Below, in pieces: positions 1-64,000 of a stretch of DNA of 64,000 nucleotides. The stretch is taken from assembly GCA_949752745.1 (NCBI GenBank), contig OX457026.1, positions 39,219,394-39,283,393 on the forward strand. The letters are read 5' to 3'. This DNA is from Protula sp. h YS-2021. Taxonomy: Eukaryota > Annelida > Polychaeta > Sabellida > Serpulidae. The position numbers and the translations under genes were made by a program. The notes below the pieces were generated by a model, which was not told the origin of the DNA, made no database searches, and saw nothing but the letters and a program-made list of their open reading frames with translations. The number at the start of each line of letters is the position of its first letter. Within the stretch, counting starts at the first letter, position 1.

Positions 1-146
1 CATACACTGTTCAAATATCGATACTGGTGTGTGCGAAGAAATTCAAACAGCAGCACACAGGTACAAAATGGTTTTGAAAACTACCTCTAAGCACGGAGAG
101 CCAAGTTTGAATTGCCCCCTTTTTTAACTAGAGCAGTGTATATAGC

Positions 147-2214
147 CAACATATTCCCCACAGGACCACTATCAGTTAAACACGGCCATCAATAGTCAAT
201 CAAGAGCTAAAAATTCCCGAGTCCAGTTGGTGCCTTTTCCTTGGACGAACCTAGTCCATTTACAACACCGATTTGTGTATGTTTGCATAGAAGCTACATA
301 CGAAGTTTCATTAAAATCCCTGCAGTTGTTCTTGAGATATCGCGTTAACAAACTCATTCCGATGCTGAATAATTTCCAGGATTTGGTAAATTTCAAAGTG
401 CATTTGGCTCATTTTCCTTGGGTCAACCTAACGGTAACTGGTCAACTGGGCGCCAGGTCAACTGGGCGACAAAAAAGTCAACTGGGCGACACCTCTGGGG
501 TCAACTCGGCGACAAAAAATGTCCAACTGGGCGACAGAAAAAAGTCAAATGGGCGACAGTAGAAGTCAACTGGGCGACAAAAAAATCTTATGTTTTACAT
601 TTTGGACTTATTGCAAAATGGTTATTTGTAGAGATTAGGAAATTATGAAATTTGAATTACAAACAAATTGTGTCTCTGCTGTCAACTAACTCTTTATTTC
701 ACTATAACCAAGCGTGTACAAACCGAGATGAAAGTGAGCTTCATTTGTGGGTATTCTGATTTGAATTGCAATCATGTAAACGGTTCGTCAATAGGTATTA
801 AGATAAGTGTTGTTAAATGTGTTTCGAGTCCCGTATTTTAGAGAATTGCAATTATTGATATCAATAATAACAACACCATTTTTGATCTCAAGAATTGCTT
901 CTTTTTTGTACAGTAAAAAATTTAAAGAAAGATTCTGTATACAAGGACCAGTCATTATTTATTTACAGATGTGTGTTTCTGAATTTTTTATTTTAAAAAA
1001 AAATAGACTCATGTTTTGATATAAATAATCAATTTTTTAGATCACAATGTCATTTACAGATTTTAATGTACAAATTAAAAAAGTCTTATTTTGAAATAAT
1101 GATATCTTAAATAAATTCTTGATATCAATAAAACGAAAATGAATTATGGAGCTCAAAATTAATATTTTGCTCTCAAATATTTCATTTTTGCTATCAAGAA
1201 TTGAATTTTTGATATCAATAAATATTTCTTGATATCTCTAAATATTTATTGATATCAAGAATACCTTTAGAGATATCAGAAATACAATCACAGATAACGA
1301 AAATTAATTCCTGATGTCAAAATATGGATTTTTCGAGATTAAAAATTAATTCTTTATATCAAAAAATCATTTTTACATTTCATACATCTCTGTTGGTACA
1401 CGCTCGATTATAGTGACATAAAGAGTTAGTTGATAGCAGAGACAAAACTTTTTTTGTAAGTCAGATTTCATAATTTCCTATTCTCTACAAATAACCAGTT
1501 TGCATTAAGTCCAAAATGTAAAACATAAGATTTTTTTGTCGCCCAGTTGACTTCTACTGTCGCCCAGTTGACTTTTTTGTCGCCCAGCTGACTTTTTTTG
1601 TCGCCCAGTTGACTCCAGAGTTGTCGCCCAGTTGACTTCGCTGTCGCCCAGTTGACTTGGCGCCCTGTTGACCTGGCGCCCAGTTGACTAGGAACCAACC
1701 TAACCTATGGACAATACCGATCCCTGTTGGTGCCCACAGAATAATCACACCAAGTTTCATTAAAATCCTTGCAGTTGTTCTTGAGATATCGTCTCAACAA
1801 TAGTCAATCAACAGCTGAAATTTTCTAAGTCCACCTGGTCCATTTTCCTTGGACGCACCTCGCCCATTTACAATACCGATTTGTGTTTGTTCCCATGGAA
1901 GCTACATACTAAGTTTCATTAAAATCCTTGCAGCAGTTTTTAAGTTATCGTATCAACAAGCTCACACAATAGCCATTCAAGAGCTGAAATTTTGCAAGTC
2001 CAACTGGTCCACGTTTCTTGGACGTATCTGGCCCATTTCAATACCGATCTGTGTTTGTTCCCATAGAAGCTACATACCAAGTTTCATTAAAATCCTTGCA
2101 GCAGTTTTTAAGTTATCTTGTTAACAAGGTCTTGATGACCGACCGACAGACCGACCGACAGACCGACACGCGGTCGATCGGATATATTCGGCACAGGTTC
2201 TACCTGTGAGGAAT
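147..2214 (+). repeat. interspersed repeat family 1, copy A, interrupted
   Basis: Starts TATTCCCCACAGG and ends in a degenerate CTGTGAGGAATA after a run of GACCGACA. Internal units share phrases such as CCATTTACAATACCGAT, AAGTTTCATTAAAATCC and a GAGATATCG-like end, repeated about every 150 bases. It is interrupted by the fold-back element at 430-1,690. Non-coding. Confidence 0.6.
430..1690. mobile_element. fold-back type DNA element with long terminal inverted repeats
   Basis: Left arm 436-705 carries direct repeats of GTCAACTGGGCGACA then TTATGTTTTACATTTTGGAC. The right arm 1,408-1,686 is the inverse, with GTCGCCCAGTTGACT repeats. The core is AT-rich with many short TTGATATCA-type palindromes and no transposase-like frame, so it is non-autonomous. 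It sits inside repeat family 1. Confidence 0.7.
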
Positions 2215-3026
2215 AAGCCAAATGTGTCTTTGACCAGGGGAACAGAGCGAAAACCCCCACGGCCTAACCCCCCGACCCTAACCCCCTCGTCAATCCCCCC
2301 CCCCTCGACTAAACCCCCCGGCGGCCTTACCCCCCCCCCCCCCCCCGTTCTCAAAGAAAATGTGTAATGATAATTTGTTCTGGCGCCTCCTTTCGCACTC
2401 GTACGGAACACAGACATCTGTCAGATTTTTTTTTTTTTTTATTGCTTTACGTACAAATGCCCTTGGTACAATATCTTTGGATTCGCAGATCTGTCGGTCG
2501 GTCATGATGGTAGCATGATTTTTTCATAGTTGTTACTTTTTGGTTTCTTTTTATTAGGCGTTTCAAAGAAAAAACTTAAAAAATTTCCTTCGCCGTTTTG
2601 TCCGGTGTTGCACTTTTGTCTCCGTGTTGGCCGTCGCCGTTTTGGTCTTTTCCGTTGTGGCCATCGCCGTTTTGGAAGTCGCCGTTATGTCCGGATACCT
2701 AAAAAAATCCCCGCCCAAACATTTTTTGGACGCATGGTTAGACATTTAAGAGGTATTACGAAACAATACATGAATATTTAAAAATAACATACCTGGACCC
2801 CAGATCCGTTGGACATTTTTATGGTCGGGCCTCTCCTGTATCTCCCTGGTGCGACGTTTCATGTGCCGCAGGTTTCATTCAGCGTGTACGGAGAACTGTT
2901 CATGGACGCTGCTCATTGGACCTGAAATAACATTTCACAAGCGTCGTTCAGTATTACTTTAGCCGTTGTGTACTCATGACATAGCATATAAATACTGGAC
3001 GAGATACATTACGCGTTCGACTTCAG

Positions 3027-3165
3027 CTAGCTTTTGTGACACGCTAGCTTCTGTGATATGCTAGCTTTTGTGACACGCTAGCTTTTGTGACACGCTAGCT
3101 TTTGTGACACGCTAACTTTTGTGACACGCTAGTTTCTGTAACACGCTAGCTTTTGTGACACGCTG
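3027..3165 (+). repeat. short tandem repeat, about 18-bp unit
   Basis: Eight or so copies of GCTAGCTTTTGTGACAC. Flanking DNA to 4,780 shows no supported gene. Open frames there (for example 3,637-3,885) have no recognisable features. Confidence 0.8.
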
Positions 3166-4779
3166 TCTTCGCAATACTCAATGGTAAAACAACAATTTTC
3201 AAGAAAAGGGTACGAACGACTGGTGGATATTTTGACAAAAAATCGGCCCAAAAAGTAATATTTGTGCGTTTTTGTCACAGCTGTTTTCTACACACTTTAT
3301 TGCTTACCTTTGTTGTAAATACAAAGATATATCCACTTTAATTGTGCATATTTTGATGATATTTCTACATCTTTTCTTCAAACCCGACCGAACTTTCCAT
3401 TTCGCTTTTGCACACGGCTTTGGTAACAATCGCAATTCTTCGATACCCTCTCAGAGTTGTAACCAGTCAGGGCTAGGACGGCCCTTGTTACACTCGGCGA
3501 GTACAACCGCAACGAAGGAAAACGAGGTTGTACTGTCATTGGTTGGTCAGGAACATGGCTGGAACTGCAAGACATAGGCAGATTTCTGCAGAAAATATAT
3601 GTTGAATTTGACAGGCGCAAACCTTCAAAATGTAATATGGCTTTTGACCGAGATAATGTATTTTTCATGAAATACAAAACTGGTAACCATGAATTAAATT
3701 ATCTGGTGTACTACGGATTACAGCGCTTCCCTGCAAACACCTGTGCATACAATATTGCTATGGGTGGATTTCACAACACACTGGTTAATAAAAAGTCTGC
3801 AAACTTCATTCACATGCACCAGTCAAATATGTTAGAGGCCAGCACCAGACCATCTGAGGCCAGCACCAGACCAGCTGAGGCCTGATACACCATAATTTTG
3901 GGAGGGGGTCACCAGAGAGCAGTCTCACATTTTGTTCTCAACAGTACCGTATATAATGTGATAACACTACATCAGATCTGGATATAATTTGGTTGTCAGT
4001 GATGAAAACCAAACATGTTTTCCGTTACATCTATTTATCGTTGTGATTTAGCTGTGGCCAAAAAAGCAATCCCACCCCCCCCCCCGACATTTGAGCAACA
4101 TCTGTGACACAATACAGAACAGTGCATAACAATAAAATGTTGTTTTTATTTTATATTTCATTTTATTTATTTATTTTTGGTATTTAGCTGCGGCCAAAAG
4201 TTTACTTTCTGCAACGTCTAAACAACGTCTTTGTTGCAATCACCGGAAATGGACCCCTGAGAGGGCGCTTCAAATAGAACAAAATGAGGACGTTTAATAT
4301 GAGAATTTCAGAAGTTCAAAATTGTTTGCCACTTACAGTTAAAACAAAATTTTCATCAAATTTCCCTTCAAACAAATCATGCGTTACCGAATGACCAAAT
4401 AGCTTACAACTGCTATTTCTAGATGGCGATTTACGATCACTTTTCTGTACAACGTCTCTCTTTTTTGGTGCTTTTATTTATTTTATATTTTTAAAGTTAG
4501 CATAAGTTTTAGCCCAGCTTATGTTATACGAAAGCGGGGGGGGGGGGGGGACTAACAAACCTTTTCTATTACCTTGAGAACGGAGGACTTCCGGTTGAGG
4601 AATACGAACACCACATGAGCCAAAAGGCACGCTCCGCTCACGACCAGCTTTCTGCTCATTTTTCAGCATACATCTTCGTCCTGGGATAATTTATCGGTCA
4701 GAGTGAGAAAAAATATACACGTTTTGAAATTCGTGGAATTGTTCTGACCATAATATTCTGCTATCTAAAAGAAAGTTTA

Positions 4780-5090
4780 AACATAAATCAAAACATTGCC
4801 TATTTTCAACAAGTCGCCATTCGTCATTTTTGGTCGAACCGAAAAATAACGCGACGTCGTACAATTTCAATATATATATTTTCACTGTATCAACAATCAA
4901 AAGCCAGCGTTGAATAGCGGCTGAGATATCGCGTGCACGAAGTTACACTAAAACAATGCCTATTTTCAAAAAGTCGCCATTTCGTCATTTTTTGGTCGAA
5001 TCGAAAAATAATGCGACGTCGCACAACTTCAATATATATATTTTCACTGTATCAACAATCAAAAGCCAGGGTTGAAAAGCGGCTGAATTG
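4780..5090 (+). repeat. interspersed repeat family 2, two tandem copies
   Basis: Two copies of about 150 bases with CATTGCCTATTTTC, AAGTCGCCAT, GCGACGTCG and TATATATATTTTCACTGTA. Further copies are at 6,085-6,320 and inverted at 6,375-6,515. Confidence 0.7.
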
Positions 5091-6084
5091 AAGCACCCCA
5101 CATCCTCCCCTGCCACCCCCGTGACGTTGAAATTGTGGACGAATCAGCTCCACATATGTGCTGTTCTGATGCAGGCATAACAATCTGAGTAATGATGTCC
5201 TCCTTATAGCTCGGATAAAATTATTGTTAAGAAATAGGTAACGTTTCATCGCAAGATGTCTCTTGTAAATATGAACTTCGTAGAGTTGTCACTTGGCCTA
5301 AAATATGCTTTACCTATTCAGTAAACGTTGCGACGTCGGTCCAGCGTCGTTTCTGAGTTTTGAGACGTTGACCAAGCTAAACTGCAATATTGGACCTGGT
5401 TCTAAATTGGTTGTGATTGACGTCTAATCAACATCTTTGACACAATGTTGAATGGACGTTGGATAAGCAACGTTGTTCAAACCAGACGTTGCTTTGGTCG
5501 CAACCAAAAATCCACTTTCCCCGACGTTTAATCAACGTCTTTGTTGCAACGTTGGATAAATGTAGAATAATTGACGTTGTATAGACGTCTGCGACACAAC
5601 CAGACACCTCATCACGTTATTTGTCACATGAAATGGAAGCCATGACAGGTCGCTTCGAAAATACGGAAATTCCAGGGTTACCGGATGATCCAAGAATGGG
5701 ATTACTTTGGCGTAGCGGCGTCAGGGACTCAATATGTCAAAATTCAAGTTCCCCCTCTGCCTGTGAGGTTGAATTTGTCGAAGAATTAGCTGTCTATATG
5801 GCGATTCTAGACTGACATTTTCCCGACATTTTTGCAAGTTCGCTCTCCTGACTTCTATAAAACGTTGGGAAATAATCGTTGTTTCCACTTACATTTGCAA
5901 CCTTTGCGCAACTTTGATTAGACGCTGGATAAACGACGTCTATCCAGCGTCACCACTTCGATGTTGTTGAACTCCCATCAATTCATTAAAAAAAAAAACA
6001 GGTTATCAGTAAAACTGATGAATGTCTCCCGTCACGAACTATGGTCGAATCGTTGCACTGTACTGTAGGCAGCAGAAATACTAA

Positions 6085-6540
6085 AACATTGCCTATTTGC
6101 AACAAGTCGCCATTTCGTCCTTTTTTTGGTCGAATAAAAATAATAATGCCACGTCGCACAACTTCAATATATATCTTTTCCCTGTAGCAAAATCAAAAGC
6201 CAGGGTTGCATAGCGGCTGAGATATCGCTTGCACAAATTTGTGCTTCCAAGTGTCGCCAGACGGACGGACGGACGAACAGACCCGAATACTATAGTCCCC
6301 CGCTCCGCGGCGGGGGACTAAAAAACGTCTCATTTCCACATAGCTGGGCACCAGATGTCGCTCCCTTTGTCTGTCCGTTCGTTCGCCTGGCGACACTTGG
6401 AAGCACAAATTTGTGCAAGCGATATCTCAGCCGCTATTCAACCCTGGCTTTTGATTGTTGCTACAGTGAAAATATATATATTGAAGTTGTGCGACGTCGC
6501 ATTATTTTTCGATTTGACTATAGTTCGTGGCGGGGGACAT
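6085..6540. repeat. family 2 inverted pair around a GC hairpin
   Basis: A forward copy, ending in GACGGACGGACGGACG and a hairpin CCCCCGCTCCGCGGCGGGGG near 6,298, is followed by a second copy in reverse orientation from about 6,375. The arms match over roughly 140 bases. It may be two head-to-head insertions or one fold-back element. Confidence 0.6.
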
Positions 6541-6799
6541 TCATCAATTTCACTGATACCTTTTTATAATTTGATTTTGCACGTAAACCCTTTTCTTTGG
6601 AGACGTTACTTTCATATTAAATTTTAATGGGCACTTATTACATTTGAAGTAACAACTTTGTTGGAAACAATTAAGGTTTTGCCAAAATCATTAATATTTA
6701 GATTTGTCTCATCTCCATGTTCCTCGCATTCGTAGCACTATCCCACTTATTTATGGCATTTTAACATAAAACTTGCATTGAAACTAGAGCAGTGTGCAT

Positions 6800-7071
6800 A
6801 GCCCACATATTCCCCACAGGCCCACCATCAGTTAAACACGGCCATCAATAGTCAATCAAAAGGTGAAATTTTCCAAGTCCAGCTGGTCCATTTTCCTTGG
6901 ACGAACCTGGCCCATTTACAATATCGATCTGTGTGTGTTCACATAGAAGCCACATACCAAGTTTCATGAAAATCCTCACATGAGTTTTTGAGTTATCGTG
7001 CTAACAAGCTCTTGATGACAGACCGACCGACACGCGGTCGATCGCATATATTCCCCCTGTGGGGAATAAAT
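6800..7071 (+). repeat. interspersed repeat family 1, copy B
   Basis: A compact copy: TATTCCCCACAGG at the left, GACCGACCGACACGCG near the right, and CCCTGTGGGGAATA at the end. The two ends are inverted repeats, so this looks like a short non-autonomous transposon. Confidence 0.7.
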
Positions 7072-7818
7072 AAGGAGTCTTTTAGATTTACCTGAAATGG
7101 GTTTCCTCATGCATGTTTATCTTTCGATATATGCAGTATTTTATAAACCCTCTTCATGTATTTCTAAGCCGTTCAATCAATGGCGCTCGCAAGGGGCAGC
7201 AGCATGCAGTGGCAGCCGATGTACAGTGTAACCAATCCGATACGAGAGGGTGCCTGTGTTGTGCAACTGGATAGAATCTATTTGATTTCCAAATGCAGAG
7301 ATATAAAACTCAAGAGTGTCGTGGCGAGTACATTAGAGTGGACGCAGATATGGTGTAACTTTTAACAATACACAATTGACACTGTTGTTTGTGAGTTGAG
7401 AGCAGTTGCAGGGCACCGACAGCGAAATCCTCAAGTGTTCTGCCCTCGTACACCTGGGTGTAGGAGTATCTGTGTTCGTGTTGGGTGGGAGGGGGGGATA
7501 TATTTGAGGGCGTGTCTTCTAAGTGTCATCACACTTCTTTCAGGTTGGGATCAGGGGAGAAGGAGGGGGCGGGGGCGTCAGGTGGAGTCTGGCCATTTAA
7601 AGTAAGTATTTCACGCTCTGTTCCTAGTTTATTTCAGTGATAACAAAGGTTTGCTGTGTAGGTTAATTAGGCAGTCATGCATAACATGTATAGCAAATTC
7701 AACAGCACGCCACTCACCGAAATCAGTCTCATCTCAACCAAATTTTCCGATTTTTACCGAACTGAATTTGGGAGTCGAGTTGTGTTTGGACGAAATTATG
7801 GCTAATCTTGTTTGAAAA

Positions 7819-7819
<1 letters not shown>

Positions 7820-7882
<63 letters not shown>
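7820..7882 (+). repeat. (AAT)n microsatellite
   Basis: About 20 uninterrupted trinucleotide repeats. Neighbouring sequence 7,100-8,550 shows nothing I can support as a gene. Confidence 0.95.
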
Positions 7883-7883
<1 letters not shown>

Positions 7884-8559
7884 GCAAGATGAAACACCTC
7901 TCCCCCTACCGTAAACATAGGTCATTCCATGACCTGGAATAAAGCAATTTCCACTGGTCTACGATGTGATCATAATGTAAATTATTTGTAACTCCAGACT
8001 TCCATATACAGTTGACAGACAAACATCTCGTATAGAATGCTACCATCTTCTGCCCTGACTTTCGTGTATGGTCGCGTGTTGATCGGTGTGTGAATGCCAC
8101 TCTTCATAGAAGTCCGTTTCTGTATTTAAAAGAAATCTCAACTTGTTTGGCTACGGCTAGTCAACTTTTTTTTTTCAAACATTTCAAAGATTTTTTTTTC
8201 ATACAATTCTCTGAAATAATAATAACGCATCGAGATGGAATAATTAGCTGTTTATTTACACTAATTGAGGTTACAATTGTTACAGGAAAAGAGGTTTGTT
8301 TTGTTGTTGTTGTTTTTTTTTTTTTAAGTAAACCCATGCTCGGCCGCTGAGTTCCCGGTATTCATACCATGAGGGAAGGAAAGAAAATGATTTGCTGTTT
8401 AGAAAATGTAATGGAATTTTGTCTGGCTCAAAGGTTCTTTTAGAATATGCACATTCAATACGTGATGGGCAGTGTGTGAATGTGGGGCGGGGGTACGTAC
8501 CCTGACTTGTGGGTATCTCAGTCCTCTTTTTCTGTACAAAACCAGGTACAGGTGTTTAA

Positions 8560-9030
8560 TCTGGAAGTGGAATGTGGTCGCTACACACGGGTTTACGATA
8601 CGCCTTTTTATCCGGGTCTAGAAGGCGGTCACTAAAAGACTTTACGCTTTTTTTATTCGGGTCCGGATGGTGGTCTACGATCAGTTTTTACTGAAAGTCT
8701 TTTTTCCAGGTCTGGAAGACCGTCACTAAAACAGGTTTTACTGTACATCTTTTTTAAAATCTGCTTCCGGAAGTTGAGCCCGAAAGGCAGGTTTTAATGT
8801 ATATTTTTTGTCTGAGTCTGGAAACTGGTCATTAAACAGATTTTACTGTGCGTCTTTTTTATCCGGGTATGGAACATGGTCAAGGCAGGTTCTACCGTAC
8901 GTCTTTTAGCTGAATCTGGAAAGTGGTCACTACAAAGAGATTTTACTTTACGTCTTTTTATCCGGGTCTTTAAGTTGATCGTTACAAATATGTTTTACCG
9001 CAGTCTTTTTTATCCGACTGTGGAAAGTAT
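8560..9030 (+). repeat. degenerate tandem repeat, about 60-bp unit
   Basis: Recurring TTTTACTGTACGTCTTTTT, ATCCGGGTCTGGAA and GGTCACTA phrases in diverged copies. A second block occurs at 9,520-9,740. Confidence 0.65.
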
Positions 9031-9519
9031 CCCTACATCATCAAGTCAATACTCCACTGGTAATTTCTCTTCTTTCTTCTTTTTTTATTTGCTAATCGTA
9101 ACCATGCCAAATAGTGAGCTGCTTGTCGTAGCACACATGCAAAATGACCCGCCTATAAAGTGCACAATATTTCCAGGTACCGTAAACCATCCAAACCGCT
9201 ACATAATCATTCCCATATGTCGAACAGCTAAGCAACCAAATGAAAAACTTTTTTCCGGGGGAGGAGGGTGGGAAGCAATGGCTAGACTAGCTAAATACTA
9301 AATACGACCATAACATCCCATAGTCCGTCGTTTTATTTCTGAATTGTGGGTGAGGTGATTCGTTTCCGTCCCCCATGTCCTCTAATTCTGGCGCGCATCT
9401 GACTAAAACGAGACGAGTGAGGGGGGGGGGGGGGGGGGTACGACCTCGTCCATAAGCACTAGTAGCGGATACGTCACCGTACAATTCAACAGTGTGACAT
9501 GTGATCAGTATAAATTGAG

Positions 9520-9740
9520 CTCATACTCTACGTCTTTTTTAACTGGGTGGTCAGCAGAGAGGTTTTACTATAAGTTTTTTTTATCTAGTTTGATTTTTTC
9601 CGATTCTACAATGTGGTCGCTAAAACAGGTTTAACTGTACGTCTTCATACGGTTTGAAGAGGGCAGACACTACGAACAGATTTTACTGTACGTCTCTTTG
9701 ATCCGGGTCTTAAAGGTCGTCGCTACATCACAACTTCTCT
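9520..9740 (+). repeat. second block of the 60-bp degenerate repeat
   Basis: Same phrases as 8,560-9,030 (TACGTCTTTTT, GGTTTTACT, GGTCGCTA). Separated from it by about 490 bases with a poly-G tract at 9,421-9,438. Confidence 0.6.
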
Positions 9741-9962
9741 ATTTCATTGGTGATTTTTTCAGCTTACAGCCAGTCCCCCTCCAACCCCACCCAACCCACG
9801 AACTTCAAATCCAAGTACGGCTCTGAACGCAACCCTAAGCCTTTCACCCCTTTCATTGTGTGGGTTTATACCCACATTGTACTTTCATCCATGATATATA
9901 GCAAATTTTCACAACCATAAAGCACAAGCAAGCAGCCTTAACCAGAGCAGTGTGCACAGCCC

Positions 9963-10238
9963 ACATAATCCCCACATCCCCCCCCCCTCATCAGTTAAAC
10001 ACGGCCATTAATAGTCAATCAAGGGCTGAAATTTTCTAAGTCCAGCTGGTCCATTTTCCTTGGACGAACCTGGCCCATTTACACTACTGATCTGTGTTTG
10101 TTCCCATAGAAGCTACATACCAAGTTTCATTAAAATCCTTGCAGCAGTTTTTAAGTTATCTCGTTAACAAGCTCTTGATGACAGACCGACCGACCGACAC
10201 GCGATCGATCGCATATAATCCCCCTGTGGGGAATAAAT
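9963..10238 (+). repeat. interspersed repeat family 1, copy C
   Basis: About 80-90% similar by eye to copy B, ending CCCTGTGGGGAATA. The left end is spoiled by a poly-C tract. Confidence 0.7.
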
Positions 10239-10489
10239 AGCTGCACAGTGGATGACTGACCTGGGGAGGGAACATTTTTGTGCCCTATTCTGAGCTGCTT
10301 GTCATAACACAAGACAGTAGATGATCCACTTAAAAAGAGAAAACTGAAACAAAGCTTTCAGTAGAGTAAAATCAATAGTCAGAACTGCAAAGACACAAAA
10401 TATTGCGTCATGTTGTGTCCAAACAACTGCAATAACTTGGGCACTGGTTAACAAAGTTATCACTTAACCCCCCCCCCCCTCGTCGATCT

Positions 10490-10880
10490 GGGTGACGTCA
10501 TGCGTTGTCCTATATGCGTAAAACACAATATCAAAAAGGCGGACCCACCTAAGGCATAATCCCACTAAATTTTAAGTTGATCCGGTCTGGCGTTCTCGAG
10601 TTATCGTGTAGCCTGGTGCCCAAAATACGTAATGACGTCATATAACACCATGCGTTGCACTATTTATGTAAAATACAACACGAACCGTCAGATCCACCCA
10701 AGGCATATTCCTACCAAATTTGACACTGATCAGACGTTTCGTTCAGAAGCTATAGTGATAACGCCCTTTTCACGTTCTGGCGTCATATTAAATCATGCGT
10801 TGCCCAATAAGCGTCAAATAAAACCCTGGCCGGCAGACTCATCCGACGCATAATCCCACCAAGTTTGAAGATGATCCAAC
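10490..10880 (+). repeat. degenerate repeat with CRE-like TGACGTCA motifs
   Basis: Diverged units of about 150 bases containing CCACCAAGTTTGAA, GATCCAACGT and ATGACGTCAT. Related arrays occur at 16,010-16,560, 33,110-34,500 and 51,230-53,000. Confidence 0.6.
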
Positions 10881-10934
10881 GTGTCGCTCCAGAGGGAAAC
10901 AGAACAATTCCCGCGGGGAATTTTCCCACGCGGA

Positions 10935-11125
10935 CTTTACTCGTAGGGACTTTTCCCGCGGAGGACTGTTCACGACCAGGACTTTTCCCGCGGAGGACGG
11001 TTCACGACCAGGACTTTTCCCGCGGAGGACTGTTCACGACCAGGACTTTTCCCGCGGAGGACTGTTCACGACCAGGACTTTTCCCGCTGAGGACTGTTCA
11101 CGACCAGGACTTTTCCCGACCTAGG
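10935..11125 (+). repeat. 32-bp minisatellite
   Basis: About six copies built on GGACTTTTCCCGCGGAGGA and CTGTTCACGACCA. It stays open in one frame by chance; no gene is inferred. Confidence 0.85.
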
Positions 11126-11507
11126 ACATTTTCTGCGGATGATAAAAAACTAACAAAAAATAAAACTAATTTATTGCAATTTTTATTTAGTAGTTTTTTA
11201 AAACTTGTAGTACACGTTCGATCTCAATTGTGTTCTCTCCGGTCTCTGATGTTTCTTTTTTTCTATTGTCAACAACTTGCGATGGATTATGCTGCAGGGG
11301 CAGGGTAAATTGTGATTCAGTTAAATGCAATTGAAACTTGATTCACAAATATGTGATGGATTAAAAACAAAAAAGCCTAGATAATGTTCGTTGATTAATT
11401 TCTCTTGACTCTGGCCTTTAGACTCAAGCCAAAAATTCACCATTTTTTATAATTTCCCACGACGTCAATTTTTGGCCCATTTTGACAATAATGCCACGTT
11501 GCACATC

Positions 11508-11509
<2 letters not shown>

Positions 11510-11589
<80 letters not shown>
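11510..11589 (+). repeat. (TA)n microsatellite inside a small inverted-repeat element
   Basis: About 40 TA units. The element ends at 11,721 with CCGTTTCACGGGGGATAA, the same terminus seen at 26,378 and 40,424. Confidence 0.95.
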
Positions 11590-11592
<3 letters not shown>

Positions 11593-12059
11593 CCTTGCAA
11601 GGTTTCAGGTTCCTATGACATACCCTACTATGAGAGGTCGGCCGGACAAAACTTCGTACTTTTTGCGGAAAGACACACGGACGGACCAGCTCATAACTAT
11701 ATCCCTCCGTTTCACGGGGGATAATTATTAGTAGGTCTTTGGGAGACCTGTTTTAGGGGCCTCGTCACTGAATAAATATTAAAGGAGTGATGCCTTATTT
11801 AAACAAAATTGTTTCTAATTTATCAATTTGAGCCTTATACATGTTACAAACTGGTGTTTATGTTTCGAATCACAAAGCTAAAAGGCAGCATTAGCTGTTA
11901 TACGGTAAATATTTGGCTAGATACAAATATTATAGCATTTCGGCAAAATTTTAACAATTTGTGCAAAATCGTACCGAAAAAAAACCGAACCAAACCGAAT
12001 CATTTAAGTGTACCGAACCGAACTGGGGAAATGCCGTATCGTCACACCCCTAATCTTAA

Positions 12060-12720
12060 GTCACACCAGAGAAATGACCTTACTGTCTTGAAGTGTTGGT
12101 TAAAGATATTGGTCATTGGTGCTTAGCTGGATATTGCTTGTTTTTTCGTAATTCAGACAAAATGCCGGAAATATTGACGAAAAACCAATTCTTGTCAAAA
12201 TCGTTACTTGCGCTAGGGATATTATCTTACATTCTTAAAATTTTGAATTATGGAAACGGAAATTAATACCTGTCTGGCTGTAACTTTTTTGGGTGATTCG
12301 TAAACAACATTAATAAAAACGCAATTGACTCTAGGTATTTGGCCTTAATCTCTTGAAATTCTAATTCAAATTGGCAGGCTTTAGTACCCCCTATTATGTT
12401 TTTTTGTAATTCCCCTAAAATAGGTAGAAATATTAGCCAAAAACCAATTTTCATGAAAACGTATCTCCTCCTAAGATTTAAATGGAAACGTCCCAAAATT
12501 CTGATGGAAGGTATATATGTCCACCTGACTCTTACTTTTTTTGACGGTTTGAAAAAAAAAATTTGGCCGAAACACGTGGCTATTACTTTTTTTTGGCGAT
12601 TAACCAAAATTGGCAGATATATTGGCGACAAACCCTTTTGGTATTGAAATCTTAAACTGACGCCAGGTATATAGCCTCACTGTCTTGAAATTTTGGTTAC
12701 AGGTTATACTTATATACCAT
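12060..12720 (+). repeat. degenerate tandem repeat
   Basis: Diverged units share ACTGTCTTGAA, AAAACCAATTTTCATGAAAA and TTTTTTTGTAATTC phrases. AT-rich, non-coding. It lies just past the 3' end of SZT2. Confidence 0.5.
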
Positions 12721-12895
12721 AATTCTTGACATCAGCATTCGTTAGCTGGGGTATTGTACATGGTCACCTTGTTGTTCATTTATTTTTCATACCAACTCCA
12801 TCAGAAAAACAGAAAAATCACAATTTACACAACCTTTTCTCTCATGAAATATGTATCACATGTAAAATTCAATACAATATAAATATTTGTTGTCA

Positions 12896-12901
12896 TTTAT
12901 T
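12896..12901 (-). other. possible SZT2 polyadenylation signal
   Basis: AATAAA on the minus strand, about 440 bases after the stop codon. A second AATAAA lies at 12,779-12,784. The DNA is AT-rich, so chance matches are likely. Confidence 0.25.
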
Positions 12902-13338
12902 TTTTTATACATTTTTTGCCTTTACTTTCTTTTTAAAGACACAAACGAAATTATTTAGGACTCGATATTCTGCTTCATGAAACTGGCTTTGCGATTATTA
13001 CTTAAAATAAATTCTTGAGAGAAAAAAAAACACCACACTAAATTGAACATTAGCGTAATGGTTGTCTTTTGTATGTACCCAATTAATAATACTGACATGA
13101 GAAACGTGAGTATCGCAATTGTAGAACCAAGTTACTTCTGTTCTCTTTACATTCCAGTCTGTTATTACACTCCAGTCTGTTTTTACAATCGGCACTGTAA
13201 AAGCATTATTTCTTTTACTAACACTCTTTTGTGTCACACAGTAATCTTCTGATATCTTTTACTATCTTCAATTTTCTGAACATATACAATACTGTTTTCG
13301 TTGAGCACAAGGTGCAGGCGTCTGTCTTTGAACCTTGA

Positions 13339-13719
13339 TCAGGACTGTTGTAGCATGGAGGACCAGAGATGGAAACAGCAGAGATCGATGAACTGCCTGA
13401 GCAGACGCTGCACCCACACGTTCTGCAGATTGGGCTGACTGTCGAGAACCTGCAGGACACCGCCGTGGCCGTGACGCAATCCGCCGGGCGCACACGCCGT
13501 ACCCAACGCCACACCGCTGCGTCCAGCGGCCTCAGGTACGTCCAGTGCTACGTGCAGCAGTCCGCACGACGCCATCCGATCCTCCGCCGTGCGGTGACGT
13601 AATCGTGGAGGCGAAAAGTACGTCGCCAGCCGAGTAGTCGGGTTTTGTGGCTCTTCAGTCACCAACGATTTGAAAACGAGGCTCACTTCTCCTTTGTTGG
13701 CGATCTGGTCGATGCTCAG
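13339..13719 (-). CDS. szt2: SZT2 last coding exon E41
   Basis: Acceptor TTTTGCAG, 126 codons and a TGA. Encodes LSIDQIANKGEVSLVFKSLV, a Gly/Ala-rich GC-rich middle, and LQVLDSQPNLQNVWVQRLLR with FIDLCCFHLWSSMLQQS at the C-terminus. Two other frames are open here but do not continue the chain. No C-terminal peroxisome signal of SKL type is present. Confidence 0.85.
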   Translation of the reverse strand: MSIDQIANKGEVSLVFKSLVTEEPQNPTTRLATYFSPPRLRHRTAEDRMASCGLLHVALDVPEAAGRSGVALGTACAPGGLRHGHGGVLQVLDSQPNLQNVWVQRLLRQFIDLCCFHLWSSMLQQS

Positions 13720-16700
13720 CTGCAAAATACCAACAGTAACATGAAAAAGAATTCAATCATTTTGGAGTTCAATGTTACTTTTTAGCATTAAATTTTTCTT
13801 TCAATGCTTTCAAATGAAGGTGGTGATGAGGCACGAGTGGTAGTCCTAGGTAAATAGCCCCCACCCCTCCACCCCAACCCCGCGTTTTTGCCCTAAAACA
13901 CTTAAATGGAGGGAGCAGGTAGGGCTGGGTGGGGTTACCGGGTATGCAAAATGGACGCGCCTATTACTGGGGAGGGGGGTTTACTGTTTACTACGAGGGG
14001 CTGATGACGCAGACACTTACCATGAGGAAAGTGTCGAGGCATGAGTGATTGACATGACGCAGACACTTACCATGAGGAAAGTGTCGAGGCATGAGTGATT
14101 GACATGACGCAGACACTTACCATGAGGAAGGTGTCGAGGCATGAGTGGTTGACATGATGCAGACACTTACCATGAGGAAAGTGTCGAGGCATGATTAGTT
14201 GACATGACGAAGACACTTACCATGAGGAAGGTGTCGAGGCATGAGTGACTCAGAATGACGCAGACACTTACCATGAGGAAAGTGTCGAGGCATGAGTTGT
14301 TGACATGACGCAGACACTTACCATGAGGAAAGTGTCGAGGCATGAGTGATTGACATGACGCAGACACTTACCATGAGGAAGGTGTCGAGGCATGAGTGGT
14401 TGACATGATGCAGACACTTACCATGAGGAAAGTGTCGAGGCATGATTAGTTGACATGACGAAGACACTTACCATGAGGAAGGTGTCGAGGCATGAGTGAC
14501 TCAGAATGACGCAGACACTTACCATGAGGAAAGTGTCGAGGCATGAGTGGTTGACATGACGCAGACACTTACCAAGAGGAAAGTGTCGAGGCATGAGTGG
14601 TTGACATGACGCAGACACTTACCATGAGGAAAGTGTCGAGGCATGAGTGGTTGACATGACGCAGACACTTACCAAGAGGAAAGTGTCGAGGCATGAGTGG
14701 TTGACATGATGCAGACACTTACCATGAGGAAAGTGTCGAGGCATGATTGGTTGACATGATGCAGACACTTACCATGAGGAAAGTGTCGAGGCATGAGTGG
14801 TTGACATGATGCAGACACTTACCATGAGGAAAGTGTCGAGGCATGATTGGTTGACATGATGCAGACACTTACCATGAGGAAAGTGTCGAGGCATGAGTGG
14901 TTGACATGATGCAGACACTTACCATGAGGAAAGTGTCGAGGCATGAGTGGTTGACATGATGCAGACACTTACCAAGAGGAAAGTGTCGAGGCATGAGTGG
15001 TTGACATGATGCAGACACTTACCATGAGGAAAGTGTCGAGGCATGATTGGTTGACATGATGCAGACACTTACCATGAGGAAAGTGTCGAGGCATGAGTGG
15101 TTGACATGATGCAGACACTTACCATGAGGAAGGTGTCGAGGCATGAGTGATTGACATGACGCAGACACTTACCATAAGGAAGGTGTCGAGGCATGAGTGG
15201 TTGACAATGACTAGGTACTGTATCAACTGATCCGCACTCAAGTACAGCCTGTGTGCTTCTCTGGCAAAAACAAAGTACACTCATGTCAAGCTACTCAGTG
15301 AGTTGACAAAGTTGACGAACACAGTATAGCAGGTTTGAAAAATGTACCCTGATGACATATAAGTGTACGCTTTTGACAGTTGAATTCACAATTCAAATCA
15401 TTTTGAACTGAGCGGCCAGTGCACAAAAACATCAGTGCAATTGAACATGTCAAACAATTTTATTAGCAAGCCACCGCCATTTTGTTCTTGTAAAAAAAAA
15501 TATTTCCCCCGAGAGATCCCCTTGTTCCAACCCTCCTTCGGTTTAGAAAGTTTCATTTTGACAATTCTGTACTATTTCAGAATTGTAAGACTTTCATCTT
15601 TAATAAATATATATGTAAATGTATATCTGATGTGCCCAGAAATCGGGCTATGCAGTAGCACCTTTATCGTATTTCTGAAAGCGAGAGGTACGAAACCGGA
15701 GTTAGTGATCTTAATCCTCAATTTCTATATGCGTCCAGGTGCATATGTAAACATGTGGCATCTATAAACTGGGCTTATATCAGGCATGTAAAGGGTCCTT
15801 GACAAATATAAAGTTTTCTTTAAAGGTTTTAATTTTGAAAGTAAAGGTTTTTAAAGGTTTTTCCAATGAAAATAAAGTTTTTTTAAGTTAAATTATCAGT
15901 GAACATATGTATTTTAAAAGATATTTTATACAACATATGGAAATCAGTGGGGATGGAGAATAAGAACATCATATAGCGTCAAAACACGTTACTCATCACC
16001 CACCCAACGCTGATAATGTCGGCTGTCCAGAACACATAATGACGTCACACAACGTTGATATATATCGATCAAATACAATATGAACTGTCGTATACACCCA
16101 ATGCATTATCCTACCAAGTTTGAAGTTGATCCAATGTTTCTTTCTGTAGTTACATTGAAGACGCATTTTTCAAGTTTTGACGTCATATGACGTCACGTGT
16201 TTTCCAATACACGTCAAATACAATCCCAACCGGCGGGCCCTCCCAACGCATAAATTTGAGGTTGATCCGACTTGTCACTCAAGAGTTATTCTGTTGACAA
16301 AGCCTAGTATCCAAAACACGTGATGACGTCATATAACGTCACACGTTGCGTAAAATACACAAAATACATTTGGACCCACCCAAAGCATTATACTACCAAG
16401 TCTGAAGCTAATCTGAAGTTTCGTTCTGCAGTTACATTGATGATGCAACTGCCAGGTTTTGACGTTCTGTGACGTTCAAATATACGTCAAATACAATTCC
16501 AACCGGCGGATCAACTCAAGGCATAATCCTACCAAGTTTGAAGCTGATCTGAAGTTTTGTTCGACAGTTATCGTGTTAACAACATAAAGTGTCTGCAACA
16601 GACGCATAAACCACATACACACAGAAAGCACAAACACAAAATGATTCTCCCAACGGGAAAACATAATTCTTCTCTTGATGCTTATGCGAATCCATAAAAA

Positions 16701-19700
16701 TAAACCAGGACAGACAACACTTTACTCTCGTTTTTCTTTGCTTTTTTTTCCTTAAGAAAGGACCTGTTATAAACAGAATTAGTGATGACACTGGTGATTA
16801 GCCTCCATCCGGAGCTTTGGTCCCGGGAGGCGGGGGGGGGGGGGGACTTGGAGTGTTGTACATCTGTCCCTTCGTCCGTTCCTCGCCGGCTGTTACTCCA
16901 CCACCTCCTTCCTTCCCTGAAGATCCGTTTCCTATGATATTTGGTATAGAGATGAGCTATTGTAGTGGGTAGGTGTAAGATATTTTTTAGTTTGACCCTG
17001 ACCTAATTTCAAGGTCACTTCGGTCGCCATTTGGATTTTTAATTTTGGCTTGGGGCTGTGCTCTCTAAGACGGCTTGTTCTATGTGGAGATGCTTTCTAA
17101 ACAATCCATTTCCGACTTTTGATTTCTTTTCTAGATGTTTACTCCTCCGGTATTTTGCTTAGTGTCTTTTTCTTACGTAGAAATAAATATTTACCTGAAT
17201 TTATTGATAAGAGCTTTTTGCAGGCCAGAATACCAAGCTATGGGCATATTCTGCAGCGGCAGCAGCTTGTCGTCTATTTTACTGAGCGGCATCTTTTCCA
17301 CCATTCCCAACAGCTGCTCAAACTCACTAAACGTCGACGGCTGTTGCAAAAAAAAAAACCAAAAAAAAACCGGAGAATACTTTCATTAGGTTTCTAACGC
17401 AATTTGTGTGGAATTCTGCTAAAAGAAGTTTCATTAACACCATACTATACCGTAATCATACTGGTAAAGCACTGCATATTTTTGCTAGAAGGAACTGTAA
17501 ACAGCAAACCCCTGAGTCGTATAAATGAAACATTTCTTCGAGGCATTATTTTCCGGCAAACTTGTAAACAAAAAACGACGTTAAAAAAACAACAAAAAAG
17601 CTTACACTCGTACCAGGGAGAGACAATTCAGACAGTCCACAGGAACAAACGACCAGAACATATGCCTGGGACAGACGACTGTGAAAACGACTGAGACAAT
17701 TGAGGCACACGACTGGAGAGAAGACTAGACCAGACCACTCCGATAAACAAAGAAGACTATGGCAGAGGACTAGGGTAGGACGACTAGGTCATGCGACTCA
17801 TGCAGATGACTAGGCGAGATGCCCAGGACAGACGCCTGGGGGAACAGATGACTAGGACAGACGTTTAGGCCATATGACTGGGGTAGACGCCTGGGAAACA
17901 GGCGACCAGGATAGACGCGTGGGACGGATGTCTAGGACAGGCGATTGGGAGATATGCCTGGGACAAGCGACCAGGAAAGATGCCTGGGACGGACGTACAG
18001 AATGGGTGACTAGGACAGACATTTAGAACAGGCGACTAGGATAGACCCCGGGGACAGAGGTCCAGATTAGGCCACTAAAACAGACGCCTAGAACAGACAT
18101 CCAGTACAGGCGATTAGGACAGACGCCTGAGACAAACACCAAGAATAGATGAATGGGATAGACGTCTAGGATAGGCGACCACTGCAGAATTCTGGGTGAG
18201 GCGACTGAGAGAGACAACTATGGCAGGTTAGAAAACATAGCTTAAAGAGATGATTGGGACAAAAACATGAGATAAGCCCAAGCTTGCTTACTTGTGGTCG
18301 GTCCTCATCGACAGCGGCGGGGTTGGCGGGCACCCAGCCAGAGCGGTGCTTGCGTCGCCCCCCAACGGCGCCCTCCTCGCTGAGGCTGGGCAGCAGCATG
18401 GACTGCCACAACAGATCCCTGCGGCACTCCGCCATCGTGATCTGCACCATCTTAAATATGTCCGCCCTATCGACAGTAATTGCAATTAAAACTGCTGTTT
18501 TAACAGATAATCAATAATAAAAAGAGGGAGAAACGCTGGCATTGTCACAATTACACACACACATACGCCCTCACACTGTATGTATATTCTTGCCCCAATT
18601 GTTTTTTCTCCAAAGGTAGCCAGCCATTCAAATGTCTGTCGTTATTCCTGTCATCAGACGCAGTCGCTGCCGACTGGCCTGAAGGTTCACAACACCAAAT
18701 GAATTCTTATTAAACACAAAGCACTTTTAAAACGCCGTATCCGTAACAAAATGCAGACGATGCATTTTCTATAACAAACGCTATTACTTTGCGCAGTGAC
18801 TGCGTTGAAGGAGCTGTTCATAGACTGGTGTCTGGTGTGTGGGCGGGTAGTCTAGGGTCTCTATGGCGTGGGGCTTGCGGATGAGCTGCCTGAGGGGCGG
18901 GCGGAAGGCGCGGCAGGGAGGTGTGGAAGGTGCGCTGCACTCCGTCACCGACACCTCCTCGTAACCAGACGAGCCCGTCGCCTTTGCTGTAACACAAAAT
19001 ACAAGAAGTGATGAAGAAATTCTAATTACGCTGCACAGTTCTAAAATCTTGAACAGCTATCAATAAATAAATACGTAAAGTGACGTTTTTCCTGAATATA
19101 AAACAGATACTGGATTACAAACTATTTAATATCAACAAAATTCTAAATATTTTAAACTTTTCTTCGTGTCTTCAGCTTTACACCAGCCAGTTGTTGATAT
19201 CGCCGTCAGGCCATTGTGGGCACACAACAACGAGGAGAATGAGTCGAGAAGGAGTGGACCGCGCCTGATCCTGCTCACCCGTCGGGTACATGGCCATCGC
19301 CGACTTCACCGTCCCCAGCTTCTTCTCTAGCTTCTTGTGGAATGGAAACTTGCTGGTCTTGTTTGTCATGATTACCCAGTACTTCAGATGGAGACTTGTT
19401 TTCTCCACGTCAAAATGCTTTGCCCCTGAAAATCATCAATTTTCCAACTCGCTGCCATGCTCAAACAGTCTCTCTTTCACAAAAAAAGAATAGCAATAAC
19501 TTAAATAAATTTACTACAAATAGTAACTATTTGGGCCTACTGCGACTTACCCGTGGGAGAGTCGTGTGTGACAACGAGGCCTACTGTGACTTACCCGTGG
19601 GAGGGTCGTGCGTGACAACGAGGCCTACTGTGACTCACCCGTGGGAGGGTCATCCGTGACAACGAAGCCTACTGTGACTCACCCGTGGGAGGGTCGTCCG

Positions 19701-22700
19701 TGACAACGAAGCCTACTGTGACTCGCCCGTAGGAGGGTCGTCCGTGACAACGAAGCCTACTGTGACTCACCCGTGGGAGGGTCGTGCGTGACAACGAGGC
19801 CTACTGTGACTTACCCGTGGGAGGGTCGTGCGTGACAACGAGATCCACTGTGACTTACCCATGGGAGGGTCGTGCGTGACAACGCGATCCACTGTGACTT
19901 ACCCGTGGGAGGGTCGTGCGTGAAAACGAGGCCTACTGTGACTTACAGCCTACTGTGACTTACCCGTGGGAGGGTCGTGCGTGACAACGAGGCCTACTGT
20001 GACTCACACGTGGGAGGGTCGTGCGTGACAACGAGATCCATTCTGTGACTTACCCGTCGGAGGGTCGTGCGTGACAACGACGCCTACTGTGACTTACCCG
20101 TGGGAGGGTCTTGCGTGACAACGAGGCCTACTGCGACTCACCCGTGGGAGGGTCGTGCGTGACAACGAGATCCATTCTGTGACTTACCCGTGGGAGGGTC
20201 GTGCGTGACAACGAGGCCTACTGCGACTCACCCGTGGGAGAGTCGTGCGTGACAATGAGATCCATTCTGTGACTTACCCGTGGCAGGGTCGTGCGTGACA
20301 ACGAGGCCTACTGTGACTCACCCGTGGGAGGGTCGTGCGTGACAATGAGGTCCATTCTGTGACTTACCCGTGGGAGGGTCGTGCGTGACAACGAGGCCCA
20401 CTGTGACTCAGCCGTGGGAGGGTCGTGCGTGAAAATGAGATCCATTCTGTGACTCACCCGTGGGAGGGTCGTGCGTGACAACGAGGCCTACTGTGACTTA
20501 CCCGTGGGAGGGTCGTGCGTGACAATGAGCCCTACTGTGACTTACCCGTGGGAGGGTCGTGCGTGACAACGAGGCCCACTCTGTACTGCTCTGTATGTGA
20601 GTCGCCGCCCGGCTCCACTTGTACGTCACAGTCGTAATGCGTCACCAAGGCGATCTCCTTCTCCTTTACACACATACAAGCGACACACGCGTTACACACA
20701 CTGTGAGATCAAGGACGACAGGGGGGCATCACATCAGGTCTGCTGCCAACTGTTGCCGTAACAATAGCAACGACTTATCCCTTACGCATTGTCGAACTCC
20801 AAGACTTATTATGTGGTACAGGCAATACTCATAAATTTATTTTAAGAAAACAAATTTGAAAGTAAGGCAGTTATAAACATAACATCACAAAACACAACCC
20901 AAACTGTCACCAGCCACTAGACTAGATAGGCGAGCAAGACAACCTTGACCTCAGCAACGCCCCGGGTTTGACAAGCTCCTTTTGACTGGCTTCTGAGCAC
21001 GAATCACCCTCACAGTGACAGGGAGAGAGCAGTCACGCGCAGACTAGCAGTGACAGTTTAAAACGCCACAGTATACGCACTTACCGTATCCACCTGCAGT
21101 TCATCGTCCGGAAGGGCTGACATTTCCAGCGGCGCCATCCTGTGGTGCCCCTGATGCTTGGTGATGTACTGGAACAGCTGTAGGCCGGCCGTGCTCGTCT
21201 GCTCCACCTTCAGTGCGCCTAGCCAGCAACACAAGCAGCAGTCATCATATCAACTTTTTCACCAAAACTTGATTCCAAAACTTTAAGACACGGTGTAGCA
21301 ACATGGCTTTCACGTCGCGAGAAATTCACGGACGAACTAAGCTACAAATATTTGCTCTCTCTTAAACCTAAATTGTTAAAAAAAAATGTAGTAACTCTTC
21401 TTTGAGAATCAGATTTGACGAACGGATATAACCCTCCCTGTCAGGCTGTCACCCATCGCCTGGTTCACTAAATAGAAGACGCACCTTGAAGGACGAAGTT
21501 AATGGCGAAGTGTGGTATGTGTGTGAAGTGCTTGACGAAGTCGCTGAGAAAGCTGGCCACGTGGTAGGCGGGCGTGAGGGCCCGGCGGCGCGTGCGCTCC
21601 GTGTACGCCTGCAGCACGCGCAGGTGGTAGTCGTGCGTGAACGAGTGCACGTGCGTCAGGTCCTTGAAGCGGTCACACTCGTCCGTGAAGTACACGGCTA
21701 GCTGAAAGTAGCACCAAGCCATGCACACTGCCACTCTGGCATCAAAGCATTATAAACATTCACTTATTTCTATTAATTCACTTATTCTTGATGAACTTAT
21801 TTTAACAGTCTCTTGCTATAAGTTTGGAATTTGATTTAGATGGTTGTTCCAAGAATATAAGCTGAACGGTGATTACTCTGAAAGTAGTGCCGCTGCAAAC
21901 TATAATGGCAGAGTATTACTTTGAGGCCATCACGTCACAGACAGCCATGCAGCAAACCTCACCCTGGGGTTGATGCTTTTGCTGAGGCGCGGAATCGTGG
22001 TGCAGTCGAGGGCATAGACGTGCACACAGAAGTGGGCATCCTGGAAGGCAAGCTCGATGAGCATGATGCCGGCCGCCAGCGTCTTCTGCAAGTACGCCAC
22101 CTTCACCCTCCCCCGCCCCTCCTCCTCTCTCTTCTCAGCATTACTCGATGACCGTTGCAGGTTGAAACTGCCACTAGAACAGAAAGGCGCTAGATTCAAA
22201 CAAAACAATTATGTACCTCGGGCATGTGGATAGTCGTTAAAGCTAAGGCCTGGCAAGGTCGTGCTGTATATCGCCAGCACATGTACCACGTAACTCACCG
22301 CAGGGCCAGGCCCGAGGGCCCCTGATTTTGTCTCAGATCCTCGCCTCTCATGCTCTGGAGGCCCCTGAGAATTTTTCTGATTTTTATCTCTATCAGACCA
22401 GTATTCTAGAGAATTTATTCTAGAGAATAAATCTCGAAATACCCCTGGGAAATTTTGCTTAATTATCTCAATTCAAAAAAATCTCGAAATTCCCTTGAAG
22501 ATTTTGCTGAATTATCTCAATTCAAAACTATCATAACAATAATCACTATATATATTCAACACTCAAATTAAACTACATCTCGATATTCCATCCGGTATCA
22601 TTTATTTTTCACAGTTACAATATATCATCTCATAATTACTTCGATTTTAAACCACGTGACCATTACACAAAAGAAAATCAGAAAAGAATATAAGAAAAGA

Positions 22701-25700
22701 AAGGAGTAAGGAAGGTATTTGCAAAACCTGCAGTATACATGTAATTTACATTAAACGTGGGGTGCATTATGGAGTTGAATTCAATGATTTCCTCAGGCAG
22801 GGACGAAAAATATTGTTGTTTCTCATCCCATCTTTTAAAAATTGGTCCTTGAATCAATTAGACCCGGCCGGGGACGACTGTTTTTTTTTTATTTTGAAGA
22901 CCCGGTCTTGTCAAAGATTTCATATTACTTCAATGTAATTTCCTATAATTTACCCAAGCTTACTTAAATAGAGTTATTTTTCACCTACAAAAAGTTTTTT
23001 CTAATCATTTTCTATTGAACATTATCAAATACCAGTCAATAAGTTTTATGACTTCTCGAGGGAATTCAAGCGATTGCAATTCGACGATAATACGACTTTC
23101 AAGTATTGTGCAATTTGGACTTGTATTGATTGTAGCTACGAATTGGAATACCATGGACGCAAGAAAACGAAATTGCAACTTGAACACCAAACCACTGTCA
23201 AATATAACACCCTCCCCCCCCCCCCCCCCCCGCCTCCTCCAAAACAAAAAGCTTGTGCTTCTAACCTGTAAAAAATCTCTAATATGTATTAGACCAGAGT
23301 TTCCACAAATCAAAAAATCCGGAAAGACGCTGCATAAAACAGTTATTCATTACCCAGATATACTTACATAAAAGTAATATATATACCGGTAAGTAGGCTG
23401 TATAAATAAATTGACTAAGCAGGCAGTGGATTCTTAAAAGTTATAGTGCATTCAGTGTCACCATTAAACCTTGGAAGATAACAAGAAAATGATGTGTAAG
23501 TATCATACTGCATCCCAAATGTAATATGAATTATACTGGAAGTTTTGCGAATACACTACTTCCTTTCTTCTTTTCTGATATTCAGCAGATCCGCCAAATT
23601 TTCCGGGTCTGAAACCAGAGACTTTACAAAGCTGCTGATAATTTCTGCTGTTTTACAAAGTCTCTGATTTAACAGATCCGCAGTAACATAGATACATATA
23701 TATGTGTGTGTGTACAGATATACTGCAGCGGATTTGTCTGTATTTTTTTTTTCAAATCATTTATTAATTTAGTTCGTTTGATGTTTTTATTAATGTAACA
23801 TCCGAGAATGAGCTGTTTTGTAAAGTTGCTGTTTTTTTCAGACCCGCTGTAACATATATATCGATCGCCCCGCAATAACTTTTCGCTCGCGCCCCATGGA
23901 TTCCTCCCTCGGGAGTGGGGAGCAACAGAGATGGCAGTCAGACCGTAGCGTCTATCAACAGCACGTTTACCACACCACTCACCCCATATCATACTACACA
24001 CGCGCGCTCTACAGCACCAGCACGCGCACCGCGCCACTCCCCCGTACCACACGCGCGCTCCATAGCACCAGCATGTGCACCGCCATTCCCCCGTACTATA
24101 CGCGCGCTCCACAGCAACAGCACGCGCACCGCGCTACTCCCCCGTACTGCACGCGCGCTCTACAGCAGCAGCACGTGCACCCCACTACCCCGCACTGTCC
24201 GCGCGCTCCACAGAACCAGCCCTCACCTTCTCCTGGCGGCGGCGGCACTGGGCCGTACAGAGACCTTGGTGAATCCCAGCTCACAGATGTACTCGGAGTA
24301 CTCGCGCAGGAAGTCGTCGCGTAGCTCCACGTGCCACGGCTCCTCCCCCTCCTGCTGCCGCCGCGCTGGCTCTGACTCTATGCCGCTCGAGCGCCGGCTC
24401 TTCACGCTCGATCCAGAGCCGTGACGGGAACGCTGGAACAAGCCGGTGGACGCCACACACAAATACACGCAACTACCAAAGCCATAAACCAACTAAGCAA
24501 CACAAATTGCCTTGCAATACTACCCCGGATTTTAAACGCTACTTATCTATTTACCCGTACTTTATATTCTCTACAACCATTATCTAAAACACTATAGTGA
24601 CAGAAATAAAATCTAATGACCGTCAGAAAAAAACTCACGTTATTAAACATTGTGAAATGTCACTATATCTGCAGAAGATGGTAAAACCATTAGTGGAAGG
24701 CACGCACGAGAGCGCACTGACTGCTCAAAAATGCATAACTGATCTGTTGTATACTTTTTGAGGTACTTACAGATTTAGTTAAGCTCGTCACAGCAGGATG
24801 TACTTTGGTAGCTCTAGTACCTAAAATCTTTTGACGCCATGCCGGGCTGAAGAGCAGTGGTGACCCAACAGAATGCACGAGTCGCGATGACGTCTTCAGC
24901 AAGTCTAGCACGTCACGTGATATAGGATGATGGGCCAATCCGCGCTGCTCCCACGTAAAATAGACGTCTGCCAGTTGTGACAATTTCTCACCCTCTGAAA
25001 GACATTAATACTCTTTCAAGCAAACGGCTGTTTGTTATATCTTGACAGGAGGATGGGCACAGAATTACCGGAATCATTTTTCCTGACTTTTCGTGACTCT
25101 GAGACTTCTTTTCCTGACTTTTAATATCAAATTTTCTGACTTTTCCTCACATTTGCCTTTTCCTTTCCTGATTCTCCGGATATTCCCAACTTATTTCCCT
25201 ATCGCTCATCTTGGGGTTTCCAACTAAAAATTACGAACAGACATTATACGGTATCCAGACAGAAGGGCCTTGGATATAAGGGCCTTTCCCAAACGGCCTT
25301 TTCTGAAAAGCCCTTTCCCAAAACGGCCCTAAATGAAAAGTTCGACAAAAGGGCCTTGAGAATTTCTTTCTAGGATTTTTAGTTTTAATTATTTAATAAA
25401 ATATTCAATAAAACAGGGCATTCAAATGCATTCCTGACATTTTCTGATATTTTTCAAATTTTGAAATAATTCACAGGTCGGGACCTGTGGAAATTAGTTC
25501 CACCAAAACTTATTCCTAGGCCATAATTTTTACTTACTATCACTCTAGTGAATAGAAGAATTGTGGAAAGGGCATTCAAATGCAGTTCTGGAGTTTTCTA
25601 ATATTTTTCAAATTTTGAAATATTTCACAGGTCGTGAAAAATGACTGAAATTTTAAGTTCCTCCAAAATATATTCCTAGGCCGTAATTTTTATTTACTAC

Positions 25701-28320
25701 TTAAGAAATGACTACAGGGATAGTAGGAAAGGCATTCAAATTTTTCAAATTTTGAAATATTTCACAGGTCGGGACCTGTGGAAATTGACTGAAATTTTAA
25801 GTTCCACCAAAATTTATTCCTAGGCTGTAATTTTTATTTACTACTTTAGAAACTTGACTACGTCTCGAGGAGTACTTCTATCCCCCGAGGGGGATATGGT
25901 GTGTGTAAGGTTGTTGCGTGTTGACAAAGCAAAATTTAAAAGTGGAAGGATAGGTAGACGTAGTGTCTAACATTTAAACGAATCAATCCATTAACCAGTA
26001 GGCGCGTGAGACTGTCGTACGTACGCTAATTACAGCGCCGATTTTGAAAAATCCGCCATTTTGTCAAGTCCCATCCGGTAAATTCTTGATCACTGCACCG
26101 CGGAAGGGTCCAGAAAAGCCGTGTACAAAATTTGAAACGAATCTGTCTATTAATGTGGCCTGTAGACACGTGAGACTGCTGTATATACGCTAAGTCCAGT
26201 GCCGATTTTCAAAAGTCTTGATCACTGCACTGCGGAAGGGTCCAGAGAAGCCGTGTACAAAATTTGAAACGAATCCATAAATTAATGTGGCCTGTAGGCG
26301 CGTGAGTCTGAAGCGTGACAGGCGGACAGACAGACTGAAACGTTCAAAACTATATCCCTCCGTTCCACGGGGGATAATGACTATCGGGTTAGTAGGAAAA
26401 GCATTCAAATGCATTTCTCAAATTTTCTGACATTTTTCAAATTTTGAAATATTTCACAGGTCGGGACTTGGGGAAATTGACTAAAATTTTAAGTTCCTCC
26501 ACAATTTATTCATAGGCCGTGGTTTTTACGTACTACCTCAGAAATCACTACATTGATAATAGAAAAGGTATTAAAATCCATTTCTGACATTTTCTGACAT
26601 TTTTCAAATTTTAAAAATTTACACAGTTCGTGACCTGTGGAAACTGAATGAAATTTTAAGTTCCACCAAAATTTTTTCCTAGGCCGTAATTTTTACTTAC
26701 TAGGATTCTACTGACTGCAGGAATTCTAGAAAAGGCATTCAAATGCATTTCTGAAATTTTCTGATATTTTTCAAATTTTGAAATATTTCACAGGTCGGGA
26801 CTTGTGGAAATTGAGTGAAATTTTAAGTTCCGCCAAAATTTATTCCTAGGCCGTAATTTTTACCTTCTACCACTCTAGTGACTCCAAAAATTCTAGAAAA
26901 GACATTCAAGTGCATTTCTCAAATTTTCTGACATTTTTCAAATTTTGAAATATTTCAGAGGTCGGAATTTGTGGAAACTGACTAAAATTTTAAATTCCTC
27001 CACAATTTATTCATAGGCCGTGATTTTCACTTCACACCTCAGAAATCATTACATTGATAATAGAAAAGGTATTAAAATCCATTTTTGACTTTTTCTGACA
27101 TTTTTCAAATTTTAAAAAATTACACAGTTCGTGACCTGTGGAAATTGAATGAAATTTTAAGTTCCACCAAAATTTTTTCCTAGGCCGTGATTTTTACTAT
27201 CTCAGAAATGACCACAGGGATAGTAGATAAGCATGTCCAAGGACATGATCCAGCCGAGTTACCAAACAAGGAAAGAGAGAAAAACTTTGAAACGAATACC
27301 GTTAGGCCAAAGAATAAAGTATGTAAAATGCATTTAGGGATTTTGGAGAGGTTGGGTTTTGACAATTCACATATTTACCGACATTTACACAATTGTACAA
27401 AAAAAAATTAAATTTCACCATTTCGGCATTTTTTGTCATTCACGAAAAAAGCAAAGTCCAGGTGGAGAAGCACCTAAGAAACTTTCGATTAAAATTTTAT
27501 AACTATTTGAAAAAGACTGAGAAAAACGAATGGTTTGACAATTCAGTTATATACTACCATTTATTACAATTTTTGGCCAAACTTCAAAGTTCCGCCATTT
27601 CGGCAGTTTTTGGCGAACCGCGAAAAAAAATAATAGCCTGGTAAGCGAACCCCTGGGGCACATCCCTGCGTAAAATCTAAACGATTGGTGTAAAATTGTA
27701 GGAGTAGCATTTTAAAAATGGGTCAAAACGGGCACAAAAAGTGCCGCCATTTTGTCCGTTTTTCGACAATCGTCAAAAAATTATTATGACTTTAATTATA
27801 TCCTTTGTATCTGTTAAGAATACCGAAAAAAAAGACGCCTGGTGAACTGAAGCCTCAATATAACGACAAATGGACAACTGGGTTTTGATACAGAAAAGGG
27901 TATATTTTTTCATCGTTGGAAACAATTATGGACAATCTATTAAAGTCGACATAATTTCAAGCTGGCAATTATAGCTGATTCTGCGTTGGCTGTAATTTAA
28001 ACAATTTAATTAAAATTTCGAAATCATTTTTCCAGACTTTTCCTGACTTTCTGACAATTTGTCACTATTTTTCTTGACTTTTACTGACTCACAAATATTT
28101 TCCTGACTTTTCGGATTTATTCTTGACCCGCGGCCACACTGGCAACAGTGTATCGACGTCTGATTTTGCTTAATCCTCAAATGATTATTTTGAGGGAGGG
28201 AGGGAGGGAGGGAGGGAGGGAGGGAGGGAGGGAGGGGGGATGGAGAGGGGGAAGAGAGGGGTGAGAGAGACAGAGAGAAAGAGGGAGGGAGGGAGGGAGG
28301 GAGGGAGGGAGGGAGGGAGG

Positions 28321-28398
<78 letters not shown>

Positions 28399-31300
28399 GA
28401 GAAGGAGGAGGAGGAGGAGGGGTGAGAGCAGCTGAGCGAGCTTACTCTGCTTCTCGGTGGAACGGAGCTCCATCATTTGTGCGCCGTGCCGGTGAACGGG
28501 GTCACGCAGGCCGCTGATCTTGGCGTCGTGCTGCAGAGGCTTCGACGGCTTTGTGTCTCGGTACAGCCCGTCAAAAATCGGCGCACTGGGCAGTTGTAGC
28601 CGGGCAGCCGCCTGGCGGGCGTTAGTGGAGCCAGCACGCCCTCTGGTGTTTGGCGCCGCGGGTGCGGGGCTGGTGCACTTCACCAGATGGTCAATGTCCC
28701 CAACCGACTGCACGAACAAGTTTTTTATACACTGCACTTACAGAATCATTACAACGCAAGGAATTTGATTTTAAAACATTAAATAGCAACTAGAGCGGCC
28801 GGTGCACATCAGTGTACAGGTATATATCATACACTTTCAACTCGTTTAGTATTTAATTTTTTTATGTTTGTAAACTAACATATATCTCCCCATCCAAATC
28901 CATGGTTTTCCAATATTTTCCTTTACAGAAGTAAAAGAATAATAAGTCAGCGAAAGAAAAATATGTCACATGATACTTTACGTAATGAAGTTTGATGTCG
29001 ATCCCACTTCTCTTTTTAGAGATATTTTGCAAAGAAAATTTTGTTTAGACAGACAACTTTTCGAGCCGTCCGATTGACCAAAAAGGATGAATATAAAATG
29101 ATAATAACAGCAATAAAAGTAAACAAATAAAAAGGCTTAGTTTTCTCCATGTACTATTTTTGAAGTACACTCATATTTTAAAACTAATTCTCATTTGAAA
29201 ACTGAAACTTATAATGCCATAAATGCTTCTCTTTTTAGAAAAATGTCCCAGGCTTAAAATTCATTGCCAAAAAATGGTTTCATAATGCATATGATTTCTT
29301 ATTGGTTTATGAGCTCGATCGATCCAAACCCACTCCCCTTCCCAGTGAAATTAAACAACCATTTTAAAAATCCTTATAATACAAATTTTTACAAAATCAA
29401 CTCCACGAGATCAAGAATTTTTCTCTTCTAAAGGGCAAAAAGCAATCTGATCCAAAATATTTTTGAAAATTTGCTACCATAAATTTAAAAAATGCCGTTA
29501 CAGGCGTCATATGCTCCCAATTGATGTGACTTTACCAGTTCTACGAAGCCCGATGGTTTAAACTAGAAGACGCACACATCGCTCGTCAGCACGGCCTGGT
29601 GGCTTACAGTTGTAGTCTTGGGGGTGGGTTGAAAAAAAAAAACAAATACACCACATGATTCCCAGCCTTCGAAGAGGCGGGACACGGGGCATCCATACCT
29701 GCAAGCCCCCTTCCTCGTCCGGGCCAGAGAAGACGTTGTGCTGGAAGAGCCCTAGCTTTTGGCTGACCATGCAGGTAAGGAGGTGGGACCTGGCGTTGTG
29801 CCAGCTCACAGCTCTCCTCAGCTGCTTCTCGACCGTGCTGTACGCATCACTCGCCCAGTTGTAGGCGTACAGTGTCATCTGCCAATCAAATGCGAACGAC
29901 CCAGAAGTCAATGTACTTCCGCTTTGACTTCGTAATTTTCACTTCAGTTAGAAGTGGTCAATACAACAATTATCTATCCCTAATTTCGGGTGCACAAGCC
30001 TCGATTTACACCTTGATTTTAGTTTATTTTGCGTTCCCGACTTCTAGTAGTTCGACTTATATACTGTTATTGATTTTGAGAAGTTATTTTAAACAAGACC
30101 TGCAGAATTAGTGTACTAGTCATAAATTGGACCAGGCTGCTAGCTCGAAGCACGTACAAAAGTCTGTGCCTTTTCAAGGTCGCAAGAACACCCAGAGAGC
30201 GGAGTAGCCTTATCCCTTACTGTGGGTGCCCCTTCTAGTTAGACAAAAGGCGAAAGGGGTGCAGTTGCTATAGCAGTGTCAACCTCCACGGATCAAGACT
30301 TTTCGTATAAATAACAGGGTGGTGGAAAGGAGGGGGAGGGGGGTTACCCGGATTACAAAGCTTTTAGAATTCGACTTATGCAGAATTCGACTTATACATC
30401 CGGAATTAGTGTATGTTGTTTTTTATTAACTGTTATTCACTCAAGGTTATTGACTTTCATTTCTTTTATTGTGCTACTTGTCTGAAATTGCTTTTTATAA
30501 GACTACCGACACTCAGTGGACTGGCTGATTTGCCGCTAACTCCCATCTCCTTACTGCCAGTCACCTACTGGCTGTCATTCACCTACTGGCTGTCATTCAC
30601 CTACTGGCTGCCATTCAACTACTGGCTGTCATTCACCTACTGGCTGTCATTCACCTACTGGCTGCCATTGAACTACTGGCTGTCATTCACCTACTGGCTG
30701 CCATTCAACTACTGGCTGTCATTCACCTACTGGCTGTCATTCACCTACTGGCTGCCATTCACCTACTGGCTGCCATTCACCTACTGGCTGCCATTCACCC
30801 ACTGGCTGCCACTCACCTACTGGCTGCCACTCACATGTTTACTGTCACTAACCTAGTTAAGCTCACACTCCTGATTGCCACCCACTTATCTTATTTGTGC
30901 TCACATTCACCTGATTGCAGCCACTTACCTACGTGTCGCTCACTCATCGGCTTGCTACTCACTCAACTGCTTGCCTTTCAATCACCTGCGTGTTGCTCAC
31001 TCATCAGCTTGCCACTCACTCACCTGCGTGTCATTCACTCGCCTGCGTGTTGCTCACTCACCTGTGTGTTGCTCACTCACCAGCTTGCCACTCACTCACC
31101 TGCGTGCCGTTCACTCGCCTGCGTGTTGCTCACTAACCTGCTTGCCGCTCACGCTGATGACGAGCAGTCGCTGTCGGGGGACACTGCCGCACTGCCTGGA
31201 CGGCGAATCAGCCACATCGCCGCGCTTTTCCTCCTCCAAAGCCTGGAATCTTTCCAGAGACTTCTTTCCAGTCCCTGAAATTTTATTTTATACGTGTATG

Positions 31301-34300
31301 TCTGCATCTTTCGCAATTCCAGTTGTACATTCATGCATATTACTTACTCATCTCCAGTAGGATGACTGTTCTCGGCTATTAAACTTGTCTAACTAAGATA
31401 TTACACTCCAACTACGTTTAATGCTTAGTGAATATATTAAGTTTCCAAATCAAACCATAAGTCTGTTCAAGGCTGTTGTAAATTTACCTTTTAAATTTGG
31501 GTTTTAATAAACACCAGAATAAACTGGAGTGGTCGGTGCACACAAAACATAGGCCTACAGGCTTATTTCACAAATTTTCATTCCAAATTGTATCCCAGGT
31601 CAGTTCTATGGAATCGATGTTGGACCACCTTATCCATGCCCCTTGCTTCCGTATGCCGACTACCCTAGTTAGCCTCTCTTCCTCCTCCTCCATTCTTTTC
31701 ACTTCATTACATATCAGTTTGGTTCTTTGACGATCGTCTGCATTATCGTACCGACCTTGCTCTCTTCTCTCATATCCCTGGCCTTGTACTGCCTTTGCAC
31801 GGATACCCCACGAGGTCCCGGTGCCTAAGTCGCGATTCAGCGTCTTCTATATTCGTGCGGATATCCCACTTCCTTATCGATGTCAACTGGACTCCCGTTC
31901 TGGGCACCTTGGGGTCTGATGACACGTCTATCGCTCGCTGAATACGCACACGGCCCACCTTGAATTCTTCCGTAAGCGACGAAAACGGCAGGCGCAGCTT
32001 ATTCAAGTTCCCGTACAATGCGACCTTCGTCAGCGACGGTGGGACACCTAGCCATCGTCTGAGGTAGGAACTGATCTTTTTTGCTTCCATCTTCTCGACC
32101 TTGCTTGTTGGGATGTCGTATATCAGGAGAGGCCAATTCACTCAGGGCATCACACCGTGCTGCATACATCAAGCCTTGAGTTTACCGGGAAGGTTGCTCT
32201 TTTCTATGCGTTTAACCACTCTAGCTTCTATCTGTGCCATCGTTTTGATGGTCAGTGAGACTGTCGTCGAAGTTCTTCCCTAGATACTTAATAGGCTTTT
32301 CTGTCATTATCGGGATTACTTCATCGGCTATTTTAAACCGACAGCTATTGTCTATCTTGCCTTTCCTCAGGGTTATGATTCATACGGGCCCAAGTCATCA
32401 CTCTGTTGAGATCATCGAGGACCCAACGTGTTCCGTGGGGGGGGGGGGGGGGGAGGGGGGTGCGCTGTTGACACAGTTAAGTCATCCATGAATACCTTGA
32501 TGGGTGGTTATCGCACTCCAGATTTCAATTTTGGCCCTCTGCACCATTCTCACGACTTCACTAGCAGATTGATCGCACAGACAAACTCTATAACGGGTAT
32601 TGTGTCGCATGTGGTTATATCTTTCTCCACCGCGTGCAGCCCTTACCGCACGAGAGCCGAAGATAAAAATTAGTGTAGTACTGCTTTAGGATATTCTGCA
32701 CCTTTTGTGGGACGTGATATCGGGCAAGCGCTTCCTCACGACCATTTGAGGTATCGATCCGTACGCATTTGTAAGGTCTCACCAGACGGTGTTAGAACAG
32801 CTGAGTATTCGATGCATCCTGGCATTCCTGGCACTCCACAGTTCTGAACGCTGATAGCGATGTATCGGTTTTCAAGCAAGAAGGCAGTGAGTCGTCTGGA
32901 CAGGAATGCGAAGAAAATCTTGCACTCCACGCTCAACAGCGAGATGGTTCGGAATTGTTTCATCGTCTTGGAGTTTCCTCTTTAGGCGCAAAGCAACCTT
33001 CGGCGCGTTTCCAGCACTCCGGACCAGCTTCCTTTTTCCAGACTGTGTTGAGCAGTTTTGCTAGGCGAGTTAGCAGCTTCGGGCAGTTTTTATATACTTT
33101 GTAATACGTGCCGCTTTACCCAGACTTTTTTTACGTAATGGCATCACATGCCGTTTTCACTCGTTCTAGTCCGCATAAAATTTGCCAGAATCTTTCGGAC
33201 TTACCATGCAGCATTCCCACTTACCATGACTTACCATGCAACATAAAATTTGCCAGAATCTTTCGGACTTACGATGCAACATTCCCACTTACCATGACTT
33301 ACCATGCAACATAAAATTTGCCAGAATCTTTCGGACTTACCATGCAACATTCCCACCAAGTTTCAACTTTCTCCGACGTTAAACGGTTGTGAAATTTCGC
33401 TTCGAGATTTTAACCTAATGACGACCATAGCCTTTCTCAATTTCACTACAAGTGCCGTTCCACTGACCACTGACCCAAGAAATATCCATACAAATTTTGA
33501 AGTCGATATGACTTTCCGTTGGCGTAATCCTGTTCAAATTGTATGCATATTTCACGTGATCACGTCATGTGCAGTTTTCATTCACTCAACTCAAGGCAAA
33601 ATAACGCAACACGCTTGCAGGAGATGGAAGAGCCGTCCGATTGACCCAAAGAATATCTACACAAAGTGCGAAATCGATACTACTTTCAGTTATCGAGATA
33701 TTTTGCACACAAGACCTTACACAACACCAAGTTTGAACTTTCCTCGATGTTGAACGGCTGACAAATCAGGCACAAAACATTTTTACGTAATGACGTCATA
33801 CGCTTTTTAAAAAAATTCTCCATATGCGTGAAAATCTGAGCCGTCAGAAGAAAGGAATTCCCACACAAAGTTCGAAGTCAGTACGACTTTGATTTCTCGG
33901 AGGATGGTTTGTTTCGTGTATTTCCCCGTCCTGAAGATCCTAGGGGGTGTTCCAGGAGAACATGGTGGCAACAGGTTGACGTTATGTGCTGCCAGGTTCT
34001 GTAAACGGTCTCTAGTATAAAAATCGTGTTATTGTTTCGCTGGATATGGGGCGGTGTCCATATACCGATTTGCGGTCAGATTACCATCAATGATTAACAG
34101 CTGCGACTTCCAGTCGAACTTTGTCGCACCCTAAACAATGACCAAGTCACCACTACATCTGTCAACATGAGAAACATACTGTGGAATCTATCGCTCTCCG
34201 ATTCTCCCACATATGCGTTGCCCACATGTCTGTACAAACTGGACCAAAAATTCAGCGGAAAACATTACTCGCAACCGTTTACGATGGGGGCCATTGCATT

Positions 34301-37300
34301 GTTCGGAAACTTGAGAAATTGGGCACACACGATGCTCACGTAATGTCGTCATACGCCTTTCGTAATTTCGCCACATGCATCAAACGTTGACAGAGCCATC
34401 CGATTGACCCAAGGTCAATTCAACTTTCTATTTTCGAGATATTTCGCACACAAGACCACAATGAAATTCTATTTAAAATACATATTTACGTAATCGTGTC
34501 ACATGCCTTACTTGCGTACACATACCCAAACACATACACACGCAGAACGCACAAACCCTCTGTGTCTCCTCACGGTCGGGGTGACACAATAAGTGAGCTA
34601 CAGAGAAAGTTTGAAACGTGTTTCCTTCCAAATGCAACCACTGACCTTTTGTTTTGGCAGGCAGGTCACGTGACCCTGCACCGGCTTTAGATTCCAGACT
34701 GTTCCTCCATTGTTCCATGTTCCTGCAGACGACGATGTAACGGCCAGGCCTGCCGGGGTAGCTGGCCGCGCCGCACTGCGTCAGGTCTACGTCAGAACCG
34801 TGCTGTTCCTCAAGGCCCTGTGGCATTAAGGCACGTTTAAAGTCAACAGCTCGATAGTTATTTATGCAACAAAAACTGCCCTCTCCAACAAAGGGTGCGT
34901 CTCAATAACTTAAAATATAGTGCAGCTTCGTTATAGCGACACGACTGAGTACGACAAAATATGTCGTTATAAACAGGGAAAAGCTTACACAGGTTCAGAC
35001 ATTTATGTCGTGATACACTGTGCGTACTTATGGTTCTCCTGTACTGTATTTGAAATTTCGAAATACTTCAGAGTTTGAGCAAAATTTATACAAAATAGTT
35101 CAACATTTGAAATGTTCTCTAATTCAAATGAACTTGTTGTTTATATTTGATTGCAGCTTTAATTTACAAGGGGTGATTAGGCACTGGGGGTGAACTGCAT
35201 GTAGTATACCTTATACACATACATGCAGGAGCGTCTGGGATGGCCTGCATGTGCTAGAGCACATACACATACGTACAGGACCGCTGGGGATGGCCTGCAT
35301 GTGCTAGAGCATATACATATACGTACAGGGGCGCTCGGGATGGCCTGCATGTGCTAGAGCACATACTTATACGTACCGGACCGCTGGGGATGGCCTGCAT
35401 GTGCTAGAGCACATACATATACGTACAGGGGCGCTAGGGGTGGCCTGCATGTGGTAGAGCACATACATATACGTACAGGGGCGCTAGGGGTGGCCTGCAT
35501 GTGGTAGAGCACATACACATACGTACAGGACCGCTGGAGATGGCCTGCATGTGGTAGACCACATACACATACGTACAGGAGCGCTGGGGATGACCTGCGT
35601 GTGGTAGAGCACATACACATACGTACAGGACCGCTGGGGATGGCCTGAATGTGGTAGAGCACATACACATACGTACAGGGGCACTAGAGATGGCCTGCAT
35701 GTGGTAGAGCACATACACATACGTACAGGAGCGCTGGGGATGGCCTGCATGTGGTAGAGCACATACACATACGTACAGGACCGCTGGAGATGGCCTGCAT
35801 GTGGTAGACCACATACACATACGTACAGGAGCGCTGGGGATGGCCTGCATGTGGTAGAGCACACACACATACGTACAGGGGCGCTGGGGATGGCCTGCAT
35901 GTTGTAGAGCACATACACATGCGTACAGGGGCGCTAGGGGTGGCCTGCATGTGGTAGGGCACACACACATACGTACAGGGGCGCTGGGGATGGCCTGCAT
36001 GTGGTAGAGCACATACACATACGTACACGAGCGCTAGGGATGGCCTGCATGTGGTAAAGCACACACACATACGTACAGGGGCGCTGGGGATGGCCTGCGT
36101 GTGGTAGAGCACATACACATACGTACAGGACCGCTGGGGATGGCCTGCATGTGGTAGAGCACATACACATACGTACAGGGGCACTAGAGATGGCCTGCAT
36201 GTGGTAGAGCACATAAACATACGTACAGGGGCGCTAGGGATGGCCTGCATGTGGTAGACCACATACACATACGTACAGGACCGCTGGGGATGGCCTGCAT
36301 GTGGCAGAGCACACACACATACGTACAGGGTCGCTGGGGATGGCCTGCATCTGGTAGAGCACATACACATACGTACAGGGGTGCTCGGGATGGCCTGCAT
36401 GTGGTAGAGCACACACACATACGTACAGGGGTGCTCAGGATGGCCTGCATGTGGTAGAGCACATACACATACTACAGCACGGCGGGGGATGACCTGCATG
36501 TGGTAGAGCACATACACACACGTACAGTGGCGCTGGGGATGGCCTGCATGTGGTAGATCAACATACACATACGTACAGGGCCGCTGGGGATGGCCTGCAT
36601 GTGGTAGAGCACATACACATACGTACAGGGGCGCTGGGGATGGCCTGCATGTGGTAGAGCACATACACACATGCGTACAGGGACGCTCGGGATGGCCTGC
36701 ATGTGGTAGAGCACATACACATACGTACAGTGGCGCTGGGGATGACCTGCATGTGGTAGAGCACATACACATACGTACAGTGGCGCTGGGGATGGCCTGC
36801 ATGTGGTAGAGCACATACACATACGTACAGGGGCGCTTGGGATGGCCTGCATGTGGTAGAGCACACACACATACGTACAGGACCGCTGGGGATGGCCTGC
36901 ATGTGGTAGAGCACACACACATACGTACAGGGGTGCTAGGGTTGGCCTGCATGTGGTAGAGCACATACACATACGTACAGGGCCGCTTGGGGTGGCCTGC
37001 ATGTGGTAGAGCACATACACATACGTACAGGAGTGCTAGGGATGGCCTGCATGTGGTAGAGCACACACACATACGTACAGGAGCGCTGGGGATGGCCTGC
37101 ATGTGGTAGAGCACATACACATACGTACAGGGACACTAGGGATGGCCTGCATGTGGTAGAGCACATACACATGCATGTGGTGGAGCACATACACATACGT
37201 AAAGAGGCGTTGGAGGTGACCTGGATGTTTGACAGCACATACATATACGTACAGAGGCGCTAGTTGGTCTGCATGTGGTAGACCTCATACACATACGTAC

Positions 37301-40300
37301 AGGAGCGCTGGGGATGGCCTGCATGTTGTATGGCTCGTACACGGCGTCGTGCTCGCTCGCGCCACCCGCCGCTCTGAAGGCTTTGACGCATGTGTCAGGT
37401 GTCACCTCAGCCACCACCCGCCCCAACTCCTCCAGGCTGTAGTGAAGCGAGAAGAGGTTCGTCAGAGCAACGCTGCACTTCTGCACCGCCGCACAACCTG
37501 CAATTGTTTCGCTCACGTCTTGACAATGCATCGTTTTTACTGCACAGAGACCTGTATTACAAAATGGTCCTGAGCAATACTTTCACATATCCCATCAGCT
37601 GCATCAAACTCAGTGGAAATGTACTGACATAAGATTTAATATATAGGTTCAATAAATAATTCAATCGAACATTTTCGTAGAATAGTCATATACACTACGA
37701 TCAGCAGCGCCAACAACAGTTCAACATGTCGTTAAAACGTAAAGCCACAGCGAATAAAGTTTGCGAGCCTTAGCGTTTGAAACCCTGGCTTTGATTTTTC
37801 TAATTATATTCCTATTTCGCAGTCATTATTTTGAGAGGCCAACAAAAATGAGCTGCCTGGTAAAAATTCTTCTGGAAAACAGTCACATAAAATTTTGTAG
37901 GACTAAAAAGTCTCACCAAAAAAAAGTTACAGCCCAGCAGAGAGCAACCAGAGAGGTATTGTTAAGCCAAACGTCTGACATCAGAAAGAAATCTCAGCTT
38001 TGGCAGCAGATTACAGCAGAAATCTCAGCTCTGGCATATTTCAGGATGCGCTATTCCGTCAAACACTGGCTTATTACCAAGAAATATACTTGCCCGCTGA
38101 TGGACCACTGGACAAATACTCAAAAGAACTATTTGAATCCGATCCCATCAAAAAATAATACAACTTCAAAAATCCAACCGTGACATTTAGGGGCGATTTC
38201 ACAGCTTAAGACTAGACCTGATTTGGAGCAAACTCGGTCTAGACCGCGGTTAAGACTGAGTTTTAGACCATAGTGAATTTCACAGCCTCGGTCCAGACCA
38301 CATTCATATGTGATCTTCTATGTCTGTATAAACTGACAAAATCCTATCTAGACTGGGTATGAAACCTGGTTTCAGACCAGGTCTGGACTTAAGTTGTGAA
38401 ATCGGCCCTTAAAGTGTGAATTTTTTTGTGGGAACTCTAACATATGAACGAAGGAAGAACTCACCCAGACTATTGCAGAATTGGAACCAGGTGAAGACAG
38501 AGCGGCTGTAGACACGGTGCAGCATGCCGCGCTCGCCCAGCTCGTACTGGCAGAGCTTCTGACGTAACAGCTCCTCCTCACTCCTCCTCTCCCGCTCCGA
38601 CTCCGCATCGGCACCGCCCATCTACAACGTCACAACGACAACCGTGACGAGTATGAACCCCACTGATTATGTACCGGGGCTTTGATTCTACTCAACATAT
38701 CATTAACCTAAATTTTTTAGATGTATCACTGGCGGTAGCAATTAAAACACATTCATTTTTCAAGGAGGGGGTAGGGGGGATCAGTATTCCGCAAATCGCA
38801 CACAACAATATCGTTATCAGACTTCGATTTTCGTTCAATACTACGTCAGATAGTTTTCACTTTGGACATAAAATTGAACTTCATATTGAATCTGAAGAGC
38901 TCAGTTTTTGGGCCTAAGAAAGCCGCACCTTTGCCGGGTCCTTGGGCGTGGATCCCGCGGAGGTCGAGGGTCGGAAGAAATCGGACACGATGCTCTGGAA
39001 GGAGAAGGCGGACTTAGCCTTGTTCAATGCCGGGTCCTGCATGTCCGACGCCTGTGGCCTCAACGCGCGCTGGGAGCCATCTGAAAGGTCAAGGTTAATG
39101 GGCTGAAAATTCGAACTCTTAATTTTTTCGTTGGAGACCAATAAATGAACTAGATGCTGTCAGAGAGCAGCAATATCCCCCGTGAAACCCTAAATATTAC
39201 CCCTATGCAATATCTAAGCTGGACACCCTTCCTTGAAGTCCACTCCGTTTGCATATATGTCGATTTATGACGATTTTTAAAAGCCTGTCATTTTGTCAAT
39301 TTTGCTTCGATCAAAATGAAACCTTGACGTTGCACATCTTTATACCCTATATGTTGCCTATATGAAATATGAAAGCTGAATTATGCTTCGTTGATATAGA
39401 AGTGGTGTCCACAAAGTCCTATACATGTGCACATATGTCTATTTTCAACGATTTTCAAAAGCCTGTCAATTTGTCAATTTTGCTTCGATCAAACTGAAAC
39501 CTTGACGTTGCAATCTTTATACCCTATATTTTGCCTGTATGAAATATGAAAGCTGAATTATGCTTCGTTGATATAGAAGTGGTGTCCACAAAGTCCTATA
39601 CATGTGCACATATGTCTATTTTCGACGATTTTCAAAAGCCTGTCAATTTGTCACTTTTGCTTCGATCAAACTAAAACCTTGACGTTGCACATCTTTATAC
39701 CCTATATTTTGCCTGTATGAAATATGAAAGCTGATTTATGCTTCGTTGATATAGAAGTGGTGTCCACAAAGTCCTATACATGTGCACATATGTCTATTTT
39801 CGACGATTTTCAAAAGCCTGTCAATTTGTCAATTTTGCTTCGATCAAACTAAAACCTTGACGTTGCACATCTTTATACCCTATATTTTGCCTGTATGAAA
39901 TATGAAAGCTGAATTATGCTTCGTTGATATAGAAGTGGTGTCCACAAAGTCCTATACATGTGCACATATGTCTATTTTCGACGATTTTCAAAAGCCTGTC
40001 AATTTGTCAATTTTGCTTCGATCAAACTGAAACCTTGACGTTGCACATCTTTATACCCTATATTTTGCCTGTATGAAATATGAAAGCTGAATTATGCTTC
40101 GTTGATATAGAAGTGGTGTCCACAAAGTCCTATACATGTGCACATATGTCTATTTTCGACGATTTTCAAAAGCCTGTCAATTTGTCAATTTTGCTTCGAT
40201 CAAACTGAAACCTTGACGTTGCACATCTTTATACCCTATATTTTGCCTGTATGAAATATGAAAGCTGAATTATGCTTCGTTGATATAGAAGTGGTGTCCA

Positions 40301-43300
40301 CAAAGTCCTTAGCTTGAAGAGGGGACGGACGGACGGACAGACGGACGGACGGACGGACGGACGGACGGACGGACGGACGGACGGACAATCTCAAACCTAT
40401 ATCCCTCCGTTTCACGGGGGATAATCATTTTTTTACGGAACGCACACGTAGTACCTGCCATAATGTCCATTCACAAATCCATTGTCTGCCAACTGGGTTT
40501 TGTCTTGTTTCTTTTTCGTTCTAAAAATTTCTCAAAACGATGTTTTTGTATTTTAAAAGCGATAAAGCATTATTTACATGTGTGAAACGTTCCTTCTTAC
40601 ACTTCACTACTTGTCGAGGAGGATGCTGTCGACTCTGTGCTATATATGGTGCAAAAATGACCAGCGCAGAAAGGCCCCAGAATACCTGCATTGTGTGGAG
40701 AGGCGGGGGCCGAATGCAAGGGCGAATCCACGCCGCGTAGGTAGTGCTGGGGGATCTCGCACAGTGGCGCTGTTAGCAGACGATACTCCGTTATGACGTC
40801 ACACAGGGCATGCTGCACTGCCTTGCGCAGTTTCTCTGTCAGTTGCGAAATACCCACATCCCCTCGCTCCCAGATGTTGAACTTCACCAGAGGGCCTAAA
40901 AGCATTCAGCAATTCTACACATGCTGGTCTTTTGGTGCCATCAGAAGACTGTTAAACACAGGTGTCTTCTTTACAAATCGTGACCAGTACCATACTACTT
41001 CTGTAATATTATGACTTTTTCTCATATATTCACCACACTGAAGGTATTATCAATTTAAATACTGTACTGCACAAATCCCTGCTCAAGTTTCTGTTTCTCG
41101 CTGAGATTATTTGATACACATGAAAACCGAGTTTTAAGTGCTGTGACGAAGCCGACATAATTTCTTGAAATAATCAACCTTGTCTTTACTCCCTGCAAAT
41201 CACTGTCATCTTGCCCGCTATGGCACCATTAACTCGGTACAATCCAGTGAGTCCACCAGTCCGTACAGATGCTCGTGGGCGGGCCTGTCGTGCCTCACTT
41301 ACCTTGTGCGCGCATGCACTCGCCGAGCTGGCACGTCTGTGTGTCTACCAGGCCTTCGCACAGATGCTCGTGGGCGGGCTTGTCGTGTGTCACTTACCTT
41401 GTGTGCTCGAGGATTAGCCTAGCCGGCATGTCTGTGTGTCCACCAGGCCTTCGTACAGATGCTCGTGGGCGGGCCTGTCGTGCCTCACTTACCTTGTGCG
41501 GGCATGAACTCGCTAAGCCGGCACGTCTGTGTGTCCACCAGTCCTTCGTACAGATGCTCGTGGGCGGGCCTGTCGTGCCTCACTTACCTTGTGCGGGCAT
41601 GAACTCGCTAAGCCGGCACGTCTATGTGTCCACCAGTCCTTCGTACAAATGCTCGTGGGCGGGCCTGTCGTGCCTCACTTACCTTGTGCGGGCATGAACT
41701 CGCTAAGCCGGCACGTCTGTATGTCCACCAGGCCTTCGCACAGATGCTCGTGGGCGGGCTTGTCGTGCCTCCCCTTGTGTGCTCGTGGACTCGCCCAGTC
41801 GGCATGTCTGTGTGTCCACAAGGCCTTCGTACAGATGCTCGTGGGCGAGCTTGCCATAGCCTCACTTACCTTGTGTGGGCGTGGATTCGTCCAGCCGGCA
41901 TGTCTGTGTGTCCACCAGGCCTTCGTACAGATGCTCAGGATGAGCTTGCCGTAGCCTCACTTACCTTGTGTGGGCGTGGATTCGTCCAGCCGGCACGTCT
42001 GTGTGTCAACCAGGCCTTCGTACAGGTGCTCGTGGGCAGGCTCGCCGCAGCTGGGGGAGGGTTTCGGGCAGCCGAGCAGCCTGAGCGGGCGCCCCCTGCC
42101 GTCCACGAACAGCAAGTGGATGCACGCTAGCCCTGTCCAACAGCACACTATCTTGTTTACTTTACAGTTACATGCCCAATGGCTTACCAACTAAATATTA
42201 CAAAAGCTAGCATTGAGTTTATGGTAATTATTTTCATACGGCGACCGATGCGTAAGTAAAGGTAGACTTGAGGGCAAACAAAAATGACATTCTTCAGTTA
42301 GTGGGATTTAAAACACAGTGTATGAATAAAATCTAAAAGGTTTGAACCCGACTCTGAAATCATTCGTGCACTGGTAAATCATTAAACCATTGAAATTCGC
42401 ATTTTTAGAGATATTTAGTTCTGAGGCAAAGAGTTGTTACAGCTTAACGAGCGCATTGCCCCATGAGGACGAGCACTCTGCCCTGTCAGAGACCAGTACA
42501 ACGCCCTTTTGACGGGCGAGAGCACTGCCCTGTGAGAACGACCACAATGCCCTCTGAGTGACCAGTGTGTGCCCTCTGATGCACGGGAACACTGTTCAGT
42601 GAGGACAAGGACATTGCCCTGTGGCAGACCAGGACAGGGCTCCTTGAAGGGCGAGAACACTATGAGGGACGAGGACAGTGTCCTTTGAGAGGCAAGGACA
42701 CTACCGTATGAGGAGCGAGCACACTACCCTGAGAGAAGCCCGCACACTGCCCTGTGAGGAGCGAGCATACTGCCCTGTGAGGGGCGAGCACACTACCCTA
42801 TGAGGAGCGAGCACACTACCCTGTGAGAAGATCGCATACTGCCCTGTGAGGAGCGAGCACACTACCCTGTTAGGAGCGAGCACACTGCCCTGTGAGAAGT
42901 GAACACACTGCCTTTTGAGGAGCGAGCACACTGCCCTGTCAGGAGCGAGCACCCTACCCTGTGAGGAGCGACCACACTGCCCTGTGAGGAGCGAGTACAC
43001 TGCCCTGTGAGAAGTGAGCACGCTGCCCTTTGAGAAGCGAGTACACTTCCCTGTGAGCAGCGACCACACTGCCCTGTGAGGAGCGAGCACACTGCCCTGT
43101 GGGGAGCGAGCACACTGCCCTGTGAGGAGCGATCACACTGCCCTTTGAGAAGCGAACACACTACCCTGTGAGGCGCGAGCACATTGCCCTGTGAAAAGCG
43201 AGCACACTGCCCTGTGCGAAGCGAGCACACTGCCTTTTGAGAAGCGAGCACACTGCCCTGTGAGGAGCGAGCACACTGCCCTGTGAGGAGCGAGCACACT

Positions 43301-46300
43301 GCCCTGTGAGAAGTGAGCACACTGCCCTGTGCGAAGCGAGCACACTGACTTTTGAGAAGCGAGCACACTGCCCTGTGAGGAGCGAGCACACTGGACTTTA
43401 AGGAGCGAGCACACTGGCCTTCGAGAAGCGAGCACACTGCCCCATGAGGAGCGAGCACACTGCCCTGTGAGCACACACCTTTACCACTGGACTGCTGCGG
43501 ACGGTTGTAGAGAAAGACGTCGCTGTCGGGAATGGGAGGCATGTCGGTCGACGTGAAGTCCCGGAAGCAGCTCTCGCCCGAGCTGAAGTTAGGCTTGAAG
43601 AGGAACTCCAGTAGGTTCTGGCGCAAGTAGTAGCCTAAGGCGTACTGCTGCAGCATCACGCTGGAGGGGATCGTCATATAGACGGTGGCCGAAGGCTGGG
43701 TGCCTGCCCGCTGGATGAACTGGATAACAAAGAACGTCGTGGCGCTTTTCTTACAAATTATATTTGCCCACAAATACATCTAATTAAGAAAGTAATTACG
43801 TTTCTGGTTATAATTACAAATATTTTAACATACGGAAATAGAACCAATTAATGTTTTCACAGCGTATAGTGAATACTCTCATATGACGTATTTGGCATGG
43901 GTTGGCGGTTTTTTTTTTTTTTTTTTTTTTGGCTATGTACGGCGCAAAGAGCCACTTCGGAGAATAATTGGCAGATGATATCACAAATGGCACCACAAAG
44001 TATCTATTCTTTACTTGGGTAATGTGGCGGATAAGGTCACGTGATTACCTGGACGTCTTCCGGCATGAGCTTACACATGCGGTTCCTCGTCAGGATATCT
44101 CTCATCAGATCTAGCACAGCGTCGTCCAGTTTCTTCTGCAATGCCTGCACCAAGTCCTTCGATATTTCCGCACCTACAGACAAAGCACTGCGTTCAACCG
44201 CCAATACATGATCAATTCACTTTTCATTGCAGCAGTAACAAAAATACGTACTACGTAGAAAATCTGCTCAGTTCTTATGTACACTACTGGCTGCCCTTCG
44301 CTGTCATTGGTCTTCATTGGTAATAATGGTAAAGCCGCAGTCCACCAGTCTGACGCTTCAACCACCTACCTGCACTGGTAATGCCGCAGACTTCAAGGCT
44401 GACCTTCCAACCACCTACCTACGCTGGTGATGACGTAGGCCACCAGTCTGACGCTCCAACCACCTACCTGCACTGGCAATGCCGTAGACTTCCAGACTAA
44501 CGGTCCAACCATCTACCTACACTGGTGATGCCGTGGGCCACTAGACTAACGTTCGAACCACCTACCCACACTGGTGATGCCGTAGGCCACTAGGCTGACG
44601 CTCCAACCACCTACCTACACTGGTGGTGCCGTAGGCCACCAGACTGACGCCCCAACCACCTACCTACACTGGTGACGCCATAGGCCGCTAGGCTGACGTT
44701 CCAACCACTTACCCACACTGGTGATGCCGTAGGCCACCAGGCTGACGCTGTCTCTCTGCTTGCCGCCGCGGGTCGACGCCGATATACCTGTCATCCGCGA
44801 GGACATCGACAGACTATCCACGTCCTTATCGTCTGCTGTGCCCCCGTCAAGGTCAAGGTCAAAGGGGCGCGTCCTCTCATCGTCTGCTAGTGGGTGCTTA
44901 GAAATTGATATCATCGAAGCGCTCCTTGCAACTGAAATCAATGCTGTCTTTTTTTTCTTCTTTTTGTAAAGATCTGATTTGCCAATTTTTAGGATGCACT
45001 TAGCTTACAAACTTACATTTGTTCATTTTTGTTAAAACACTACATATTCTAAAATTTGCATAAAACATAAGCAATCGTGAAGCAATGTGTAAAATCCAAG
45101 AAGAATGTCCTGGGGCATTGCAGCCAGCCGAGCCCAACACAAGGAGAGTAAACCACTTTACCATTTTATTGTTGCTTACAAAATCACATATTCTGTCCCG
45201 TCATTTCGGCTGTCCCTCGCGAAAAAAAGTAATTTTCTGGTAGAGGATCATCTACAGATTGTACATGTGTAATATCAAGAAGATCCAATCAAAACTGTAG
45301 GAGGAGGTGCATTTTGAAAAAAAGGTTAACACACACACACTTTTCAAAAGTGATTGCGAAAGACCACCCGACAAAGTCGGCTGGTCTAAAAAGTATACGT
45401 GAAATGTACTCAAGACTCAGGCCAAACGCTACATACACGTCCTGAGGGAGCTGCTGGCCTCCTCGTCCATGGAGCACTGTGGGCCAGTCTCGGACGGTCC
45501 CATGGCTCCCGCATGGCCCTCCAGTAGACGCAGGTAGAAGACATTGCCCGTGCCGTTCTCCTTGTACACAAACATATTGGTGCGGTTGATCACCGAGATG
45601 TTCTGTAGGACCATCTTCAGCGAGCTTATTCCTCTGAAAGCAAAGTAAAGCCAACAACCTGTTCATTTACACACAATGGTTCTTGCATTTTGGTACTAAT
45701 TGTATAACATCAAAGCAATTTTTAACTAAAGCTACAGTAATATGTATTTCTTCAGCATAGTTATTTTGTTCTTTTTTTTTTTTAATTTGATAAAATAAAC
45801 AGAGACGCAAAAGCAAGCAACTAAAATGCCAAGAATGTGGGGAATATTTTCTCGGGGGTCACGACATCTGTGTTTTTGGACTTGATGGGCGGCGACATAC
45901 ATTTTAAGTCATCGGAGAGTGTACTTAACGCTGAGACAAGTCTCACATGGAAATGTCGTGCCGGTGAGACTTGAGCCTCGGGTGGAGAGGAAAGTGCATG
46001 GCCCACACTTCACTGCACGAGAAATAGCCAGCCCGGAAGTGCCGGCTAGCCTCCAAGTAGTTCGTGTTCCCATCGATATCCGACTCGTCAGAATCTACAG
46101 ATACAAGCAGTCGTAGTACAGGAATGACATCGGAACTCATTCACCGCGATTTATGACACACAACATATAAACAAATGACTACACTGCAAATAATTAACCT
46201 GAGAAGTGGGTCCACAAATTGGACCCTGAATTCTGACTTACTTTGATTTCTAATAATAAGTCTACATATGCAGCAAAAATGGCCGACATGAATGACTCAC

Positions 46301-49300
46301 CCTCGTGATAGCTCCAACTCGGATCTAAATGAAGTACAAACGAGACTCTAGATAAGGAGACTAATTGTGACAAAATGTCGATAATACATAATCGACTGTT
46401 TGAATTGAGAAGAAGTGCGCGCTGGCCGCGTCACCTGACTGCATCGATGTCTTGTGCCTGTGTGGCTCCACACTCTGAGTCCATCGGACGTCCTCGTCCG
46501 CTTCGGGCACGAGCAGGTTGTTGCACATGCGCGTCTTGTGTAGGTCCTCCAGCAGCAGCATCTGTGGGGACGAGAAAACCCGGCTCCAACTATGCCACCC
46601 ACCAGTGTCAACTATCTCTCCATTTTCACAAGGCTTGACGTATCTTTTGTTTTAGGCTACGAAACAGCATAAAAGCGTGCGTAAAACACTTAACAAAGCC
46701 GCCGAAGTTTCAGGATTACTTTTAGACACAGAGGCAATTAAATTACATCGCAAATGCCCTACCGCTTTGACCAAGAATAAGCCCGAAAGTCTCGATCAAA
46801 GACAACAGTGGGTCTTCTGCTCACCTGATTGACTTGATGGCAGACTTGCTTGATGTGTTCTATGACTCGCTCAAAGAGTGCCTTGTGTTCCCCGTGAGCT
46901 GCCGGCTCACCCATGTCCCTGTAACACACAGCAAAGGTTCTGGCAGGCTCACCAATCACAAGCGTTGTTCCCGTCATTAAGGTGTCTAACTAACATAGGC
47001 GTAGCCACCGGAGGGGGGAGGGGAGGGGGTCTCAGCCCCCCCCCATTTTTTCAGTGTGGGGGCCATAGTATTCTTCGCCTCCCAACCCCCACGTTAGTCC
47101 CCCCCCCCCCAGTTGTAAGAATGTTGCTACGCCAATGACTAATACAGTGGCCAAAGAAACAACACGAACGGATTGAATCTAGCACGCCTTTATATACCCT
47201 GCTTGACCTTAAAACGAAGGCTTTTTAGCCAGGAGTAACTAAACCTCGTCTGGCGTTATAACCCATGACGTCACACAAAGTCAGGCTGTTCTATTCTTCC
47301 AGTTGCCCTATTCGACCTTACTACACACCTGGCATGAAAGTACACGTGCACCGAGTCGGTGTCGACCTTGAGGACGAGCCAGAAGTCGGGCAGCATTGGC
47401 CTGAGGACACGCGCGTCAGAGAAGGACATCAATGAGTGGCCGTCCTCCGTGTCGCTCGAGTCCCCGTCGTAGCCTGCAAAACACCGACTTGTCATGACAA
47501 ATACACCCATTTCTTTCACAATTTTTCAAGGCTATTGCATTGTTGCTAAATATAGATTTGATCATGCTTGTACATGCTGATGAACTATATTTTAAATGAA
47601 GAAATGTAAGACGCTGGTCTTTTTGCTAAACACAGTCAGAATTTGCCTTACTATAGGAACAGTGATTAAACGTCACAAAATCTGAACTGAACGCTGTGTG
47701 AGAACGCCATGCGGGAGGCATGGTGTGCTGTAAACCAGCTGTGTGCCATGAGAGCCGAAACACTCGCCAATATATATACAACAATGTTTTGGATAGTATC
47801 CAGCTAAGGGAGGAAACTTCGGTATTTTTTTTATGGGGCGGGGGGGGGGGGGGGGCGGGGGTGGGACTGGGTGTATGGGGAATGTACCTCACCCACCTTC
47901 CTCGCCATAGCTGCTGCGGCTGCTGACGTCAAACACGGAGCTTATGGGCGTCATGAGTCCCGATTTGCCCGACTGGTGGCGTGACCTGGATGGCGTGGCT
48001 CGGCCCGAGTGCGACCTTACAACACCATACGGACATCATAAGGTTTAATACGATTAGAAATCATCTTATTTTTCACTTAAAACATTTACGTTTAATTTTG
48101 GTGTTATGTGTTCTTCGAGTAGTTATTTGTGTGTACTCTAAGAAGTCCCACACAGTGATAACTCTGGTGTGCGCCGTTCCATATGTTCTATATGTTCTAT
48201 ATGTCGCACAGAAATTCTGATCGTGCGCCAACTTTCACAATTGGCATGCGCATTTACTCGTGCATGGCCGGTCGCTGCCCCCCCCCAAGGGGAGACATAA
48301 GGCGGCCCGCGGCGTGCTACCTGGGCACGGCCGGGCGATGCCCCCCCCCCCCCCTAAGTAGACACGAGCCTAACGGCAGCAAGCTACCAGCGAGCTGCAT
48401 CCGCCCCCCCGCCCCCACCACAGCCCAGCTCCCCCTTCCCATAGGGGAGACACGAGCCGGTCCGTAGCGTGCTACCTGCGCACGGCCGGGCGCTGCTCCA
48501 CTTCCGCCTTATACTTTTCAAAGCTGGCAGAGCTATGCGCGCGTCTGATGGGCACGTCATGATGGCTGTGGCTACCGGAGTCGCTGACGTCAGCAGGTAA
48601 GACAAGTGGTGCGGGACTGCAACAACCAAACACAGAAGAGCACTTATCGCAGGACATCATAACACACTACTTCATGACATAATCTTAAGATGCCATAAAC
48701 CAAACAAAATCTTGTTTATCTGTGTTTACACATGTTTAATCCCGGCGTTTACGTGAAGGCAGTACCTGGCTTTGGTGGCACTCTCTTCCTTGCGTTGCTC
48801 CATGAGTTTCTCTGCCTTGAGTTTGTCACGTAACTGCTGTGAGTCCAGGTAGTGCGTGCTCGGGCTCTGGTGCTGAAGGAAGTGCACCGACTTGGAAAAC
48901 GCGTCCATCTTGCTCCCAGGCAACAGAATGCCCTGCTCGAAAACCTCATCGCTTCCCTGGCGGAGCATCTCCGATCCCAACGATCGGGTCTCCGAAGACT
49001 TCCGAACCGTATCTGCTCCGGGCGAGCGACTTTCAGACGTTCTCCGCGACATCGCATCTGCAGCCGTCTTTGTTGTGCCTTCACCTGCAGCTGTAGCTCC
49101 CGCGTTCTTCCCGTCCGCCGAAGCCGTACCTCCATCGAGACGACCGCGTTTGGAATCGGCTTCATGACTCTCAGCATGGTCACAGCCTGTCGGGTCCGTG
49201 TGGGCCGTGAGCGGCACGACCTCCCTGACGGGGCTGGGCCGCGTCACAGATATCCTGATGTCGTCTTGCGCCTGGGCCTCGCCCGCGGGTAGTGTCCCTG

Positions 49301-52300
49301 CCCATGCGCTGCCCCGCTCGCCGTGGTCGTCGTAGTCCTCCGTTTGCGTTTCTTTTGACTCCACGGTATGGCCCGGTCCTTCTTTCCGCCCTGGAAAGAA
49401 AGATAAATCAATCAGTTCTAGCAACACTTATCACGGTATAAAGGTATATCAGGCATAAAAAAAGGGTAAAGAAAGACAGGCTAATTGGATTCTCAGGCGC
49501 TCAGGGAATTACCAGGCACTCATGAGATTCCCAGGCTCATGAGATTCTCAGAAAGTCACGGATTTCTCAGGCAAACTCAAAGCAGTCTTAGTCAAACTCA
49601 TTGGATTCGCAGGGACTCATGAAATTATCAGGAATAAAGAAGATTCTCAGGAATCCATGGAATTCTCTGGCACTCATGGATTGTCTAGCAGGCTCATGGG
49701 ATCTCTACTCAAGTGGCTCTCCGGCTTTTTCGATCAATTTTGAAGTTCTAGTGCATGTGTTAAAAGTTCTCTAGCTCTTACTGTCTTACCGAAGCGTGGC
49801 ACCATTTTTTATCAAATCAATGCACTATGTCCCAATAAATACATTAAATTTATTGATGAATTTATTTGAGCCGAATACCTTCACTAAATATAGCTGTTAA
49901 ATTTCTCCTGGCCGACAATTCGTCCTGTGGTTCTCCGGCAATTCCAGCGCGTAGATCCACCGCTTCTTGTCGCACTAGCGTCTTATCCGGAGAGCCCGGA
50001 ATCGAGGCCAGCCTGCTAGCTTTCGACACGGAGCTTTTCTGTGGCGTGCTCGTGTGAGCCTTCACGTCGCCATCTTGGCCACAGGTCTCCACTTGTGTGC
50101 CAAGGCCCTGACCGTCTAAAAGCAGATATCTGTTTATTACGTCACAGAAGAGCCAGGTAAAGACTAGGGGACTAGGGGACTAGGGGACTGGCTTGTTTTT
50201 TCATTCACTCAGTGTAACCCCCCCCCCCCCCCCCGCCCCCAAGACTAATATCCCATGATTTCAAAGTGGATTCATTATTTTGCGTTACAATGTTCCTACT
50301 CCGGCTGAAGTATTGCATTTTTTAAGACCCTACTTAATGACTTACTGGCTAATGGAATTACTAAAGAAACTACGGGAATCAATAGAAAATATCACAAAGA
50401 ACGGCACCGCAAACACGTGCCAATAAAGCAAGTTAAGTATGTAAGTGGCGGGGCTTGGCTACATGCCTGGGTGTAGGGGCGGGTCGTGCTCCTCGGCGTC
50501 GCGGGGGGTCGGGGGCTGCCCGGGGCTGTGCTGCTGCGTTAGCGCCGTCAGTCTGTCCGTTAACACGTGCGGCGGCGCAAAGCTCGCGATGTACGTCTTA
50601 TCCAGGCACAGGTAGTAGTAGCTCCCTTCCTTGTTTAGGTGATATTTAGGCAAATTAAGCCGCTCAAACCTCTACAAAAAAAAAAACAATAGTATTCCAC
50701 GGCCTCATAGATAACGACTTCATCATGCACCACAACTGACACTGACCCCTGACTGAGTGACATGTTACGCAATAGCTGTAGATGAGCAACGCACAAAAAG
50801 TCAATTACAACCAATAGCCATGGATCGAGAGTTTGTTTGTTTATTGGTGTTTTAAGTCCCTTTCAGCGATCACAGCGCTATATCGGGGCTTCCCTGCCAC
50901 ATTGAACTGAAATGGGGTATTTCAGTTTGAGTTCCTAGGGGGATCATAATTGAGTGCGCAGCTGATGGGAACGAGCGGGATTCGAACCCGCACCGGCTGT
51001 ACACCCCAGATCTTGGGGCGAGCGCTCTATCAACTGAGCTATACGACCCCCCCCCCCCTCCCACTTTCTGGATCGAGAATAATGCTGCTGTTGTTTTCAA
51101 GTAGACTAAAGAATGCAGGAACATCCAAGAATCTTCTGCAAAACGGTAAAATCCCCAGCGTAGTTAGAAACAATTCTTACTCAACAAATCAGCCAACAAA
51201 ATGGGGATAGGCGGGGGGAGGGGGGGGGGGGGAGCTGACGTCATACACCTTTTTAATTTTCTATACGAGTTTAAAGTTTAAACAAAGCCGTGTGACTTCT
51301 CCAAGGAATAACTACACCAAGTTAGAAGTCGATCCAACTTTCCGCTATCGAGATATTTTGCTTAACAGAAAATACATTTTTACGTCACGACCCCTTTCTT
51401 AATTTCACTACACGCGCCAAAAGTTGAAACAGTCAACCAACCGACCAAAGGAATGCCCAAACAAAATTTTAAGTCGATACGACTTTCCTCTAGCGAGATA
51501 CTATGCACACGAGATCTTGTTAAAATGATACGCATATTTTTCACATGATGACCTCTTGTGCCGTTTTTGTTCATTCTAGTGGTGACAAAATTTCACAGAA
51601 TGTTTCGATCCAACCAAGCAACAAACCCACCAAGTCTCCATGTTCAGTGGCTGAGAAATCCTACATATAAGATTTGAACGTCATAATACTTGGGGTGTCT
51701 GTCTGTCCGTCTGTCCGTCATCGCTTTTTTGTACAAGCGATATCTCGAGAACGCAGAGGCCTAGAGACTTGATGTTGGGCTCATTTGAAAGGTCTCGACT
51801 TGTAGATGTGCCTTTTGGCCATTTTGGCCAAATTCGATCACGTGATCTTGGCCAAATTGGCCAAAAACGCAAAAAATCGACTTGTGTTTGTACAGGCGAT
51901 ATCTCGAGAACGCAGAGGCCTAGAGACTTGATTTTGGGCTCATTTGAAAGGTCTCGACTTGTAGATGTGCCTTTTGGCCATTTTGGCCAAATTCGACCAC
52001 GTGATCTTGGCCAAATTGGCCAAAAACGCAAAAAATCGACTTGTGTTTGTACAGGCGATATCTCGAGAACGCAGAGGCCTAGAGACTTGATGTTGGGCTC
52101 AATTGAAAAGTCTCGACTTGTAGATGTGCCTTTAGGCCATTTTGGCCGAATTCGGTCACGTGATCTGCTAAATTTTGGGGGTAAAAAAAGATTTTCCGCC
52201 AGCAGTATCATTGTTTTTCAAAGTTTTGAGCAGAAGTAGGACATTTATTTTTCTTGGCCTAAACTGGCCAACAGGTTCAAAACCATAGACGACCCCTTAC

Positions 52301-55300
52301 AATTTTGGGGGCGTTGGGGCCTGTTAGTGTTCACTGAATACTTGTTTATTTTGCCGCATCCGTCAAACGCAGACAGAGCCGTGAAATTTGACTATATGAC
52401 TTACGCCATCGAGATTTTTTGCACACAACATGCATACATATTTTACGTAATGACGTTATACGCCGCACTCGTGCGTCGTGTTCTCGACAAAATGTGACAG
52501 ATTCTTTCGGAACAACCAAGCAATACTCCCACCAAGTTACAACATCGATTATCAGGGGCTGAGAAATCTGAACCAAGGAAATTTTAACCAAACTAACCCA
52601 AGGAATACCATCGTCAAATTTGAAGTCGACACGACTTTTCGTTAACGAAATATTTTGCACACAAGATCTTGTTCTCAGTATATACATATTTTACGTGTTG
52701 ACGTCATACGCCGCACTCGTTCGTTGTACCCTCGATAAAATCTGGCAACATCTTTAGGACCTGCCAAACAACAATCCCATCAAGTTTCAACTTTCTCCAA
52801 TGTTCGGCTTGTGAGAAATTTCGCACACAAGATTTTACGTAATGACGTCACACGCCTTCCCTAATAACATCCGTCAAAAGTTGACAGAATCGTCCGTCCT
52901 ACCCAAGGAATAAACATATCAAGTTTTTAAAGTATATCCGACTTTTCATTCTCGAGACATGCACACAAAATTTTGTTCACAACAGGCTGACAAGGAAACA
53001 CAAACACACAGAACGTACAAACGGCCGATTTCACAACTTAAGTCTAGACCTGATTTGGAGCAAACTCAGTCTAGACCGCAGTTAAGACTGGGTTTCAGAC
53101 CATAGTGGATTTCACAGCCTCGGTCCAGACCACATTCATATGTGATCTTTTATGTCTGTATAAACTGACAAAACCCTGTCTAGACTCGGTTTGAAACCTG
53201 GTTTCAAACTAGGTCTAGACTTAAGTTGTAAAATCGGCCCATATTATATGTCTCCCATTGGTGGCGGAGACATAAATATTTGAAAATACATACCCAACCG
53301 TTACCATTTATTTATCACAATACCCAATGTGGCGGCGACGTATAAATTAAAGCGGAAAGAAAAGGTAATCGCTCTGTGAGTAATACCTCAATGAAATGCA
53401 GGTAGCTGTGCTGCGTGCCGTAGACAAACTGCAGCTTGTGGTGTCTGCTGAGACACGTGGCGTGGTCGTGCGCGTCGTGCACGTGTGTGGCGACGGCGTG
53501 CAGCGTGCTGGCGGTGACGGGCAGGAGGAGGCGCATGGCGGACACGTACTCGTCCCGAAGCAGCCACTCCACGTCGGAGCGGCACTCCGCCACCGCCTGC
53601 TGATATTGCTCCGGCAGCGAGCCCACCTCCTCCCCAAAACGGCTCCTGGACACAAGTCACACCTTGTCAGACACGGCGCCGGTGTGACCAGCAGCAAATC
53701 GATAAGTGCTCTTTAATAAATAGTTAAAACACTGACGCTTCTTCTGATTGTATCATAAGGCATTTTCTTTATTAACAAACTTCGAATATTCGTCTTCAAT
53801 CTGAACGCTCGGCGAACGATTTTCAGCCCCTAGCCCAGCTTTTCACTTGGACCAGGTAGTAACCTCGCTCACTCACTCACCCGAAGTCTGTGGTCGCGGG
53901 CTGGCTTATCATGTCCTCGCTGTCGCTAACTGATGACGTACTGTGGTACGAAAGTTGGCTGGTGTATGACGTCATTCTGACGTAACATGGCCGTTTGGTA
54001 GACTCGGCAAGGTCGGTCTCGGGTGGCAAGGTCAAGCAGATTAAGTCCAGAGTGACCTGAATGTCGCTCAGGTCAATCTCCAGTCCTTGGTCTTCAAAAC
54101 ACTCCTTAAGCTCACCTGTGGTAATTAAACAACAATGAAAATAATCATAAGTTTTAAATGCCCCCGAATAATATTTCTTCTCCGTCGCCTCCTTACTGTT
54201 TAGAAATAAAATCATAAAATCGGCCTAAACTGCAAGGCAATCGGTGCCATAACTTAAATAGTGTACACGCTTATAGAACTAAAAATATGTGAGCCACATA
54301 ACACGTCGGCTGAAACAGAACGCTGAAAAACCAGGAGGGCGGGCCCATAGAATGAATGGATCACGCCCACCCAATCTGGCTGACCTGTTAGCTTTACACT
54401 TACTAAAACAGGTGGGGAGATTTCTGGCAGGTATGCTCTTTAACATTGCACCCTTGTGGCGCACGGTGACCATGGGGTGCACAAACAGCGGCGACAGCTT
54501 GCTGGGCGGGCCTCCTACCACGCTCGCCTCATCTTTGACGGAGCTCGCACGGCTCGAGTCTCCATCGTTCGTGCAGGAGATGTCCAGTAGCGGGTCTGGT
54601 CCGTCTGCAACAAAACCGGATGTAAGTGCTGAGTGAGGTGGTACTAAAACGGTACCCGATCGGAGTGAACAGTGACGGAGGCAGGGCGGCACCTACTCGG
54701 TCCGCCTTCAATGGTGGCCTATAGAAGTGATGAGTGAGGCGTGTCACGGGGCACCTACCCAGCACATGGTCCCTCGGGGAGAACTCGGCGTCGTACGACA
54801 CGTCCACATTGCCCGTCTCGCCTGTCTCGTCACCCAGCACCTCCTGTTCCAAAATACACACACACTTATATCTGCACATTTTGTGTATTGTTATATAGCC
54901 AACTTCAGAGCAATAAATTAATTTAATATAAAGACTCCCTAGAAACGTTAATTTTTAACATAAACGAAAAATCAAAAATTATTTTCAATGTAAGATCAAT
55001 TTGTGACCTGAAGGACAAAGATTAATCTCAAAATTTGCAGTATACAGTATTTCCATTTCGAAAAAGGAACTGTCTAGTTCGTACATATGTATTTTTCTAA
55101 TGTATATCGCGGCGAGAGGAAAGCAATACAGAAACTTATCGTTTCTTCCTTCATAAGGCCAGATACCACATAACTCACACCTTGCTGAAGCATCTACAGA
55201 GGTCGAGATCTCCAAATTTCTCAAGGAAATTTTCGGTGTTTTGAAGTCAGGGATACAGGAGAGGTAGTGTTGCCTCGACATACCTGACTTTGCTGGGCCT

Positions 55301-58300
55301 CAGGCGGCTGATATATGAGGAATTCAGGGCGTGAGGGCACCCGCTTGAAGCACTGGGAGAGGAGGCAGGAGAACTTGGCCTTGACGAGTTCGTGCAGGCC
55401 CTTGTTGGTCTCGTCCTCGCACGGAGAGCAGCCACCCAGTAGGCGCAGGGGAAAGCGTACCGCCTCCCGCTTGGTGCCCAAAAACTTGCCGTCACTGGAA
55501 GGCGAAAGCACACTGTCACCGTAACACGTCACTGCTGAATGCATATTCTCACGCATTCGGGCATTAGAGAAAGAAGCATGCTAATCCCGTAAATAAGCCT
55601 TCACCTGGTACCCACAATATAGATCTCAAGTGGTGGGAAGGTGCGGACTGAAGAGGGGGGGACTCCGTATGCATTTCTGAAGGGAACGGGGACTGCGTAC
55701 GCATTTCAGAGGGGGGAAGGGGGTGGAATCCGTATGTATTTCTGAGGGAAGCAAGACGTTTCGGCCCAAAACCATTTCGGCCCACTCCCATAGACGATTC
55801 GGCCCAAGACATTTCGGCCCAAGACGCTTCGGTCCAAGACGTTTCGGCCCACTCATTTTTTAACTAAACTTGCGCCCGAAGACTTTTCGGCCCAAGACGT
55901 TTCGGCCCACTTTTCCCAAGACTTTTCGGCCCAAGACGTTTCGGCCCACTAAACTTTCATTATACAGATGTTTTGATTTTGTGTTAGACATTTAGTTAAT
56001 GGATAATTCCAAAGCCATTGCAAGAGCAGTTTGTTAAAAATCGAAACTGTAGCTATTCCTATTTGAATTTAAATCGTATGTTGAAACGCAATAGGCAGCC
56101 TCTAACCCACAAAACATATCACTTGGAAACTGCTGGTTATATCTGGATTTAAATCTCTCTTTTTGACATTTTTGGGACATACTGCCCCCTCTCTTAACAA
56201 TGGTAATATTTATTATTTTTTCGATTTTTTCGATTCTAGCAAAATACTTCGAAATCGTTCGGTACGCGTCTCTTATGGCTTGGAGGGAATGCGGTTATGG
56301 NNNNNNNNNNNNNNNNNNNNNNNNNNNNNNNNNNNNNNNNNNNNNNNNNNNNNNNNNNNNNNNNNNNNNNNNNNNNNNNNNNNNNNNNNNNNNNNNNNNN
56401 NNNNNNNNNNNNNNNNNNNNNNNNNNNNNNNNNNNNNNNNNNNNNNNNNNNNNNNNNNNNNNNNNNNNNNNNNNNNNNNNNNNNNNNNNNNNNNNNNNNN
56501 GATAACTGCAGTTATCAGGTTTATGCATGGACCCCTTCAATTGTCGCTAGACGAATTGTCGTGGATTCTTTTGAAGCACTAATTTAAAAAATGCTGTTGC
56601 AGACGAACTATAACGGACTTCCACATTGCTATGAAAAGTAATCGGACTGGATCTGTGGGGTGAGCAACATTGTGTTTCTCTTAAAGCTACCCCTTTATTT
56701 GGTCAGTTTTTGCCGAACCGATTACAGAAATACTCCACTGTAGATGTACCTGGGATCAGGGAAAGGAGTGAATGGATCGGGAAAGGGAGGGAGGGAATAT
56801 TGACCGCAGCATTTTGAAATTTCTGTTTGAAGTTCCGTCATCCCGCATTTTTTTTCGCCGAAAGGCATAAAGCGATAAGCCGGCAGATGATCATCTCAAG
56901 AATGCCCGGGCATATTATTATAGGGATAGATCACGGGGCTGAGTGCTTTGTGTGGGATTCGAGCACACGTGGAGGGCCTGTGAAAATAGTCCTGCTTCTC
57001 ATCCCTGTTAAAAAAAATGACAAAATCTGCCTCGACCGGCCAGAAAAAAATCTCTCGGGCCAGGTCTGCTTTTTTTTATCGAATTGGCCAAAATTACTGT
57101 TTTTGTTTGTTTGCTTGCTTTTTTTCTATTTATTTATTTTAACGGAATATGGTTTAATATCTTTTAACTTTTTTAGGCCTAACACTTACGTTAATTTATC
57201 AGTTATTGCTTTAAGAATTTGAACTGTTTCTTGTGAAATGCCACTGCCAAAATGTTTTAAGCTACCTTTTTCCTACGGAAAACTATACGTTTTTTTATTA
57301 TTATTTTCTAATGTCATACACCTGGTCGACCTATCGGTTTCTTATTTTTCCGAATGTTTTAGACATGGCCAGATCACTTCCTGTTTTCTATTTGCGACTA
57401 TAGTGACCCGGCCGAAGGATCTGGGTAAGTTTTTTTCACGCCTTACCTGGATTACTATTAACACAATAACTGTGTTTGTATTTTAAAAGAACGTATGCAA
57501 TAAATAAGAGTCCACTTTATTTGTGAAATCTCGAGTCATTTCCGAAATAGATAAAAGTAAATGAACGATAATTCAACTTTAATAATTCTTTATAGATTTA
57601 TAATCTAAGGCAGAAACTTCGTCCAAGAGTATGGAATGCATTGTCACATTTATCAGACAACTATCAATCTCAAGAATTAATTTTGTATCTCAAAAATTCT
57701 TTTTTTTTGAGATCAAGAATTAATTTTTGCCATCTGTAATTATATTTTGATATCTCTAAATGTATTCTTGATCTGAAGAAAAAGATAATTCTTGAAATCA
57801 ATAAATATTTAGAGAGATAAAAAATATTTACTAATATCCAAAATGATTTAATGATCTCTAAAACTGATTTTTAGAGATCAAAAGATCAATTCTGGATAGC
57901 AAAAACGAAATATTTGACAGCAAAATCTCAATTTTGAGCTCAGTAATTTATTTTCTTTTTACTGATATTAAGAATTTAATTCAGATAACATTACTTCACA
58001 ATGAGACTTTTTTAATTTATATTTTGAAACCTGCAAATGATTTCTGATCTCAAAAATTAATTTTTGATGTCAAAGTATCAGTCTATTTTTTTATACCTAA
58101 AAGTCAGAGGCAAAACTTGAGAATGAAATGATGATTTGCCGTTGCATATAGAATCTTTCTTTTGATTTTTTTACCGTACGAAAAAAATAGCAATTCTGGA
58201 CCTAAAAATTTGTGTTATTATTATTGAGATCAATAATTCAATTTTTCACCTACAAAATTTAATTGAAAATTAATATTAAAACTAAATTTTATATAAATGT

Positions 58301-61300
58301 GTGCCTCCCTTAAGATTTTTTTACATTCGTAAAATTATTTTTTTAATCTCAAAAATAAATTTTGCCATTTAAAATACAATTATTTCAAGCAAAATATAAA
58401 TTGATAAAATCTACATTGATTTATAGATGTCTTTAATTATATTTTTACGTTATAAAATAGCAATAAATGTTAAATGGCATGCAATACAAGAGTACCTTAT
58501 TTTGGCAATAACAAAAACATGTAAATTCTTATTTGCTTCATGCTTACCTATTTTAACTATAATATTTCTTTTTTGATTTTTCTAGTTTATTTTTTACTTG
58601 TTTCATCACACAAATGGTCTTATATCTATTGTTTTTGTTTGTTTGTTTGTTTTTTGTTTGTTTGTTTGTTTTTTGCTGTTTTTTTTTTTTTTGTTTCTTT
58701 TTGTGTTTTTGTTGTTGCTTTTTTTTCGTTTGTTTGTTTTTTTTTTTGTTTTTTTTTTTTTGTTTTTTGTTGTTTTTTGTTGTTTTTTTTTTTTGTTTTG
58801 GTTTTTGCTTAGTTTTGCATGTTTTTTGGCTTATCTTTAAATACCTCGTACTCTCCGATAATTACTTTCGGGTGTGCAAGGTGTGTACAACGACGCTCAT
58901 ACTTAAAGATTTAATCTGAACTTGAGACAGAAAGAGTCATACACAAACGAGCAAAATAAAACTGAAAATCACGTGATTGCAGAGAAGGGAGTTTGTCTTA
59001 TAAATGACAATGAGAAGACTGGCGAGAAATAAGGAATAGTAGGGTGTGGGGGAGTGAAGAACAGTTTCGCAGTGGATCCACGTATAGTGCATGTGTACTG
59101 GATGTGTACTGGATGTTGCTGGCGTCATCTTCCGCATTCACGTCGCTAGGCTGTTTGGCGTAACCGCGGCTCTTCTGCCGGGCAGTACCACAACTAGATA
59201 CTCAGATTCAGCATTTATCAGGTATAAAAACAGTGACTGATAAAACACATTAAATTTATTTTTATTTTATTTTTATCAAGACGCGATTCCTTATCAAGCA
59301 GAATTTATTTTAATGCAAGGCTCGCCTGCACACCGTTACGCTTCAGTTTTTGACTCGACACATGTTGAAATATCACAGAAATTGATTTAAATCCTTTAAA
59401 CCAGCTATGACTGGCTGTCAACTTGGCTTTGTTCTTTCCTCGTTTTTTTTATTTTTTTTCTTTTCCGTGAATATATTTAAGTCATGCTTTCAAGCGAGTT
59501 ATAAATGAGCACTACTTCATTTTTTCACGTCTCAAAAGCTTAAGACGACATCAGTCGCTCTACCCAGTAAGGCTCTGGAGCATCTCTTTCATAGAGTAAT
59601 CCCTGCCGCATCGGAATGGCACACAATGCTTTGGTTGTCAGCAGGAGCTCAAGCGGATCGCGCCTTTCGCGCCTTCTTATCAATAATGTCATCTATGAGT
59701 ATGTATTTTAGCGCAAATATTTAGAAACCAGACTGTATACTTTCACAGCGACTTGCTCCAAAGATTTCCACGAATAACACAATTTTCCTTTTTTTTTTGT
59801 ACTACAGTGGCTTCCGTTTTGTGCGTGACGTCAGTTCGCCAATTACTACTTTTCTTCGTGTATCTTTTTTGTCTATGATATAACGTTCACCCGTGGTGTT
59901 TTGTGAGTGAGTGGATTACGGCTCCGCTGTGTCGACTTGCCGCCATTATGCAGTTGGAGGAGTTGAATCTCACCAAGACTGTTTCCCTGTAACAGCGAGA
60001 TGCACCTCTCCCACTGCATAACGTGCAGCCTCTACCATCGCCGCCGCTCTCACTCCACATTACTTCTGATCATGGCCATCCTTAAGGCACGTAGGCTCTC
60101 CGATCACGTCAGCAACTACAGATGACCTTGAAGTGACGACCCCTGCCTCATCCCGCCCTCCAACTCATCTCCCTCTTTACACCTTCTCACGATCTGATGT
60201 CAAACAAGTCATAAACAGTCATAACATACTACACAAACTAACAAGTCGTATGCAAATCACATTTCACCATTCCCTCCCCCCCCCTCCCGACTCGCACCTC
60301 CCCTCCCCCACTTTCAGTTAAGAACTAGTCACATTTTTTCGACGCCTTCTCTATCTCCTTCTCTCATGGCTTCATTTCAATCATTTCAATTTATCCACAT
60401 CTTTTTCCTCAGATCCCCTCAACAAGTATTAATTCGAGAAGTCCTGTTATGCATTTACATATCAAAGATCAATTCTACTGGCCTAAAATTGTCTGCGCAA
60501 ATACTGTTTTGCTATATTTTTCTTCTTCTTTTTTTCGCTGAGTTAAAAAAAAAGGAACAGTTGCTGCAGAACCCGTATAGCTTCAGATTCCAAGTACACT
60601 TTTAAGCTACTGTCTCACAATGTTATGCAAGTTTTTATTTATCTAAAACACTATCCAGGCAAGCACAATGAAGGTTAGCGAGAGACACATACAGGCAGCC
60701 AAGCAGCTTTACATATACAGTAGTCCCCGGGCTGGTTCGGCTCGCACGGGGGAAGATTATGACATGCATAATGCACGTCTCGTTTATTGTCGCTCACATC
60801 GGAGATAGGCGAGAAACAACGTTGAGTCAACTCTACATATAATTCATCCAAAGAGCAGAGACCAGATAATCAAAAAGAGGGGTGAATTTATTCGTAGCGT
60901 TGAAATCCCGTGTTTCTTTATCCTTGATAGGCTGCCTTGCGTGTTAACTCCTCCTCCCCCCACCCCACTTCCCCTCTCGCCTTAAAGCTAGGTAGTTGCT
61001 AGACTAACCCAGACTAAAAGAAAACTCCGAGTACTCCTCCGCACCAAAAGGTCACGGATAAAACGCTCTGCTTTCTTTTCTTTCTGTCAAGAAGTAAGTA
61101 AACATTAATTCGAGTACATTTAAACTTGTCATCGCCTGTGACTGTAAAATAAATCACACGGAAAAGATACTGAACAGTGTATTATTTAAAATAAGAATTT
61201 ATCAAGCAAATAAGAATTCAGATAATTTTTGTCATGGGTGAAATCGGTTAAATTGACTACGGTAGTCTATTCCGGAATAGACTACCGTAGTCGTAAAATG

Positions 61301-63116
61301 CGTTAGTTCACCCATGACAAAAAATATCTGACTTCTTATTTGCTTCATAAATTCTTATTTTAAATAATACACTGTTACTGATAGATCTACGTTAATCCCT
61401 TAAACATTGCACTTTTTTTCTCTGTACATAAGAGTATGAAACGACATTTTGAGCTGAAGTTTGAAAGATTTTACTTCCTAGCTTGAGCGACTAGATTGCA
61501 ATGCATGAAGCAGGTCGCCGTCGCGTGTTGGCAAAAGTAATGTGCGCCGTGAGAGCGAGCCATATTGTGGAGGGACAAAGTCCACGCTAATCTATACCTC
61601 AGTCCTGGCCCGCACGCCGAAAGCCGTAACCACTCGCCTCTTGTCACTGCATTTACTTGTGGATACATACTTGAAACACTTTTTTTTGAGAGAGAGTATT
61701 GATTTCGGTGATCAAGAGAATAACATAGACTGCGTTCACGACTCTCCATTTGGATCGTTTCATTTGAGCTCGACATGCATTTATCTTGCCCTATGACCCA
61801 TATTAAGTTACGATTGTGGACTTTTCCTTGCATCTGCAATCCCTTCCATCCTCACCCCCTCCCCCCCCCCCCCCACTCCGAACCTCATGCAAAGTCCCAC
61901 ACCTGAAACGCGAGCGCAGGCGACCCATTGTTGCAATCGCAATTAGATAGCGATATGCTTATGACTCATCGCACGTCCCAAACCAACCGGCCACTCTGTC
62001 GCGTCTTAATTTCTGCTTTTAGTCAATACGTTATCAGCACATATATGATGCTGATTCATTTGTGATAATAAAAGTTTAGCTGCCGGCAATAACAATTGTT
62101 AATAGTTTATTTGTCACTTGCACTTTCAAATCCCCAGTCCCCATCCACTGCCCACAAAGTTCCTGTTTCCCCATCCTCAACCAATGCCTACAAAGTTCCA
62201 GTTTCCCCATCCTCAACCAATGCCTACAGAGCTCATGTTTCCCCATCCTCAACCACTGCCTACAAAGTTCCTGTTTCCCCAGCCTCAACCACTACCTACA
62301 AAGTTCCTGTTTCCCCATCCTCAACCACTGCCTACAAAGCTCATGTTTCCCCATCCTCAACCACTGCCTACAAAGTTCCTGTTTCCCCATCCTCAACCAC
62401 TACTCACAAAGCTCCGGTTTCCCCATCCTCAACCACTGCCTACAAAGTTCCTGTTTCCCCATCCTCAACCACTGCCTACAAAGTTCCAGTTTCCCCATCC
62501 TCAACCACTGCCTACAAAGCTCATGTTTCCCCATCCTCAACCACTGCCTACAAAGTTCCTGTTTCCCCAGCCTCAACCACTACCTACAAAGTTCCTGTTT
62601 CCCCATCCTCAACCACTGCCTACAAAGTTCCTGTTTCCCCATACTCAACCACTACTCACAAAGTTCCCGCTTCCCCATCATCAACCACTGCCTACAAAGT
62701 TCCCGCTTCCCCATCATCAACCACTGCCTACAAAGTTCCCGCTTCCCCATCATCAACCACTGCCTACAAAGTTCCCGCTTCCCCATCATCAACCACTGCC
62801 TATAAAGTCTCCCTGTTTCCTATCGATTTAGTGCTTGGCTTAGCACTTATTAGGCGTTCTAGTGTACCCCGTCACAAACAGCCCCCCCTCCCCCTCCCTT
62901 TGCCGGCCTCCACCACACCTGTTAAAATAACATTCATTTTTGAAGCCGACATTCCCCCATTGAACTGTGACCCCTCTTTGTGATAACTGCCTTACTGGTA
63001 CATGTATAGAAACGCTGCGTTCATTGGCCAAGGCCTCACAGGACCACTCAAGGTGGTCGATGGCCTTCAGCACCAAGACGAGTGAGCGATAATTGGCGAT
63101 TTCACCATCATGAAAC
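13339..63116 (-). CDS. szt2: SZT2-like KICSTOR scaffold gene, 3' three quarters, about 41 exons
   Basis: A single minus-strand multi-exon gene. Joining exons E3 to E41 gives about 2,515 codons in one frame ending at TGA 13,341-13,339. E1 and E2 are more tentative. SZT2 is the largest KICSTOR subunit; it acts at the lysosome surface, links GATOR1 to KICSTOR and dampens mTORC1 signalling during amino-acid or glucose shortage. Identification rests on remembered SZT2 features: size, and segments such as NMFVYKENGTGNVFYLRL (E17), LYAYNWASDAYS with ARSHLL and SQKLGLF (E28), LPDFWLVLKV (E13), EYICELGFTKVSVRP (E31) and the E5/E6 junction LPTCFSELKECFEDQG. No catalytic motif is evident, as expected for a scaffold. 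The start codon is not in the window; the missing N-terminal part is probably 800-900 residues. No database search was possible, so the name is strong inference, not proof. Confidence 0.8.
13999..15213 (-). repeat. 50-bp minisatellite spanning the E40 splice donor
   Basis: About 24 copies. Read on the minus strand, each unit carries CATGCCTCGACACTTTCCTC, then ATG|GTAAGTGTCTGC and CATGTC. The first 30 bases equal the end of E40 and the rest the start of its intron. A five-unit block of about 251 bp is itself duplicated (14,151 and 14,402). Confidence 0.95.
15173..15260 (-). CDS. szt2: SZT2 exon E40 (penultimate)
   Basis: Acceptor TTGCCAG, donor ATG|GTAAGT. Encodes EAHRLYLSADQLIQYLVIVN then HSCLDTFLM. 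The final ten codons and the donor are the template of a 50-bp array of about 24 copies. This copy is distinguished by CTTATG instead of CTCATG before the donor. Confidence 0.85.
16010..16560 (+). repeat. CRE-motif degenerate repeat, second block
   Basis: Three or four diverged units with CTACCAAGTTTGAAG, TGACGTCATA and CGTCAAATACAAT. Lies in the intron between E39 and E40, which otherwise (15,261-17,194) shows no coding signal. Confidence 0.6.
17195..17340 (-). CDS. szt2: SZT2 exon E39
   Basis: Acceptor T-rich...GCAACAG, donor TTCAG|GTAAAT. Encodes PSTFSEFEQLLGMVEKMPLS and LLPLQNMPIAWYSGLQKAL. The WYxGL pattern supports SZT2. Confidence 0.85.
17610..18245 (-). repeat. degenerate GACTAGGACAGAC minisatellite
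   Basis: Irregular copies of 12-26 bases with GACTAGGACAGACG and GCCTGGGACAGACG. Fills most of the intron after E38, starting about 50 bases from its donor. Confidence 0.75.
18292..18466 (-). CDS. szt2: SZT2 exon E38
   Basis: Acceptor CGATAG, donor CACAA|GTAAGC. Encodes ADIFKMVQITMAECRRDLLW and SGWVPANPAAVDEDRPQ. A degenerate GACTAGGACAGAC-type minisatellite starts about 50 bases into the next intron. Confidence 0.85.
18788..18986 (-). CDS. szt2: SZT2 exon E37
   Basis: Acceptor GTTACAG, donor CAAA|GTAATA. Encodes GSSGYEEVSVTECSAPSTPP, LIRKPHAIETLDYPPTHQTP and VYEQLLQRSHC. Phase 2 end gives Lys with E38. Confidence 0.8.
19279..19425 (-). CDS. szt2: SZT2 exon E36
   Basis: Acceptor TTTTCAG, donor ACGG|GTGAGC. 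Encodes HFDVEKTSLHLKYWVIMTNK and FPFHKKLEKKLGTVKSAMAM. Clean phase with both neighbours. Confidence 0.85.
19536..20580 (-). repeat. 44-bp minisatellite spanning the E35 splice donor
   Basis: About 24 copies. On the minus strand each has GTTGTCACGCACGACCCTCC, then CACGG|GTAAGTC or CACGG|GTGAGTC and ACAGTAGGCCTC. The exon end and donor are inside the unit. Nearly every copy keeps a usable-looking donor. Confidence 0.95.
20546..20663 (-). CDS. szt2: SZT2 exon E35
   Basis: Acceptor TGTAAAG, donor ACGG|GTAAGT. Encodes EKEIALVTHYDCDVQVEPGG then YRVGLVVTHDPPT. The last 27 or so bases (VVTHDPPT) and the donor recur about 24 times in a 44-bp array directly downstream, so the donor actually used cannot be told from sequence alone; the first gives the right phase. 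Confidence 0.8.
21085..21218 (-). CDS. szt2: SZT2 exon E34
   Basis: Acceptor TGGCTAG, donor ACG|GTAAGT. Encodes GALKVEQTSTAGLQLFQYIT and LEMSALPDDELQVDT. Phase 0 end. Confidence 0.85.
21485..21735 (-). CDS. szt2: SZT2 exon E33
   Basis: Acceptor GATGCCAG, donor CAAG|GTGCGT. Encodes VAVCMAWCYFQLAVYFTDEC, LTHVHSFTHDYHLRVLQAYT and FVKHFTHIPHFAINFVLQ. His-rich and well conserved in appearance. A TAA in frame just upstream limits the acceptor to this site or two bases on. Confidence 0.85.
21963..22173 (-). CDS. szt2: SZT2 exon E32 (3' junction off by one)
   Basis: Acceptor TTCTAG. After a Glu/Arg-rich start, encodes KVAYLQKTLAAGIMLIELAF and HFCVHVYALDCTTIPRL. The 3' end reads CCCCAGG|GTGAGG, leaving phase 0, while E33 needs phase 2. 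If the GGG run were GG, CAG|GTGAGG would fit exactly and give INPRVAVCMAW. Confidence 0.8.
22210..23895. other. intron between E31 and E32, mostly unique AT-rich DNA
   Basis: No coding segment supported. Contains a poly-C tract at 23,213-23,231 and several diverged short repeats (ATCTCGAAAT at 22,430-22,500, CAGATCCGC at 23,580-23,690). Confidence 0.5.
23975..24215 (-). repeat. 51-bp GC-rich minisatellite after the E31 donor
   Basis: About five copies with GTAGAGCGCGCGTGCAGTAC, GGGGGAGTAGCGCGG and TGCGCGTGCTG. Starts within about ten bases of the E31 donor but does not clearly include it. Confidence 0.85.
24227..24432 (-). CDS. szt2: SZT2 exon E31 (diagnostic)
   Basis: Acceptor GTTCCAG, donor AAG|GTGAGG. 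Ser/Arg-rich start then EPWHVELRDDFLREYSEYIC and ELGFTKVSVRPSAAAARR. The Y..Y...LGF..V.VRP pattern matches SZT2 as remembered. A 51-bp GC-rich array starts within about ten bases of the donor. Confidence 0.85.
24771..24994 (-). CDS. szt2: SZT2 exon E30
   Basis: Acceptor CTTTCAG, donor TCT|GTAAGT. Encodes KLSQLADVYFTWEQRGLAHH, DLLKTSSRLVHSVGSPLLF and a basic tail. An internal GTACTA at 24,820 was rejected because only the GTAAGT donor gives phase 0 for E31. Confidence 0.85.
25390..27200 (+). repeat. 167-bp tandem array, split by an insertion
   Basis: About eight diverged units with CATTCAAATGCATTTCT, TTTTTCAAATTTTGAAATA, CACAGGTCGGGACCTG and TTCCTAGGCCGTAATTTTTA. Units are absent from 25,873 to 26,380, where another element is inserted. 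Confidence 0.8.
25873..26380. mobile_element. short inverted-repeat element (TATCCCCC termini)
   Basis: Begins TATCCCCCGAGGGGGATA and ends CCGTTCCACGGGGGATAA after a run of GGACAGACAGAC. Inserted within the 167-bp array. Contains duplicated TGTGGCCTGTAG and TGATCACTGCAC segments but no protein. Shares its terminus with elements ending at 11,721 and 40,424. Confidence 0.65.
28196..28430 (+). repeat. (GGGA)n / (GA)n purine tract
   Basis: Compound microsatellite beginning about 15 bases after the E29 donor. On the transcribed strand it gives a long polypyrimidine tract next to a 5' splice site. Confidence 0.95.
28446..28731 (-). CDS. szt2: SZT2 exon E29
   Basis: Donor CAGA|GTAAGC. Two acceptors are possible, both phase 0: AAGTGCAG before TGT (28,731) or TCGTGCAG before TCG (28,713). 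Encodes FVQSVGDIDHLVKC, an Ala/Arg-rich region and DGLYRDTKPSKPLQHD. A (GAGG)n/(GA)n tract starts about 15 bases after the donor. Confidence 0.75.
28800..29570. other. intron between E28 and E29, no feature
   Basis: AT-rich sequence with no supported gene or clear repeat family, apart from isolated CGATCCCACTTCTC and AGATATTTTG phrases related to the CRE-motif repeats. Confidence 0.5.
29699..29878 (-). CDS. szt2: SZT2 exon E28 (diagnostic)
   Basis: Sixty codons, phase 0 at both ends. Acceptor GATTGGCAG, donor CAG|GTATGG. Encodes MTLYAYNWASDAYSTVEKQL, AVSWHNARSHLLTCMVSQKL and GLFQHNVFSGPDEEGGLQ. The order YNW - WxNARSHLL - SQKxGLF agrees with my memory of SZT2. Confidence 0.9.
30550..30845 (-). 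repeat. 18-bp minisatellite with GTGAAT donor-like motifs
   Basis: About 16 copies of CTACTGGCTGTCATTCAC. On the minus strand every unit has CCAGTAGGTGAATG. Lies in the E27 intron, 300 bases past the donor array. Confidence 0.9.
30930..31140 (-). repeat. 19-20 bp minisatellite spanning the E27 splice donor
   Basis: About ten units. On the minus strand, GCAACACGCAG|GTGAGTGA recurs and the true donor AAGCAG|GTTAGTGAGCAAC is the first member. The repeats carry a better consensus (GTGAGT) than the true donor. Confidence 0.85.
31138..31274 (-). CDS. szt2: SZT2 exon E27
   Basis: Acceptor ATTTCAG, donor CAG|GTTAGT. Encodes a Glu/Lys-rich helix then SVPRQRLLVISVSGKQ, which continues into MTLYAYNW of E28. 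The donor is followed at once by a 19-20 bp array of CAG|GTGAGT-like repeats. Confidence 0.85.
31755..33120 (-). pseudogene. decayed LINE (non-LTR retrotransposon) pol fragment
   Basis: Minus-strand pieces in order: QFRTISLLSVECKIF (reverse transcriptase block near 32,960), VFMDDLTVSTA (the catalytic FMDD box near 32,490), RWVLDDLNRVMTWARM, then EKPIKYLGK, and finally WPLLIYDIPTSKVEKMEAKK with ISSYLRRWLGVP and ESRLRHRDLVG. The order and motifs match a reverse transcriptase and its C-terminal region. Several frameshifts and a poly-G insertion near 32,438 show it is dead. Sits in the E26-E27 intron. Family not assigned. Confidence 0.8.
33110..34500 (+). repeat. CRE-motif degenerate repeat, third block
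   Basis: Begins with three 60-bp copies of AAATTTGCCAGAATCTTTCG, then diverged units with GAGATATTTTGCACACAAGA and ACGTAATGACGTCATACGC. Confidence 0.65.
34646..34817 (-). CDS. szt2: SZT2 exon E26
   Basis: Acceptor TGCCACAG, donor AAAAG|GTCAGT. Encodes ASYPGRPGRYIVVCRNMEQW then a basic linker. Phase 0 start and phase 1 end fit E25 and E27. Confidence 0.8.
35200..37320 (-). repeat. 50-bp minisatellite spanning the E25 splice donor
   Basis: About 42 copies, the largest array. On the minus strand each has CATGCAGGCCATCCCCAGCG, CTCCT|GTACGTATG and TGTATGTGCTCTACC. The E25 end and donor are one member. Because stops are rare in the unit, all three minus frames stay open over long stretches (up to 478 codons), but this is not evidence of a gene. 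Confidence 0.97.
37301..37497 (-). CDS. szt2: SZT2 exon E25
   Basis: Acceptor ATTGCAG, donor CCT|GTACGT. Encodes QKCSVALTNLFSLHYSLEEL then DAVYEPYNMQAIPSAP. Its last 26 or so bases and the donor form part of a 50-bp unit repeated about 42 times in the intron down to 35,200. Confidence 0.85.
38190..38409. mobile_element. MITE copy 1
   Basis: About 220 bp with termini GGGCGATTTCACAGCTTAAG and, inverted, GGGCCGATTTCACAACTTAA. Internal GTCTAGACC-type sub-repeats. Near-identical copy at 53,022-53,240. No protein. Confidence 0.85.
38465..38621 (-). CDS. szt2: SZT2 exon E24
   Basis: Acceptor CGTTGTAG, donor CTGG|GTGAGT. Glu/Arg-rich coiled start, then CQYELGERGMLHRVYSRSVF and TWFQFCNSL. Confidence 0.85.
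38929..39080 (-). CDS. szt2: SZT2 exon E23
   Basis: Acceptor CTTTCAG, donor AAAG|GTGCGG (weaker donor). Encodes ALNKAKSAFSFQSIVSDFF followed by a Ser/Pro-rich stretch. Phase 0 end. Confidence 0.75.
39174..40424. mobile_element. inverted-repeat element carrying a 178-bp satellite-like array
   Basis: Starts ATATCCCCCGTGAAAC and ends GTTTCACGGGGGATAA. Inside are about six copies of a 178-bp unit (CATGTGCACATATGTC, TTTGCTTCGATCAAACT, GATATAGAAGTGGTGTCC), nearly identical to each other, then (GGAC)n. Located in the E22-E23 intron. Confidence 0.8.
40321..40385 (+). repeat. (GGAC)n microsatellite
   Basis: About 16 units near the right end of the preceding element; shorter GGAC/GACC runs occupy the same position in related elements. 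Confidence 0.95.
40686..40895 (-). CDS. szt2: SZT2 exon E22
   Basis: Acceptor CTTTTAG, donor GCAG|GTATTC. Encodes GPLVKFNIWERGDVGISQL and AVQHALCDVITEYRLLTAPL. Phase 1 at both ends. Confidence 0.85.
41240..41985 (-). repeat. 94-bp minisatellite spanning the E21 splice donor
   Basis: Eight copies including the exon. On the minus strand each has GCCCACGAGCATCTGTACGA, AGGCCTGGTGGACACACAGA and CCCGCACAAG|GTAAGTGAGG. Roughly 70 exon bases are included, so each copy resembles a truncated exon without an acceptor. One copy near 41,770 has lost its donor. Confidence 0.95.
41965..42132 (-). CDS. szt2: SZT2 exon E21
   Basis: Acceptor GGACAG, donor CAAG|GTAAGT. Encodes LACIHLLFVDGRGRPLRLLG, then HEHLYEGLVDTQTCRLDE. 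About 70 bases of the exon end plus the donor are repeated seven more times downstream with a period near 94 bp. Confidence 0.85.
42440..43480 (-). repeat. 23-bp minisatellite after the E20 donor
   Basis: About 45 copies of CAGTGTGCTCGCTCCTCACA-like units starting about 20 bases from the donor. Degenerates toward the far end (42,440-42,700). Donor not included in the unit. Confidence 0.95.
43485..43719 (-). CDS. szt2: SZT2 exon E20
   Basis: Acceptor TTATCCAG, donor AGTG|GTAAAG. Encodes FIQRAGTQPSATVYMTIPSS, YALGYYLRQNLLEFLFKPNF and DSDVFLYNRPQQSS. A 23-bp minisatellite begins about 20 bases inside the following intron. Confidence 0.9.
44049..44173 (-). CDS. szt2: SZT2 exon E19
   Basis: Acceptor GTCTGTAG, donor CAG|GTAATC. 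Encodes ISKDLVQALQKKLDDAVLDL and DILTRNRMCKLMPEDVQ, a long helix. Phase 0 end. Confidence 0.85.
44325..44760 (-). repeat. 49-bp minisatellite spanning the E18 splice donor
   Basis: Eight copies including the exon end. On the minus strand: CGTCAGCCTAGCGGCCTATG, GCGTCACCAGTGTAG|GTAGGT. Copies keep GTAGGT or GTGGGT-like donors, the true one being GTAAGT. Confidence 0.95.
44713..44931 (-). CDS. szt2: SZT2 exon E18
   Basis: Acceptor GATTTCAG, donor GTGG|GTAAGT. Polar, Asp-rich start, then SVSLVAYGITSV at the 3' end. The last 40 or so exon bases and the donor are the founder-like end of a 49-bp tandem array running to about 44,345. Confidence 0.8.
45437..45633 (-). CDS. szt2: SZT2 exon E17 (most diagnostic)
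   Basis: Acceptor GCTTTCAG, donor ACGT|GTATGT. Encodes SLKMVLQNISVINRTNMFVY then KENGTGNVFYLRLLEG. The pattern VxNRxNMFVYxE...VFYLRL is, as I recall, a hallmark of SZT2. Choosing the second of two overlapping GTs gives phase 1, which E18 requires. Confidence 0.9.
45947..46094 (-). CDS. szt2: SZT2 exon E16
   Basis: Acceptor TCTGTAG, donor CAT|GTGAGA. Encodes NYLEASRHFRAGYFSCSEVW and AMHFPLHPRLKSHRHDI. The block leads directly into the conserved E17 motif. Confidence 0.85.
46435..46561 (-). CDS. szt2: SZT2 exon E15
   Basis: Acceptor CCCCACAG, donor CAG|GTGACG. Encodes MLLLEDLHKTRMCNNLLVPE, continuing the helix of E14, then a polar linker. Phase 1 end makes Asp with E16. Confidence 0.85.
46825..46918 (-). 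CDS. szt2: SZT2 exon E14
   Basis: Acceptor GTTACAG, donor CAG|GTGAGC. Encodes EHKALFERVIEHIKQVCHQV, an amphipathic helix. Ends in phase 0. Confidence 0.8.
47329..47473 (-). CDS. szt2: SZT2 exon E13
   Basis: Acceptor TTTGCAG, donor AG|GTGTGT. Encodes acidic GYDGDSSDTEDG then LRPMLPDFWLVLKVDTDSV and HVYFHA. The Trp-containing beta-strand-like segment resembles a conserved SZT2 block. Confidence 0.85.
47897..48015 (-). CDS. szt2: SZT2 exon E12
   Basis: Acceptor GTTGTAAG, donor GAAG|GTGGGT. Ser/Arg-rich: HSGRATPSRSRHQSGKSG and MTPISSVFDVSSRSSYGEE. The acceptor is chosen because it restores phase with E11; an internal CCAG at 47,987 would not. Confidence 0.7.
48262..48480 (-). repeat. degenerate repeat around the E11 splice donor
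   Basis: Two or three diverged copies of CGCCCGGCCGTGCGCAG|GTA. The copy near 48,324 retains CCCAG|GTAGCACGCC. Poly-C tracts separate the copies. Confidence 0.65.
48476..48616 (-). CDS. szt2: SZT2 exon E11
   Basis: Acceptor GTTGCAG, donor CAG|GTAGCA (phase 2). Encodes PLVLPADVSDSGSHSHHDVP and SSASFEKYKAEVEQRPAV. The donor and about 20 exon bases recur in degenerate form further into the intron (48,262-48,475). Confidence 0.75.
48766..49390 (-). CDS. szt2: SZT2 exon E10 (large, low-complexity)
   Basis: The longest exon, 625 bp, one continuous frame. Opens GRKEGPGHTVESKETQTEDY, then long Ser/Thr/Glu/Ala-rich sequence with repeated SETRS/SESRS-like phrases, ending with VFEQGILLPGSKMDAFSKSV and a Lys/Glu-rich coiled-coil-like tail LRDKLKAEKLMEQRKEES. 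Acceptor TTTCCAG, donor AG|GTACTG. Likely a flexible linker. Confidence 0.8.
49480..49720 (+). repeat. degenerate CTCATGAGATTCTCAGG minisatellite
   Basis: Irregular copies of about 20-25 bases in the E9-E10 intron. It does not reach either splice site. Confidence 0.7.
49879..50115 (-). CDS. szt2: SZT2 exon E9
   Basis: Acceptor CTTTTAG, donor AAG|GTATTC, phase 1 at both ends. Hydrophilic, probably disordered: VSKASRLASIPGSPDKTLV and ELSARRNLTAIFSEG. Part of a variable region spanning E9-E12. Confidence 0.75.
50467..50671 (-). CDS. szt2: SZT2 exon E8 (ends at a GC donor)
   Basis: Acceptor T-rich...GTAG, phase 0. Encodes RFERLNLPKYHLNKEGSYYY, then LCLDKTYIASFAPPHVL and a Pro-rich end. The exon appears to end CACCCAG|GCATGT. 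This GC donor gives phase 1, which E9 needs; the nearest GT (8 bases on the other side of GCAT) would shift the frame into a stop. Confidence 0.75.
50826..51052 (-). mobile_element. tRNA-derived SINE
   Basis: The minus strand starts with a tRNA-like head: A box TATAGCTCAGTTGATAGAGC (51,024-51,043) and B box GGTTCGAATCC (50,978-50,988), spaced as in tRNA. The acceptor ends do not pair and the anticodon arm is abnormal, so it is not a working tRNA. A body with AACTGAAATACCCC follows, then AGCGCTGTGATCGCTGAAAG, GGACTTAAAACACC and an (AAAC)n tail. Such a tail is typical of invertebrate SINEs. Lies in the E7-E8 intron. Confidence 0.85.
51230..53000 (+). repeat. CRE-motif repeats with a nested three-unit array
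   Basis: Diverged units with CGAGATATTTTGC, CACCAAGTT and TGACGTCATACGCC. At 51,720-52,190 three near-identical units of about 155 bp carry GATATCTCGAGAACGCAGAG and TTTTGGCCATTTTGGCC, preceded by TCTGTCTGTCCGTCTG. Confidence 0.7.
53022..53240. mobile_element. MITE copy 2
   Basis: Same element as 38,190-38,409, same orientation, starting GGCCGATTTCACAACTTAAG. Differences between the copies are few, suggesting fairly recent movement. Its right flank carries a short hairpin TGTCTCCCATTGGTGGCGGA with GACATA. Confidence 0.85.
53387..53645 (-). CDS. szt2: SZT2 exon E7
   Basis: Acceptor GTCCAG, donor GAG|GTATTA. Encodes SLPEQYQQAVAECRSDVEWL, then a helical stretch rich in His and Ala, then HKLQFVYGTQHSYLHFIE. 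GC-rich, with open shadow frames on both strands; the chosen frame is fixed by phase on both sides. Confidence 0.85.
53881..54115 (-). CDS. szt2: SZT2 exon E6
   Basis: Acceptor ACCACAG, donor GG|GTGAGT. Encodes ELKECFEDQGLEIDLSDI and QVTLDLICLTLPPETDL, then a Ser/Thr-rich tail. The join NLPTCFSELKECFE is a recognisable SZT2-family feature. Phase 2 end. Confidence 0.85.
54404..54604 (-). CDS. szt2: SZT2 exon E5
   Basis: Acceptor TTGCAG, donor A|GTAAGT. Starts DGPDPLLDISC, has a Ser-rich acidic linker, then SPLFVHPMVTVRHKG and SIPARNLPTC. The last part resembles a conserved SZT2 block as I remember it. Phase 1 end joins E6 to give Ser. Confidence 0.85.
54759..54843 (-). CDS. szt2: SZT2 exon E4
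   Basis: Short acidic exon (85 bp): EVLGDETGETGNVDVSYDAE followed by FSPRDHVL. Acceptor GGAACAG, donor G|GTAGGT, phase 1 end completed by E5 to Asp. Confidence 0.8.
55284..55494 (-). CDS. szt2: SZT2 exon E3
   Basis: Acceptor CCTTCCAG then one base plus 70 codons, ending at donor CAG|GTATGT. Encodes GKFLGTKREAVRFPLRLLGG, then a cysteine-containing stretch and RPEFLIYQPPEAQQSQ. It ends in phase 0, in register with E4. First exon of the fully phase-consistent chain. Confidence 0.8.
55625..55955 (+). repeat. two short tandem arrays
   Basis: About three copies of a 45-bp unit (TCCGTATGCATTTCTGA), then about nine copies of a 15-18 bp unit (AAGACGTTTCGGCCCA). In the intron upstream of E3. Confidence 0.8.
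56301..56500. other. assembly gap, 200 N
   Basis: A run of exactly 200 unknown bases between E2 and E3. A small exon could be hidden here. Confidence 1.
57640..58310. repeat. AT-rich segment related to the core of the fold-back element
   Basis: Dense TCTCAAAAATTAATTTTTG, CTTGATATC-like and TCAAGAATTAATTTT phrases resemble 1,050-1,380. No inverted GTCAACTGGGCGAC arms were seen, so this may be a core without ends. The stretch 56,501-57,640 has no supported gene. Confidence 0.5.
58630..58815 (+). repeat. (TTTG)n / poly-T low-complexity tract
   Basis: Mostly T with G. It yields artefactual Phe-rich open frames. Flanks 58,310-59,540 show no gene. Confidence 0.95.
59547..59692 (-). CDS. szt2: SZT2 candidate exon E2
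   Basis: An open minus-strand segment with RRRERRDPLELLLTTKAL and APEPYWVERLMS. The ATAG acceptor gives phase 0, matching the E1 donor. The 3' boundary is uncertain: a phase-2 end, required by E3, is possible at TC|GTCTTA (59,547) or AT|GTCGTC (59,550), both weak donors. A stop follows at once in this frame. Surrounding DNA is AT-rich intron with no other open protein-like segment. Confidence 0.45.
61173..61376. mobile_element. palindromic MITE
   Basis: Arms of about 95 bp are inverted copies from AACAGTGTATTATTTAAAAT to its complement. The centre, 61,255-61,292, is a perfect 38-bp palindrome (GACTACGGTAGTCTATTCC and its complement). No protein. In the E1-E2 intron; 59,700-61,170 otherwise shows no feature I can support. 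Confidence 0.85.
62120..62812 (+). repeat. 36-bp minisatellite, open in frame
   Basis: About 19 copies of CTCAACCACTGCCTACAAAG plus TTCCTGTTTCCCCATC. The unit length is a multiple of three, so a plus-strand frame of 295 codons stays open (AYKVPVSPSSTT repeats). It lies about 180 bases past the E1 donor. No start context, splice sites or flanking domain support a gene. Confidence 0.9.
62996..63116 (-). CDS. szt2: SZT2 candidate exon E1 (5'-most in window)
   Basis: An open segment of 40 codons plus one base, with FHDGEIANYRSL and AIDHLEWSCEAL, which looks protein-like rather than random. A pyrimidine-rich tract leads to an AG acceptor before G-TTT-CAT, and CCA is followed by a GTAAGG donor (phase 0). 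It lies in the correct place and strand to be an upstream SZT2 exon, but assignment to this gene is inferred from position and phase only. Confidence 0.5.
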
Positions 63117-64000
63117 CTAATCCCCACGTAAAGGCAGGTAGAAGTGTGTTACGCTCAAGAGTTCAATCTTCAATAGCCAAAGTAGATATGCATACTTGTG
63201 AGTGAAACCTAAGCAGGAGACATCATACATTTACATTTATCTAACTTAGACGTGCCTTGAAGAATGATTAAGTAGTGATCAATCCGTCAAGTGATTCTAC
63301 AAATTTGCTCTTCGTGTGCAAAAACTACCAAGCTGGTGGCTGATGGACCAATTCAAAACGACACTCACATAAACGTTTGTCGGGCGTGTTTTAAAATACC
63401 ACATAAAATACCATCCTTATTCTACCGAGTATTACTTGAGCTTTAATCGCCACTGGCAGAACACCAGCCGGAACCAAAAGTAAGTTGACAGACAAGATAA
63501 CAAGCAATAAATTCAATCCCTCCCTTTTTTATTTGAAAAAAAATTCAATGTTTCCCACTTTATATAATTCAATGTTTCCCAGGTATTCAAGGTTTCCCAG
63601 TTTATATAATATATCTCTTTTACAGTAAAAGTGAACTTCATGGAATTTTTCAACATCCCACAATACTGCCATAAATGTCAATACGAATTTTTAGAATTCA
63701 CGAGATTCTTAATTCAAAACAACTTCTTTTCAAAACCGAAAAAAAAAAAAACAAAAAAAAAAAAAACGTACAAATCGAGCGACAAGTTTCAACTTGAGCA
63801 AAAATGGCCATTAAGATATTCAGATTTTAATCGAGAGTTGTTGAGCTGACACTCCCCCTCCCCACCCCCCCACCCCCCCCACCCCCACCTCAGTTATCTG
63901 TGGAGAGTGTGCATGGAAATGGCTCGAGAGAAATGACATTCAATAATCGCCCGTTATCTTGCCCCACTTATCAGCTGTAGTTTGAACCCTGACACAATGG
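63117..64000. other. DNA upstream of E1, probably intron
   Basis: AT-rich, with an A-rich tract at 63,740-63,766 and a C-rich tract at 63,853-63,888. No coding signal seen on either strand. The rest of SZT2 should continue beyond the window. Confidence 0.5.

Follow-up and report, generated by a model that had tools for sequence, protein, structure and literature searches.

What brings minisatellites onto the 5' splice sites of a single annelid gene again and again? The question is raised by a 64,000-nucleotide stretch of the Protula sp. genome (the window), for which the original prediction described tandem repeat units that include the donor in several introns of one gene. It read this one-sided pattern as the work of a process acting at exon-intron boundaries, or of selection that tolerates duplicated donors but not acceptors. 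Our analysis confirms that the arrays on splice donors are real and reproduces the description with small corrections.

Results

The gene codes for SZT2, a subunit of KICSTOR. Its modelled part, which is incomplete at the 5' end, covers positions 13418..54195 on the minus strand and comprises 34 exons, assigned by an exon model together with homology to human SZT2. Matches to human SZT2 in the PDB were obtained with exons 54115-53387 (E 1.9e-13), 47473-40686 (E 2.5e-80), 38621-19279 (E 3.6e-71) and 17340-13719 (E 4.4e-10). Candidate exons at 55534-54404 were excluded from the model, and a search for an SZT2 extension beyond the modelled part, in the adjoining locus and with the gene finder alone revealed no further convincing exon. 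Seven proteins from long open reading frames of the window matched no Pfam family, and no protein homologue was retrieved at 1e-3 when 153 residues of SZT2 served as the query. A shorter SZT2 open frame found no match in the PDB; a longer peptide containing the greater part of this frame matched human SZT2. The GC content is 59% in exons and 41% in introns.

Tandem Repeats Finder detected 12 minisatellite arrays across the SZT2 span. As predicted for six introns, six of them span a donor, and their first copies include 15-78 nt from the end of the exon. These arrays, like their exons, lie on the minus strand, and the exons were placed by the exon model and human SZT2 homology. The exon at 15173..15260 (donor ATG|GTAAGT) seeds a 50-bp array of 24 copies (14004..15211), which spans the donor at 15173, contains 39 exonic nt and keeps the GT in 24/24 copies. 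A 44-bp array of 23 copies (19534..20584; 39 exonic nt, GT kept in 20/23) spans the donor at 20546 of the exon at 20546..20663 (CGG|GTAAGT). Following the exon at 31138..31274 (CAG|GTTAGT), a 19-bp array of 13 copies (30907..31152; 15 exonic nt, GT kept in 8/13) spans the donor, and some of its copies have a higher donor score than the real donor. The largest array, with 43 copies of 50 bp (35180..37342; 42 exonic nt, GT kept in 39/43), spans the weak donor of the exon at 37301..37487, which ends in AIPSAP|GTACGT and whose exact junction is uncertain. The remaining two are a 95-bp array of eight copies (41262..42042; 78 exonic nt, GT kept in 7/8), spanning the donor of the exon at 41965..42132 (AAG|GTAAGT; reading frame less certain), and a 49-bp array of eight copies (44327..44749; 37 exonic nt, GT kept in 8/8), spanning that of the exon at 44713..44886 (TGG|GTAAGT). 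The units of the donor-spanning arrays thus differ in length, as proposed, but measure 19, 44, 49, 50 and 95 bp rather than 20, 44, 49, 50 and 94 bp.

Two further arrays, again on the minus strand, start within 8 nt of a donor, and in neither is the unit derived from the exon. One (23998..24220; four copies of ~50 bp) begins 7 nt from the last base of the exon at 24227..24472 (AAG|GTGAGG; exon model), the other (42663..43471; 35 copies of 23 bp) begins 8 nt from that of the exon at 43479..43719 (AAG|GTGTGT; exon model and human SZT2 homology). A third array expected about 10-20 bases from a donor proved to be a GAGG microsatellite, not a minisatellite (28192..28408, no strand assigned), separated by 38 nt from the upstream donor at 28446. 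The weak case suspected after the eleventh exon did contain a copy of the 3' end of the minus-strand exon at 48476..48616 in the next intron (31.0 bits, compared with a shuffled maximum of 28.3), but this is a single degenerate copy and not an array. The exon-side edges of the eight donor arrays range from 78 nt inside the exon to 8 nt beyond its last base, and none of the 12 arrays touches an acceptor, in agreement with the prediction for this gene. Array density per 10 kb is 2.9 in SZT2, 3.5 in the rest of the window and 1.8 in 17 random loci, with arrays covering 18.7%, 7.8% and 6.0% of the sequence, respectively.

The claim that the arrays arose as independent expansions was supported by comparison of the ten SZT2 units, in which only 4 of 45 pairs equalled or exceeded the best of 30 shuffles, and then narrowly (local scores 18-24); we read these matches as short shared words, partly the donor itself. 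Searches for exon copies in the SZT2 introns gave 101 matches above the shuffled maximum on the donor side, from six exons, compared with none on the acceptor side and one distal match, so that the copies sit in the neighbouring intron rather than in distant ones. Five of the six exons belong to arrays, and the sixth is that of the single copy at 48476; no match came from the 19-bp array. Below the shuffled maximum, there were five weak acceptor-side and three donor-side matches. Of the 119 copies in the six donor-spanning arrays, 106 retain the donor GT, and the mean pairwise identity of non-first copies within arrays is 74-94%. On average, the donor columns are about as conserved as the other columns, as expected for neutral arrays, being slightly more conserved in four of the six arrays and less so in the other two. 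None of the 54 extra strong donors of four arrays would yield an open exon that also preserves the frame; array J95, in which no reading phase passed the test, lay outside this scoring. When exon 15260-15173 is cut at its first donor, the protein continues into the next exon, at 13719, without a gap relative to human SZT2, the alignment running straight across the junction. Frame and alignment suggest that splicing normally uses the first donor.

To judge the role of chance, arrays were placed at random relative to 32 donors and 32 acceptors in 4000 trials each, with an exon list that leaves out an exon near 24926-24840. Placed anywhere in the SZT2 span, they made at least eight donor contacts in 1.7% of trials; when they were barred from swallowing exons, this occurred in no trial. 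With seeds limited to GC-rich sequence, eight of 12 arrays at donors had a P of 0.0003-0.036; this model does not fully account for either that number or the lack of arrays at acceptors, with a P of 0.004-0.083 where the seed share was 0.50-0.66. All these placement values are optimistic because it was the arrays that drew attention to the window. The donor motif occurs in five of the 12 SZT2 arrays (0.3 expected), in 0/8 arrays of the rest of the window and in 1/31 arrays of the random loci (0.9 expected), the latter being 10-kb stretches chosen by coordinate, of which 17 were left after a contig-end stretch had been dropped. The figure for the random loci rules out that the donor motif by itself generates arrays. 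Judged by eye, no exon was seen beside six arrays in five of the random 10-kb stretches.

Independent support for the donor association is provided by a pattern search of the 863-Mb genome, in which a tandem run of three AGGTAAGT gave 696 matches, compared with 145 for the reversed pattern; these counts include overlapping matches and simple repeats and cover this donor motif alone. Among 19 arrays inspected with their flanks, eight have support for an anchor at the junction of an exon and its donor, in one case in pyruvate carboxylase, and ten have no supported exon. The last one adjoins the acceptor of a KIF9-like exon; its Tandem Repeats Finder consensus lacks GGTAAG, and the locus was left out of the exon-donor scoring. 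Tandem copying of exon tail and donor hence occurs at at least eight further places in the genome besides SZT2. The KIF9-like array rules out a purely donor-sided rule genome-wide, and the pattern therefore recurs yet is not purely one-sided.

Discussion

Our results establish the architecture of the SZT2 arrays, the essentially unrelated nature of their units, the retention of donors in most copies and the recurrence of the pattern in the genome. The process that they reflect has to be considered in the light of their distribution. Tolerance of duplicated donors, one of the two readings originally offered, would by itself predict no excess over the intron interior, yet eight of the 12 arrays lie at donors; therefore, something must favour exon ends, and GC content is the cheapest candidate. 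We lean, with moderate confidence, towards the view that these are arrays of the type described as mirages or exon stuttering, which arise by GC-rich seeding at exon ends and pass a splicing filter as long as the first donor stays usable. In this scenario, a short segment running from the exon tail through the 5' splice site into the initial bases of the intron would be duplicated in tandem and then grow as a minisatellite within the intron. Arrays would begin in GC-rich sequence, which near introns means exon ends, and those at donors would survive because the original first donor still gives the normal exon, whereas expansions inside exons or across acceptors would be eliminated by selection. 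Later evolution of the arrays may be neutral, driven by slippage and unequal exchange. Seeding and filtering account for part of the donor association; the GC-seed model falls short of a full account of eight arrays at donors and none at acceptors.

This shortfall is what speaks for a duplication process targeted to 5' splice sites, for instance through transcription-linked breaks, R-loops or pausing at U1 sites, with selection in a secondary role. In SZT2, the donor excess holds over both intron interior and acceptors, and the exon-side edges of eight arrays lie in the interval around the exon end given above; tandem donors are common throughout the genome. However, an array adjoining an acceptor exists at the KIF9-like exon, and mirages and stuttering are described at both boundaries, making the proposal rather unlikely in our view. 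The more specific version, in which a process tied to transcription or U1 binding initiates tandem duplication at 5' splice sites in this genome, so that minisatellites would preferentially start at donors and new introns would be constantly supplied with spare ones, we hold to be unlikely. The original interpretation is partly supported: the expansions in SZT2 look independent, and the donor association stands in SZT2 and recurs elsewhere. A process specific to donors is no more than a candidate reading of it; the KIF9-like array and the published relatives speak against strict one-sidedness. The repeated donors could also be kept because they are useful, with extra U1 sites securing the splicing of long introns or guarding against premature transcript ends. 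While the widespread retention of GT and the slightly higher conservation of donor columns in four arrays would fit this idea, the lower conservation in the other two, the failure of every scored extra donor to produce an open in-frame exon and the existence of two donor-edge arrays without strong donors make it very unlikely.

Three remaining explanations concern the reality or origin of the pattern. Tandem arrays are difficult to assemble, and the window holds a 200-N stretch at 56301-56500, but this stretch lies outside the arrays, the copies diverge within them, and similar arrays occur on contigs C1 and C2 and in other parts of C3; collapsed or stuttered reads, named at the outset as a possible refutation, are therefore a highly improbable source. 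There is only a slim chance that a coincidence was singled out in one repeat-rich gene. The window was indeed noticed for its arrays, and unrestricted placement gave a P of 0.017, but exon tails within the units are beyond the reach of placement chance, and the genome-wide search largely refutes this reading. Introners are dispersed families that bring splice-site-bearing sequence into introns, and they are known to make introns with ready splice sites. By contrast, the donor-spanning SZT2 units were copied locally from the exon next to them and are essentially unrelated to one another, which rules out introners or other mobile elements carrying their own donors as their source and leaves this origin next to no probability.

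The structure of the SZT2 arrays places them alongside several known repeats. Lancelet Adh was reportedly the subject of work by Canestro in 2002. Lancelet mirages occur in Adh3, troponin C, the globins BflGb6 and BflGb9, and PGBD5, with units of 10-72 bp in Adh3 and 150-160 bp in the globins; according to the accessible text, they lie at 5' and 3' boundaries (in BflGb6 at the acceptor) and carry splice signals in many copies, and splicing is said to be undisturbed (PMC3087553, PMC3902484). As far as that text goes, the SZT2 arrays resemble them in that tandem repeats span the exon-intron boundary, in six of 12 cases, and in that the unit changes from locus to locus, but differ in the presence of six donor-spanning arrays in one gene, with up to 43 copies. 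Exon stuttering, described for chicken dot chromosomes and for GC-rich gerbil genes (the gerbil data not being shown there), places an exon edge with its splice site, donor or acceptor, in 1-44 tandem copies in the adjacent intron; in the accessible part of the study, 190 of the 236 introns concerned lie on dot microchromosomes, and the repeats are length-polymorphic (PMC12954441). The SZT2 copies likewise lie in the neighbouring intron and stem from 15-78 nt at the exon border; the contig that carries them measures 106 Mb, GC content being 59% in exons and 41% in introns, and the acceptor side is empty in SZT2. Internal tandem repeats in human duplicated genes are also minisatellites at exon-intron boundaries, where they alter splicing or create introns, but the portion available deals with recent paralogs and transcript evidence for altered splicing (PMC2812944). 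Earthworm metallothionein has intron minisatellites, none of which is described as crossing a boundary in the accessible text (PMC12783039). In the open-licence literature, parallels came only from lancelets, birds, gerbils and human duplicated genes.

Collectively, the SZT2 arrays probably represent a known kind of repeat, that of mirages and exon stuttering, in another animal, with a restriction to the donor side in SZT2. Both the bias towards donors and the occurrence in a new lineage merit attention. The arrays probably link lancelet mirages and bird exon stuttering to a further animal lineage, which suggests that exon edges are general seeds of minisatellites. Moreover, they offer natural tests of how the spliceosome chooses the first donor from a series of about twenty that are almost equal, and of whether tandem duplication leads to the gain of introns.

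Results

The minisatellites lie in the introns of a minus-strand gene that, judging from sequence similarity, encodes SZT2, a subunit of KICSTOR. In PDB searches, human SZT2 was matched by a single exon (E 3.6e-8) and by joined exons, the latter aligning with positions 1605-1756 (E 1.9e-13), 1911-2398 (E 2.5e-80) and 3300-3392 in the numbering of 9v0j_D (E 4.4e-10) and, in a match split into two stretches, reaching E 3.6e-71; exons 18986-18292 gave no match to human SZT2. The gene model comprises 34 exons, running from 54195 down to 13418, with an incomplete 5' end and certain less sure junctions, above all 37301 and 41965, and its comparison with the human protein left out 50115-48476 and 39080-38929.

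Tandem Repeats Finder (period 15-130, score at least 100) placed 12 arrays across the SZT2 span. As originally predicted, six of them span a 5' splice site, or donor (14004-15211, 19534-20584, 30907-31152 with a 19-bp unit, 35180-37342, 41262-42042 and 44327-44749): the first copy consists of the true exon tail (15, 37, 39, 39, 42 and 78 nt), the true donor and the first intron bases, and later copies repeat this succession with differences. Two more (23998-24220 and 42663-43471) begin 7 and 8 nt from the last exon base, with units that are not exonic. The remaining four are located elsewhere in the gene span, at 18010-18171, 22402-22527, 30554-30834 (18 bp, 15.6 copies, sharing an intron with the 19-bp donor array and starting about 70 bp beyond where that one ends) and 33174-33356. 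The last, an intronic 68-bp repeat with no exon seen close by, is rich in CATGGTAAGT donor-like words and is possibly the fossil of a lost junction. The absence of acceptor (3' splice site) arrays from this gene was likewise borne out, with none of the 12 reaching an acceptor.

Each exon was screened against every modelled intron, following a chicken study (PMC12954441), with the top score from ten shuffled sets as the threshold. Above it lay 101 donor-side hits from six exons, none on the acceptor side and one in a distant intron. These exons are five array exons and exon 48616-48476, which is followed by a single copy; the 19-bp array was missed. Weaker hits, within noise, numbered three on the donor side versus five on the acceptor side.

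The donor GT is retained in 106 of 119 copies in the six arrays. Since donor columns are conserved about as well as the others (slightly better in four arrays, less well in two), neither a clear loss of decoy donors nor any clear special keeping is seen. When exon 15260-15173 is ended at its first donor, the protein continues into the next exon without a gap relative to human SZT2. In four arrays, use of any of the 54 additional donors with a score of 8 or more would shift the frame or introduce a stop, which suggests that the spliceosome should favour the first among up to 24 near-identical donors. A fifth array has weak donors (threshold 3.5), and one of its 85 further sites would be in frame and open.

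Other repeats in the window include arrays of 159-178 bp units (39250-40386, 1793-2167, 4790-5086 and 51728-52166), two of which adjoin GGAC or GACC microsatellites. They resemble the tandem repeats of bivalve pearl/Helitron-like elements and are therefore probably parts of mobile elements. A plus-strand open frame of 140 codons (3463-3885), ending in two 21-bp repeats, matched no Pfam family.

Across the assembly holding the window (863 Mb, 218 contigs; window at C3:39219394-39283393), three occurrences of AGGTAAGT with gaps of 20-50 gave 696 matches versus 145 for the reversed pattern, both being overlapping matches rather than arrays and the donor list taking in simple AGGT-type repeats. 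Among the matches listed (to contig C3), we counted 25 arrays, four of them simple, and read the flanks in 19 of the other 21. An exon ending at the donor where the array starts was supported in 7 of 18 scored loci (L030, L033, L035, L036, L037, L039 and L047; p at most 0.05 against shuffled flanks, uncorrected), a sample picked by donor motif that cannot by itself weigh donors against acceptors. At L030, the best score uses the second donor; at L036, the array proper starts 44 nt past the donor, yet its unit copies the exon tail. An eighth locus, L034 (flank score p 0.065), encodes pyruvate carboxylase (E 1.7e-25). Pfam scans found an AAA domain (PF00004) above cut-off at L037 and nothing above cut-off at L030, L033, L035, L036 and L039. 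By eye, an exon is possible at L042 (p 0.07) and L046 (p 0.2); the flanks read at L028, L038, L040, L041, L043, L044, L045 and L048 showed no supported exon. L045, where no exon is evident, carries a 44-bp array (940-1335) whose unit combines GTAAGT with TTTTCAG, giving it the look of a tandemly repeated minimal intron. Two tandem CCAGGTAAGTCAGCACC-type donor clusters, the second about 3 kb long, lie within 12.5 kb at C2:92165763-92178259, and a contig end (L001, C1:1-10000) bears a tandem repeat, its period about 2028 bp, that contains TTAGGG-like and TCAGGG-like words.

Discussion

Donor-spanning arrays are thus a real and recurrent feature. Similar repeats spanning exon-intron boundaries have been described in lancelets as mirages (Adh3, troponin C, globins and PGBD5), those of the globins lying one at an acceptor and one at a donor (PMC3087553, PMC3902484). 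In chicken, "exon stuttering" affects 115 genes and, within these, 236 introns, 190 of which lie on dot chromosomes, with 1-44 copies of exon edges (exon parts of 20-187 bp) that include the donor or acceptor; the majority of these introns vary in length, and the authors also name gerbil genes, with data unshown (PMC12954441). The SZT2 arrays agree with that account in the structural features examined, in a host that, judged in part by how far its SZT2 has diverged, is probably neither lancelet nor bird.

The original prediction invoked selection or a donor-linked process. An excess at donors within SZT2 is indeed apparent. When the 12 arrays were placed at random (4000 trials each, hits counted within 10 nt), at least eight donor hits arose in 1.7% of free placements and in none of the exon-sparing ones, whose mode was one hit; zero acceptor hits, seen in 27% of the latter, are unremarkable by themselves. 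A donor motif with a score of 9 or more is present in 5 of the 12 SZT2 arrays versus 0.3 expected; among control arrays, it is present in none of the eight from elsewhere in the window and in 1 of 31 (0.9 expected) from 17 random 10-kb loci. Array densities per 10 kb in these three sets are 2.9, 3.5 and 1.8, respectively. The bold reading, in which duplication targeted to donors produces the arrays, could draw on this excess, but we consider it unlikely. Strict one-sidedness fails genome-wide: at L029 (C1 near 8.41 Mb, bases 1-548), a KIF9-like exon (E 6e-5; kinesin below the Pfam cut-off) starts on the other strand at base 543, and an array of about 70 copies of a 32-bp unit begins at 548, against its acceptor, which speaks against a donor-only pattern.

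Composition may also matter, GC content being 59% in exons versus 41% in introns outside arrays. If GC-rich seeds are required, 18-37% of tolerated seeds fall on donors, giving P 0.0003-0.036 for 8 of 12 arrays on donors and 0.012-0.26 for 6 of 12; zero acceptors among six or eight arrays has P 0.004-0.083 (donor shares 0.50-0.66). GC seeding and a splicing filter therefore account for much of the pattern, though perhaps not all. On balance, we lean towards local tandem growth that would start in GC-rich exon ends, with splicing sorting which expansions persist. The arrays are a known kind of repeat, here probably from another animal, and their preference for the donor side in SZT2 is suggestive and can be tested cheaply.
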